A DNA stretch of 64,000 bases from Hybos culiciformis. Its lineage: Eukaryota > Arthropoda > Insecta > Diptera > Hybotidae. Shown piece after piece: positions 1 through 64,000 of this stretch. The position numbers and the translations under genes are program-made. The notes beneath the pieces were generated by a model, which did no database searches, was not told the origin of the DNA, and saw only the letters and a program-made list of their open reading frames with translations. Position 1 is the stretch's first letter, and the number at the start of each line of letters is the position of its first letter. Location: NCBI GenBank assembly GCA_964007475.1, contig OZ023274.1:70567303-70631302 (forward strand). The letters are read 5' to 3'.

Positions 1-1659
1 AATCTTCTTAGTTTTATTTTTATATTTTATATACAGTATAATGTAGGTACAAAAAAAAACTACAATAAACTTTACGATCAAATAAAATATAAAAGGCTTA
101 AGTGAAACAAATTGCAATTTGGCATTAAACAGCATTTGAAACTAAATTTTAATAATGTGGTCACGTTTTTCGAATATATGTGTAAAAAAATATAAAAATA
201 TTTATTGTATTAACTTAAGAACTTAACTTTAAGATAGTGTACACTACATGCACATAAACATTATATCCTTCCAAAAACAAATGTTTTTATGAACTTACCA
301 AAACCAGCTGTCATCTTAGATGTTATTATTTATTGATAAGAATTTGTAATGTTAACAAAAATTTTTTCTTAAAATTTTTTTAATCGATCCAGAATTAAAA
401 AAAAAACAAAAAAAAATTTTTTTTACTCAAAAATAAATATATTTTTCTAAAAGACAATATTATGTTTATAAATCTTTCAGGAGTGCCATCTTCGTAGATG
501 TGCAATTTTATTTATAATTTTATTTATTTTCATCTCGGTAAGTCAAATTCTTATCACCTTAGCGTTATGGCTGTTTTAATAATTGAAATAATATCTGCTT
601 ATTTAAAGCTATGCCTTTGTTAAAAAAAAAAGTTTTTATTTATTATACATTTATTTTCTTTTTGTTTTTTATTAATGCTTGTGGTTAATCCATTTCGTGT
701 TTAAAAAGCAAGAATAAAATATGCACACTAAAGTTATTATATGTATTTGAATGATATCTTACATTATACATTATTCAAAAAGGATTGCAAAAATTAATGT
801 ATGGTATACAAAGGGTCTGAATAGCAATAGCTAAATAACATTAAAATTGCAATCTAGGTTTGGAATCAACCATAAATTAGTACAAATGACATGTTTTTTA
901 AGAATGATGATCTTTTGAACTTTTATTTCTAACATACTTTCTGTAGAAGTGCAGTGGTCTCTACTAGATTTTTTACGAATTCACATCATCAAAAAAAAAA
1001 GTTATGTATGAAAATGTATGTAGGTGTCAGTAATTTGAATTAAAAAAAAAATTCCTATAAAAAATTTATAATTTTGGGAATAGATTTCTATAAATTTTCA
1101 ATTCAAATTAATGTTTTTCTTTTTGCCTGAATTGAATTAATCTTCTATTTCTATATTATGTATACAAAATATTTTTTTTTTTTAATGAGTTTATGACGTT
1201 TTGTACGCAGAAGAAAAAACTCTTAAATGTTTTTCGAATTTCAAAACAACTTTAATTTTAATTTTGGAATCGTTGATTCTGTTAAATATTTATTTTATTT
1301 TATATAGTTTTTTTTTTTTTTTATATAAATAAACATTGTTTACATATTGTATACATAGATTCATAAAAAATATATGCCTTGTTAATTTAAAGATTCTTCA
1401 GAAAAACATTTTTATTATTTTCCACAAGGGCAAATTCAAAATAGTCTGATTAAAAATTTTCATAAATTAATTTGAATAAATTTCGTGAACCAATTAAATG
1501 TAGAAAAAAAAAATAAAATAAAAAATTTAAATTCGCAAATATGGAAAATTCTGAGTTATTTTTTTTTTAAATTAAAAATAATTTTTAATAAAAACACCTT
1601 TTTTTTTTTTTTGGTTATTATTACACATAAAGCTAGAAAATATCATACCTGGAAAAAAT
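1..1659. other. No confident gene, left edge
   Basis: Very AT-rich sequence with long A and T runs. Apart from the possible mini-exon at 481-537 I see no coding exon, RNA gene or recognisable mobile element. Confidence 0.6.
481..537 (+). other. Possible internal mini-exon, unassigned
   Basis: A stretch bounded by an AG acceptor (479-480, after a weak pyrimidine run) and a consensus donor GTAAGT (538-543). It is open in one frame for 19 codons and encodes a short basic then hydrophobic peptide (HLRRCAILFIILFIFIS). It could be an exon of a gene that starts outside the window, or chance. No partner exon is visible. Confidence 0.2.
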
Positions 1660-1810
1660 ATGGATAGAAATAGTACAATTTTTTTTAATTATTCCTATAA
1701 AAAAGGTCATATTACATTTTTTATTTTATTTATTGTAATTTTATTTTTGATATTTTCTTTTTTGAGAGAAATATTGTGTAATAAATCACGAAAAATTAAT
1801 ATTAAACAAA
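1660..1810 (+). CDS. Candidate outlying variable first exon
   Basis: An ATG opens a 59-codon frame: Asn/Ser-containing N terminus, a hydrophobic segment at about residues 18-34, then basic residues (FLREILCNKSRK). This is the organisation of the short variable exons far downstream. A GT at 1811-1812 would end the exon after one base of codon 51, the phase required by the constant exon, but the donor (AAA then GTGTAC) is weak. The frame otherwise ends at TGA 1837-1839, so it could also be a stand-alone small ORF or chance. It would be the most distal first exon of the locus. Confidence 0.3.
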
Positions 1811-1839
1811 GTGTACCTAATTTGGAACAAAATTTATGA

Positions 1840-4390
1840 TATTTTCATCTTATTTTGAGAAATATACATACAATGTATATTATGTATTTATCCAGTTGTC
1901 ATATAAATCAAATTTGCGTGACCAGTAAGTAAAATTTTCATGTTAATAAGCATAAATCAGAAAAAAATATTTCAATTTTAAAACAAAAAAATTCTTGTTA
2001 ATATACACGAATAATCAAAATATGTTCCGTGGAATAATGATTTTTCGTTGAAGGCCAACACGGTTTTAATGGACATCGAATTCCAAAGTTTAAGTTAAAT
2101 GAAATACATACTCTAAAATATATATTTTTTTCAAATCCTCCGTAAAGAACCCTGTGTTCAAGAAATTAATTTGCAGTCACAGATAAGTCACATGGGTTTC
2201 AGTACAAATACTGCAAATATTATGAAAAACTTAATTGATTAAATTATTGGCTTTGCTTTGAAATAAAAATACTTAGGTGCAATGAAATTCCAGCATTATG
2301 CTGCCACAAAATCGAATTACTATTCATTCATTATTTTAATCCTTGAATGAATTTCAGAAAAATATATTTTGTATATTTTAAATAATTCAACCATATTTCA
2401 TTTGTGAAAACAAAATTTGTTTCTGTCTAGAATTCTTAATTTTGAGAACTGTTTTCGATCCAAAAAATTTGGGAAACGCTGCACTATAATAATATATTGA
2501 AGGACGACATTTATGTATTTCTAATTCATTATAAAAATTCTCGCTAATTTTCAGAAAAATTAATGTATAGGTACATAAAATTCCATAATATTTAAATTAT
2601 GTGTATTTATATCCTTGGACATATGTATTGTCATCAAAGTATATATAACTTTGTCCAGAGCATGAAAACAGAATGGGTGGAACAATTATTTATCATTTTA
2701 AAATAAAATAGCATAACTATTCATATTCACTTTAATATAATTTCATACATATCTACATAAATGGTTACGTATAAGTTTATTGAAATAATGGTATTTTTAC
2801 TATGTAACAAATGCCATTGATTATTCTGGATATGAAAATAAATAAAAAATTATTGAATAACGTACAATTGACCGAGTCTTGCTTGTTAATTTTTTACTAG
2901 AAATTTTAACAAATTTTTTTGAGTGGAAAATTTAATCACACGATTCACTAAACAGTAAATATGTTTAAATTTTAATTCAATTTTATATACATCTCGAATA
3001 CGAGTGTATTTTATTGCAGTTGAAAACATTTAACATCAAGCATTTAAGAGGAAATAGTTATTTCCTATTTCAAATGCAGTTCAAATTTTTTTCCTTAAAT
3101 TTGTGTTTTTGATTCTAAGAGAAAACTATAAAAAAATATGATTATGTCATTTAATTCAAGGGAAATGGTAATTTGCTAAGATTTATTTTTATTTTTAGTT
3201 AAGATTATAGGAATATGTACAACAACAACATGTATGTACGTTCATCTTTAGAACTTTTATAACTAACATCAATTTACTTAAGGCATCTCCTTATTCATTT
3301 CAAACATTAAAAATGGAGATAAATACTTATAAAATATAGTTATGTAGTGTTTATTGTAGGAAGAAGAAGAAAAAATGTTTATCACAATCACCGTACATTG
3401 TGTATGCACATAATGTGCATGTATAAATATTACATAAACAACACAACATTTAGCCTTTTATGAATCTATTAATTTGTATCTTTTTCTTGTTCATGTTACA
3501 GTAGGTAGATATTCTAACGACTAGCATTCCAAATCACACCATATTCGTCGTTAATATTGATGGATATATGCATGTATGTCTCAATGACTTCTGCCATTAT
3601 TTAAATTAATAAATAATAAAAGTAATTTTTTTCATATGAAAAAATTTAAATGAATTCTGATGAACACTATTATGTGGACAGACAGATGTTAATTAGAACA
3701 ATCTAAAAAACAAAGGTTGGTTGCTAATGTTAGCAAAACAAACGCTGATTGTAATATATCAACCAAATTCATTAAAAGAGATTACTAAGCATTTTCCAAC
3801 CCAATACGAGAAACTTTTTTAAAAAATAACTACTTCTCTTCTAAATATAAGAAAATTCAAAATCATTCAATTTTAACCGTGAAGAATTTTCCATCCAAGA
3901 CAAAATATACGTGGGCATAAGATGTAAGAAGTGCAACTTCACAAAATAAAATCTTGCTTATTAAATAATTTCTAATTTATATGTTCTAATTTATCTTGAA
4001 CTTGGCTTTATTGGTCAAAATTATATAATAATGTTGAAGGCTCAAATCTTCAATTTATTATAAATCTTTAATTTTTATGTACCAAAATGCATTTTCCTTT
4101 CAAATAATAACGAAAATAATTTCAAATTTCATCCTTTTTATAAATTTATAAATTTAAACAGTCATATTTTTATGTGGAAGCTTTCTTACCATAAAAAGCT
4201 CATAAATTACATTTTATTTTCCAAGCAAATAAAGCTGAGAAATCTGAAAAAAGGAAAACATAATTTATTACAACCATCAAATGAATAACTAAAATTATAA
4301 ATAAGATATACAATCTTAGATTTTTTTTTCAATCGATGACCGGAATTCATCATTAGACCGTTAAGTCAGCTTGAAGTCGTTTCGTGTCAT
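1840..4390. other. No gene seen
   Basis: AT-rich sequence with no frame longer than about 60 codons and no exon-like ATG, membrane segment and donor combination that I could find. No mobile element recognised. Confidence 0.6.
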
Positions 4391-4641
4391 ATTTGTTAAA
4401 CCCCACCTTATAACTTAATATAATATTCGTCATTTCATTAGTGTATTTTCAAGTTCATGCTCTTTATTTTTCAATCGAAAAAAGCTGGAAAATTATGAAA
4501 AAAAATACCAATACATTGAGCTTTTTAAATTAACTTGATATCGAAAACATTACAAACTTTTATTATTGTTAGTTAATTTAAAAACATCCGAACGTAAAGT
4601 TGTTCTTTATAAGCTTATTAATTTTGTTAAAAATAAAAATA

Positions 4642-5119
4642 ATGAACACAGGAAATAATATTTTTAATTTGACAAATTTCAATACAACACATCCGAAATC
4701 TTTTGAAGCAACAACTGACATATTTAGATTCGAAAATCCACATGTTAAACATGTTAATGAGCTTAAAGATATAGAAAAAGAAACTTGGGAACAACATCGA
4801 CATTATTTGGATACGTTAACATTACCGGGTGAACGCTTAGCGAGTTCATTTGATTCGATTAGTGAATACCAAAACTATCAAAATAATAAAAGACAACAAG
4901 ATGATTACTTGTCCGGCCTTCAGAATTCACATTCATTTAATTCCTATGATTATAAATCGAGCTCTAATAATTACCAAACAAAATCGAAATCAGTGCCTGT
5001 ATATCTGTATATTGGTTTCACTATTTTAATTATTGCTGTGATAATTGTAATAATTGTTCGTAACATAAAAAAACGAAGATATGAAACGATTCATCAGTAT
5101 CCTGCCATTTACAATCCTA
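4642..5119 (+). CDS. Variable first exon 1A (type 1)
   Basis: Encodes 159 residues plus one base. Order: Asn/Thr-rich N terminus with N-glycosylation-type sites (NLT, NTT), a conserved module at about 40-80 (Trp49, then RHYLD, LPG, ASSFDS and EYQ), a Ser/Asn/Tyr-rich linker, a membrane segment at about 118-139, then KKRRY at 143-147. The GTAAGT donor at 5120 is consensus and in phase 1. The first ATG of the frame is at 4642; the 14 codons before it contain no ATG and are probably 5' untranslated. No signal peptide is visible, so an N-outside signal-anchor topology is inferred. The block-B copy at 11429 is frameshifted, making this the only intact type 1. No known family recognised. Confidence 0.8.
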
Positions 5120-5239
5120 GTAAGTCAATCTTTTTTTTCCATCAAAATAATATGAGTTTTAAATTATATATTAAATCCTTGTGGCATTTTCATTTATCAT
5201 TTCAATATTTGTTAAACCGACTACTAAGGTTTGTTCGGT

Positions 5240-6322
5240 AAAGTAGAGAAATCTCCAGTGTACACAGTTTATGCTTACTAGAGCTAAATTAATACACCTA
5301 GGAGTTATTTTCTGTGCTGGAATTTTTATTATTACAGAAGTTTAGTATGTTGTAGAAATGTTTTGAAATGGAAAAAAAATAATAATTATTTAGTTTAAAA
5401 TCTGAGGAGATGTTTGAAAATAATTTGTTATCGCTAGTTGTGTAGAAAGGTAATATATATTTCTTTTCTTCGTTAAATTTACAATATGTATAAATGAAAA
5501 ACTTTATATTTCTGTCATTATGTCGAGAAAGTTCCGGAAGGTTACGGTCATTATCTAGAGAAAGACCCAAACTTTTTTCGTGTGTAGTTGCATGTACACA
5601 TCTTCGGCTATAAAACCCAAAGTTCGGAAACCTACGAGAATGCATTGATTACTAAACAAATTTTTATTAATATTTGAATATATTGAAGCTTATTTGAATA
5701 AATTTAATTTGTTGTTGTAATGCAATTTGCAGATCAAATTAAAAGCTATAAGGTGACAAAATTTTAAAACCGATATTATAAAGAGCGATAATAACAATAT
5801 ATTCGTAATCCTGTTGATCGTAATAATTACTACTATAAATGACTCTAAGAGTATATTAAACTCTAGACTAAACGGTCAAAGCACTCAGGTCAAAGCAGTA
5901 TATATTCCCACTAGCTACTATGTAATATTATAAAAAATTACAAACATTACAAGTTAATAAAAAAAAATATCTACACTATCTAGGCATACGTATGATTCAA
6001 AAATATAAACATATTTCAATTCTTTACACACTTCAATCAGACCTCTTTCCTAGTATACTCAGTGCGCACGCACATTTGAAATAATAATGAATTTATATGT
6101 AAAATTAACATGTGGTAAATCGGTATCATAAATTTATTGCGACCTGACTACATATAAGAAAAATTTTGTTAGTGGTTTATAAAAATTCATAGTATAAGTT
6201 TCATATAATTATATTTTTATATAGTTTCGGAATATAATATACAAAATAATTTTTAGAGAAAAACTTTCATTTAACTTTTGTTTGGTTCAATTCGCAAATT
6301 TTTTTTTAATAATTTGGGAAAT
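5240..6322. other. Intron/promoter interval between exons 1A and 2A
   Basis: Non-coding. Closely matches 11990-12762 in block B, with the copies differing mostly by substitutions and small indels. It should hold the promoter of exon 2A. A minus-strand open frame at 5298-5645 is not kept open in block B. Confidence 0.6.
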
Positions 6323-6746
6323 ATGTTTCACTTAGATAGTATTGCGGAAAAACAATATAAAGCCTTTGTGAAGCAACTCAAAGAGACCGAAAAACAATCT
6401 TGGAAAGAAAATCGACTTTTTTTAAATTCGATTCCACGACTGCCAGACCAATCCCAACCAATTGAATTCGATTCTTTTCAAGAATATGAAGATTCTCTGT
6501 CAAAATTTCGAAATGATTATTTTGAAACAACAACAACCACAGCTAGCTCTGATTATTCTTTTAACAACAACGATTACAATTTTAATTCACCTATTGAAAC
6601 GAGTCTTTCAGAATCAGAACATAGAATAAAATCAGGATCAACTGTTCTTTATGTTATGATCCCGGCTTTTATTTTGACCATTGCCGTTGCAGCTTTTTTG
6701 TATCGAAGTTTAAATAAGATGAAATATCATCAAGCACGAATTTTTG
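6323..6746 (+). CDS. Variable first exon 2A (type 2)
   Basis: Encodes 141 residues plus one base. The conserved module is at about 18-58: Trp27 in EKQSWKENR, then FDSFQEYE, with the PG element changed to LPDQ. A Thr run (FETTTTTASS) and Asn/Ser-rich linker follow, then a membrane segment at about 106-127 and the juxtamembrane sequence KMKYHQARIF. The donor GTAATT at 6747 is in phase 1. The frame extends upstream only through non-ATG codons, so ATG 6323 is chosen. The block-B copy has lost this ATG and gained stops, so this is the only intact type 2. Function unknown. Confidence 0.78.
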
Positions 6747-6759
6747 GTAATTATTATAA

Positions 6760-7910
6760 ACGAAAAATTTTTAATTATATAATTACATAATGTAGGAATT
6801 ATTAATTTAAATTAAACAAAAAATGTTTTCATAATTCTCCCCTTATTTCGGATTCTCGGGCGAACTTATAAGAGCCTAATAAAAACCAACTAATACAAAA
6901 AAACACATGTTTTTATATGTTTTATATGTATATTTTTATTGAGGCGGTAGATTAATATACTATGCGTATAACCTAATACAGTTATTTTAATAATACCAAG
7001 AAGATATTATATACTTCGAAAGTAAAAAATTAAAAAAAAAAACCAATATTTAAGAAAGTCTAGAGAGGAATAATAAATTTATGTTTTACTCACCAATATA
7101 TTAGCATCATAAAAAATTTTCAATGAAAGAAAAATAAATGTGTAGTGTAAGCAAAACATGATCATAGTATTTATTTATGAAAAATTAAAAACATTTCTAA
7201 AAATTGTGTAGTGGCTTTTTAGAATTTGTGTAACAAACTTTAAGTAAATTTATTTTAGCAATTCAGATATACATTTTTTTGTAATTTAAAAAGTATTTAA
7301 AGTATTTAAATAAACAAGAAATAACATTATATGGGTTAATATTAGATAATGGGACAATATGACCAAAAAATGTTGTGCCAAGTAATGATTTTATTATAGG
7401 CAATTATTGTACTTTTTGGTTAGGAAAATGTATTTTATGCATTCAAAACAATAATTTTCTTTAAATAATTTTTATTCTGAACTGCCTGATCTATAAATAT
7501 TATTATATTTTGGTTTTTCACAGGTAGATTTTAAATTTGACTATTTTTTGAAGACATTTCATTGATGTTTTCGTTTTTTTTACTAAGAATTCAATTTTTG
7601 AAATTCTCACAAACGCCTGAACAATCAAAACGACTCAAAAACCTAATTTCCGAGAAAAAACCGGGGGAATTATTGCCAGGGTAATGATTTTTTCACTATT
7701 TTCTTGATATTTTTAATAAAAATGCTGGAGAATGAAAACTCGTGGTGTGAGATAGCCAGAGTTATAATATTTGGGGTATTCTGGTCTAAATTTTCCTATT
7801 AAAACGGAAAAAAAGAAATATTTCATGAAAAGACATCGTTTTGTTCCGTATTTAATATTAATCCATATAAAATAAAGTAAGAAATTTTCTAACGCAAGTA
7901 AATTAGTATA
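6760..7910. other. Intron/promoter interval between exons 2A and 3A
   Basis: Non-coding. It matches block B around 13200-16559 once the SINE, hAT-like and small replacement insertions there are removed. The segments at 6951-7010 and 7085-7115 are empty sites for the SINE and hAT-like insertions. Confidence 0.65.
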
Positions 7911-8319
7911 ATGTCAAGAATAATTAGTAGTAGTACTACTACAATAGAACCAATAATAGATTGGGACCAAAAAGTAAAACAAATTGAAAAAGAATCCTGG
8001 GCAGAAACCAAGCATACTTTTGACTCATTTGGAATGCCTGGTGTACCAAAAGCAAACGGTTATGATTCATATGAAGAATATAGAAAATCTGCTGATGAAT
8101 ATCAAAAATTATACGAACATTTTTTTTCTCAATCGGAGACAACTACTTTTAGAAACTTTTATGCAGATATTGTGACAGAACAAAACAAAACAAAGGCCGG
8201 ACCAGGAGCAAAGCTGATTTTTGTTATGATACCAGTTTTTATTCTCATAATTGGTGTGGCAATATTTGCTTACAAATCTGTAAACAAAATGAGATATCGA
8301 CAAGTACCAATAAATTCGG
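7911..8319 (+). CDS. Variable first exon 3A (type 3)
   Basis: Encodes 136 residues plus one base. Begins with a Ser/Thr-rich run (ISSSTTTIEP), then the conserved module at about 22-60 (Trp30 in EKESWAETK, FDSFGMPG, YDSYEEY), a linker with ETTTF, a membrane segment at about 100-121 and a juxtamembrane MRYRQVPINS. The donor GTAATT at 8320 is in phase 1. A second type-3 exon at 16560 is also open but has lost most of the module. This is the only type for which both block copies remain open. Confidence 0.8.
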
Positions 8320-8359
8320 GTAATTATTTGAAATATTTTTCTTCTTCCCTTTGATGAAA

Positions 8360-9480
8360 TTTTTGTATTATTTTTAAACCACATAAAATTTAAGATTACA
8401 AGTAGGTATATATTTTTTTTTTAGAATAATTGAAATAATTGGTTTATATATTGATTCAATTATGTACTATCTCTGTATATACATACATATATGTGCTAGG
8501 AAACAGCATTATATTATTATTTTATTATTTTTTTAACCCTTACTTTTGATGATGTCAACGTTTATGTTAAAAAAGTTTAATTAAAAATATAACGTATATT
8601 GGCTACGCGGAATAAGTTATCTTTTATTAAACTTTTTTATTTTCTATTCTCTTTGTAAAAAAAATGAATATAAAAATATATAAAATTTCAATAACGAATA
8701 AAATGCGTAAATTAATCAGTGGTTCTTAAAATAGTGCTCAAGGGACTCAAAAATAATTTGAGTTTATTTTTTTTTTGCCAAAATTAAAAAACTTGGTAAT
8801 ATGACAGGTATCGATCTTCAACCAGCACAATATTATATGTCCTTTAGAATTCGATTCTAGTATTTAACGTATTCAAAGGCTACAATATAAATTTAAATTT
8901 ACTAATTTTTAATTAAAACTACTTGTTTTTATAATGACTTAATGACAACATATTTAAATCAATTATTTTTTATTAAAAAATCATGTTTAAAAATATGTTT
9001 AATTTCAAATGCGAGAATCATCAGTGCTAGTCGCAAAAGCGATCACGTTCTTACAGATTTAATAAAAAGCTGAGGAATATTGGTCATCAAAGAATGTTCA
9101 ATTTACAATCCAAAGTTTTACACTTTTCTAGGCATAATAACAGTTTTCAATGTATTTAAGTATTGTATCGCAGCAATATTTTATGTCCTTTTCTTTAGGC
9201 CTCTAGCATTCGATAGTTATTTTTAGGATATAGTCAATATTCTGAAAACTGTTAAATACAACTAACATTATTATAAATACCGGAAATTATAGTTTAAGAA
9301 TCCCTGCTCACCACACACAATCAAATCTTTCATGTATGTGTATGTGGAAGATAAAGATAACAAAATTTTCTCTTTTTTTCAAAAAATAGAATAAACTGTT
9401 AGTGTTTAGTGAACTTCATTCAATTAATTTCATATTTGGTAAAATAAATTAATAGTGAACGAAGAAAAGCGCTTAAAAAA
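8360..9480. other. Intron/promoter interval between exons 3A and 4A
   Basis: Non-coding; aligns with 16940-18466 in block B, where about 370 bases of extra sequence (around 16950-17300) are present. Just upstream of exon 4A is ACTTCATTCAATTAATTTC (about 9413-9431), an initiator-like stretch also found before the type-5 exons. Confidence 0.55.
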
Positions 9481-9955
9481 ATGGAAAATTATACAAATAC
9501 GATTCTATATCAATTCCACGATTTAATGTCAAATCTACGTAGTGAAACAGTAAAAAACGATTTATTTACAACGAATACCACTACAGCTACTGAAGATCCT
9601 CAGTATTATATAAATTTTGCTAATAGTTTGAAAGAAATTGAACAGGAATCTTGGAAACGAAATAGACATTTTTTCGATTCGATGCAAGAATACGAGGATG
9701 CTCGAAAAAAGCATGAGTATGAAATGAGATTTATCACAACGTATTCGCCTCCAATGCAAACGTATGAATACGTTCATCCAGATACCATTGGTCCACTTGT
9801 ATATAATAACAAGCGTACTCATAGTCCAAATCTGGATGGTAGTTGGATTGCTATAGGGTTGGTGTTCTTAATTTCAATCATAATTATCGTTGTTAGTTTT
9901 TTACTAAGAAGAAGACGATATCAGAAAATACCAACAGTTTCAACAATAGATTCTG
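9481..9955 (+). CDS. Variable first exon 4A (type 4)
   Basis: Encodes 158 residues plus one base. N terminus MENYTNTILYQFHDL is shared with type 5. A Thr-rich TTNTTTATEDP segment precedes the module at about 51-75 (Trp58 in EQESWKRNRHFFDS, then MQEYED). The block-B relative keeps a TLKTPGEPRASS stretch before FDSMQEYE that is absent here, so this exon carries an in-frame internal deletion. Membrane segment at about 121-142, then RRRRYQKIPTVSTIDS. The donor GTGAAT at 9956 is in phase 1. The frame reads only 3 codons past the donor. Only open type-4 copy. Confidence 0.8.
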
Positions 9956-10733
9956 GTGAATATATGTAGAAAAGAATTTTATTATCTTATTTTACATCTT
10001 GTTTTAAATTAAAAACATATATTTTTGTATAATAACTTGACTTTTAAATTATTTAGTTTAACAAAACTTTTAAATAACTTCTTATCGTTGTATAAATATA
10101 ATATTTTTAATCTTTTATGTTTTTATGTCAAAATTTTAGATTTATAGTTTTACATAGTTTTTTATTTAGTAGAGGTATTCTTAATTCTCATTAAAAAAGA
10201 ATTTTAATTTAATTTTATCAAAAATCAACTTTTTTAATGACTAATCGATTCGGAGAAACACACCAATAAATGCCATTTAAAAGACAATTGGATAAAGGAA
10301 AGCGTCAGGAATCTTCGTTAAAGTTCAGAAATCAGGGCAAAATTGCTATTTGTTATTAGAAAATCTGTTGTTTAATTTCAATAACGCATCTCGAAATAAC
10401 GATCACGAAAAGTAAAACGCGAACTACGAATTAAATAAACAGTCAACATTCCTATACACATAGATTTATTATAAACAACTCTAGATATGAAGTAGATAAA
10501 TACCGGAGAATATAGTTTAAGAATCTCTGCTTACCATACACAATCAAATCTTTCATGTATATATGTAGAATATATAGTGAAAACATTAGCTTTCATAAAT
10601 AGCATAAATAAATATTTTTCTCTCTTATTTAAAAATAAAATGAAAAATGTTAGTGTTTAACTAAACTTCATTCAGTTAATTTCATATTCGATAAAAGAAA
10701 TTCGGTTCAACAAAAAAAAAAACAACAAAAAAA

Positions 10734-11190
10734 AATAGAAAATTACAACAATACAAGTCTTTTTCGATTCCATGATTTAATGTCAGATCTATTTAATAAA
10801 ACAGAAAAATTAGATTTATTAACAACAAATACCGCTACAACCACTGAAGATCCTCATTATTATATAAATATAGTCAATAATTTAAATCACCTGGTGATCC
10901 TAGAGCCAGTTCATTCGATTCGAGGCAAGAATACGAGGATACTAAACAAAAGCATGCATATGAAATGAGATTTACCACAACTTATTCACCTCCAATACAT
11001 ACTTATGCTATGCACCTCCAATCCATTCTTATTCTATTCCTGATCCGGATACTATCCCACCACTCATACGTCATAATAATCGTAGTCTAAGTGTTTGTAT
11101 TTTTAATTGCAATCATAATTATTATTGTTGGTTTTATAGTAAGAAGAAAACGATATCACCAAATTCCAAGAACTTCAACATTTAATTAAT
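10734..11190 (+). pseudogene. Pseudo-exon 5A (decayed type 5)
   Basis: Closely related to the intact exon at 21789 but broken in several ways. The start ATG reads ATA. A deletion removes most of the conserved module including its Trp and shifts the frame. A second gap lies before the membrane region, and about 25 bases spanning the splice donor are missing (CTTCAACA runs straight into TTTAATTAATT). With neither start nor donor it cannot make the isoform, although a short frame persists at 10780-10968. Confidence 0.88.
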
Positions 11191-11428
11191 TAAAATAATA
11201 TTTAACATTGTTAAACCCTACCTTATAATTTAATATAATATTCGTCATTAGTGTAGTTTCAAGTTCATGCTCTTTATTTTTCAATCGAAAAAAGCTGGAA
11301 AATTATGAAAAAAAAATACCTACACATTGAGCTTTTTAATTAATTTTTAATTAAGTTAGTTAATTTAAAAACAACCGAACGTAAAGTTGTTCTTTATAAG
11401 CTTATTAATTTTGTTAAAAATTAAAATA

Positions 11429-11874
11429 ATGGAGACAGGAAATAATATTTTTAATTTGACATCTTTCAATACAACACATCCGAAATCTTTTGAAGCAACA
11501 ACTGACATATTTAGATCCGAAAATTCACATGTTAAACATGTTAATGAGCTTAAAGATATAGAAAAAGAAACTTGGGAACAACATCGACATTATTTGGATA
11601 CGTTAACATTACCGGGCGAGTTCATTTGATTCGATTAGTGAATACCAAAACTATCAAAATAATAAGAAACAAAAAGATGATTCCTTGTCCGATTCACATT
11701 CATTTAACTCCTATGATTATAAATCGAGCTCTAATAATTACCAAACAAAATCTCAATCAGTGCCTGCATATACGTACATTGGTTTCACTGTTTTAATTAT
11801 TGCTGCGATAATTGTAGTAATTGTTCCTAACATAAAAAAACGAAGATATGAAACGATTCATCAGTATAATCCTG
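11429..11874 (+). pseudogene. Pseudo-exon 1B (frameshifted type 1)
   Basis: Nearly identical to exon 1A including ATG and a GTAAGT donor (11875). Compared with 1A, 11 bases are missing near 11617, in the LPGERLASSFDS region, so the frame ends at TGA shortly after LPGE. The downstream part (SFDS through the membrane segment and KKRRYETIHQYN) continues open in another frame. The RNA could still be transcribed and spliced, but the protein would be truncated before the membrane span. A recent lesion, given the high identity elsewhere. Confidence 0.88.
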
Positions 11875-12762
11875 GTAAGTCAATCTTTTTTTTCCATTAA
11901 AAATGGTATGAGTTTTAAATTATACATGAAATCCTTGTGACATTTTCTTTTTGTCATTTCAATATTTGCTTAAACGACTACTAAGGTTTGTTCGATAAAG
12001 TAGAGAAATATCAAGAAACATTTTAATTACAGTGTACACTGCATCTACAAATCTTCGACTATACAACTCAAAGTTCGGAAACCTAATAGGGTGCATTGAT
12101 TACTAACAAATTTTTATTAATATTTGAGTATTTTGAAGCTTATTTGAATAAATTTAATTTCTTGTTGTAATGCAATTTGTAGATCAAATTGAAAGCAATA
12201 CAGTCACAAAATTTTAAAGCCGATATTGTAAAGAGCGATAATAACAATAAATTCGTAACCCTTTTGGTCGTAATAACTATAAATGACTCTAAAAGTATAT
12301 TCAACTCTAAACTAAACGGACAAAGCACTCAGGTCAAAGCAGTATATATACCTACTAACTACTTTGTAATACCGTATTATAAAAAATGGCAAACATTACA
12401 AGTTAATAAAAAAAAATACATGCACTATCTAGGCATATGTATGATTCAAAAATATATGCATATTTAAATTTTTTACACACATCAATCAGACGTCTTTCCT
12501 AGTATACTCAGTACATTTGAAATAATAATGAATTTATATGTAAAATTAACATGTGGTAAATCGGTATCATAAATTTATTGCGACCTGACTAAATATAAGA
12601 AAAATTATGTTAGTGGTTTATAAAAATTCATAGTATAAGTTTCATATAATTATATTTTTATATAGTTTCGGAATATAATATACAAAAACAATTTTTTTAG
12701 AAAAACTTCCATTTAACTTTTGTTTGGTTCAATTCGCAATTTTTTTTAATAATTTGAGAAAC

Positions 12763-13186
12763 ATTTTTCACTTAGATAGTATTGCGAAAGAACAATATAA
12801 AGTCTTTGTAAAGCAACTCAAAGAGACCGAAAAACAATCTTGGAAAGAAAATCGACCTTTTTTAAATTCGATTCCACGATTGCCAGGCCAATCCCAAACT
12901 ATTGAATTCGACTCGTTGCAATAATATCAAGATTCTCTGTCAAAATTTTGAAATGATTATTTTGAAACAACAACAACCACAGCTAGCTCGGATTATTCTT
13001 TTAACAACAACGATTACAATTTTAATTCACCTATTGAAACGAGTCTCTTAGAATCAGAACATAGAATAAAATCAGGATCAACTGTTCTTTATGTTATGAT
13101 CCCGGCTTTTATTTTGACCATTGCCGTTGCAGCTTTTTTGTATCGAAGTTAAAATAAGATGAAATATCATCAAGCACGAATTTTTG
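12763..13186 (+). pseudogene. Pseudo-exon 2B (decayed type 2)
   Basis: Copy of exon 2A. The ATG is replaced by ATT (12763-12765), an in-frame TAA appears at 12922-12924 inside the FDSxQEYE motif, a TGA replaces CGA a few codons later, and a further TAA lies just after the membrane segment. The donor GTAATT at 13187 is retained. It cannot encode the isoform. Confidence 0.9.
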
Positions 13187-13430
13187 GTAATTATTATAAA
13201 CGAAAAATTTATAATTATATAATTACATAATTACATAATGTAGGAATTATTAATTTAAATTAAACGAAAATGTTTTCATAATTCTCCACTTATCTCGGAT
13301 TCTCGGACGAACTTATAAGAGCCTATCCTAATAAAAACCAACTAATGCAAAAAACACATGTTTTTATATGTTTTATATGTATATTTTTATTGAGGCGGTA
13401 GACTAATATACTACATAAGCCTATAACACA

Positions 13431-13970
13431 TGTCGGCCGTCATGGTGTAGTGGTATTGCCATTATCCCAGCGTTACCAACTTAGGGGTTTTCCCCCTAGA
13501 TTTAGGGTTTTTTTTTGTTGACAGAGGGATTTTTAGGGGGTAATTTGTTTCAGGGGTTTTTTTAGGGGTATGATGTATGATCTTAAAAGTGAAGATTTAG
13601 ATGACATTTGTAATATTTTTGATTGCATTTCATAAGATACCTTATATGCTAATTTTATTATAAATAAATAATTTTATTAAACCACATAATTTACGATGTG
13701 CGTTATATATTTTTCTTCAAGCATCTATTTGAAATCCTCATAGGTATATAAGTATAGCTGTTATAATATCTATAAAAAAAAATTTAGGGGTTTTTTAGAG
13801 GGAAATTTTATTTTTTTAGGGGGAAACATTTGAAAAGGTTGGTAACCCTGCATTATCCTACGGCGTGTTCGGTCGTGGGTTCGATTCCCACCTCGGACTG
13901 GAATTTGTGTCATTTTTCAAATTTGTCTCACTTGAATTAAGTGTGTGTGTTGTTTTTTTTAAAAAATAAC
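13431..13970 (+). mobile_element. tRNA-derived SINE, split by a later insertion
   Basis: The left part reads GTCATGGTGTAGTGGTATTG (A-box-like TGGTGTAGTGG) and the right part, after the nested insertion, carries GTGGGTTCGATTCCCACC (B box GGTTCGATTCC with its stem). Joined, they give a tRNA-like head of about 75 bases, followed by an unrelated body and a T-rich/A-rich end. The block-A sequence at 6951-7010 lacks the element, so it inserted after the block duplication. The exact target duplication is unclear; imperfect ATAAC sequences lie on both sides. The head suggests RNA polymerase III transcription; the family is unnamed. Confidence 0.8.
13468..13850. mobile_element. hAT-like MITE nested in the SINE
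   Basis: A 383-base element with terminal inverted repeats (CAGCGTTACCAAC at the left; the right end reads as CAGGGTTACCAACC in reverse). It is flanked by perfect 8-base direct repeats CATTATCC (13460-13467 and 13851-13858). No coding capacity. The 8-base target duplication and CAG-starting ends are typical of the hAT superfamily. Interior carries repeated AGGGGTTTTT-type runs. Removing it restores a continuous tRNA-like SINE head. Confidence 0.88.
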
Positions 13971-14105
13971 GTTATTTGAATAATACCAAGAAGATATTGT
14001 ATACTTCGAAAGTAAAAAATTAAAAAAAACCAGCAATATTAAACCAAGTCCAGAGAGTAATAATAAATTTATGTTTTACTCACCATTGTACTCACCATTA
14101 CTCAC

Positions 14106-15764
14106 CATTGTACTCCTATTTGATAAAGTAAAGTATCTGCCATACAAAATATATTTCGTAGCGCCAAAAAAACTATGTTTTTTTTTACTCAAAATTTATC
14201 ATTGTGTTGAATAAAAATGATCACGGATGGGATGGTCTGCTTTTTTAAAAGTTACGAAATAAAACAAGAGTTTTGATTTTATAAACTCATCACAGACAAC
14301 ATTTTATTTCTATTTTTTCTAATTTTTATTAAAAAATTTTGAAATGAAGTATATGCGCACACAATAAACAAATGAATCAAAAAAATGTATTGAAATTTTC
14401 ACAACATTTGAAATTACATTCAACGTTTGTAAGAAGGGAAGCTAATTTACTTACTAAATTATTTTCTGTTACATGTAAATCGAAATTTTCAAAAATCTTA
14501 TCCTGCAATATTTTTTAAATTAATATGATTAAGAAAGTTTTGAGGAGGAACTGTTAATTTACATTTTTCAAACTATTTAAAATTGATGAAAATAGCATTT
14601 ATTTTTTCCCATTTTTCACTTTTTAATTTTTTTTCACTTTTTTTTTTCAAAAAAAATTAGTTAAAGTTAATATAAATTTATTTTAATTTCTCACATTTAA
14701 ATCACTAGCGGTTGAAATTCGAATTGGCTTTAAGCTTTAAAAAAAATTCTCACACCTTAAAATTGAAAAATTAAAGCAAAACAAAAATCATATATGGCTC
14801 TGTTTCGCCGTGACTCGATACCATTTTTTTTGACGTTTGCTCCGATTTCTCAGTAAATAGACGTCCTATTTGAAAAAGTTTAACAGATTTTTGTAGCTTG
14901 GCTCGGCCCGTTATTCAATGAAATGAGTTTTTTTTTTTTTTTTTTTGAAGACAATGAAATTCTTCATTGTATTCGTGACTCGTTGACTAAAATTTTGAAT
15001 GTTGTTTTAACGATATCAATGTTTCAACGCGAAATTCTCTAAAAGTAAGATTATTTCCCACCTTCTTTTTTTTTATTTAATTTGTTGGACTAAAAACGCT
15101 TCGAATAAAAGTATTCGCATTAAATTTTGTAATCCTAGTAACTGACAATTAATTCTAGTTTCCGTGACTCGAAACCGTGACTCGAAACGAAAAAAAAATT
15201 ACTATTGTTACTGAAAAATAAAAAGCGGTAATATTATTAAAGAAGACGTTAAAAAGTTTGATAAATTAACTTCAAACAAAAAAAAACTATTTAGACATTT
15301 ACTTACTCAAAAAAAACGGTTAAAATAATACTAAGAACATTCTTATAAATTTTTAAGAAATTTTAGAAACAGAGCCATATGATTTTTATTTATTAGTATT
15401 GAGTATTTAAGGGAAATTATGACGCGCTTAAGGCCAAATAAATGTAAACAATGCATTTATTTTATAAAAGAACCATGTGACTATGATACATTTTTGTCTT
15501 TACAAAAAGATAAAAAAATTGTAAAATATAAGTAATTTTACGGTTTTCGAAATTTTTAAAAATAAGAGAACAAATTTAAGTCTAAAATTAAACGAAATGA
15601 ACTCTATTTGTTCTAAAAAATTGCTTAATTTTGGATTTTATAAAAACGTAATTAAAAGGAATCAGAAAGGCACCTTGTAAGAGGAAGGTGAATTTTTTTT
15701 TTTTTTTGCATAAAAATTTTCGTTGTTCCTTGTTACTCTACTCTATAGAAATATGTTTACACTG
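14106..15764. mobile_element. hAT-like non-autonomous element, copy 1
   Basis: Related end to end to 19463-21566. Ends CATTGTACTCCTATTT and (reversed) CAGTGTAAACATATTTC form imperfect inverted repeats of about 17 bases. The block-A counterpart goes from TTTTACTCACCA (about 7085) straight to ATATTAGCATC, so this is an insertion. It contains a second element (14796-15376); without it the unit is about 1.07 kb. The left edge repeats ACTCACCATT several times, which obscures the target duplication. No transposase frame is visible. Confidence 0.75.
14796..15376. mobile_element. MITE nested in hAT-like copy 1
   Basis: About 581 bases bounded by inverted repeats GGCTCTGTTTC and GAAACAGAGCC and by ATAT on both sides (14792-14795, 15377-15380). 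Copy 2 of the host element is uninterrupted here (AATCATATGATTTT near 21161), giving a clean empty site. Several CGTGACTCGA-type motifs recur inside (around 14808, 14984, 15165 and 15177). No coding frame. Superfamily not determined. Confidence 0.8.
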
Positions 15765-16100
15765 CAATATACGCATCATAAAAGATTTTCAATAAAAGAA
15801 AAATAAATGTGTTAGGTTGTGTGATCATATAGTATTTATTTATTAAAAATTAAAAGACATTTCTAAATATTGTGTTAGTGTCTTTTTAGAATTTGTTTAA
15901 TAAACTTAAAGTAAATTTATTTTAGCAGTTTAGATATACATTTTTTTGTAATTTAAAAAGTATTTAAATAAATATTTTATTTCAAATTATATAAACATTA
16001 TATGGGTTAATATTAGATAATGGGACAATATGACCAAAAAATGTTGTGCCAAACAATGATTTTATTATAGGCAATTATTGTATTTTTTGGTTAGGAAAAT

Positions 16101-16250
16101 GGGTACTTTTCCGTTAGCCGGGCGTAAATTTACGGCCCAAAAAATTGTAAATGTACTCAAGTCGCAAAACGAAGCCGAAATGTTACCGAAATTTTATGGT
16201 AATTTAAAATGAATAGTTTTTTCGTGTATTGGGGAACGGCTGAAAGTATC
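16101..16250. mobile_element. Small MITE-like replacement segment
   Basis: About 150 bases, more GC-rich than the surroundings, sit where block A has an unrelated sequence of about 180 bases (7430-7610). The ends (GGGTACTTTTCCGTTAGCC and, reversed, GATACTTTCAGCCGTTCCCC) look like a degenerate inverted repeat. It lies about 300 bases upstream of exon 3B and could alter its promoter. Low-certainty classification. Confidence 0.4.
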
Positions 16251-16559
16251 ACAAACGCCTGTACAATCAAAACGACTCAAAAACCTAATTTCTGATAAAA
16301 AACCGTGGGAAATTGGGAATTATTGCCAGGGTAATGATTTTTTCACTATTTTCTTAACATTTTTAATAAAAATGCTGGAAAATGAAAATTCGTGGTGTGA
16401 GATAGTCAGAGTAATAATTTTTGCGGTATTCTGGTCTAAATTTTCTTATTAAAACGGAAAAAAAGAAATATTTCATGAAAACATCCTTTTTTTTCCGTAT
16501 CTAATATTAACCCATATAAAATAAAGTAAAAAATTTTCTAACGCAAGTAAATTAGTATA

Positions 16560-16896
16560 ATGTCAAGAATAATTAGTAGTAGTACTACTACAATAGAACC
16601 AATAATAGATTGGGACCAAAAACTAAAAGAAATTGTAGAATATACAAAATCTTTTGATGAAGAATATAAAAAATATTTTGATGAATATCTAAAATTAAAC
16701 GAAAATCAATGGGAGACACATACTTTAAGAAACTTTTATGCAGATATTGTAACAGAACAACACAAAATAAAGGCAGGACCAGGATTAACGCTGATTTTTA
16801 TTATGATAGCAGTTTTTATTCTCATAATTGGTGTGGCAATATTTGCTTACAAATGTGTAAACAAAAGGAGATATCGACAAGTACCAATAAATTCGG
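16560..16896 (+). CDS. Variable first exon 3B (type 3, shortened)
   Basis: Encodes 112 residues plus one base. The first 20 residues equal exon 3A, and the C-terminal part (RNFYADIVTEQ, membrane segment at about 76-97, RRYRQVPINS) is also near identical. The region between is about 24 residues shorter and lacks the SW...PG...YDS module, replaced by acidic/Tyr sequence (SFDEEYKKYFDEYLK). The donor GTAATT at 16897 is in phase 1. The frame has stayed open despite loss of the module, so it is either a functional ectodomain variant or a young relic. Confidence 0.7.
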
Positions 16897-16934
16897 GTAA
16901 TTATTTGAAATATTTTTCTTCTTTCCTTTGATGA

Positions 16935-18466
16935 AATTTTTGTATCATCATCATCATAATATTAATAGGCATTCGACCGTATCTATGTATGTAGCTTTTT
17001 TTTTTTTGAATTTAAAATTTGAGGAATTAATAATAATTATTGTTGTCAATTGTCAATAGTTTCATAAAATATATTATTTTTTTGAAACATTTTTTTTTTT
17101 GAAATAAATTTAATTATATAGAAATAGAATTAATAATAATTTTTTTGGAGTATAAAGATTTTGTTAGTGAGTAAGAGTAACGGTATAGAGAGGTTAGTAA
17201 AAAAACAATGTGAAATTCGGAAAATATTATTAAAAAATGTATTTCAAAAATTCCAAATTTATTTAACTTCCGTGAATATTTCACGCGTTTCGGTTATTTT
17301 TAAACAACATAAAATTTAAGATTACGAGTAGGTATATATTTTTTTTTAGAATAATTGAAATAATTGGTTTATATATTGATTCAATTATGTACTATCTATG
17401 TATATAGTTATATACATACATATATGTTGTAGGAAACAGCATTATATTATTATTTTATTATTTTTTCTTACTTTTGATGATGTCAACGTTTATGTTAATA
17501 GATTTAAGTTTAATTAAAAATATAACGTATATTGGTTACACGAAAGTTATCTTTTAATAAACTTTTTTATTTTCTATTATTTTTGGCAAAAAAAAAATTA
17601 AATTTAAAAATATGTAAAATTTCAATAACGAATAAAATGCGTAAATTAATCAGTGGTTCTTAAAATAGTGCTCAAGGGACTCAAAAATAATTTGAGTTTA
17701 TTTTTTTTTTCCAAAATTAAAAAACTTGGTAATATGACGGGTATCGATCTTCAACCAGCACAATATTATATGTCCTTTACAATTCGATTCTAGTTTTCAA
17801 CCAAGAGTAAATACGTATTCAAAGGCTACAATATAAATATAAATTTACTAATTTTTAATTAAAACTACTTTTTTTTATAATGACTTAATGACAACATATT
17901 TAAATCAATTATTCATATTCAAAATCATATCATATCATATTTAAAAATATGTTTAAATTTAAATGCGAGAATCATCAGTGGTTGTCGCAAAAGCGATCAC
18001 GTTCTGTAAAACGTCATCTACATATTTAATAAAAAAGTTGGTGCTGAGGGATATTGGTCATCAAAGAATGTTGAATTTACAATCCAAAATTTTACTGTTC
18101 TTCAGTTTTGAATGTATTTAAATATTGCATCGCAGCTTTTATCTCTTTTCCTCTAGCATTCGATATTTATTTTTACGATATAGTCAATATTCTGAAAACT
18201 GTTAAATACAAATAACATTATTATAAATACCAGAGATTATAGTTTAAGAATCCCTGCTCAGCACAACAATCAAATCTTTCATGTATGGGAAGATAAAGTG
18301 AAAATATATTTGCTTTCGCATAAATACCATAAAGATAAAAATTTTTCTCTCTTTTTTTTTTAAAAAAAAAAAAAGAGAATAAAGTGTTACTGTTTAGTGA
18401 ACTTCATTCAATTAATTTCATATTTGATAAAATAAATTCAGTGAACGAAAAAAGCGCTTAAAAAAA
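16935..18466. other. Intron/promoter interval between exon 3B and pseudo-exon 4B
   Basis: Non-coding. Relative to block A it carries about 370 extra bases near 16950-17300, AT-rich and without recognisable ends. The rest aligns well to 8360-9480. Confidence 0.5.
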
Positions 18467-18998
18467 ATGGAAAATTATAAAAATACAATTCTATATCAAT
18501 TCCATGATTTAATGTCAAATCTACGTAGTGAAATAGAAAAAAACGATTTATTTACAACAAATACCACTACAGCGACTGAAGATCCTCAGTATTATATAAA
18601 TTTTATAGTTTGAAAGAAATTGAACAGGAATCTTGGAAACGAAATAGACATTTTTTGGATACATTAAAAACACCTGGTGAGCCTAGAGCCAGTTCATTCG
18701 ATTCGATGCAAGAATACGAGGATGCTCGAAAAAAGCATGCGTATGAAATGAGATTTACCACAACTTAAATGAGATTTACCACAACTTATCCAATGCAAAC
18801 GTATGAATACGTTCATCCAGATACCATTGGTCCACTTGTATATCTTAACAAGCGTACTCATAGTCCAAATCTGGATGGTAGGTAGTTGGATTGCTATAGG
18901 GTTGGTGTTCTTAATTTCAATCATAATTATCGTTGTTAGTTTTTTACTAAGAAGAAGACGATATCAGAAAATACCAACAGTTTCAACAATAGATTCTG
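18467..18998 (+). pseudogene. Pseudo-exon 4B (frameshifted type 4)
   Basis: Copy of exon 4A with ATG and donor (GTGAAT at 18999) kept. A 4-base gap near 18604 shifts the frame soon after QYYINF. A 20-base direct duplication, ATGAGATTTACCACAACTTA, near 18746-18787 adds a stop, and a small GGTA duplication lies near 18881. It keeps the codons for TLKTPGEPRASSFDS that 4A has lost, so it preserves the ancestral length of type 4. Confidence 0.88.
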
Positions 18999-19746
18999 GT
19001 GAATATATGTAGAAAAGAATTTTATTATCTTATTTTACATCTTGTTTTAAATTAAAAACATATATTTTTGTATAATAACTTAATGGCGTTCAAATTATTT
19101 AGTTTAACAAAACTTTTAAATACCTTCTTATCGTTGTATAAATATAATATTTTTAATCTTTTATGTTTTTATGTCAAAATTTTTGATTTATAGTTTTACA
19201 TAGTTATTATTAAGTTAGGGATATTCTTGATTAAACTTTTTGTCATTAAAAATAAAATCGCTTCGGAGAAATACACCAATAAATGCCATTTAAAAGGAAG
19301 GCGTCAGGAATGTTCGTTAAAGTCCATAACGCGTCTCGAAATAACCATCACGATCAGTAAAACGTCATCTACGGAATTTAATAAACAGTCAACATTCCTA
19401 ATTACACATAGCATTATCATAAATAACAAAATAACTCATAATACGAAGAAATAAATACCTGCCATTGTACACCTATTTCATAAAGTAAAGTATCTGCCAT
19501 AGAAAATTTATTTCGTCCCGCCAAAAATCTATGTTTTTTTTTACTCAAAATCTGTCATTGTGTTGAATAAAAATGATCAGGGATGAGATGGTTGCTTTTT
19601 TAAAAGTTACGAAATAAAACAAGACTTTTAATTTTATAAACTCATCACAGACAACATTTTATTTCTATTTTTTCTAATTTTTACATTTTTATTAAAAAAA
19701 TGTAAAAAGAAATATATGCGCGCACGTATGAAAAAATGAATTAAAT

Positions 19747-20801
19747 GGGAGCGGGCCTCTTTGCAAATTCCATATTGCAAAAGTCTATTTGGCCGAAAGC
19801 CACTTATCAAATTTGTATGTTTCGCAAATCTCCATTTCGCAAAAAAAACTCTTTAACAAAATTCCATTTGGCCTAATGCGACACTTCGCAAAAAGATATT
19901 TCTCAAAATACCAATTCACAACATTATATTAATTGAGACACTTCGCAAAAGTATAGTTTAACAAATTTTTTTATATTGCACAAATATGATGAATAGAATA
20001 TTAAAGGTTTTTTTTAACTGTAAAAAAAAAAACATGTAGGATTTTATAGGCTCATGGATGAAATCCGAAAAGAAATATTGTATGTAACGGCTGAAATAAA
20101 AAAATTTTAAATGGATGGGCCACCAGCAGTAAAAAAAAACAAAATATTACTTAATAAAAGATAAAAAAATTGAAAATATTTTGAAAAGAAAAGACGATTA
20201 TAGGGAAGTCAAACTATTATTTTTGATTGCCGAGAATTTAAAATTAAAATAATTTTTTTAAATAAAAATATTAATTTTCTAATATGTACATATGGTTATG
20301 TACGTATTGAATATTAAAAAAAATATATATTAAGTATTCATTTTTTAATATTATTTCTTATATTTACAAACTGGATTTGTATTAACTATATTAAAAAAAC
20401 AGATATTAAAAATTCAATAAAATTTCTTAAAATTAAAATGCATATAATTGGAATTGTCTAATTTAATAATATGCATTTATGAAAATGCAACATATTTTAG
20501 TGCATGCTAAATATACATTTCGCAACTACCCTTTTTGGCGTAATTCACATTTCGCGCGCGCGCGCGAAATGTGAATTACGCCAAAAAGGGTAGTTGCGAA
20601 ATGTATATTTTGCCAAAAGTAGTAGTTGCGAAATGTCCTTATGCTAACTGGAAAGTTGTTAACTGTCTCATTAGGCTAAAGCGAACGTTTGTTAACTATC
20701 CGTTTTGCGGAATGGTTCTTTTGCGAAGTGTCTTTTTTGCCAAATGGAATTAGGCAAAATGTCTTTTTGCGAAATGTCTTTCGGCGATTCGGGTAACACC
20801 C
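19747..20801. mobile_element. Foldback-type element with 9-base target duplication
   Basis: About 1,055 bases inserted in hAT-like copy 2, flanked by perfect 9-base direct repeats GAATTAAAT (19738-19746 and 20802-20810). Both arms are built of many degenerate copies of a motif like CATTTCGCAAAA, in opposite orientation in the two halves. Termini are GGGAGCGGGCC and, reversed, GGGTGTTACCCG. The 9-base duplication and long subrepeat arms fit Foldback or Mutator-like non-autonomous elements. Short open frames at 20571-20753 and 20692-20928 are repeat-derived. Confidence 0.82.
20510..20609. repeat. 100-base perfect palindrome centred on (CG)7
   Basis: Two 50-base arms are exact reverse complements meeting between 20559 and 20560 within a run of seven CG dinucleotides. 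The arms contain GTTGCGAAATG and GAATTACGCC motifs of the surrounding foldback element. Long perfect hairpins are unstable in cloning and replication, so this may be recent. Confidence 0.95.
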
Positions 20802-21726
20802 GAATTAAATAAATTTTATTGAAATTTTCACAACATTTGAAATTACATTCAGCGTTTGTAAGAAGGGAATCTAATTTACTTACTAAATTATTTTCTGTTA
20901 CATGTAAATCGAAATTTTCAGCAAACATATCCTGTAATATTTTAATATAATTAAGAAAGTTTTAAGGAGGAACTGTTAATTTACATTTTTCAAACTGTTT
21001 AAAATTCATCAAATTGAGAACTAAAAAATTGGTAAAAGTTAATTTAAATTATTATTTTAATTTCTCACATTTAAATCACTAGCGGTTGAAATTCAAATTA
21101 GCTTTAAGCTTTAAAAAAAATTCTCACATCCTTAAAATCGAAAAATTAAAGCAAAACAAAAATCATATGATTTTTATTTATTAGTATTGAGTATTTAAGG
21201 GAAACTATGACGCGCTTAAGGCCAAATAAATGTAAACAATGCATTTATTTTATAAAAGAACCAGGTGACTATGATAATTTTTTGTCTTTACAAAAAATTA
21301 AAAAAATTGTAAAATATAAGTAATTTTACGGTTTTAAAAAATTTTAAAAATAAGAAAATAGTTTTAAGTCGAAAATAAAACGAAATGAACTCACTTTGTT
21401 CTTAAAAAAGTACTTAATTTTGGATTTAAAAAAAACCTGCGAAAAAAAATTAAGTAAAAGGAATCAGAAAGGCACCTTGTAAGAGGGAGGTGAATTTTTT
21501 TTTTTTTTTTTGCATAAAAATTTTCGTTATTCCTTGTTACTCTACTATAGAAATATGTTTACTCTGATACCTGCTTACTACACAGTACACACAATCAAAT
21601 CTTTCATGTATGTAGAAGATATAGTGAATACATTTGCTTTCACATAAACAGCATAAATAAATATTTTTCTCTCTTATTTAAAAAAAAAAATAAAATGAAA
21701 AATGTTAGTGTTTAACTAAACTTCAT

Positions 21727-21732
21727 TCAGTT
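21727..21732 (+). promoter_or_regulatory. Initiator-like TCAGTT before exon 5B
   Basis: TCAGTT in ACTTCATTCAGTTAATTTC lies about 60 bases upstream of the exon-5B ATG and matches the insect initiator consensus TCAGTY. The same sequence is kept before pseudo-exon 5A (10672-10677) and a variant (TTCAATTAA) before type 4. This fits each variable exon having its own start site, but it is motif evidence only. Confidence 0.4.
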
Positions 21733-21788
21733 AATTTCATATTCGATAAAATAAATTTGGTTCAACAAAAAAAAAAACAAAAAAAAAA

Positions 21789-22326
21789 ATGGAAAATTAT
21801 AACAATACAAGTCTTTTTCGATTCCATGATTTAATGTCAGATCTACTTAATAAAACAGAAAAAAACGATTTATTTACAACAAATACCGCTACAACCACAG
21901 AAGATCCTCAATATTATATAAATTTAGTCAATAATTTGAAACAAATTGAACAAGAAAGTTGGAAACAAAATAGACATTTTATGGATATGTTTAAATCACC
22001 TGGGCAACCTAGAGCAAGTTCATTCGATTCGAGGCAAGAATACGAGGATGCTAAACAAAAGCATGCATATGAAATGAGATTTACGACAACTTATTCACCC
22101 CCTTATGCACCTCCAATCCATATTTATGAACCTCCAATCCAATCTTATTCAAATCCTAGTCCGGATGCTATCTCACCACACGTTCGTTCTAATAATCGCA
22201 GTCTAAGTGTTGGTTGGATTGCTATATTGTTTGTATTTGTAATTGCAATCATAATTATTATTGTTGGTTTTATAGTAAGAAGAAAACGATATCACCAAGT
22301 TCCAAGAACTTCAACAATACTTTGTG
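21789..22326 (+). CDS. Variable first exon 5B (type 5)
   Basis: Encodes 179 residues plus one base. N terminus MENYNNTSLFRFHDLMSD, then Thr-rich TTNTATTTEDP, the full conserved module at about 51-86 (Trp58 in EQESWKQNRHFMD, SPGQPRASSFDS, EYED), a Pro/Tyr-rich stretch with repeated PPIHIYE/PPIQSYS units at about 103-122, a membrane segment at about 141-163 and RRKRYHQVP. The donor GTGAAT at 22327 is in phase 1. The longest and most complete ectodomain of the type 1-5 group, and the only open type 5, since 5A lost start, module and donor. Confidence 0.82.
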
Positions 22327-22369
22327 GTGAATATGAAAAAGAATTTAATTAATTAAAATAATATTTTTT

Positions 22370-24082
22370 TTATAATAACTTTAATGACGGTCAAATTAAT
22401 AATAATAGTACGAGAATTAAAAAATAATTTCGAATGTTTTTTTGGGTTTGGAAAAAAAAAAAAAAATTTAACAAAACTTGTTTTCATTGTAAATGACTTA
22501 TGAATTTCATCTCTTTTTTTTTGGTGAATCATATTCGTAAATTTGATATTCAAGTTTTTAATAAATATACATAATTAAAAAACAAAAAAAAATGCAAAGA
22601 AATATTTTTAATTGAAAAATTTACATTTTTATTTATAATTTTTTTTTAAAATATAATATTAAAAAAAATCCATAGTGAAACTTTCAATCAAATGGTACAC
22701 ATTTTGTTAGTATTTCGGTACATAACGATGATGTCATTCATCATAATATAAATTTCTTATTAACTATTATAATATCGTTAATATACTGCTAGTTTAATTA
22801 ATTTACTAATTTAGGTCATTATATCGTTGACCCAGATCAGAACTATTGTAAGTCCAATTTTCAAAATGTACTGACTAGATAATAAGAAAATAAAAAACTT
22901 AGAATAGTTCTGATCTCAGCCGATGCTATTTGATCCAATACCTCTATTAAGTAACAAAATTTTGTGAATACGGTATTTAGCGTCAAATTGTAATATTATT
23001 TTTTAATCCCATTGCAAATAAGTAAAATTTATATGAATATCGAATTTGATGTTCAGGGGATTAGTTGGGGGCGTTTCAACATAATTATGTTAATATATTA
23101 AAAAAATAGATGGTAGTATTTTCAAAAAAATAGAAAAAGTAAATGATGATATTATAAAATAGAACCCACAAAAAACAAAGTTTTTATTATAAATCCATTA
23201 TATTTGTATTCCTTAAAAAGTTAATTATAGTACATTCGATCGAGCTGACTAATAGGAGATGTGCAAAATTTCATCTCGAACGAATGATGGGAAGTGAGTT
23301 AATTTCCACTACTTAAATTTGGGAACAATTAACGTTATCAAATTAATATAAAGGATTTAATGATACATACGAAATGAAAATACGAATAATTAAGTCGATA
23401 TTTTGAGCTATATTACGTCATTTGAGCTATATTACGATTTCTTTTGATAAAATTATTGGTTTTATGTACATACACATATTTAGATATAATATTTTTCAGT
23501 AGATAGGAGACTATTATTTTCTATTATTAAGTTATTTCTGAACTCTATCTTCTATTACTTTCGTCTAAAGCTTTTGAAAAATAAGAAGTAAAAACCAGAA
23601 AAGCTCTACCACGAAAATATAGAATTCATAATAAAAATATATAGATATAAAATCTAAAAGTTAACAAAAAAAAAGGACAAAGTATGTTTCTTTATTTTAT
23701 TTTTCTTCTTTTCCCGCCACTATATTATTTTATTAAGTTCAATAAACTTTATGCAAACCATTTAAACATTTTTATAATTCTAGAAAAAATTTCCTTTTTT
23801 GGAAATTTTTCAAAATATACACTTTTTTCTTTTTGTATGTACTTACATTTTCCAAACTGTCAAAATATAAAGCTTTTTCCATTGACAAGGATAATATTTT
23901 TTGTTTTGTACTGAAAATGATAAAGCTTCCATTTTATTAATTTTCAGTATACAGTGTTTTGCCAAAATTTGGAATTGAATACGCTAGTTGTTTTTTTTTG
24001 TTTTATTTTTGTAAATAAATATAAAAAAATTTTAATTAAAAATCTATATTAGACAAAAAAAATTTTAAAAATAAAACTAATA
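22370..24082. other. No confident gene
   Basis: Intron/intergenic AT-rich sequence. A 76-codon hydrophobic frame from ATG 23684 has no phase-1 donor and skewed composition, so it is not called. The end of the block duplication falls near the left edge. Confidence 0.5.
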
Positions 24083-24533
24083 ATGGAACAAAATACAAAT
24101 TATTTGAAAGAAATTTTAAATTCATTGGGTTTATTGCATATTTTAAATAAATTTAATAATGTGACGACATCAGCTCAAGGCAATTCAAATTCAATGAAAA
24201 CTAATACTGAAAAACCATTTGATTCATTCTTTCGCAACACTTTGGATCGAATTTATAAGAAAAATTTGGAAAGGCAAAAATTTTATTCAGATTTAATAAA
24301 TAATAGTGACGAGGATAGTGATGAAAAATTTATATCATTAAATTCAATTGATTCAAATGAAAATGATTTCAGCATTACAACATCATACAATGATAATTAT
24401 TTAAATCCAATGTTAATTGCAATCATATTTTTTAGCATTATTTTATCAATTTTATTGATTGCTATTGCCCTTCTTGTCGTTACATGCATTTGTGTCCTTG
24501 GGAATGTGAAAAAATGACAAAGAATACCTAATG
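24083..24533 (+). CDS. Variable first exon 6, with an in-frame TGA before the donor
   Basis: The ATG opens 144 codons: Asn/Ser-rich ectodomain, an RIYKKNLERQKFYSDLI segment that may be a diverged form of the conserved module, an acidic Ser/Asp stretch, and a long membrane segment at about 109-138 followed by NVKK. TGA at 24515-24517 then closes the frame. Reading on gives QRIPN and a phase-1 donor (ATG then GTATGA, GT at 24534), which matches the C-terminal pattern of the other variable exons (basic, then IPxxG). Either this exon has been silenced by one nonsense change, the TGA is read through, the allele or base call is wrong, or it makes a tail-less protein. Confidence 0.6.
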
Positions 24534-24539
24534 GTATGA

Positions 24540-26348
24540 TTATGCAATATAATTTTTTAATATATAGTATACATATAAATTTTATCTTTATAAATTAAGG
24601 TCATTTTTTTAACATTCTGATTTATTTCATTTACTATGAATGCAACAGATTTTCTATATCTAAAGGTTAGGTAATCTTTGTTATGGCTGGAAGCAAGAAT
24701 TTGAATTTTATTTTATTCTACAATTACTTTAGAATAAATCAAATTTGGGTATTGTGTATTGTATATTAAAAAAAAAAGAAGGATCAAGGTCGTCTTAACC
24801 CTTTGCTGCAGACAATTAACTTAAAAAAATTAACTTAAAATTATCACTCATTTTCCCTCAAAAGTAAAAATTGCTTATTATTTATAAATATTCTAAAAAT
24901 CTAAATAATAATAATCGAATTTTTCACGCAATCATAATTTTTTTAGTTTTTTTTCGCCTCGGATGAAATACAATGAATTGGACGAAATGTACAAAACTGG
25001 AAAAAATGATAAAAAATCACGACAAACTCGAAAAAATCAACTTTATTAAATAACTTTAATTTTTGTGACAAAAAAATATAAGACAGACACTAAACTTCTT
25101 CCTAAACTTCTTTTACATAATCACATTTTATCGATTTCGATGTTATATCGTTTATTTTCTTCCAATGGCGATCGGAATGTTATCTTTTTCGTTAGAATTT
25201 TGTTCGATTTCAATTCTGGGCTAGTCGATTTATATGTTTCAAGCTTAATTTAAAATTAAAAGGAAGTATTTTCTAGGGAAAACTTTTAAATTTTTTAAAG
25301 TTTCATATTTTTCAAATAATATTTTCTACACGGCATTAATTTTTATTTTATTTCGTTTATAATTTTAAAATTTTTAAATAATAGCATTATTTCAGCCAAA
25401 CTGCAAAGTATAATTTTTCTAATAAAAATGTACAAGTACATTGGGCATAATATAAAAATGTATCCTTTATTTAATGTGAAGGTAACACTTTATTTTACTT
25501 TCAAAGTATTTTTAATTTGAAATGCGTCGCGTCGCTTTTTGCAAGATATATACCTCAGTAATATAAACATAAACTTACACTACTACATAACCATAAAAAG
25601 CTTATACTTGTTTTACCAAACCTTTTTTTCTTGTTACTTTACTTCTTTTTTTTTCAAAGCATGTTAAAAACAAATTATATGAGTATTTTTTAGGTATCCA
25701 TTATAAATATTTCGTACTTTATTTTTTACATGATATATTGCAAAATTTTCGTTTGAGAAAATAAATTAATAAAAATTTTATAATTTCTTTTTACTATGAA
25801 AAATAGTTATTGACGATTTTAAAGTTTTATTAATTTTATTTATAACATAATAAAATGAAAAGTGTAAAAAAACACTTTGGTGATTGGAGCTTAATTTCGT
25901 GTGAATATACTAGGAAATTGGTTTGATTGTTTTGTTTTCTACTTTGGATTCGTAGTTCGATGTTAGTCTTAGAAAAGCCTTAAAAAAAACGTTGTGAATG
26001 AGTTTTAATTTTGACGGTTCGGTAAGGTGACGTGACGTGACGTGATTAATGTGTGTGTGGATAGACCTTATAGCTCATATTTCTGTGTACGATATTCACA
26101 GATTGAGAAACTCTGTTTTATAATGAAAACTTATAAAAATACATAATTTATTAGTTAGATATAAATATTATATGTATATCACTATAATACATAAACATTG
26201 GAAAAAAAAAGTTTAAAAATTAATTTTTCTTAAGAGTGTTAGTTTTTCACGAAATTTCATTCAATGAACTTCAAATTGATTCAAATATAACTTGGATTTT
26301 TCACTAATACAAAACAATCGTATGCATATTACTATAAAAAAATTTACA
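24540..26348. other. Intron/intergenic interval, no exon seen
   Basis: AT-rich. A short tandem GTGACGTGACGTGACGTGA lies near 26025-26045, a possible small repeat of CRE-like TGACGT cores. No coding exon supported; the 62-codon frame at 25065-25253 begins at GTG and has no exon features. Confidence 0.5.
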
Positions 26349-26832
26349 ATGGATAATAAAAACATCTCCAACATTTTACAATTCAATGAATTTCTGAAGT
26401 ATTCACAAAAAAATGTTTTAAGTACTACAAAACCACCAGTTACAGAATATCCCAACTATTATAAAGGCATAGTAAATAAAATCGAAAACGGTGGTTGGGA
26501 ATTAAATCGTCAATTTTTGGATTTATTTACGTTGCCTGGACAACGAAAAGCAAGCTCTTTCGATACAATGGAAGATTATGAAAAATATCGTGAGGAGCAA
26601 TTAATGATGGAAAATAAATTTTATGTTACAAGTCAATATTATGAAGCAACGTTTCCGCCTGTAAATCCGATTACCCATGATGGCAATAAACCTACATCGG
26701 CGGCAGTGACGACGATGGCCATTGCTTGGATATTTGTTGTGGCAGTAATGTTATTGCTCACAATTGTACCGGCTATAATTTGTTATTTGACATGTAAAAA
26801 AAGACGTCAATCTCATGTGCCATTAATGTCGG
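26349..26832 (+). CDS. Variable first exon 7
   Basis: Encodes 161 residues plus one base. Module at about 42-80: NKIENGGWELNRQFLD, LPGQRKASSFDT, EDYEKY, the clearest match to types 1 and 5 outside the duplicated blocks. Threonine-rich TTKPPVTEYP precedes it. Membrane segment at about 121-147, then CKKRRQSHVPLMS. The donor GTAGAT at 26833 is in phase 1. An in-frame ATG at 26322 would add nine residues; 26349 is preferred because it gives the MxN-type N terminus seen in the relatives. Single copy, with older divergence than blocks A/B. Confidence 0.8.
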
Positions 26833-27159
26833 GTAGATATGAAAATTGCTATTGTAACAAACAAATTTATGGGAGAAAGCTTTGATTATTAAAAGTAATG
26901 AAAAAATGGGTTTTCCTAAAGCTTATGTATTTGTAGTTTTTCGCTGTCTACATTGTGAAGCTTACATTGCCATTTTATTTAAGAAAGTGTGTAAAATTAT
27001 TTGAAAAGCTTTTTCATAAAATTAGAAAAGGATAATGTCAGCAAAATTATTTTTGTTAGGGATATTCAGTTTTTTTGAATGATTAACATTGTTAACATTC
27101 TTTTTTTAATGAAATCCTGAAAACATTTTTTTATAAAATATTATTTTTGTTTAATTAAA

Positions 27160-27721
27160 ATGGAGCATTATTTGGGAAATAAAGACTGGTTTTTTAAAGA
27201 GTTAAAAAGAGTAAAAAGAAAAGGCGGTGGCCGAGGAGGTGGAGGTGGAAGAGGAGGCGGCAGAGGCAGTAGCAGTCGAGGGAGTAAATCAGGAGGTTGG
27301 CGGTCTAGTGGCGGTCACAGCACTTATCATTTCGCATCAATACATCATGGATCCGGGTCTTCTTATGGATCGTCGGGTTACAGAGACGCCGATGATCATG
27401 TAGTTACAGCAGTTTTACTATCCATATGTGCATTACTAACATTGTACTACCTTTACAAATATTACTACAAAAAAAGGTCATCTCCAACTCCAAGCCCGCT
27501 ATCATCAAATTGTTCTACACCTCTTATGAATAGAACTCCCAATTTTTCAACATTATCCTCTACAGAAAACGCAAACCCGATTATGAATACACCTCCCAAT
27601 GTTTCAACTTTACCTTTTACAGAAAACCCACAACCGGTGAATGTTCCGAATGATAGAATTAAAAAAACTCCACCATCAAATGATATTCTCGAACTGATAC
27701 ATAATGCAAGGACAGAAACTG
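27160..27721 (+). CDS. Variable first exon 8 (Gly/Arg-rich)
   Basis: Encodes 187 residues plus one base. Starts MEHYLGNKDWFFKELKRVKRK, containing a furin-type RVKR, then a Gly-rich RGG region (about 22-53), a His/Ser/Tyr-rich stretch, a membrane segment at about 81-99 and a Lys-rich flank. Unlike other variable exons it continues about 85 residues past the membrane, with an 18-residue repeat (NFSTLSSTENANP and NVSTLPFTENPQP). The donor GTAAAT at 27722 is in phase 1. Reading past the donor gives a further 74 open codons, probably intronic. Local GC is raised by the Gly codons. No module match. Function unknown. Confidence 0.75.
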
Positions 27722-28046
27722 GTAAATATTTCGTTTTCCACAGGTTTTCGAATTACTGTATTCATATTTGGTTAGAATCAATTTATATTTATTCATTAAT
27801 CTACCGCAGGTATTTACATATAAAAAAGGAAAAAATTTTAATACCGATTTTTAATAAAATTTTGAACAAATTTCAACATAAACTTTTATTTGTCAAAGTC
27901 ATTAGAAAAATATTAAAAGCTTTTTATGTTTTCCAAGAATTATGACGTTTATAAGAAAATTTTTATTGCGCAAGGGCAGTTATTTAATCAATATCTTATC
28001 CTAGATACTTTTTCTTGAAAAAAATTCTAAATTTAATTTAAATAAA

Positions 28047-29562
28047 ATGAAAATATTTTTTGAAAACAAAACTAATTCATTTGAAATTTTGACAAGAATT
28101 AAAAGAAAAGGTGGTAGGGGTGGGGGTGGAGGTCGAGGCAGCAGAGCCAAGAGCTCGAAAATCACATATCCTGGTTATTTCGCTAGAAGTGGTAGATTTT
28201 TTTCGTCTCATAATCGGACATATTTAGGATCTTCTGATCATAACGAGAATGATTTTTTATTAAGTTTAGAAGAATTTTCGTCGACATTATTATTCTTCGC
28301 ATTTCTTTTCTTTTTTTATCGTTGGATAAATTCCACATCAAAAGAAACTGCTACAGATAAGTCTGAAAACAACTTAGAGAATGTTAAAATTTGTTCTAAC
28401 GGTGAAGATGTTTCTGAATGCGAGAAAGCATTTCCAACAACATTACCTTCAATTTCAAATTCAACTGAAAAAAATATTCTTATCGATGTTGAAAGCAGCA
28501 AATTACAATCTTCAATCGATATTAATTTATCAAAAGAGGAATTCAATAGTTCTTGCCAAATTTTAACTGACCAGAATACATGGCAGATAAATCCATCAAC
28601 ATTTGACACCGACAATCTGAATACAGGTCAAACTGGAGAGACAAATCAAAATAGATCGAAATCGTATCCTGTAAAGAAAATGAAAGAATCAAATCAATTT
28701 TCAAACTTAGAAATGGAATATCGAGGAAATTCGAAATATAATGTTAAACATCAGCCAGTATTGATGGAAAATTTAAATGAATCAAAACTTGAGAAATTGC
28801 ATTTAGAAAATATAAAACTTTTTGACGAAATAGATAATTTTACGCTATTATTAAATCAAAATAGTAAATGTAAAAAAAATTCTTCTCTCTCGACAGCACC
28901 AGTTTCCAATAATGAGTTCAAAAGTGTCCAATCATCTAAAATACACAAGTCTTCCAATGAAAACCTAAATAAGTCTGAAGTTGAATATAATAAATTAGAT
29001 TTATCAACATATTCACCGTCTTCTAGTAAAAAAACCAAAAATTTACGACTATCTTTAGATAAAAAGATGAAATGGAATGAAATGTCAGATAAAACTACAT
29101 TTCCCATCAAGGATCCAAATAAATTTTATACTCAACATAAAAAAGTATTGCCATCATTACCAACAAAACGATTTAATAATTCTTACCAAAATGTATATGA
29201 AAATAGTGTCGATGAACAAATTGTACCATTTAAAGTACATTCTAATAACAATATATCCTTATCGAAATCAACTGTAAAGCCTATTCAACAATTAAGTAAT
29301 CCAATATCATCTATTGTTACCAAAAATCGAGATAACTTCTCATTCAGATATTCAAGGGATAAAAATAAATGTGAAAACAATATGCCAAATCAGAGACTAA
29401 AGAAACATACTGTATTTTTAAAAGAATCAAAAATTACATATCAAGATAATGAGAATTACGATCAGTTTGAAAGCCTGCCAACCAGAACATTAGGACAATA
29501 TTTCATTCCGAAAACAAATATTATGTGTCCCTCTGATTACATGGGTTTCTATCCACTAGATG
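28047..29562 (+). CDS. Variable first exon 9 (Gly-rich, very long)
   Basis: Encodes 505 residues plus one base, by far the longest variable exon. The N terminus resembles exon 8: TRIKRKGGRGGGGGRGS, again with a furin-type site (RIKR) before the Gly run, then a membrane segment at about 79-94. About 410 residues follow on the presumed cytosolic side: Ser/Asn/Lys-rich, low complexity, without a domain I recognise. The frame ends SDYMGFYPLD at a GTAAAT donor (29563) in phase 1. Exons 8 and 9 are probably an old tandem duplication. Such a long cytosolic segment before the shared tail is unlike the rest of the set, and the exon could have an independent role. Confidence 0.72.
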
Positions 29563-29649
29563 GTAAATTCAAATATTTCAATTATAGTGCATTATACACA
29601 CACATACACATCTTACATTACGCATTGATTTATGAGAAAGAAATTTAAT

Positions 29650-30765
29650 TTACTAAAGTTTTTTTTTACTCAGTACGTATTTATATATTTCATCTAATGG
29701 GCAAAAGTTGAAGATTTCTCAAAAAGAAAAACAATAATGACAAACATAAATGGTATTGTTTCCTTGGGTTCTTAACTTACTAAAACCTTTTATCTAAGAA
29801 AAAAAAATTTACTAGCGTGAACAACTTTTTCAAAAGACTCTTCTAAAGAACAATACATTTTCATTTTAATTACCATAACATACCTAGTTCTCTTATAAGA
29901 GACTACAGTTCTCAAATCATTTGAGAAGACTGAACTGAGAAAACTTTTACTAGAGTAATCTATTGTATCAAATAGAGTCTAAGTCTTGCGTTAGTTTGTA
30001 TATTTCGTTTATTAAAAAATCTCCATATTTTTATTTATTCGTCACTCGTTTTACAATATGAAAATATTTTAATATGCAAAAATCCTCACCGCACTTAAGA
30101 ACACATAATATATTATTTTTAAATTTTTTTTTTTTTTTTGAAAATCTGTACGGACAACAAGGCGCCAATATAAATATGAGAATATTGGTAAAATATAATT
30201 CCTTACACACGTTAAATTTTTCGGAGCTTCAAATTTTGTAAAAGGATAATTTGTTGCCAAAAATACTCGATATCGGAAATATTTTTTAACCAAATTTCTT
30301 TGCAGATATTTTGAACTGTTTTCAAGCTACATTGTTCAATAATTCCGGATCGACAGGCTTATTTGATACTTATGTAAAAGAAAAATCTTATTATATGAAT
30401 ATGTTATTAGTTAACCTTAAAATAGCATTATCAACTTTTTAATTTTTCCGATTTTTTTTTTTGTATTTTGTTTTATTTTTGCTCAAGGATATTTATTTGA
30501 ATTGATGCCAAAGATTATAGGTTTTCTCTATATGATATTCTTCTTTGTCGCCATCCATAGTAATAAAAAAGCTCAGATTTTTTCCTCAATAACTATTTTT
30601 TTTAATAATAAGAAAAATTTATTTTGGATAACTATTAGCTATTATCTACTAGTTTTTCTTTGCTACTCAAACAAAAAGGTCAATTAAAGTTTGAAAAAGA
30701 AACTTTTTGTTATAAAAAAATAAAATAAAATAAATAAAAATTTAGAAGTTAAAGTTATTTCAATA
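29650..30765. other. Interval between exons 9 and 10
   Basis: Non-coding as far as I can see. Holds two adjacent palindromes (29889-29902 and 29910-29926). A 60-codon hydrophobic frame from ATG 30505 lacks a phase-1 donor and is left out. Confidence 0.5.
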
Positions 30766-31192
30766 ATGATTGAAAATTATTTAAATTTATTAAAATTAAA
30801 ATTTTCAAATGAAACTAAAAAAGAAGAAAATTTTCTCAACCCAATCGAAAGCTCAGTCAATTATGAAACAACAACTGAAAATTATTTAAATCAAAATTCT
30901 AGCATCGTGAATCAATTAAATGAATTCATTAATAAAGCTTGGGACAATAATCCTGATTCAGATACTTTTGATAGTATTAATGATCACAAAAATTTTATTT
31001 CATTTGATGCGTCTGATTCATTAGAATCGCATCATAATACTCACAGTGTAATCAGTGCCGATTCGAAACCTATGTCACGAAATATGATGCGTTTTTTGAT
31101 GTTTATTATTATTTTCTCGGTTTTTATAACTTTGTATTTATGTACAGCATTATTTAGAAATCAAAAATATTTAGTGATTCCTGGATCAAATG
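30766..31192 (+). CDS. Variable first exon 10
   Basis: Encodes 142 residues plus one base. N terminus MIENYLNLLKLKF, a Thr/Asn stretch (YETTTENYLNQNSS), a diverged module (NEFINKAWDNN, DTFDSINDHKNF) retaining the Trp and FDS, a Ser/His-rich linker, a membrane segment at about 109-130 and RNQKYLVIPGSN. The donor GTAATT at 31193 is in phase 1. The K-Y-x-x-I-P pattern after the membrane matches exons 3A, 4A and 5B. A distant member of the long-ectodomain group. Confidence 0.78.
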
Positions 31193-31204
31193 GTAATTTG
31201 ATTT

Positions 31205-33324
31205 AATTTCGTTTTTATTAATTGTATTTTAATAATTTTAATTAGGCGTGAGGTTTTCGAAATTGTTTTAAATGTTTTGTTTACTTTCCAAAACGAAATA
31301 TTAAATATCCGTGTCACAGTTCGACATTTAATTACTACCATTATATAAAATGAAAAATTTAATCGCATTTCAGTCGGTGAGATATGTTTAAAATTTTGAA
31401 ATATCGTGCGGATTACGTAACTGACCATCCACCATACAGTATAGTAAATGAATATCAAAGAGTTTTTGCAATTGAGTTTTTCGAAATAATTTGATAATTT
31501 TTTTTTATAACCAAATGGATTTTTCCAACATTAACAATTCGCAACTTGAAGCCTGTGGTTGAGTAACTGATTTTTGACAATTTTAGTAGCTTGAACCCAC
31601 CCACCCAAAAATTATTTTTTTAGTTTTATTGTTGTACATATTTTGGAAGAAAACTGTACTCGAAGTCTAAAATTTTTTTGTAAAACAATAAAAGAATTTG
31701 TATATTTGTACGAAGTTTTTTTTTTCACAAATCGAGAGAAAATTTTATAAAATTTTTCAACATTTTCTCATTTCAGTTGTTTAAGATTTTTTTTTAATAT
31801 TATAGAAAATTTATGGTTTCTTTCTTTTAATGCACGTTTGTATTTAAAAAAAAAAAAAAAAAATCCAAAAAGAAACGGCGCCAAGTTTCTTATTTCAAAA
31901 AATTTATGCATGTATACTCACACACAATGTAAAATCATAAATATTTTTTATGATTTATTTTACATACAACATACCTACATCTCTTCACTTCTTGTTATCT
32001 TTTTTTCTTCAATCAATAAAAATATTGAAACAATATTAAATAATTTTGGCAACTTTCAACAACCTTGTTTTTATTATATTATAATTAAAATACGTATAAA
32101 ACAGCAATTAGTACAAAAAAAAATATGCCTAATATTTATAAATTCAAATATTACTATTACTATCTATAAAAATTTTCAAAATTGTTTATTTTTTTGGCTT
32201 CTTCAACCTTATTTATTTAAACATTTTAATATATATGTACCTACATTATTCAGATATTCAATGTGTTTTCGTGTTTTCGTTAATAAGAATTTATATATTT
32301 GATTATTATGTCCTTTAATTAATCAATAAACAAAATAAGCATATATCACAATCACAAAAAATTATTGTAAAGTAATTTGATAATTAAAAAAAATGTATAC
32401 CTACCACAGTGTTAGTATACTGTTACCTCATAAATAAAATATGAGCCCGTTTTAAACATTTCAGTTTAAGATATTTTAATTTTAAGATACTTTGTTACAA
32501 CAAAGGGATAAATATAGTTCTTAGGTTCCTTCAATACCAAATACCAAACTTATTATAATTTTCATCAAAATCCGACATCTGTCTATACCTATCACACTAA
32601 TTTTAATCAGAATCCATTTAGACTTTTATAATTACAAATAAGTTTTACATGAAAATAATTTATTAAACCTTTGGGTAGTAAAGAGCCACTGAATCCCAAA
32701 TCCGAAATCGTAGAATTTCATCCTTTAGTGGAGGTGAGCTTGCACATATTTTCGTATTCAAACAATATTTTGGTATTCAAACAACTGAAATTGATTACGC
32801 AGTTCATTAGTAATAAAAACCTTTTAGTGGAGAACAGAGTGACATTTTATGAAAACATATTAATATGTAGAAACATTACAAATATAAGAAAAACATCAAT
32901 GAACACACTAATATTCACTCAATTTCAATTTCAGCTGTGTCCAATAAACCAAAACAAATTCATTGACTTTTTGACTTTAAATGTTGCTCTATAATTTTAT
33001 TTTAATATTTTTATATTATATAGTCAACTCATACACATTTTATTATACATTAAATTTTGAAATGAGTAATGAAATTATTTAATTCTCTCTTTCAAAAATG
33101 AAATCATTATAAATTGGATAAAAAGCTTTTGTATTTTTGTTCAAAATATTATTAAGAATTATGTCGTTGCTGCGGTTGCTGAATATTAAATAGTCCTGCG
33201 CGAGACTTCGGCAAAGTCTATTTATATTTTTACACATACAATTTTTTTATTTATTACAATAATAAATAAAATATTAAATAAAATTAATTGTTAATTTATT
33301 ATTATTATTTTTTTTTTTCAAGAA
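31205..33324. other. Intron/intergenic interval, no exon seen
   Basis: AT-rich with long A and T runs. Frames at 31838-32302 and 32671-32994 begin at non-ATG codons, have skewed composition and no exon signals. Nothing else recognised. Confidence 0.5.
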
Positions 33325-33520
33325 ATGGACGATTCTACATTAAATTCATTTCTTTCAGTTGTATTAATAGCTCTTACTTTTTTTACAATATTCATATGCT
33401 CGGTCATTGCATATTATTTATACAATTATCATTATGGAAAAGAAACGAATTTGTGTATTAATTTTTGTAATGCGGGAAATGTTGGACGAACTGTCAATAA
33501 CCTTTATACGAATATAAATA
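33325..33520 (+). CDS. Variable first exon 11 (short)
   Basis: Encodes 65 residues plus one base. Only about eight residues precede the membrane segment (about 9-32), then a Tyr-rich and Cys/Asn-containing cytosolic stretch (NYHYGKETNLCINFCNAG). The donor GTAAGA at 33521 is in phase 1. From here downstream the variable exons have almost no ectodomain. No module. Confidence 0.72.
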
Positions 33521-33634
33521 GTAAGATTAAAAAAAAAATTTTTTTTATGTATTTTATTATTACCAATTATTTATATGTATCACGTTTACAAAACCAGAGG
33601 AACGATTATGTAGATTCAAGGATGAAATGCTAAA

Positions 33635-35116
33635 AAATGAAAAATTCAAAACTCTTGCAAACACAATAATGAATATTCGCAATACATACTTAAGTATTTT
33701 CATGTTATTATGTTATTCTATATGTTATATATTTGCTTAAGGCTCGTTGTATTTTGTATACTGGTTATTTATTTTGTATTATTTTGTTCTTTTTTTTTTG
33801 AGCAAAGAAAATTTTATAGTTTAACATCTAAATTTTAAATGTTGAGAGAGCATTTAACGTCACAATTTTATAATTTCGGGAAATGCTTATATGCTTATGC
33901 ACGATCAATTTTTTGTTAATCTTAATCATATATGTTACAATAATAACTATCAAACCTGCTATTTTTAATTTACTATACTTACTTATACATTCCAGACAAA
34001 TATTATTAAGCCTGCATAGGCCCCAAAACAATATTAATCACTAAAAAAGATAATAAACATTGTTATTATTAAGCTTAGATATAAGGCGTAATTCAACCTT
34101 TTTTATAGTAAAGTTTTTTGCTCTCTCATTTTTCTTTGAATAAAATTTAAAAAAAAATTATGTTTAATTATGATTTCACTATTTTAGTTTCAATATTATA
34201 TGTATTACGATCAGTTCAACATTATCTGGTAAAAATAGGTCTAAATAATAATCTGAAAATTTAGATTTTTTTTTAAATGAAAATTAATTCATTTGACCTT
34301 CGAAAGACTCCAGTCGTCTTTCATTATTTTCTTTTGGATAAATTGCTTATCCTTCTTATATGTATAGTATTTAATAATTCATCAAAGCATAAAGAAATAA
34401 GCATAACATGTATTAGACAGATGCCAAATAACGAATTCTGCGCAGGACAAGCTACTAAAACTTATTACGTAATATGTGCACTTTCTGTTGGAAAAAAAAG
34501 CTTAAAATACAAGTCGACCTTAGATGAATTTTTTATCATCGAATTCATATTTCTATTGTAATATATAAATATATAGTGATAGTGATAAAAAAATTGTCAT
34601 TAAGACATATTCATAAATAAAATCTACATGATATTTCAAGATAAAAGCTCTATAATTGAATTGAACTAAATTTTTTGAATCCTTCATAGATTACATAAAA
34701 GTTAGATCCTCCATCGCATTAAAGCAAGTAATTAATGCTGTAAGTTTTTTTTATTCTTAGTGAGGTAGAATTATAAATTTACCTATTCCAAATAACATAA
34801 ATGCATATCAGAGCCGATAGTGGAAAAATAAAAAAATTCTAATTTCATCTTACCAAACCTTTTTTAAAATTAAAATTTTATAAGTATAATTATTTGAGAT
34901 TTTGCAGTCTCTCGACCCTGGATTTTAATATAATGTATTGTATATTATTTTCTCTTGTGATAATAAAACTACTACAATTAATATATTTTTAACGAAAATT
35001 CTCGAACTATATTGATCATAATGATTATATTTTATTGTTCTCAAAAAAAAAAAACAATTTGAAAGTTATCGAATATTTTAATTTAGTATAGTAAAGTTCT
35101 TCTACATACGTGGAAA
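33635..35116. other. Interval between exons 11 and 12
   Basis: AT-rich. Two weak ATG frames are present (34160-34228, hydrophobic with GT in phase 0; and 34277-34561, 94 codons). Neither has the phase-1 donor and basic juxtamembrane pattern. Decayed short exons are possible but unproven. Confidence 0.45.
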
Positions 35117-35270
35117 ATGGATCGTTACATATCAAATGTTTTAACTTTTTATTATATTTTGATAACATTTTCATTTATTTTTCTTGTTCTCGTAATGGTT
35201 TATCGTTATTCAAAAAAATTTGGTTACAATTATTATAGATACCCAGTTCATCGGCCTACCTATGCTTATT
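35117..35270 (+). CDS. Variable first exon 12 (short)
   Basis: Encodes 51 residues plus one base: MDRYISNV, a membrane segment at about 9-29, then a Tyr/Arg-rich cytosolic stretch (RYSKKFGYNYYRYPVHRP). The donor GTAAGT at 35271 is consensus and in phase 1. The last base is T, so the junction codon with the constant exon would be TCT (Ser) rather than the usual GCT (Ala). Confidence 0.72.
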
Positions 35271-35319
35271 GTAAGTGGAGTGAAACATTTTATTTGTTAA
35301 CAAAATTAATATAAAACTT

Positions 35320-36267
35320 TTACATTAATTATATTATAAAACTTTTACATTAATTATCAGGAAAAAAGATTTTTCATTTATTTTATTTTATTTTTTAATA
35401 CAGTTGAGATTATCAGGTAAATTTGCTTTGCTAAATTCATATTCAATCTTGAAAAAAAGTGCAAATTATGTTACGAAATCAGGAAATTAATGTATAGTCT
35501 TATTTTGATGCTTTGTGTTATGGGCTACCTAATTTATGGGCTACCTAATTTAGGTATTTGAGTAAAAAGTACCGTAAAAAACTGATTTTCAACCTTATTA
35601 CTCCATTAATCTTGATAAAACTTTCAAAATCCCAAGATATTAATTTTATTGATTTTTGGTAAAAATAAGTTTTTAAAAATTTTTTTAATTATTTAGAAAT
35701 CATTTTTTTTATGACGTGAAAAAATTCATTATATTATTGCGTTTCTTTCCTATCTGAATTTTTTATTCAGGTTCTCTTCAGCCACAATTTGTTACATTCG
35801 TTCAAAAATTACTTTGCAGTAGTAGCTGGGACCATCTATTTTCATTTTTTAATTTCAGAATAATATTCTTGCATTAAAATTTTCTTATTTCTTATATTAA
35901 TTTGCTTAGGGTTTGTGTTCTAACAAAAACTTATGCTAACAATAATTGAGTAAAATTTTAAAAATTATAATGTCCATAATACATAAATTTTATTTTGATT
36001 TGATATAATAGATCATATGTTTTTTTTTTTATTATTTTAATAAAAGCTTAAATCGAGGTCTTTAAAACTAAAATTGTCAAAATTAAATGGCTTGGCTAAG
36101 CAGACCATGTATATAATTCATTATGGCAGTATGTACAATATATACATAAAAATACATAAAAGATAAGACTTCAGATAAGATAAACTCCAGCTAAAAAAAA
36201 ATTGTTAACTTTATAATATGTACTCTGTTCTCTGTTTTGGTTAGTTCAGTTTAATTTATTCAAAATA
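35320..36267. other. Intron interval, no exon seen
   Basis: AT-rich non-coding sequence with a short direct repeat (ATTATATAAAACTTTTACAT near 35310-35355 and ATGGGCTACCTAATTTA near 35520-35550). The TTCAGTTTAATTTATTC stretch just before 36268 contains an initiator-like TCAGTT. Confidence 0.5.
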
Positions 36268-36412
36268 ATGATTACAAGTTCTACAATATTCGCTTTAGTT
36301 TTAGTTTTTATTTTTATTTTTATTGTAATCGCGATCCTGATTAGATGGATGACAGTTGGTTTTGAAAATGACAGTTACGATCGTTTTCAAGCACGCATAA
36401 ATAATAATTATG
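36268..36412 (+). CDS. Variable first exon 13 (short)
   Basis: Encodes 48 residues plus one base: MITSSTI, a strongly hydrophobic membrane segment at about 6-25 (FIFIFIVIAILI), then RWMTVGFENDSYDRFQARINNNY. The donor GTAATT at 36413 is in phase 1. Found from the ATG, membrane and donor pattern rather than by length. A TCAGTT initiator match lies about 23 bases upstream of the ATG. Confidence 0.68.
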
Positions 36413-36419
36413 GTAATTA

Positions 36420-37650
36420 AAATATTTAATAAAAATTATGTGCGGAAAATCTAAAAAAAACTAATTTTTGGTGTAATATAAGAATTTTTTGAATCAAGAA
36501 CTTTTAGAGAAATTTTTAATCGAAAAAATATCTATATAATGCTATAAAATTGTTATAAAATTATCAAAATTTAAATATGTATTTTTTTTTTTTTTTGCTA
36601 AAAATTACGCAAGAATTTTATTTATGCATAACATTTTAACAAGCTTATAGTTTGGCTGATTTTTCACATAAACAAATAATAATATATACATATACATAAT
36701 ACATATGTATGTGCATGTGTACCTATGTTTATATTTATTTAGAAAAAAAACAATTTTTTATCAAAAAAGATAACAAACATTTTAAATAGTTTGCAAAATT
36801 CTTTCGTATTTCGGCTTAACGATGTTTATTATTTTTTGGTGTTCTACAATGGGCCAGGCTATAATGTCTATGACAATAATGTATACGAAAAAAACAACAT
36901 AATGTCTACCATACAAATATTTTATGCCGTTTTTTTTAACATTCACACCACAGAGAGGGTAAAAGAATCAGATGGATTAGTACAATTGTAAAGAAGCCCA
37001 ATATGTGGTCTTAGAGCGACATAATGTGTATGATTCGAAAAAAGGCTTTTGTCCGCGTAGCCATAGTTGCGAAAGGTTTTAGTCTCTGGATTTCAATATC
37101 GACATGAAATGTTTGAATACATTCTAAAAACGACATAATGTACACGAAAAAAAATGATGTCATGTCTACACACATTATGTCGTTTTTTAAAACATCATAA
37201 TGTATACGAAAAAAACGTACCTATAATATATATATAATGTGTACAACTTTATAGCAAAGTGCCGTTCTACAATTAAGTGGTGAAATTTATTTATTTAAAT
37301 GTGCGTCAATATTTTTCCCAGAAGACTTCGTTAACGTCATCGTTTTCATGACGTTCAATGTTGTTTTGAAAATAAAAGTTGATCTTTTTTTTTTTAATTT
37401 AAAATTTTGATAAAAATTGAAAAAAAAAATTTTAATTTACTTACACTCTACATTGGGGTTTCATTACATATTTCATAAAATTGTTTTCTAAATTTCACTT
37501 CTCAAGACTATATGTTCATAATAGAAAGAAAACTAATTACATATATCTCCACACACATAATAGGTACAATATAATACATATATACATATACAATAACTTA
37601 AAAAACATATATAATATAATAATATATATAATAACTTAAAAAACAAAAAA
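36420..37650. other. Interval with dispersed ATAATGTATACGAAAAAA motif
   Basis: No exon. Four copies of a motif like ATAATGTATACGAAAAAAA occur near 36878, 37021, 37136 and 37197, with CGACATAATGT in both orientations around 37130-37185. The right end merges into AT-rich repeats with TAATAACTTAAAAAACA that recur in the downstream tandem array. Confidence 0.5.
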
Positions 37651-37942
37651 TATTTGTTAAATACTGAGATCTTTGTATTTTATATTTTTAAGAAACCTTT
37701 TCCACTGAGCTTCAATTTCACAAAGCTTTATTTTTTTTAAAATAAAATTTCTGTGCGTGTATTACGATAAACAAAAACTTCCGAAATTATAAACTGAATC
37801 TCACATATTATGAGAATTTAGTCGAAAATTAGATTTTAGTCTAAAAGGAAGTTAATTTATTTTTAAATCAAAAAAATAAATTAATTTTATTTTTTTATTG
37901 TAATTTTAAAAAATAAAATTTTAATAAATTTTAATATTTGTT

Positions 37943-38432
37943 ATGATCGAAGCTTTTACATTTATATTATGTATTGTATTTTTTACTGAACGAAATACCC
38001 GGCTTCGCACGGTAGTTCCGAACTTATATTTATATCAAAACACTTTAATCCAGATTTTGTGCACTAAAAAAACACAATTTCAAAATTTGTTAAATATCCA
38101 CTTCCCCGGTGTCTTAACACATCCAGTCTTCTAAATAGTCGATTCGGGTCCAACGCTATAATATTTTATCGGAATATACCTAAATTTCAAAACCGGCTTC
38201 TAAGATAGCCCCCCACCGGGGCCTCGGATCAAAATTTCTAGTACCCTATAACCATCTCGGGCCCCAATGATACTTAAGTTCAAAATTTCAGTCAAATCGG
38301 TCCAGCGGTTTAGGCGTGATTGAGGACAGAGGACAGAGAAACAGAAACAGAGAAACAGAAACAGAGAAACAGAGAATTTTCATTTTTATATATTAGATTA
38401 CATTTACAAACGTGAAAATCCAATTTATAATG
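37943..38432 (+). pseudogene. Pseudo-exon 14 (interrupted by retroelement)
   Basis: The first 14 codons equal exon 15 (MIEAFTFILCIVFF). The element at 37985-38399 then replaces about 25 bases of the membrane segment. The rest (HIYKRENPIYN-like codons and the GTAAAT donor at 38433) resumes after it. The interrupted frame ends in the insertion. Confidence 0.9.
37985..38399 (+). mobile_element. RTE-like retroelement 3' fragment or SINE tail
   Basis: About 415 bases, notably GC-richer than the surroundings. Starts ACTGAACGAAATACCCGGCT, contains CAGTCAAATCGGTCCAGCGG and GCGTGATTGAGGACAGAGGA, then a purine-rich (ACAGAGAA) repeat and TTTTTATATATTAGATT at the end. This arrangement is like the 3' end shared by RTE-type non-LTR retrotransposons and their SINE partners in insects. 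No reverse transcriptase frame, so non-autonomous or truncated. Insertion removed part of the exon; no clear target duplication. Confidence 0.7.
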
Positions 38433-38729
38433 GTAAATTTTTTTTTTATTAAAAATACTTTATTATAATTTTATTTCTGTGAAGTTCTAAAATATACTCA
38501 TAAAACCACAAAGCTTTATTTTTTTAAAATAAAATTTCTGTGCGTGTATTACGATGAACAAAAACTTCCGAAATTATAAACTGAATCTCACATATTATGA
38601 GAATTTAGTCGAACATTAGATTTTAGTCCATAAGGAAGTTAATTTATTTTTAAATCAAAAAAATAAATTAATTTTATTTTTTTATTGTAATTTTAAAAAA
38701 TAAAATTTTAATAAATTTTAATATTTGTT

Positions 38730-38835
38730 ATGATCGAAGCTTTTACATTTATATTATGTATTGTATTTTTTATTGTTCTAATTATTATATTTTATCACAT
38801 TTTCAAACGAATACGTGCAATTCCAATTTATAATG
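38730..38835 (+). CDS. Variable first exon 15 (minimal, array unit 2)
   Basis: Encodes 35 residues plus one base: MIEA, a membrane segment at about 4-24, then HIFKRIRAIPIYN. The donor GTAAAT at 38836 is in phase 1. The protein is little more than a membrane anchor with the basic/IP juxtamembrane motif, which would carry the constant 126-residue tail. Short, but conservation of frame, donor and residues across three array units argues for real coding. Confidence 0.75.
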
Positions 38836-39290
38836 GTAAATGTTTTTTTTTTTTATTAAAAATACTTTTGACAGTTTGTAATTATAATTTTATTTTATTT
38901 TATTTATATAAAATAAAATCGAGATACAACATAATAGGTACAATATAATGTATCTAGAAGATACATATATAATAACTTAAAAAACAAAAAATATTTATTT
39001 ATTAAAAATTCGGAAATATTTTTAAGAAAGCTTTTCCATTGAGCTTCAATGTCACAAAGCTTTATTTAAAAAAAAAAAAAAAATTTCCTGTGCTTGTGTT
39101 ACGATAAACAAAAACTTCCGAAAATATAAACTGAATATCACATATTATGAGAATTTAGTCGATCACTAGATTTTAGTTCAAAAGGAAGTTAATTTCTTTT
39201 TTAATCAAAAAAATAAATTAATTTTATTTTTTGTTTTTTTTTTTATTGTTATTTAAAAAATAAAATTTTAATAAATTTTAATATTTGTTT

Positions 39291-39396
39291 ATGGCCGGAA
39301 TTTTTACATATTTATTATGTCTTCTAGTTTTTATTGTTCTAATTATTGTATTTTATCACATTTGCAAAGGAAATCGTCGAACTCCAATTTATAATG
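39291..39396 (+). CDS. Variable first exon 16 (minimal, array unit 3)
   Basis: Encodes 35 residues plus one base: MAGIFTYLLCLLVFIVLIIV, then FYHICKGNRRTPIYN. The donor GTAAAT at 39397 is in phase 1. Differs from the next unit by only two residues. Confidence 0.75.
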
Positions 39397-39851
39397 GTAA
39401 ATGTTTTTTTTTTTTTATTAAAAATACTTTTGACAGTTTGTAATTATAATTTTATTTTATTTTATTTATATAAAATAAAATCGAGATACAACATAATAGG
39501 TACAATATAATGTATCTAGAAGATACATATATAATAACTTAAAAAACAAAAAATATTTATTTATTAAAAATTCGGAAATATTTTTAAGAAAGCTTTTCCA
39601 TTGAGCTTCAATGTCACAAAGCTTTATTTAAAAAAAAAAAAAATGTTTCCTGTGCTTGTGTTACGATAAACAAAAACTTCCGAAAATATAAACTGAATAT
39701 CACATATTATGAGAATTTAGTGGATCACTAGATTTTAGTTCAAAAAGAAGTTAATTTCTTTTTTAATCAAAAAAATAAATTAATTTTATTTTTTGTTTTT
39801 TTTTTATTGTTATTTAAAAAATAAAATTTTAATAAATTTTAATATTTGTTT

Positions 39852-39957
39852 ATGGCCGGAACTTTTACATATTTATTATGTCTTCTATTTTTTATTGTTC
39901 TAATTATTGTATTTTATCACATTTGCAAAGGAAATCGTCGAACTCCAATTTATAATG
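39852..39957 (+). CDS. Variable first exon 17 (minimal, array unit 4)
   Basis: Encodes 35 residues plus one base: MAGTFTYLLCLLFFIVLIIV, then FYHICKGNRRTPIYN. The donor GTAAAT at 39958 is in phase 1. A frame two codons longer upstream uses TTG and is not preferred. Compared with unit 3, nearly all differences are single substitutions or run-length changes. Confidence 0.75.
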
Positions 39958-40069
39958 GTAAATGTTTTTTTTTAATAAAAATACTTTTGACAGTTTGTAA
40001 TTGCTGTCAAGTTCTAAAATATACCAATAAAAATGACAGTTGCCACTTACAGTCCGATTGATAGTGGCA

Positions 40070-42862
40070 AATAATAAAAATTATTTAATAAGTTTTGAAT
40101 TTTACTCAAGTTTTTTTATTTGTAAATCTTTCATTATTCGTCCAGCTAATTTTTTGAAGCAAAAACTAATTAAAAAGATGTAAATTATGTGATGTGTGAT
40201 ATGGTACATAACTTACATACATGTTTTTTTTTTTGCATAGAAACAAAATACAAAAAAAAAATTTAAATTTTTATTATTAATTTTAATTAATTTAATTAGA
40301 ATTAAAAATAACACATGAATATTTAATACATTTCAAATACATAAGTATAGGTAGTTAAAATTTTTATATTTAAAAATCTCATAACTATAATTATGTTGTA
40401 TATGTAAATTTTTATGTTTTAAAAACACTTGTATAGGTATATATTTTTATCTAAGTAAGATAGAGTGACAGTTTACACCACATACGAACTTAAGAGCCAT
40501 CACTGCGAAATTTAAAAATATTTATTCTTGCAGTTTTTTTGTTTTTTTATACTTTAGAAAAAATAAACGGCCGTGAAAATTCCAAAAAGAATGTATGAAA
40601 AAAACTTCTAGTTTTATTTTATAAAACGATATTTGAGTTTTATTTCTGTTCAGGAATCAGAAAAATAAAAAATTTGTTATATTTAATTGTAATCAATTAA
40701 AGATTGTGTAGAAAATTAAAGAAATCCAAAATTCAACATTACAAGCCCAGGAGAACTTTTTTTATTATCTGTTTCCTTTGCTTCACAATCTTAGCAAATA
40801 TGTTCAAATCTTTCAAAGGTTAATTTGAGCCAAAAAACTAAAAATTTTAAAAATATGGCTCTCCCACCATTCGGTCATTGCTATATTATCTAACATATCA
40901 ACAAACCAGTTTAGTCGAGATAGTATAAATAATAATGTTTTATAAAGCCTACAAATAAACATAAATCTGTGAAACTTTTGTATTAAAAAAATTAACATTA
41001 TACAATTATTAGCAGAGATTGTCGCAATTAAATTGATCATATTCAAAGTTTTAATACTTTTGTTTGTCTTAAATATATAGAATTCTAAATTTTATTTGTG
41101 TAATGAAGCGGCATTTACAAGGTTATCTTTTGACGTTGATCGCCGGAAAAGTGAATTTATTTCTTGTTTACACGCAACTTTGAAAGTGAATTGAATACTT
41201 CAATATTGCGACATGTGAAAAAATGGCATTAATTTGTGCTTAAAATAAATCTAAGTATAAAGTATTGCTGCACGTATTTGTCAAATGAACTATAGAAAAA
41301 TTATTAATTAAATAGGCAGAATAGGGAAAAAAATACCAATCTCGCAACCCCGTAAAAATTTAATCTTCACTTTTGATTTAACGTTCACTCTGGATGAGTC
41401 ATCGCAGTGAATCACTAGCATTGAACGAAAAGTTGAATTTGGTTCATCGTTCCTCAGGAGTGATCACTTCCGATGAATGGTTGGGAACATTCAGCATTCA
41501 GTCAAAGGTTAACCATGTAAATGGAGCATTACTTAGTTTCTGAAATAACGCTAAATCAAAATTCGAAACCCAATTTATTAATCATATGAATGTTAAAATA
41601 AATGTACGTATAAATAGGTATAATAATATATTAAAAACTTTACCATACAAATACACGTATAATTTACTTACGCCTACAATTAATGAAATTAAATAAAATA
41701 AAATATAAAGTAGTAGATATACGGCGCGTTTTCAATATTTCAAATTTTTCTTTTAAGATACCTGGGTAACCACGAGTCATATACCATATAAATATAGTCA
41801 TCTCATGTATACTATTAAAAAATATAACAATTTTCCTTAAAATCTAAACTTTGATAGGGGATAGAATCGATTTTTTTAAATTTCCTCTAATTGATATCTA
41901 GACACCTAACACATAAAATTTTAATCGGAACTATTTAAAATTTTAAAAGTTTGTAATGCCTGATTGAGTACCTCTAAGATCTTGCACGAAGTCTTTGAAT
42001 CTACATCCTTAAGTGAAACCATAGATTAAGAATACAGAAAGATGGGAACTTCATACAACATTATTTTTGGTATATTTAAGTCAATGTGTTAGTAAAACAA
42101 AATAAAATACGTGATAATTATCAATGTATGAAAAGAATTTTATTTAGTTTTACTAACACATTCACAAGATAATACCAAAAAAGACTGAAAAAATGTTGTA
42201 TGAAGCTTCCAATCTTTCTGTATTCTTAATCTATGGTGAAACTGAACGAGATTACTCAAATTTTGGCAACCAAAATTGCAAGCACTTCATTAGTTTTAAG
42301 TATTTTAGTGACGAATAAACGGTTGGATGAAGGGACATTAAATGAAAACATACCTAGTCCGCTTTTTTGTATTTGATGGAAAACATTCTAAAAATATGAA
42401 TTTAATCATTGTAAAAAAATACCAATTGAATTTAGTTTATTATTATATATAATTTAATTGAAAAATATTATAAATATTTATACAACATTGCATTAAATTC
42501 CTAATCAAAATAATTTATCTTTGTTTTTGCAAATTTTTGTTTTTATTATTCTCATAGAAATTTTAATAATTATCAAATTATACACAAAATCTTTGTAAAT
42601 TTTTTACTATGTACGTAATGTATACAAACTGTATATGTATAATATATAAATGATATGAATGTGTGTGTGAAATATCTTTCATGTTTTTTTTTGCTTGTTT
42701 TTAAGTAAATTGGTAAATATAAAACATAAGACCAAGTTATAATAAAAATTAGTCATTCGAATTTCATTGACATTAAAGGCAGACAGCAGCAGTAGTAGAG
42801 TTTCATTTAACGCGAATTATTTAAATTTGAATTTTTATCAAATTTTATTTTAATCTTTTTTA
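40070..42862. other. Interval between array and exon 18
   Basis: No exon recognised in 2.8 kb. Contains the MITE at 42020-42235 and, around 41390-41510, a GC-richer patch with GAGTCATCGCAGTGAATCAC and GTTCATCG/CGATGAA words that may be an old transposon remnant. Confidence 0.5.
42020..42235. mobile_element. MITE with long inverted repeats
   Basis: About 216 bases. Starts CATAGATTAAGAATACAGAA and the right end is its near reverse complement; the arms extend about 95 bases each with a short unique centre. Flanked by direct repeats GTGAAAC (42013-42019 and 42236-42242), a 7-base target duplication at most. No coding frame. The RNA would form a long hairpin, so it could also be a source of small RNAs. 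Confidence 0.85.
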
Positions 42863-42995
42863 ATGTTATTTTTCATATGTTTTTTTGCGTTTTGGATTAT
42901 TTTTATGATAACTTTTAGTATTTTCCGTCTTTGTGACGAACATTTTAATGGAAAAAATTATCCATATACTCGAGGTGGAAATCGTGATCGAGAAG
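42863..42995 (+). CDS. Variable first exon 18 (short)
   Basis: Encodes 44 residues plus one base: an N-terminal hydrophobic segment from residue 1 to about 21 (MLFFICFFAFWIIFMITFSI), then FRLCDEHFNGKNYPYTRGGN and RDRE. The donor GTAAGC at 42996 is in phase 1. With the hydrophobic run at the extreme N terminus a cleaved signal peptide is conceivable, though family context favours an anchor. Confidence 0.68.
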
Positions 42996-42999
42996 GTAA

Positions 43000-43714
43000 G
43001 CAAGCAGCTGTATGCTGAAAATTATATAATAAATAAATCGATATGAAAATATTTGATTTTCGAGATATCATAAATTTTTGATTAAAAAATCTATAAAATT
43101 TCGATTAATAACCTTGATGGCTTTATTCAATTTGTAATGTTGGAATGGTCATGGCAAGACAAGTGAAATCCATTGAAATAAAAAGTTAATCAATATCCAT
43201 TGTATGATCTACATGGGCTAAAAAAAAAGTTTTTTTTTTTAGTTTCTCATACTCTTTTTTTTAATAATTTTTTGGAAAAATTGGTTTATATTGGTGATAG
43301 TGTGAATATATTTGGAAAGAAAGTACTATATAGTATATATACTTATATTATACTATTGAGTATTAATAACTTCTCGCATGCAGACAAATGGTTTTTTTAT
43401 TCATTTTATAATATTATATTAAAAGAATATTATGTATATGTATATTATAAAATTATATTTTTTTTATGTGTGCGAAATAAAAAATAAAAAATTTATAGAA
43501 GTATATTATTATAACTTGTTTGTTTTTTTTTTTTTTAAATTGTGAGTATATTTTTGGTATGACATCAAAACTTGAAATTTATTTCTCTCAGTCTCAGTTA
43601 GTTATCGGTCCAAGAAGAAATCTAATAAATTTTTGTTTTTTTATATTATTGTACATTTTTTATATTTATTTATTTTTTTTACTACGCGTTTATTAGTTGT
43701 ATTTTTTTTATATT
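43000..43714. other. Interval between exons 18 and 19
   Basis: No exon. TCTCAGTTAG near 43593-43602 is an initiator-like site about 120 bases before exon 19. A 95-codon frame from 43200 starts at a non-ATG codon and looks spurious. Confidence 0.45.
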
Positions 43715-43856
43715 ATGGATCCAACATTTATATTAATTCCAGCTATTATTATAATTCCAACGATTTTTGTTTTTATTATAGCATGTTGTGTGACATTCTG
43801 TTTTACAAATATGAATCGTCAACAACGAGTAGAGCAAGTATTTCCAAGATATACTG
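43715..43856 (+). CDS. Variable first exon 19 (short)
   Basis: Encodes 47 residues plus one base: MDPT, a long membrane segment at about 5-30 with several Cys (IIACCVTFCF), then NMNRQQRVEQVFPRYT. The donor GTAAAT at 43857 is in phase 1. The Cys group at the cytosolic end of the span is a possible palmitoylation site. Confidence 0.72.
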
Positions 43857-43859
43857 GTA

Positions 43860-46336
43860 AATAAATAAAAGAATTTTTTTTTTGTACATCCTCATCCGCC
43901 CTCTTTTTAAAAAATGCAAAACATGTACTATATGTATTTGCTTTTATTTTTACCGTATATATATATATATATATATACATATATAGTAATATTATAAACT
44001 TCATAGATTATTAGAGTAAAGGTTATAGATAGAAAGATCAAAAAAATAAACATTTTGATGAGAGAGAAAATAAAAAAACTATTGAATATTCTTATCTTTT
44101 TTATATTAAATGTATTTTTGTTTATAATAATTTCTAAGCAAAAATACTTCTTAAAAACGAAAATAAAAGGACTTTTATTAGATTATTATTTTTAACTTCT
44201 TCGGTGTATCGATTTTTTTGAAAAATTACCTTCATAACTTTAATTAAGAAAAAACCCTAAATTTCTGTCTCTGACACTATATACAGCATATTTGACACTA
44301 TATACAAAATATTCATACATAACGTAGTTAAAAACAAAAATGTAAGTTGATATTTCTATGAAAGGAGTGGTATAACCATAATTGTAATAAAAAACTTAAA
44401 CATAATATTGTAATATTTTTTGTTTAGGTATATTATATCGATTTTTATTATTTTTTTTTTTTGGAATATTATAATTGACTAATCTTTTTCTTCTCCTAAT
44501 TTCATTAAATAACAATATACAATATACTATGTAAAATGTAAGTGTATCGTGCAATAAATTTCATCAAATTTCTGAAAAATCAAAAATTTTTCATATTAAA
44601 AGATGAAAGTTTTTGATGGAAAAACAAAATTCATTTACTTAAATTAGAAAATTTAAATACAACTACTCTATTTTTTGTTGATCTATATTACATATATAAA
44701 AACAATAAAAATTAATCAATATTAAATATTTTTATATATACTATAACAGACTAAGAATTATATAACAAAACATAAACATTTTATTAATTATTTGCTTCTT
44801 TAATTCATTAAAAAAATTAATTTTTCTTTTCATTTTATTTCCCGCCTTTTAGTTTCAAATGTAAACGTAAGGCATAATATGTATAGTATAATATTAATAG
44901 TATATATAATAATTATTAAATGAAAATGAAAAACAACACTTTTTTAAAAAAAAATGATTCATATTAATATTGTTTATTATTTTTCTTTTTTATTATTTAT
45001 AAAAATGAATTAGCGCCATCAGTGCAAATATAGATATATGTATCTATAACATTATGTATAAATAAATGTTTACAATTTTCATTGAATTAGGGAATCACTT
45101 TTCATTTCATTTTTTTATGATCTATTCGATTTGCGTCAAGAGAGATTACGTCATTTTTATTTTCTTCAATGTTTTGCTTCGTTTCGTTCGTTTATTTTCA
45201 TGTGTTTTCAATTATATTTTATATTGCGAGCATAGAAAAAAATGAAAAATTCACGAAAGCTTTTTTATTATTTAATACATTTACAGTGTGCATACATACA
45301 TTTTTATAGATATAAAAAGTTTTATTTTTTTTTCGAAAATTCTTCTATTGAAAAATTGTTAACAAAAATTAGTGAAAATAATTTTTCATCAATGAGTCAT
45401 CATGATTTTCTTAAGAAAATTTCTAAAAAAATTTTCATGTTGTTATGTTTAAAATGTTTGTTTACAATATTTTCATTTTTCAATGGAAACTTTATTGAAA
45501 ATAGTTTTTAGTATCTAGGTACATAAAACTTTTTATAATTGTGTTACAACAGAAAGCTAAAAGATGAATAATTTATGGAAATTCTTCAAAATTTAAAAAA
45601 AGCAATTTTAGTTAACTCTTTTGTTACAAATGAGATTTTTTAGATTAAAAAATAATTAAATAAGGCAGGTAGTTTGGTCTGTGAGATAAAACATGGTCTC
45701 TTTATTTAGCCCCAATCCTCTTTACTCTTTCAATTCTTTTCTCTAATTTTAATGTTTTTTTAATTTTGGATAAGCTTATTTTTTAAGATTATGATTAAGA
45801 CCTTTATAACTTGAAAATCTTAAAGTTTTAATAAATTTGGGTCTTTTCAAAAATTATGTCAAAATTTATTATGATTTGAATATACTCATATTAAATGTAC
45901 TTGAAATTTCAAAAGCTTATTTAAACAGAAATTTGAAACTATATATGTAATTAATGTCGTATTTAGCTTAATATTTTAAATTTTAATTTTCCTAATACTG
46001 ATTTTTAAGTGAATGCGATAAGAGATCATTATTTATTATATATATATATGTATTTAAAAATAGTAATTTGACAATATCTTATCTTTAGAAAACACTTTGG
46101 AACTATGGTCAGTAACAAGGAATTATCTAAATATGCTTTAATTGATTGCTAAAAAAAAAAATTGTGAATGGTGAAAATTTTTTTTCCATATCAATTGTTT
46201 TTGTCTGAAGTACTTATTTTTTGTTCATTTATTAAGTGCTATATAATTAATTTATAAGAATGTTGTCAGTAATTAAAGTAAAATTGGAAGGATAATAGTT
46301 TTAATTCCTTCAATTTAAATTAAATTTTAGTGAATC
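43860..46336. other. Interval between exons 19 and 20
   Basis: AT-rich non-coding. Contains a TA dinucleotide run near 43957-43984. The 89-codon frame from ATG 45242 has no membrane/donor pattern and is not called. TTGTCAGTAATTAAAG near 46263 is an initiator-like site before exon 20. Confidence 0.5.
43957..43984. repeat. TA microsatellite
   Basis: Run of alternating TA with a final ACATATATA. Length is likely to vary between individuals. Confidence 0.9.
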
Positions 46337-46451
46337 ATGGATTCACCTATTGTGATTTTAATTTTTTTTATTAATTTTGCAATAGCTTTTGCTATGATAT
46401 ATTATATTTATTTAAAAATAACCTATCTTAAGAAAACTAAGAATACTCAAG
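46337..46451 (+). CDS. Variable first exon 20 (short, proximal)
   Basis: Encodes 38 residues plus one base: MDSP, a membrane segment at about 4-24, then YLKITYLKKTKNTQ. The donor GTTAGT at 46452 is in phase 1 and only 173 bases from the constant acceptor. This proximal exon joined to the constant exons gives a straightforward three-exon gene, 164 residues in all, and anchors the model: G plus CT makes GCT (Ala), and the frame stays open to 47325. Confidence 0.8.
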
Positions 46452-46624
46452 GTTAGTTTTAGGTTTGAGATTAAAAAAAGTTTGATCTGAATCAACAGGT
46501 GAAAATTAAATAATTGAAAAAATTCATTTTAAAAAAAAGAAACTTAAATTAACAAGTTATATGTATACTAAATTTGTATTTTATTCAAATTTTTAATCCA
46601 TCTTTTTTTTTTGTTTATTTTTAG

Positions 46625-46838
46625 CTCCAGTAGTGGTAACTTCAACATCACATTCAACAGCAACAGCAACAACCAACGCTTTTCCAAATACTGCTGGTTT
46701 CGCAGGGGCTACAACCAGTAATTATCAAACAACAAATGTGCAATTTGAACATACATCGCCTTATAGACAACCACCGACATCGTACCCCATGCCTCAACCA
46801 GCTTCCAATGCAGCCCCATATCCAACATCAAATACAAG
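46625..46838 (+). CDS. Constant exon 1 of the shared tail
   Basis: Preceded by a strong T-rich tract and AG at 46623-46624. Entering in phase 1 it encodes residues 1-71 of the tail plus two bases: Ser/Thr/Ala-rich (VVVTSTSHSTATATTNAF), then Asn/Gln/Thr and a Pro/Tyr-rich end (SPYRQPPTSYPMPQPAS, AAPYPTSNT). No ATG begins this frame, so it must be spliced onto an upstream exon. It leaves in phase 2 at GTAAAA (46839). It is the only acceptor in the window I found that matches the donors of the variable exons. Presumed cytosolic and unstructured. Confidence 0.85.
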
Positions 46839-47159
46839 GTAAAACATTTATTGAAATGTAAATATGGTATAGACTCAGATAAAACAGTCAACAGAACAGA
46901 AAGATTTTTAAAAACTACTAATGATACTTATCTACCTTTTTCGCCAATATATTTTCAAGAGTTATCTGGTTATCTCTATAAATTTCCTATATAGATGCGT
47001 AAAAGACTGTGAAAGAAGTATTTTTTTAATCTTGAAAAGTAATGCAAGTAATTCAAGAACTGTTTAAAATAAATTTAAATATTTTTAATTTTAACAATTA
47101 TATTTTTATTTTGAATTCGAAAAAATTAATTCATAATTTTTCTTTGATTTTCTTTTTAG

Positions 47160-47325
47160 TATGCCAATGCCAACATCATCATATCCACATCCTCAAACAT
47201 CCAATACAGCACCTTATCCACCAGATCCAGCTTCAGTTAATCCACCATCATATGATCAAGTTGTTGGCAATGCTGGAGATTCTTCATTTAAACAAGCACC
47301 ATATAACCCAAATTATTCTGGATAA
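47160..47325 (+). CDS. Constant terminal exon with PPxY motif
   Basis: Acceptor TTTCTTTTTAG ends at 47159. Encodes tail residues 72-126 and the stop TAA (47323-47325). Contains SYPHPQTSNTAPYP, a repeat of SYPMPQPASNAAPYP in the preceding exon, then NPPSYDQVV: a PPxY motif (tail residues 100-103) overlapping YDQV, a YxxV-type sorting motif. PPxY binds WW domains such as those of NEDD4-family ubiquitin ligases; single-pass proteins with such tails often act as ligase adaptors or are themselves sorted to endosomes. The end QAPYNPNYSG is Pro/Tyr-rich. The family link is inferred from motifs only. Confidence 0.85.
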
Positions 47326-47562
47326 TTTAACATGCATTTAAGTCAAATTAATTTTTGTTTTTTCAAAAGCCTTAAAAATTTATTGAAGAAAACCAAAAAA
47401 CGAAGAAAACAAAATGTATAAGAATATAATTTGAAACTCATGTCATAACACAAATTTACAAAAAAAAAATTAAGTGAATTCAGACGTTATAAACTTAAAA
47501 CATAAAAAAGACTTAAGTTTTTTAAAGGAACATTTTTAATTTATCCGTTTGAAAAACCAAAC

Positions 47563-47568
47563 AATAAA
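47563..47568 (+). terminator. Poly(A) signal of the constant 3' end
   Basis: AATAAA 238 bases after the stop, followed by a T-rich stretch with ACATACT. It would serve all isoforms. Confidence 0.65.
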
Positions 47569-47574
47569 AAATAT

Positions 47575-50225
47575 TTTTTTACATACTATTTTTTTACCAG
47601 TGTTATTCTGATATAGTCAATTTTCTAATATTGTCAACAAATTTTCAATATTTATTTTTGAATTAGAGATAAATATGCAATCTACATTTAGAATTAAAAA
47701 GATTCATATTGTAGATCATTTGCTACCAAATTTTTCACACTTCAGTGCTTCTTTTGAATTTGAAGCCTACGAAAAATATTTTTTATTTGAAGCCTTATCT
47801 AATTTTTTGAAACTTATTAATTCGATTAGAAATAATGTTCAGTTTCAAAAACCATATTATACCATATTATATGTATGATTAATATTTTATTAATTAAATT
47901 GACAGAAGGTTTTTTATATTAATTATTGAAAATTAATAGGAAATATATAAAAAAAAAAATCATAGAAATAAATCGTTTTTTTTTTTATATACATTTATTC
48001 ATTAATTTCTTTTTTGGTGCTCATAGCTTTGTAAGCTTCGTTATTTTAATTAAAAGTGATTCATTATAATTATTTACAATTAATATATTTAAATTAAATT
48101 AGTAAGGAATAAAATAGTATCTACAACATTAAACAGTCTCTTTAATCATAATAAAGCTTCCAATTTTATATTAAAATAATAATATTAATTTATTATTTTG
48201 TTAGTTCATAATTGACTAAAATGTTGTACATAGAAATTAAGAACCAAACATTTAATAATTAGTAATGTATGAAGCAGATCACTACAAAAAGGATTTATTT
48301 TTATAATAACTTTCAAATCTGAAAAATCGCATTTAAATCTGTTAAATTTTCTATCTATCAGAAAAGAGTTGGCAAGACATAAATCTTAATTTTAAATGGG
48401 CTTCAGTTTCACTCCTAAAAAGTGAAAACATCACAATTTGACAACCGTTATAAATTCATTGGCTATATCAGAAATATAAAGCAAAAAACATATATATAAA
48501 ACCTAGAACTCAAATGTTTGTCTTAAAAATAAATAATGAACAAAAATAATAAAAATGTATTTAAATTTTATAAAGAATCATAAAAAGAGTTTCTATTTTT
48601 ATTCAAATAACTTATTTTTAATAATAAAGTCATTATATTTAAATGTAAATATTAATAAAAAAAATATATAAAAAATAAATATTAAATTACTGTATTTAAG
48701 ATTTTTGACTCTTAATATAAGTTGATTTTTTTTTATTATATAATTAAATTTAAAAAACATAACTTAAAATGCTGTGTAATTGTTAAACAAAAATAAGAGC
48801 AGAACGAATTATAAACAATTTAATGAAATATGTTTAGAGAAATACTGTATTAAACTAAAAAAAATAAATAAAGCAAAAGTAATATGAATTAAAACATATA
48901 ATTGAACTATGTACATATATGTATTTTAAAACTTCATATTATTTTTAAAAACGAACATTAAATGTTTTTTTTTTTCAATATGTCAAAATATTCTATAATT
49001 GTATGTATTGTTACAGTTATAGTTATATGAAATAAATTGGACGATGTCATATAATGTAAGAGAAATAAAATTTATCAAAGCCCAAATTATTTTTTTGTCA
49101 ATAAATTATCTTTGCAGTATCTTGTTACAATCTAAAAAATCGCCCAAAATATTTTTATTTAGTTTTTCGTAAAAAAAATGTAAGGGCAAATTTTTTACAA
49201 AACGATTTTAGTTAAATTTTGGTTGAAGAAGAATACTGATCAAGCAGTCAAAACATTATAATAGTTTATCTCTATTATTTATTGTTATTTAAAGGAAACA
49301 TAATACATACATTCATGTACAATTAATTGTACATCATCATTGAGACCGTTGTTTGTTATAGTTGGTATCCGAACTTGAACTACACAGTTGACTAATAATG
49401 TAATCACCCTATCTATATCCCAAAACTGTGTGAAATAAACTTTGTTAATTTGTAGCATTCTTATCTGTGCGATCGGAATTATAGTGTGGTCTAGTTAATG
49501 ACTGATTTTTAATTTTAATGTCAATTGTGGAGGAATTTGTATGAACGATTAATTTTTAAGTGATTCTAATTCTGATGAAAGAAGTTTTTTTTTCAAATGT
49601 TATTTACATTACAAGAAAAAGTTTTCCCTGAAATCGAAATATACCTTTAAGTGTAGTTTTATATAAGAATATTTTATATTCGCACAGAAAAGTTCAAAAA
49701 CTTTTGAATTGGCAAAAAAAAACTTATAGAATTTTTTGTTTAAAAAATAATCAAAAAAAAACTGGAGGCGATGATAAATATTGTTATAATCTTTTATAGA
49801 AATATGAAAATTTCGTGGAAAGATATTGCGACGAACTTTTTTTTTTAGAAAATTTAATCATTTTTATACAATTGTACTGTATAGTGATTTCTAAAGTCTG
49901 AATTTTAAGATTATAAACCATTAATTTCTTTGAAAAATAAAAAAAATTTTAAAAATTAATAGTTAGTTCGAAAAAGAAAATAATCCTCATTCGGAAATGT
50001 TCTAAGATAGCTTCAAAACAACTTCACCAAGAACGTGTACCTTGTAATTCGGGTAAAGCTAATATTTTGATTTCTAAAGATTTCAATAATATATCATAGT
50101 GTTAAATAGAATGATACGTTGATGACTTAGCAAAAAATTTAATAAGTACCGGCAAATATATACTTTATGACTTTAGCCGTACATTAGCCGTAACATATAC
50201 AGATACACTAATAACATTATCTAAA
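47575..50225. other. No gene seen downstream of the locus
   Basis: AT-rich sequence. A 67-codon frame from ATG 47675 shows no domain or exon signals. No RNA gene or mobile element recognised. Confidence 0.55.
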
Positions 50226-50229
50226 TGTC

Positions 50230-50345
50230 TGCACAACTGGTATGTTCGTGCACAAGTGGTATTTTGGCCCTGCACAAATGGTATATTTGTGCACAACTGG
50301 TATTTTAAAAAAAGTTTCTGTACAACTGGTTTCTGCACAATTAAC
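50230..50345. repeat. Interspersed TGCACAACTGGTAT repeats
   Basis: Five copies of a 14-base motif (TGCACAACTGGTAT with single changes) start at 50230, 50249, 50271, 50290 and 50319, with a partial copy at 50334. Spacers are 1 to 15 bases and unrelated. It keeps a minus-strand frame open that is probably not a gene. Confidence 0.85.
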
Positions 50346-51264
50346 ACTTACCTAAAATTAGTATAGGAGCAGTAGATGTCGATTGAAGGAACCTACTGTG
50401 ATCAATTGTAACCCTGTTGTGGCCAAGTTTATGAACAGAGAGCGATAAAGAAAATATTAAAAAAAAATTCGGAAAATATTTTAAAGCCTAATGTTTAAAT
50501 CGGGCTGCATATTTCTATATTTTATTTTTTTTATCTGATAACATTTTATTCAAGTTTCCATACCGTTCAAATTTAAATCCAATCAATCATCGATACAAAA
50601 TTCATCAGAAAAATGGATTTAAAAGAGGAAAAATAAACAAAAAGAAATTAGAATGTTGGCCATTGACCGGAAAATAAAATAAAAATATAAGTAAGATTTT
50701 TAACAAAATGTGTAAGCCTCAATACCATCATTATTGATTTTTTTCTTCACATTACAAATATCTAATTCTTTTTGAATAAGGGGTAGGTATAATTAATTGA
50801 ATAAAAAAAAATGTTGCTAACATTATATTTTCAAAAACAAAATTTTATTATTTAATGAATAAGTTTATTTTTACAATCTTTGTTAAACAAACATTTTTTA
50901 TAATGTAAATTTTTTTTTTTTTATTCAAAATATTACATTATTATGTCTAATTTTCTAAGACCAATGTTTATATAAAATCTTATAATTGTTGTTATAAAAA
51001 ATAATTATGTACAATATTGTACTTAATACTATATACCTATATACCAATACCTAAATACATATACCTATATACTGTAGACTATATACCACTTAAGGAGTTT
51101 TCAGACTTTGACAACGCATAAAAAATCATGCAAAAGAGATATTGAATACACCTTTATATCAATGGATAGCTAGAGCGATTCTCTATAATTAGTATTATCT
51201 GCTTATTTCATTTGAATTACGGTTTAAGAGAAAATTAGGTTTTTGTGAAAAAAGTCAATTTGTT

Positions 51265-52475
51265 CAAGTAACCGCCCACTAAAATCTAATATGCGCCCAT
51301 ATATGTTCTAGTATCCGCCCATACAAATTCTGAAGAGAAATTGAAGTAAATTTGGAAAAAAAAAGAAATTTCAATTCATTTTTAGTTTTTTTTAAATTTA
51401 AATAATTATATTTATATTTATAAATAAATATACCTATAAAATGGAAATAAATAAGATAAAATTATTAAATTTTTTCCTTAATTAAACTTAACTTTAAGCT
51501 TTGCTTACATTCACCACTTCATTATTCATTAAAAAAAACATACAACGAAAATAGTAAAAAAAATTAGTGAAACTCGATTAGCTTTCTTTCTAATTAAATC
51601 CTCTGTTACTATCGCTCTTCATTTACTAATGATTCAGCCTCTCTGATTGCACGATTGGAATCCCGCCCAAAAAAATTTATCAACCAGCTGTGCCCTGGAA
51701 ATTTTTGCTGCTGTTTTTTTCTCTGGGTTTCCCTTTTAGCGGTGCTTTAATCAAGGAATAATCGTGCTGGGCAGATTCAAAAACAGAAATTTTTTCTTTG
51801 GTTTTTCTTTCCGCAGGTGTTAAAATCAAAGAAAAATCGTTCTGGGCGGATTAAAAAACATTAATTTTTCCTACTCAATGTTTTTCTCTGGTTTTTCTTT
51901 CCGGAGGTACTAAAATCAAGGAGAAATCATTCTGAACGGAATCATAAACAGACATTTTTCTATTGAATGTTGTTCTCTGATCGTTTTCCCTTTTGCAGGT
52001 CCTATAATCAAGGGAAAAGCGTAATGGGCGGGTTCAAAAACAACAATTTTTTCTACTGTTTTGTAACCGCCCATAGCGGGCGGTTATTGAAACAATTCTA
52101 AAAAATTGTTCCAGAAGACGCCCATCGTCTTTTTCATTATTAAAAATAAAAAAAAATATTTTTTTATTAAAAATCCATTTAAATAATATTATTTACTATT
52201 AAAAAAAAATATAGTTACATGTATATTTTTTTTTATTCATAAAAATTTAATTGAATTAAAATCATGAATTCCTTAAACAAAATGAGACTTTTTTCACCGT
52301 TTTTTATTTTTGGTATTTCATCACAAACTTGAACCGATTTTCTTAAAATTCCAGCTGAACCTATGCACGCATAATTTGCAAGAGTTTTGCTGAAAACCGA
52401 GCAGACAAATTTGTGCTTTGAAATAAGCAAAACAGTGGAAGGTGGGCGGTTTACCGGGCGGCTTACTGGTGCTTC
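51265..52475. mobile_element. Putative non-autonomous element with CGCCCA-rich ends
   Basis: GTAACCGCCCAC (51268) and, near the right end, the reverse complement of GTAAACCGCCCAC (GTGGGCGG at 52443) suggest inverted termini. GTAACCGCCCA also lies at 52063, next to its own inverse GGGCGGTTA. The 1.2 kb between is far richer in GC words than its surroundings and contains a four-unit tandem repeat. No coding frame. Boundaries and superfamily are uncertain. Confidence 0.5.
51715..52055. repeat. Four degenerate tandem units of about 75-95 bases
   Basis: Anchor words AATCAAGGAATAATCG (51749), AAATCAAAGAAAAATCG (51824), AAATCAAGGAGAAATCA (51913) and AATCAAGGGAAAAGCG (52007), each preceded by TTTCCsTTTT-type sequence with GCAGGT and followed by a GGGCGGATTCAAAAAC-like word. 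Confidence 0.8.
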
Positions 52476-52479
52476 TACC

Positions 52480-54605
52480 CTATACTGTATGTGTATTAAA
52501 AAATATTGCCTTATTTAATTTATAAGGAAAAGGAAAAGTTCTTGTTAAAATATTTATTATATAATTTTTATTTTAGTTTCATCAAAAAATTTTTTTTAAG
52601 AAATATAATTTATTTTTACTTAAGTATAAATAAATTTTCTTTATTTTTGCTGATATTCCTTCAATAAACATTTATGGTGTTGCAAAGTGTTACAGAAAAA
52701 TTAGATGGTATTCATTTATTTTTCTGCAATCTATATCAGATAAATACATTATATATTCTGTAAATAATATACAAATTTAATTCTAGTCTCTATAGTTATT
52801 TGTTATTTTTTAATTTAATTAACTAGCTTTTCTACATTAAATTTGTATGTTTAACGGATTCAAAAAAAAATATATTAATGATAATGGCTATCTTAGAACA
52901 ATATTGCCATACAAAAAATTAATTAAAAATATTTCAAAAATATGATTTGCATTTTCTTATAGATCCTCTGTTAATAAATGTTCAATCTCACTACATACTC
53001 AAAAAATGAGAAAAGCAATGGAAAAATAGCATAAATATAATATTACACATATTCTATTGAACTCATTAAATTCACTATCAAAAATTAGAAATGTCATCAA
53101 AAAATATTTCGATATTTAAGTACGGTATTTACTATTCTTTTTTATTGTTGCAGTTTTATACATTATATATCACAACATTAATTAAACTTTTTATTAAAAA
53201 GTTATATAATTTTCTGTGCAAAATTTAATAAGTACTTTTTCAAATGTTAAAAAGTATCTAATTTATAAACTTTAAAAAAGTAAATTAAGTGGATTAATGG
53301 TTATTCTGTGGATTCCCTGAATAATTTATAACTCAAACAGCTTTTTTGTTTTTACTTTAGCCTTAGTTTTAATTTAGCTTAAAAGACATATTGTTGTCTA
53401 TATTAATAAAACAGATAATGGCAAAAAAAAAGTATTTCTCTCAATACAAATATTCTTAAAGTTTTATCTTAGATTATACATTGTTTTTTTCTTTATAAAT
53501 TTATATAATCTTTAATTTCCGACAAAAAAATACCGTTATCGGAAAAAAAAAAACCTTGAAAATCTATTTATAAGAATTTAAATATTTATTTCCAAAAATT
53601 TATTTTATCACGAAGAACCAATTTTTTTATATGCCTTTTTGATTATAATTCTTCATTCAAAATAAGATCCAGTTAAAAAAGAACAAAATCATTTACCATT
53701 CAATGAAATGTTACAATTTTTGTCCATTTTTCAACCGATGTATGGATGAATTTTTTTTTTAAATTATATGTATATTATTCATGTGTGAATTTGCCTGTTT
53801 GTTTGCGTATTCTTTTTATGTATTCACAATATATTATCCGATTTACAAATCTGATATGTATATATTTAAAATAAAAATAAAAAATTCTTACTAACAGTCG
53901 AAATATTATACAAGGGAAAAATCGTTGACTTAAAACAAATTTATAGTGTCAAAAACTGAAAGCAGGATGTGTTGTACCAAAGAAAAAAATTATAAATTTA
54001 AAAAGAAAATTGTATCGGGAAAATCATATTCCCCATAGTCATTCCAAGGCAGAATTTGAATTTCTTTTACACATTTTTTCTTGTTTTAGCTCATTTTTCA
54101 TGTTAAAGTATCGACATACAGATAATTTTCAACATTTAACTTGTGTAGTGAAAATTTGAATATATAATAGTTTAATACTTCCATTATTCATTCAAATTTT
54201 TCTTTTCATTTACTAAAAAAAAAAAAGATAAAAAGATTACACCAAAAAATATTTTTTTTATCCCCAACATTATAAAATTGGATAATTTTAAAATATTTTA
54301 ATACCTTGTGGTATTCATTTCAAAGAATTTCAACCTTAACTCAAATAGATTTAAAAAAAAAAAAAAACGGATCTAAATCAATTGAAAAAAAAAAAATACA
54401 ATAAATTTTTATGCAAATAACAATGTTTTATTTTTTTTTTTTTATGTTTTTTTTGCCGGCAAATTTTTACATAAAATTAAAAAAAAAAAAATGTTAGGAA
54501 TTTATTATTTTTATGTACATACTTGAGATAAGACGGATGTAAAGATTAAAAAAAAAATAATTTCCGTCAAAAAAGTTATTAGCATGATTTTAGTTAAAAA
54601 GAAAA
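52480..54605. other. No gene seen
   Basis: AT-rich with long A and T homopolymers (for example around 54360 and 54420-54490). No exon, RNA gene or element recognised. Confidence 0.55.
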
Positions 54606-54612
54606 AATACAT

Positions 54613-55371
54613 TTCGCTCCTCGCATTCTATAATATTGTAAGTGCACTTACAACATAATAGAAAGATGTGAAAACTAAGAAGCTCATGTAAATGAGCATC
54701 TACTGTATAAATTTTATAGTTCCACGATATGTCCTTAAAAAGTTAAAAAAAAGACTTACAATATTGTGCAATGTGCCCAAAAACTCCCGTAAATCAGACT
54801 GTATGTAGACTTAAAATAAGTTAGAACGAATTGTTCAATTTATTTTCTTTATAAGTAGACTTACAATATGACTGTCCTTTAATCTTCAAATTATTTGGTT
54901 TTTAAGCGCACTTACAATGTATATACTTATTTTATTAAAATTATAAGTAATAGTTACAACATTTGTGAACGACAAGCAAATTTAAAACTGTCCTAACATT
55001 AATATTGTAAGTATAACTTACAATAATAGAAGTATGAAATTGTGAAATTATTTATATTGTAAGTATACTTATCACATTATAGCTTGAATTTTTTTTCAAA
55101 ATTTTTGGTGTAGGTAATCTTACAATCAACTTCTACTGATCTTGTCCATTCTATTATATTAGTTTCTTAAATTACAACTAAACTACTTATATTAGCTCAA
55201 AATGTTACTTATGTACTCATAAAGCATTACTTTCTTCTTAATTTTGTGTAAAAATATATGCTTTACAGAAAACAGGAACAGAAAACGAAGTGACAGAAAA
55301 AAAAAATCTTAAAAATGCTCTCCTGAAAACCTGCATTTTTGACTTACAATATTATAGAATGCGGAGCGATT
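54613..55371. mobile_element. TIR element with repeated ACTTACAA subterminal motif
   Basis: The left end TTCGCTCCTCGCATTCTATA runs into ATATTGTAAGT; the right end is its inverse (ACTTACAATATTATAGAATG then CGGAGCGA), differing by a 2-base gap. About ten copies of ACTTACAA or its complement lie between, in both orientations. Length about 760 bases, no coding frame. Dense motif repeats next to inverted ends resemble transposase-binding arrays of foldback-like or hAT-like non-autonomous elements. Target duplication not resolved. Confidence 0.75.
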
Positions 55372-55374
55372 TGA

Positions 55375-58050
55375 TCCGTAGACAAAAGTTAAATTATTCC
55401 GAAAAAATTTAATAAAATTTGAAAACTAAATTTCTTGAACTTTTATTTGTTTGTTAAAAAGATTGTATATCGCTAGTATATAAGTTAGACAATATATAAT
55501 GGGGTTTCCAGGATTCTTTTCCACCCCAATTATAATTAATTATATCAAAAAATAACTAATTATGCCTTGAATATCAAAGAGTTTTCCGCAATCAAAAATT
55601 TCATTGAATATTTTTAAAATAATTTTGTATTATATACTATCGATTTTATCGATTAACTCCACATTATTAATAATTTCATTAATTTCTTGTTTAGGTTGAA
55701 CATTAATCTTTAGAAATCCAGATTTATATAAATTATGTATATTATGTATCATAGTGATGTTAAAATTACTTACATCATATGTATATCGTTGGTACTAGGT
55801 ACCCACTGCAGTACTTCTCTTGTCTACGATATACCTATATAATGTATAGAAGGATATAAATGAAATTTTTCTAAAGCCCTATAACTTGCATTTCTAACTT
55901 TTGAAATAAGTATTTTTTTTTTTTAACCAAATCGAAAAAAAAATTTGTAATGTTTTAAGAATTAACTTTATTTTTTAATAGTAATTTTTATTTTTGTGTT
56001 TTTTGTTTTTTTTTTTTATTAAAAATTTATTCATTTTAACTTACTACGTATCCTCATTTTCAAACTGAATGAATAATGAAAATTTTCCAGGTTAAAAAAA
56101 AAACCACTAACGCAGAAAAGTTTATCAAATAAAGGAATAAAAAAAAATGAATGAAATTATTATTTATTTTTTTTTTTTTAATATAATATACAAACATTTA
56201 TTTATTTTTTCTTTTTGTTTTTTTTTTTTTTGAGTAAAACATTTTTTTTTTTTTGTTCATCTTCTTAAATCATTTTAGGTAGGTGGGTATAAAAAAAAAA
56301 CACAAATCATAAAATGATTAAATAGCTTTAATAAATTTTCCAAAAAAAAAAAAAAATAAAAGAAAAATTTTCTCTTTATATTTTTCTAAATTTATGAATA
56401 AAGCAGGGAAAAAAATATTTGCCGTTTGCTTTGCGAAAGACCTTAAAAACACATAATAATTCATTTTTATAATTTTTAGTTTTTTTTACTTTATTTGTTT
56501 GGAGGGTATAAGTTATAGGAAAAAAAAATTATTGTTGAATTGAAAATTATTCAGTAAATGTCAGCCAAAAGTACTTATCAGGTTATTAATTTTTTGCTTT
56601 CTGTTTAAAGATTCTACTTACCATTTCATTTCATGAGAAATATATTTAATTAAAGAAGCTTGAAAGTAACAAGGCGAAGGGTGCCATAGTGTAGTGTATA
56701 CATGCGAAAATATTGTTGGCAACACTATAAACTCGGTTACATAGATTTTTCATTATTCATTTTTTAAAATAAAATACAAATTTATTCGAAATAAAGCTTG
56801 ATTTCAGTTGCCCCTTTATTCGCAAGGATTTGTAAATAAAGCCAACAGGCGGTTGAATCTCCAACAGAATTTTAATCTTCTTATATTTGAGATTTTATTT
56901 CGTTTGCTGCATTTAACACCGGCTAGCCTGGCTTTCAACTACATAAATAAATTTAAACTTTTTTTTAGATGTTTACATAAAAATTTACAAAAATACTAAA
57001 GCATAGGAAATTATATATTTTTTTTAACAATCATTTAATTGAAAATCCAATATAACAAAAATGATATATTTTCTATATCAAATGGCATTTCCAATTATCG
57101 TTAGAATTTTTTGTTTTTTTTTTAAATAAAGAAAAAAAAAGAAGATAAATAAATAAATATATGAAACCCCTAATTTTCTTTTAAAATTTTCTTCTTTCGT
57201 TAATATATTTTTAAAATGAAATTTCTAATTATAGTCGAGGACACCATGCTTAGATTGTCAACCATTAAAACCATCAATTTAGATTTTTCTTTTTTGTAAA
57301 ATAAAAAATAAAAAATATATATATAATGATGGTGATATTAATTAAATGGCAGTACATATATATATTATTTTGATATCAAAATCTAAATTAACTAAATATT
57401 CAAAAATTACAATAAAAAAAATGAATATGAGACAAAAAGCTAAATAGCATAAAATTTATTAATTTTTGGTTAAATTATTATTCTTATGAGATTTATTATA
57501 AATATGAATAGCAATTTATGTTTGCGTAGAAGATTTACTAACCAGACTTGGTTGTTTAATAATTCTAAGAAAATATTATTGAAAATTAAATTCTGCTAAA
57601 ATTCTTCTTAGAAATCTCAGGATTTTATAAAATTATTTATACATACATATGTAATGAAAATACAAAATAACGTTTTTATTATGTACTCAATTTAGATAAT
57701 TTTTTGATATACATATTGTATTATTAATTTTAATATTGTCATAGAATGAATGGAAGATTTGTTTGCGACGTCAAAGAATAAGAAAATAATCAAAATTAAT
57801 GATTATAAATTTTATTATGCATTAATGCATGTTAGAATCAGTATACATTAACGCATGGAATTTAAAGAATTAAGTTAAAAAAAATATATACAGAATGGTG
57901 AAACAAAACAATGTTAATTAAGTTCCAAATCAAACTTCGAAAAAGAATATTACTATATTTTAATTTATAGAATATATATTATAGAACATTCGAAAATCAT
58001 TTTTTTGGAATATATAAGTTCTAGTTCGTAGGCCCTAAACAACAATACAA
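55375..58050. other. No gene seen
   Basis: AT-rich, many poly-A/T runs near 55980-56360. A 63-codon frame near 56808 starts at a non-ATG codon and is not credited. Confidence 0.55.
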
Positions 58051-58077
58051 ATGCAGAAAAATTTTTTTTATATTCAA

Positions 58078-58185
58078 ATCGATATTTTTGTTATCGATAG
58101 TTTTGAAACCGATATTTTTTTATATCAATACATTTTGTTCTCGATATTTATCGATAGGCAATATCGATACTTTTCATACTATCGA
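58078..58185. promoter_or_regulatory. Cluster of TATCGATA (DRE-like) sites
   Basis: Within about 105 bases occur TCGATATTT, TTATCGATAG, CCGATATTT, CTCGATATTTATCGATAGG, ATATCGATAC and CTATCGAAC. TATCGATA is the DRE recognised by DREF/BEAF-type factors at insect housekeeping promoters and boundaries. No gene start is visible on either side, so this may be a distal promoter, an insulator or chance in AT-rich DNA. It overlaps a 61-codon frame that I do not credit. Confidence 0.45.
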
Positions 58186-58239
58186 ACAGCGCTAGTTATA
58201 AGCATTGTAGTGGAAGCCGAACCGACGAATATTTAATAA

Positions 58240-61200
58240 AAACATATAGAGTTTGTTTTTTCGTTTTTGTGTTGACATATAAGCATATTAACTCAAGTAA
58301 AAACAAAACAAAATAATATTAAGAAAGTAAAATACAAAAAAAATAAAAAAATTTTTAATGTGTAAAATTATTTTCATATTTTCGCCCTGCTATCCAATAT
58401 TTTTATTTCTGGAAAAAATAAATAAAAAATAAAACATTTTAAATTAATATCATTAAATTAAAATTAAAATTTATAACATACTAAGGTACCTAAACTTTTC
58501 CACTGTTTTTCCCATAAAAATCAAATTAAATTAGTTTCTATTTATATACATTTTATTTTGTGCTATATAAGTAGAATTTTTCTCAGTCCTTTTTAAGAAA
58601 AACATTAATAAATATTTTGTCTTTTTTCTGATCATATATTACACAGAGTGGTCTTTAAGTGACTTTTGATACATGAAAATTATTTCTAACAATTAATTTA
58701 TATTAAAATTTGGAAGTTAAAAACGCATCCTATAAATTTCAATGACATAATACAGCGCAAATATTTCATGATTGCAAAATATTGGGTTTTATCGATATGG
58801 GAAATTCAACATTGTAGAGAAAATCGTGAATTACACAAAAATTTCTTTGATTGCAAAAATCTTAGACTTAGTTTCGCATGAATGAATTGAAAATAGAGTA
58901 TTTTATATATTGAAAACAATTTATTATAAAATAAATTATTTTATTGGTGAAGAAAAGAAAAATTCTAAAACCACTGTATATAATTTTAAAAATATTAGGT
59001 ACTAAATTAAAATAAACTTGGTAATTGAGTCTGTTGGGAAATTTCGTAGCTATAATTTATAAAAAATTTTTTCTACAAAATTATAAGAAAAAAGAAGTAA
59101 TTTATAACGAGAAAATTTTTCCTCTTAGCTTTCCTTTGGGTTTTATTATAAAAACCAAAAAAGTCATAAAAATATTTTTATTTTATTTTATACATTATTT
59201 CTGATACCTAATAATAATAACACAAACATTTAAAAACTCATTCCATTTTGATTTTTTTTTTTATTATTATTATTTTTTCCGTTTTTAATGAAATTATAAC
59301 AGAATATACGTATATCCTTAAACATAACAACTATAAATAAAAACAAGAAGATACATATTTGTGTAAAAAAAATAAAAAAAATTACTTTGGTCCGATATTA
59401 GTTTCCATAACCGTTAATCAGATACGCACAAAAAATATATATAGGTAATTTTAATGAGAATTTTAAAATAAGTTTCTGCTCTTATAATTTTTATTACGAA
59501 GCATTTAAAGCTTTTCTTATTTTTTTTTATATATTTTTGCAAAATTTAATTTATTGCTGTAACCTTAAAAACATGAGGACCTACAATGTAACATTGTTTT
59601 ATAAATTTATAATTATACTTACATCTATTATTTTTTGTAACATAATAAACCGTACAGGTTGTAGAAATTGATATTGACTTTTCTTCGCGATCAATTTATA
59701 AACTAATACCCACAGAATGTCCACTGTGTCCTACATTTCATATATGTACACAGAGTTTCGTACTTTTTTTCTTACACTTCAAAACAATTTTTAAGCAAAT
59801 AAACCCAAGTTCACATTAAAATTTATATGAAAATTAAAAACTTTATTTACAATAACTATAAATTTCGTTACAGAAATTCAATTAATATTGTCTTTTCAAC
59901 TCAACTTACAAAAAATTATCTTCGTTTTATTTTAATTTTCTTTTTTGTACAATCTGAAATTCTTCATTATTGGTTAAAGTTTTGTCTATATAACTAACTG
60001 CACAAGAAAACTAGAGTAGTATTCTAAACATAAATGCCGAATATTCTATAAATATTTCACAAAAAATATTTTTATAGTAGGTGTAAGGTAATTTATTGAA
60101 ATTATTATATAATATAGTATAATGTTTATTGTGGAATCTAATATAGTTTTAATAGTAATAATGGTTTTTTTTTTGTCAAACAACATTATTACATTCAGCC
60201 TTGTGTGGTAAGGCAATTAAAATTTCCTTGTATAAATTACATGTACATATTGTATACGATTAATGCTCATATCCAAGGTATATATAAAATACATATATTC
60301 TTACGTGTAGATTTCCATAAAAATGTCTATTATTTTTTTTTTGTATATTATAGAAACGTGACAAAAATTTATTTATAAAAATTAAATCATTTCCATAAAT
60401 GAAAATGATACCTTAATTAAGGATAATAAATCTTTAAATACAATATGTCTGTTAATTTTTGTAGAACATTTTAGGAAATAGTTGAGAATATTGGTTGGAT
60501 AATGGTGTTCACAATTTGTACTAATGTATTTGTAATATCTTCCTTTATTAGGTTTCTTAACATAACACACTTCTGAACTTAAAATCAACAATATTAAAGT
60601 GGAACTTTTTTTAATATTAATCCCGATTATGATGTACTATATAATGAATTCTGTTTGAATTCTATTGAAATTAAAAAATTATAAAAATCATTTCTGTTGA
60701 ATTCATCATAGATAGAAGTTTCTGAATTTATTCTGCTTATATCAAAAAAACAATTTACTTTTATGTATACAAATTTCTTTAATAAATTAAATTTAAGAAA
60801 ATCGTATACAATTTGAAAAAAAAAAACATTTATTTTCTCTTTTAGGATAATTGATCACATTTTAGTATCGTAAATATTTTATACTTCATTTATTTAAAAT
60901 TCATTCAAAGATCTTCTAAAGTATGTGTGCCGTGCTAACAACAATTTTTTTTAATATAAAATTTAATCTGATAAAACATTTCAGCAGAATCAAAGAACAT
61001 AATAAAAACATTTTTTTTTTGGCATCGATCAAAAAATCATCGTCCTAATGAATAAATTTATTTCACTTTTTTTTTTCTTCGGCACGGCAATTCAAATATT
61101 CCTATATTTTAATATTCATATAAATTATTCATTAAATATGAATTTACATTTTCAGTTTCAACATACATAAAATCATGCATATTATTTTATTTATATTGCT

Positions 61201-64000
61201 ATGATTTAAAAAGCTATTATTTAAAAAACAAATAATCCAAAAAATGTTGTTTAACTTATTTTCGAGATGAGCAAGAAATGTTTTTTTTATTTTTTGAATG
61301 ACAATCCAATCCAAATATATTAAACATCCTAGATTTCTCATAAATGCTTGTCTAAACTTAGAAAAAAAAGTTTCTTACATGAATATTGAAATATTAATTG
61401 AAAATTTAAAGATTTACATTTAATAATTAATCAAAGATAAAATTATCCTGTTACATGAAACAAATTTAACAACTATGACAAGTTGACACAATTTATTTCA
61501 CTTTAAAAAAAACTCTGAAAAAAGAAAAGTTTAGAAAACATCATTATTGTAAGAATATAAGATTTGTTAAAAACAAAATTGTTTTTTTTTTCTTCGTCTA
61601 AATGAGTTTGACATTATTTGGTACATAATTTAATTTGTATATGCAAAAATTTGTAATGTTTTTTATTCCTTCGTTTCAAAAACAATAGATATAAATAAAT
61701 TATATTTTTAGCCTATATATACAAAAATTCAGGTACATATATGTATAACTAGGTCAAATTGAGGACAAATTCTTTTCGGTTTTTTCTTCCCATAATTTTT
61801 TTTTTATATAAAGTTTTCCTGATGTGAATCAGCAAAATTTTTTTTGACAATAAAAAAGTTTTTCATGATTTGTTTCAACAAATTTTCAGTTTTTTTTTTG
61901 GAATTTTTCATTTTGAATATTCTTATTGTATAAACATACAGTTTCCGAAACCACAAATGGCGTAATAGAATTTTGTTTTATAATATACGAATAAAAACAT
62001 ATATTCAGGAATAGAATTAATGAAAACTGACAGCTGCCAAAACGATTTTCATCAGAACGAAATTGATAAAAAAAATTTAACAAATCCTTATCACGCATTG
62101 AAGACGATTCCTTATTAGAGTGAATTACTTCATGATTGAAATAAAAAATAAATTTGGATACCTTTGATGTTTGGAGTGAAGTTTTATTTAATATAGGTTT
62201 GCAGGTACAAGCAGAATGCATTTAAAAGGTACTAGTACTCTTTCAGATGAAAAATATAAGGTTGTACTATGATTGCCTCAGTTACAAAAATATAAAAAAT
62301 TTTGGTGCATAATTATTTTTATAATAAAGATATCGTTATACAACCAAATATAATCGAATATTCGAACTTTACTGCCATACGATTAACTAAAATCTAAATC
62401 AAAAACAAATTTATAAAAAGTATATTCACCATGCATACGAATATTGAATGCGTTCAGTAACTTTCATAATACTAAATAAAAAATAAGTTTTTACAAAACT
62501 GATTTTGTGATTTACCTGAAAATTTGGTATTAAAAATGTAAGTAAATCTTATCGAAGAATTTGAATTTAATCTAAAATAAATACTTAAATTTTTCATTCC
62601 TTAATGTTTTTTAAGCAAAATTTCAACGTCATTCATTCAGTTCTCAAGAATGCGCAAAATATTTTACAGAATTTTTATGTTGCTGCATAATAAAATAATT
62701 GATATATGTATTCCAAATACGATGGATGTACTATACTTTCATGTCTATTTAAACAGTGTCATGATAATTTTATTCCTATTATAACTTAAAAAGAAAAAAA
62801 AAAACTTTTTGTTTCTATCACAAAAGTTCATATAAAATTTTTCTTATCAAAAACAAAAACTTTTAACTTTGAATGACAAATCAATGAACAAGGCACTTAC
62901 TTACTAACTTTATTATATATAAAAAATATTTCACAAAATTAAAAAAAATATATTATACATAAAGGCAGCATAATAATAAATGTTTTAATTTAATTAACTT
63001 GATGATTTTATTTTGAATAATGATATAAAAAAAAATAAATCTCTTAGAAAATTTAATAAATAATCTTTCTCCCCATGTACTTTTCTTTTTCAAGACGGAA
63101 ATGTTAAAGAAAGATTTATTTTTTCCTTATTTTTTCAATGAAGGCATACATACCTGTATGTATTAATATCTATTACTTTAATAAATATATTATTAAGTAT
63201 ACATTATTATTAGATTCAAATTTTCCATTTAAATTTGAAGAAAAGAATAAAAATATTATGTTTTTTATCTTGTTTTTCATTTAATTATATACACATCAGC
63301 TTCTCAATAATATTCAATCCAAAAATTACGAGAAACAAAATTTCGAATTTTCTCACAATTGGGAATTATTTTCTGCCCTGCAAAATACTTTAAAATTTTA
63401 CCTAAATGTAGAATAATTTAAGATCCCAAATTATTTTGCTTTATACCATTTATTTGTAGCCATATTTATTTCCTTAAGTTGTTCTTTTTTTGATAAGGTT
63501 CATTTGTTTTTTGATTTAAGCAGCATGCTTAATTTAAATATACATTTTTTCTTCATATCTTGGTTTAAGAATTTTCTAAATATTTTATATAAATGAAATT
63601 TATGGAAAATTATTATGGTTGAGAAGAATAATATTAGGAAAAATTTCATGCTTTCTTTATATAAAAAATAAAATTTTTTAACTTTTGGCGCGGAAAAAGA
63701 TCAAAATTGTATAAACATAATTTCTTAAAAAGGATTGTTGCTCATATTATTTAAAGATACTTTTTTATTTCTATTCTTATATGTTTTTTTGGCTTTCTTT
63801 TCATATTCCTTTGAAAGCAATAATAAAAACATATACCAAAAATTTTTAATTTTTTTCAGGTTTTTAAAACAGTACAAGGAAAGCAGGGTCGGATTTTAGA
63901 ATGAAAAAAGACTTTTAGAAATATTTTTAAATTAATAAGTACAAGGTTAAATATTCATTCATATTAAGTATATTTGATGAATTTTTTTTTATTAAACCCG
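58240..64000. other. No gene seen, right edge
   Basis: AT-rich non-coding sequence. The longest frame (minus strand, 61886-62221, 111 codons) has no recognisable domain, signal peptide or splice partner. No tRNA, rRNA or mobile element recognised. It may be a long intron or intergenic spacer. Confidence 0.55.

Follow-up and report, generated by a model that had tools for sequence, protein, structure and literature searches.

A candidate array of at least 27 alternative membrane-anchor first exons on one PPxY/NPxY tail in Hybos culiciformis

A region of about 112 kb in the genome of Hybos culiciformis (Diptera, Hybotidae) probably holds a single gene in which at least 27 alternative first exons, each encoding its own membrane anchor, share one constant tail, and whose output would be a set of membrane sorting adaptors; we put this reading at roughly seven chances in ten. 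Its main supports are the anatomy of the array, the phase of its splice donors and the exchange of anchors on a homologous tail in other flies.

Variable exons and a single constant tail

The window, a stretch of 64,000 nucleotides (OZ023274.1, positions 70,567,303 to 70,631,302), contains 17 exons on the + strand that each combine an ATG, a single membrane segment and a phase-1 donor, confirming the architecture originally proposed for them (Table 1; negative coordinates lie upstream of the window). Also present are three doubtful candidates (24083, 28047, 33325) and four broken copies (10735, 11429, 12763, 18467), so that the nineteen intact exons of the original prediction were about right, at 17 sure and up to three doubtful inside the window. 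Its overall figure of about 20 alternative first exons was too low: 10 further such exons lie outside the window, upstream on the same strand, reaching -64.7 kb and bringing the intact variable exons to at least 27 in a one-directional array. Because these 10 extend the array from -64.7 kb to 47325, the gene would span ~112 kb. The outside part encoded per variable exon is either 1-41 or 77-143 residues long, and the predicted full proteins have ~155-313 residues. Lysine and arginine are commoner after the membrane segment than before it in 26 of the 27 curated exons, a bias towards N-outside/C-inside topology, and cysteines ahead of that segment number zero in 26 of the 27 and one in the other. 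Nothing in the window matched Rfam families or was picked up by a tRNA scan.

The constant exons can be followed base by base, from an acceptor at 46625 to a phase-2 donor GT at 46839, and from a second acceptor at 47160 to a TAA stop at 47323-47325. They encode a tail of 125 residues, predicted to be cytosolic, in which the expected PPxY is present as PPSY, and to the earlier description we add a C-terminal NPxY. Searching the 342 Mb genome with this tail returned two matches, the two constant exons themselves, and no second copy, which bears out the claim of a single matching pair.

All 27 curated exons are phase 1 by selection, and that uniformity is no independent evidence. Chance was assessed on + strand open reading frames with an ATG and a strong membrane segment throughout the array, from -66 to +47 kb (n = 44). 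A donor scoring at least 5 was found in 28 of the 44, and the best donors, picked irrespective of phase, were phase 1 in 26 of these 28 (binomial P 7e-11 against one third, a value that overstates the significance because duplicated exons are not independent). The - strand of the array holds 9 such reading frames, none with a donor scoring at least 5.

Table 1. Exons, doubtful exons and broken copies in the window
Feature	Position	Strand
Variable exon, 159 aa, long ectodomain, donor A/GTAAGT	4642..5119	+
Variable exon, 141 aa, long ectodomain	6323..6746	+
Variable exon, 136 aa, long ectodomain	7911..8319	+
Variable exon, 158 aa, long ectodomain	9481..9955	+
Broken exon copy; no start codon, internal stops	10735..11180	+
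Broken copy of exon 4642; internal stops	11429..11867	+
Broken copy of exon 6323; no start codon, internal stops	12763..13192	+
Variable exon, 112 aa, truncated version of 7911, frame open	16560..16896	+
Broken copy of exon 9481; internal stops, membrane segment and donor retained	18467..18998	+
Variable exon, 179 aa, long ectodomain	21789..22326	+
Doubtful exon; ATG and membrane segment, weak phase-1 donor	24083..24514	+
Variable exon, 161 aa, long ectodomain; second in-frame ATG at 26322	26349..26832	+
Variable exon, 187 aa, Gly/Arg-rich ectodomain, less hydrophobic membrane segment	27160..27721	+
Doubtful exon, 533 aa ORF, Gly/Arg-rich start, hydrophobic segment; donor weak or ambiguous	28047..29645	+
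Variable exon, 142 aa, long ectodomain	30766..31192	+
Doubtful short exon; phase-1 donors at 33467 or 33521, both weak	33325..33520	+
Variable exon, 51 aa, 7 residues ahead of membrane segment, donor T/GTAAGT	35117..35270	+
Variable exon, 48 aa	36268..36412	+
Variable exon, 35 aa	38730..38835	+
Variable exon, 35 aa, related to 38730 and in tandem with it	39291..39396	+
Variable exon, 35 aa, related to 39291 and in tandem with it	39852..39957	+
Variable exon, 44 aa	42863..42995	+
Variable exon, 47 aa	43715..43856	+
Variable exon, 38 aa, last of array	46337..46451	+
Constant exon 1; phase-1 acceptor, phase-2 donor; single genome match	46625..46838	+
Constant exon 2; PPSY and NPNY motifs, stop	47160..47325	+

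Relatives in other flies

A search with the constant tail, as the original prediction had advised, found homologues with the same motifs and split codon in many dipterans, for example in Condylostylus (E 5e-15), among whose entries is LOC129611234. PPxY and NPx[YF] occur in 170 of the 170 relatives, which were retrieved through the tail itself. At the junction, all 169 relatives that include it have A, T, S or P, the 170th (P0058) being without the junction; the restriction to these four residues arises because the split codon N|CN requires it. A membrane segment is present in 102 of the 103 N-termini tested. The database labels of these relatives are automatic and unrelated ('protein shisa-5', 'annexin A11', 'PAN1', 'atrophin-1'), the isoforms are scattered, and most of the entries are themselves automatic gene models, which weakens them as evidence. 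The corresponding D. melanogaster gene might be CG30460, a guess on which we do not rely.

The comparison set comprised the 35 dipteran species with at least two entries among the matches listed (107 entries, identities assigned by hand from names). Among these matches, 33 of the 35 species combine a common tail with at least two distinct membrane anchors, entries from one species agree exactly in their tail in 32 of 35, and the 102 anchors, 1 to 8 per species, have no 12-residue stretch in common within a species. Drosophila and sand flies are among the dipterans whose entries show exchanged anchors; in D. takahashii and D. suzukii, with two entries each, the anchor is the same or nearly so and the tails are slightly different. 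Judged from these sequences, the relatives support joint splicing of the variable exons to one tail, and alternative first exons on one constant PPxY tail, as first proposed, is the best supported reading, given the exchanged anchors, the uniformly kept split codon and the single tail.

Clear counterparts in other flies exist for few window exons only, and the best counterpart of any array exon is that of -31786 (E 4e-7 against 169 N-termini). The long ectodomain with SW/PG/SFDS was not seen among the dipteran relatives in the matches listed. Because of these two observations, many exons may be young.

Proposed function and alternative readings

The products are most likely transmembrane sorting adaptors, by analogy with known PPxY proteins. 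The chosen first exon would supply the start codon, the outside part, one membrane helix and the phase-1 donor, and whichever exon was chosen would be spliced to the same two constant exons to give the 125-residue tail. The variable membrane and outside part would select a client or compartment, the PPxY of the shared tail would recruit a Nedd4-group ubiquitin ligase with WW domains and the NPxY a clathrin/PTB-type adaptor, and the client would then be internalised or routed to the endosome or lysosome. CYYR1 is described as binding WWP1 through PPxY and driving it to lysosomes, and Comm as binding Nedd4 via L/PPxY (PMC11399591 and PMC5578492, respectively). Against the analogy, the tail here has one PPxY, whereas CYYR1 is reported to have three, with binding lost only once two are removed (PMC11399591). 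Comm is reported to need Nedd4 binding at the neuromuscular junction, but to regulate Robo at the midline independently of it (PMC5578492); the midline result likewise counts against the adaptor analogy. Exon choice would probably be made by promoter choice. A further step, tentative and one we would not bet on, is a sorting code in place of the adhesion code of protocadherins, in which each cell type would switch on its own subset of ~30 anchors by promoter choice and so set the clients given to the tail; if true, the repertoire grew as exons duplicated in tandem, and selection diversified the new anchors.

Alternatively, only the handful of exons shared with other flies may be functional, the ectodomain block at 4-31 kb being a recent and mostly decaying expansion. 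The four broken copies and the lack of ectodomain relatives among the matches listed fit this, as do young pairs that look near-neutral: 7911/16560 has dN/dS 1.6 (P 0.5, no constraint), and 38730/39291 differ by ~0.5 silent against 17.5 replacement changes. However, 4 of 9 exon pairs are constrained (dN/dS 0.42-0.61, P 0.0003-0.03), the older ectodomain pairs among them, and the ectodomain-type member at -50749 is still intact though 55 kb distant from the block, and we regard such decay as unlikely.

An account in which the proteins have no part in trafficking and serve, for instance, as ligands of receptors or as peptides that shape membranes, with the PPxY/NPxY tail setting only their own turnover, also seems improbable to us. 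It draws on a long and partly helical outside part in one group: an AlphaFold model of one ectodomain, built on 9 paralogues, predicts helices at 40-67 and 82-101 (block pLDDT 77-90) at middling overall confidence (mean pLDDT 66, pTM 0.34), and a Foldseek search of it against the PDB gave nothing better than E 4.5, so no fold was assigned. Many other exons are nearly without an outside part, and the tail could therefore be a mere degradation signal, but it is kept in all 170 retrieved relatives, though these were found through it.

A single promoter with a common non-coding leader, behind which splicing would pick one internal exon to the exclusion of the others, is less likely than alternative first exons on the splice signals, and we give it little credence. 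Exon 43715 does have, 117 bases 5' of its ATG, an acceptor-like site equal in quality to the constant one, but acceptors are not in excess: in the 120 bases ahead of 24 ATGs, one reaching the constant acceptor's score occurs in 1 of 24 (~1.6 expected, from 6.5% at random places). Moreover, the hexamer AAGCTT, a possible promoter element, resembles a promoter feature more; of its 69 sites in the array, 13 lie 100-350 bases 5' of one of the 24 intact non-copy exons against 3.7 expected, a post hoc figure, as the word was chosen after thousands were ranked (the best 7-mer, P 5e-6 among 16,384, fails correction). GTTAGT upstream of exons was rejected as a promoter element because it is partly inherited by common descent inside the ectodomain group.

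Most improbable of all is a set of independent tiny genes, in which every reading frame is a single-exon gene or has a partner of its own further downstream and the tail serves the nearest exon or exons alone: tandem duplication with four broken copies resembles the birth and death of gene clusters, and several frames can be read unspliced as small membrane proteins because they end a few codons past the donor, but the donor phase is the one matching the sole tail found, and relatives carry different anchors on one tail (33 of 35 species among the matches listed).

Comparison with known systems

The layout is like that of clustered protocadherins and the chemistry like that of Commissureless and CYYR1, and the gene is a member of neither. 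In clustered protocadherins the variable exon encodes the outside part, the membrane segment and the start of the cytosolic part, and the constant exons the rest. In vertebrates their variable first exons are described as lying in tandem and as having alternative promoters (PMC4835542). Anatomy and the dipteran relatives agree with tandem variable first exons and shared constant exons in the present gene; the differences are the tiny proteins, the PPxY/NPxY tail and the lack of cadherin repeats in Pfam scans of four (7911, 21789, 26322/26349, 27160) of the 17 intact window exons, with 21789 matching Cadherin_C_2 weakly (E 0.26) and far below the family cut-off. In sDscam the membrane segment belongs to the constant part. 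Chelicerate sDscam is described as tandem 5' cassettes of two or four exons that encode Ig domains, with a promoter before each, spliced to constant exons (PMC4835542). Both are arthropod arrays of tandem 5' cassettes, but the putative cassettes here are single exons that carry a variable membrane segment.

We know of no variable-exon array in Commissureless/PRRG4. Comm is described as a short single-pass protein, listed as having no signal sequence, with PY motifs that bind Nedd4 and control over a receptor (PMC5578492). The tail sequence here differs, and the Pfam Comm family (PF15957) matches 1 of 13 family members, and that one weakly (E 0.074), which speaks against membership. Shisa-like (STMC6) proteins such as CYYR1 are alike in being single-pass with PPxY in a proline-rich cytosolic tail; their outside domain is described as having six cysteines (C*C*CC*CC), and CG15760, a different gene, is the member proposed for Drosophila (PMC5578492). 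That cysteine-rich domain is absent here and the 13 members gave no Shisa family among 9 listed Pfam matches (E up to 0.1), which speaks against STMC6 membership. The best Pfam match of the 13 was to a family of unknown function (E 0.013), and reading frames 28047, 27160, 21789, 7911 and 26322 had no match at the curated cut-off.

Closest is the dipteran 'shisa-5' tail family, with a homologous tail, PPxY and NPx[YF], the same split codon and anchors differing within species; it differs in having 1 to 8 anchors per species among the matches listed, against at least 27 here. No published description of the gene or layout was found in the open-licence literature, in keeping with the original remark that no described family with this layout was known to its author, but a smaller form already exists in dipteran database entries. 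To our knowledge, variable-first-exon arrays on a constant tail serve mainly adhesion molecules; the same array logic would here operate in small proteins whose constant part is a putative docking tail. Relatives with exchanged anchors are present in many flies, masked by unrelated automatic names. If our reading is right, this gene opens the choice of one first exon from many to genetic study, and offers a direct route to asking what a single membrane helix selects.

One tail behind an array of variable exons

The constant end of the original prediction was borne out base by base, its acceptor at 46625 being followed by two exons that together encode 125 residues plus a split codon. The shared tail indeed carries a PPxY, present once as PPSY, and an NPNY lies two residues short of its C-terminal end. 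Searched against the 342 Mb genome, constant exon 1 has one match at the DNA level and the tail has two at the protein level, which are its own two exons; no second tail was found in the genome, in line with the single constant pair originally described.

Where nineteen intact variable exons had been claimed in the window, 17 stand by the criteria of an ATG, one membrane segment and a phase-1 donor shortly after it, exon 27160 (membrane segment less hydrophobic) having been added to the intact set separately. Three further exons are doubtful (24083, whose sole phase-1 donor is weak, 28047 and 33325) and four are broken copies with stops, in agreement with repeats linking the 4.6-10.2 kb stretch with the 11.3-19.2 kb stretch. 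The adjacent ORFs 27160-27721 and 28047-29645 both have a KRKGGGRGGGGGRGG-like outside part at their start, which sets them apart from the other variable exons.

Exon 21789, as a genome query, yields 15 matches: 14 fall within the window, and the last lies 50.7 kb upstream of its start. Both strands were scanned over 100 kb of upstream and 60 kb of downstream flank (joined stretch including 400 N), revealing ten additional exons of the same type upstream of the window; with these, the gene spans ~112 kb and has 27 intact variable exons. In 26 of the 27, all but 30766, lysine and arginine are more numerous directly behind the membrane segment than directly ahead of it. At a donor score of at least 3, the array (-66 to +47 kb) contains 28 candidates on the forward strand, including remnant 18803 and doubtful 33325 and excluding 27160, and one on the reverse; the upstream flank beyond the array contains none in the 100 kb scanned. 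Past the tail each strand has one; the two are similar membrane ORFs (MISPF...) in inverted orientation, their donors in phase 1, and this pair, ~45-50 kb beyond the tail, is perhaps a separate gene. Among the neighbours, ELPTYDEVI in ORF L018, which has no Pfam match, resembles the extended PY motif GLPSYDEAL of Commissureless (PMC5578492), and two long ORFs between variable exons (L023-L024) resemble, on visual inspection, a transposase of the hAT type.

Features of the gene and its surroundings (negative positions lie upstream of the window, those past 64 kb downstream)
Feature	Position	Strand	Remarks
Constant exon 1	from 46625, 214 bases	+	donor 46839; sequence inspection
Intron between constant exons	321 bases	+	T-rich acceptor; sequence inspection
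Constant exon 2, last	47160-47325	+	contains stop; sequence inspection
Upstream variable exons (first bases)	-64702, -58541, -54943, -50749, -46896, -42946, -40044, -36546, -31786, -12874	+	flank scan
ORF L018	-83177 to -82770	+	upstream of array
Upstream neighbour gene	-81723 to -81379	-	Zc3h12a-type RNase domain
Loci L023-L024	-31163 to -29153	+	inside array
MISPF... ORF (L030)	+96754	+	flank scan
MISPF... ORF (L029)	+91572	-	flank scan
Downstream neighbour gene	+120461 to +120967	+	proteasome subunit

Donor phase and relatives sharing the tail

Because choosing a phase beforehand was to be avoided, the best donor within 50 codons was taken from any phase for all ORFs that combine an ATG with a membrane segment of mean hydropathy at least 2.4. 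On the forward strand of the array 28 of 44 ORFs have a donor scoring at least 5, in phases 0, 1 and 2 respectively 1, 26 and 1 times (binomial P 7e-11, too strong a value because duplicated exons are not independent), and none of the 9 reverse-strand ORFs has one. Downstream of the tail, 6 forward ORFs give three such donors, one per phase, and 9 reverse ORFs give one, in phase 1; upstream of the array the two strands hold 4 and 3 ORFs, none with a donor of that score.

Protein-collection searches (12 matches, the best 120 of 453 and the best 120 of 395) list at least 170 distinct relatives, those bearing an organism name all being flies, midges or mosquitoes; many entries are automatic gene models, and a few appear from their names to be transcript-derived (e.g. 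Lutzomyia, Nyssomyia, Haematobia). The junction was located in 169 of the 170 listed (P0058 begins downstream of it), where the residue is T (73), A (70), S (24) or P (2), only residues of NCN codons, as required by a phase-1 donor and a constant CN. Among the matches listed, 35 species have two or more entries, assigned by hand from names; their 107 entries comprise 102 anchors (variable N-termini) without a common 12-residue stretch within species, and 33 species have two or more anchors. In Teleopsis and in D. gunungcola two listed entries have the same anchor, with the junction as their sole difference, two anchors of D. sulfurigaster are partly similar, and both entries of D. takahashii and of D. 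suzukii have an identical or near-identical anchor. Of the listed N-termini tested, D. takahashii and D. suzukii left out, 102/103 contain a membrane segment. In 32 of the 35 species all entries have one and the same tail; two slightly different forms are listed for each of the others, which are Haematobia, D. takahashii and D. suzukii. PPxY and NPx[YF] occur in all 170 listed relatives, which reflects conservation and is no independent test because the relatives were retrieved via the tail.

We conclude, with a probability of about 0.9, that alternative first exons are joined to one constant tail. Clustered protocadherins and chelicerate sDscam (PMC4835542) have gene layouts similar to the one proposed here.

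Divergence and choice of exons

Compared with the 169 listed N-termini, a small set, the 27 exons have their clearest counterpart in -31786, which aligns from residue 1 with an isoform from Drosophila busckii (E 4e-7; 29% across 79 residues), followed by -58541 (E 2e-5); -64702 is weakly like the widespread MDFW/MDIF isoform (E 0.01), and for most others the match is limited to the membrane segment. Exons at 4-31 kb and -50.7 kb have in common an outside region, SW..NR...D...PG....SFDS..EY, seen in none of the relatives' matches listed; its predicted model, two helices flanking a PG turn, has no PDB match.

Nine exon pairs were compared and seven tested for selection. Replacement changes are fewer than silent ones in four pairs, which have members in common: 9481/21789 (ratio 0.54, P 0.015), -50749/4642 (0.61, P 0.03), 9481/26349 (0.42, P 0.0003) and 21789/26349 (0.47, P 0.0005). 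Pair 7911/16560 has a ratio of 1.58 (P 0.5); 4642/26349 (0.3, silent sites saturated) and 39291/39852 (two replacement differences) were left out. In the three tandem 35-residue anchors at 38730-39957, the first departs from the others almost only by replacements, with silent ~0.5 vs replacement 17.5 for 38730/39291 and ~0.5 vs 15.5 for 38730/39852 (P 0.01 and 0.02, both after favourable rounding). These counts indicate that the older exons are under constraint and that diversification may be under way in the young 35-residue anchors.

Acceptors as strong as the constant one show no excess within 120 bases before 24 ATGs (1/24, vs 6.5% of random places), the one being 117 bases before the ATG of 43715; a transcript begun at any variable exon would thus be expected to splice past later ones to 46625. 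Of the 69 AAGCTT sites in the array, 21 stand 100-350 bases upstream of one of 30 exons when doubtful exons and copies are counted (vs 4.6 expected); for 24 intact exons without three copies the count is 13 vs 3.7, preceding 8/24, and 11 of 27 upstream regions of 250 bases contain it vs 2.5 expected. The word was picked post hoc by ranking all words, and the best 7-mer (P 5e-6 among 16,384) is not significant once corrected.

Putative function

PPxY is a WW-domain ligand, chiefly of Nedd4-type ligases, and NPxY is known as an endocytic and PTB signal. The likeliest reading, at about even odds, is a set of sorting adaptors whose client-selecting parts can be exchanged. CYYR1, a small single-pass protein, is reported to bind WWP1 through PPxY and send it to lysosomes (PMC11399591), and Comm, a short single-pass protein lacking a signal sequence, to bind Nedd4 through L/PPxY and remove Robo (PMC5578492). 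We place the functional reading slightly lower because CYYR1 has three PPxY and needs more than one (PMC11399591), and Comm is reported to control Robo at the midline without needing to bind Nedd4 (PMC5578492). Shisa-5, the automatically assigned name, is not supported: the six-cysteine outside domain is absent, and the proposed Shisa-like member of Drosophila is a different gene, CG15760 (PMC5578492). No published account of this gene was found in the open-licence literature. Because no more than 1-7 residues lie outside the membrane in each of the eight intact exons found past 35 kb, in these short-exon isoforms client or compartment would have to be picked by the membrane helix itself.
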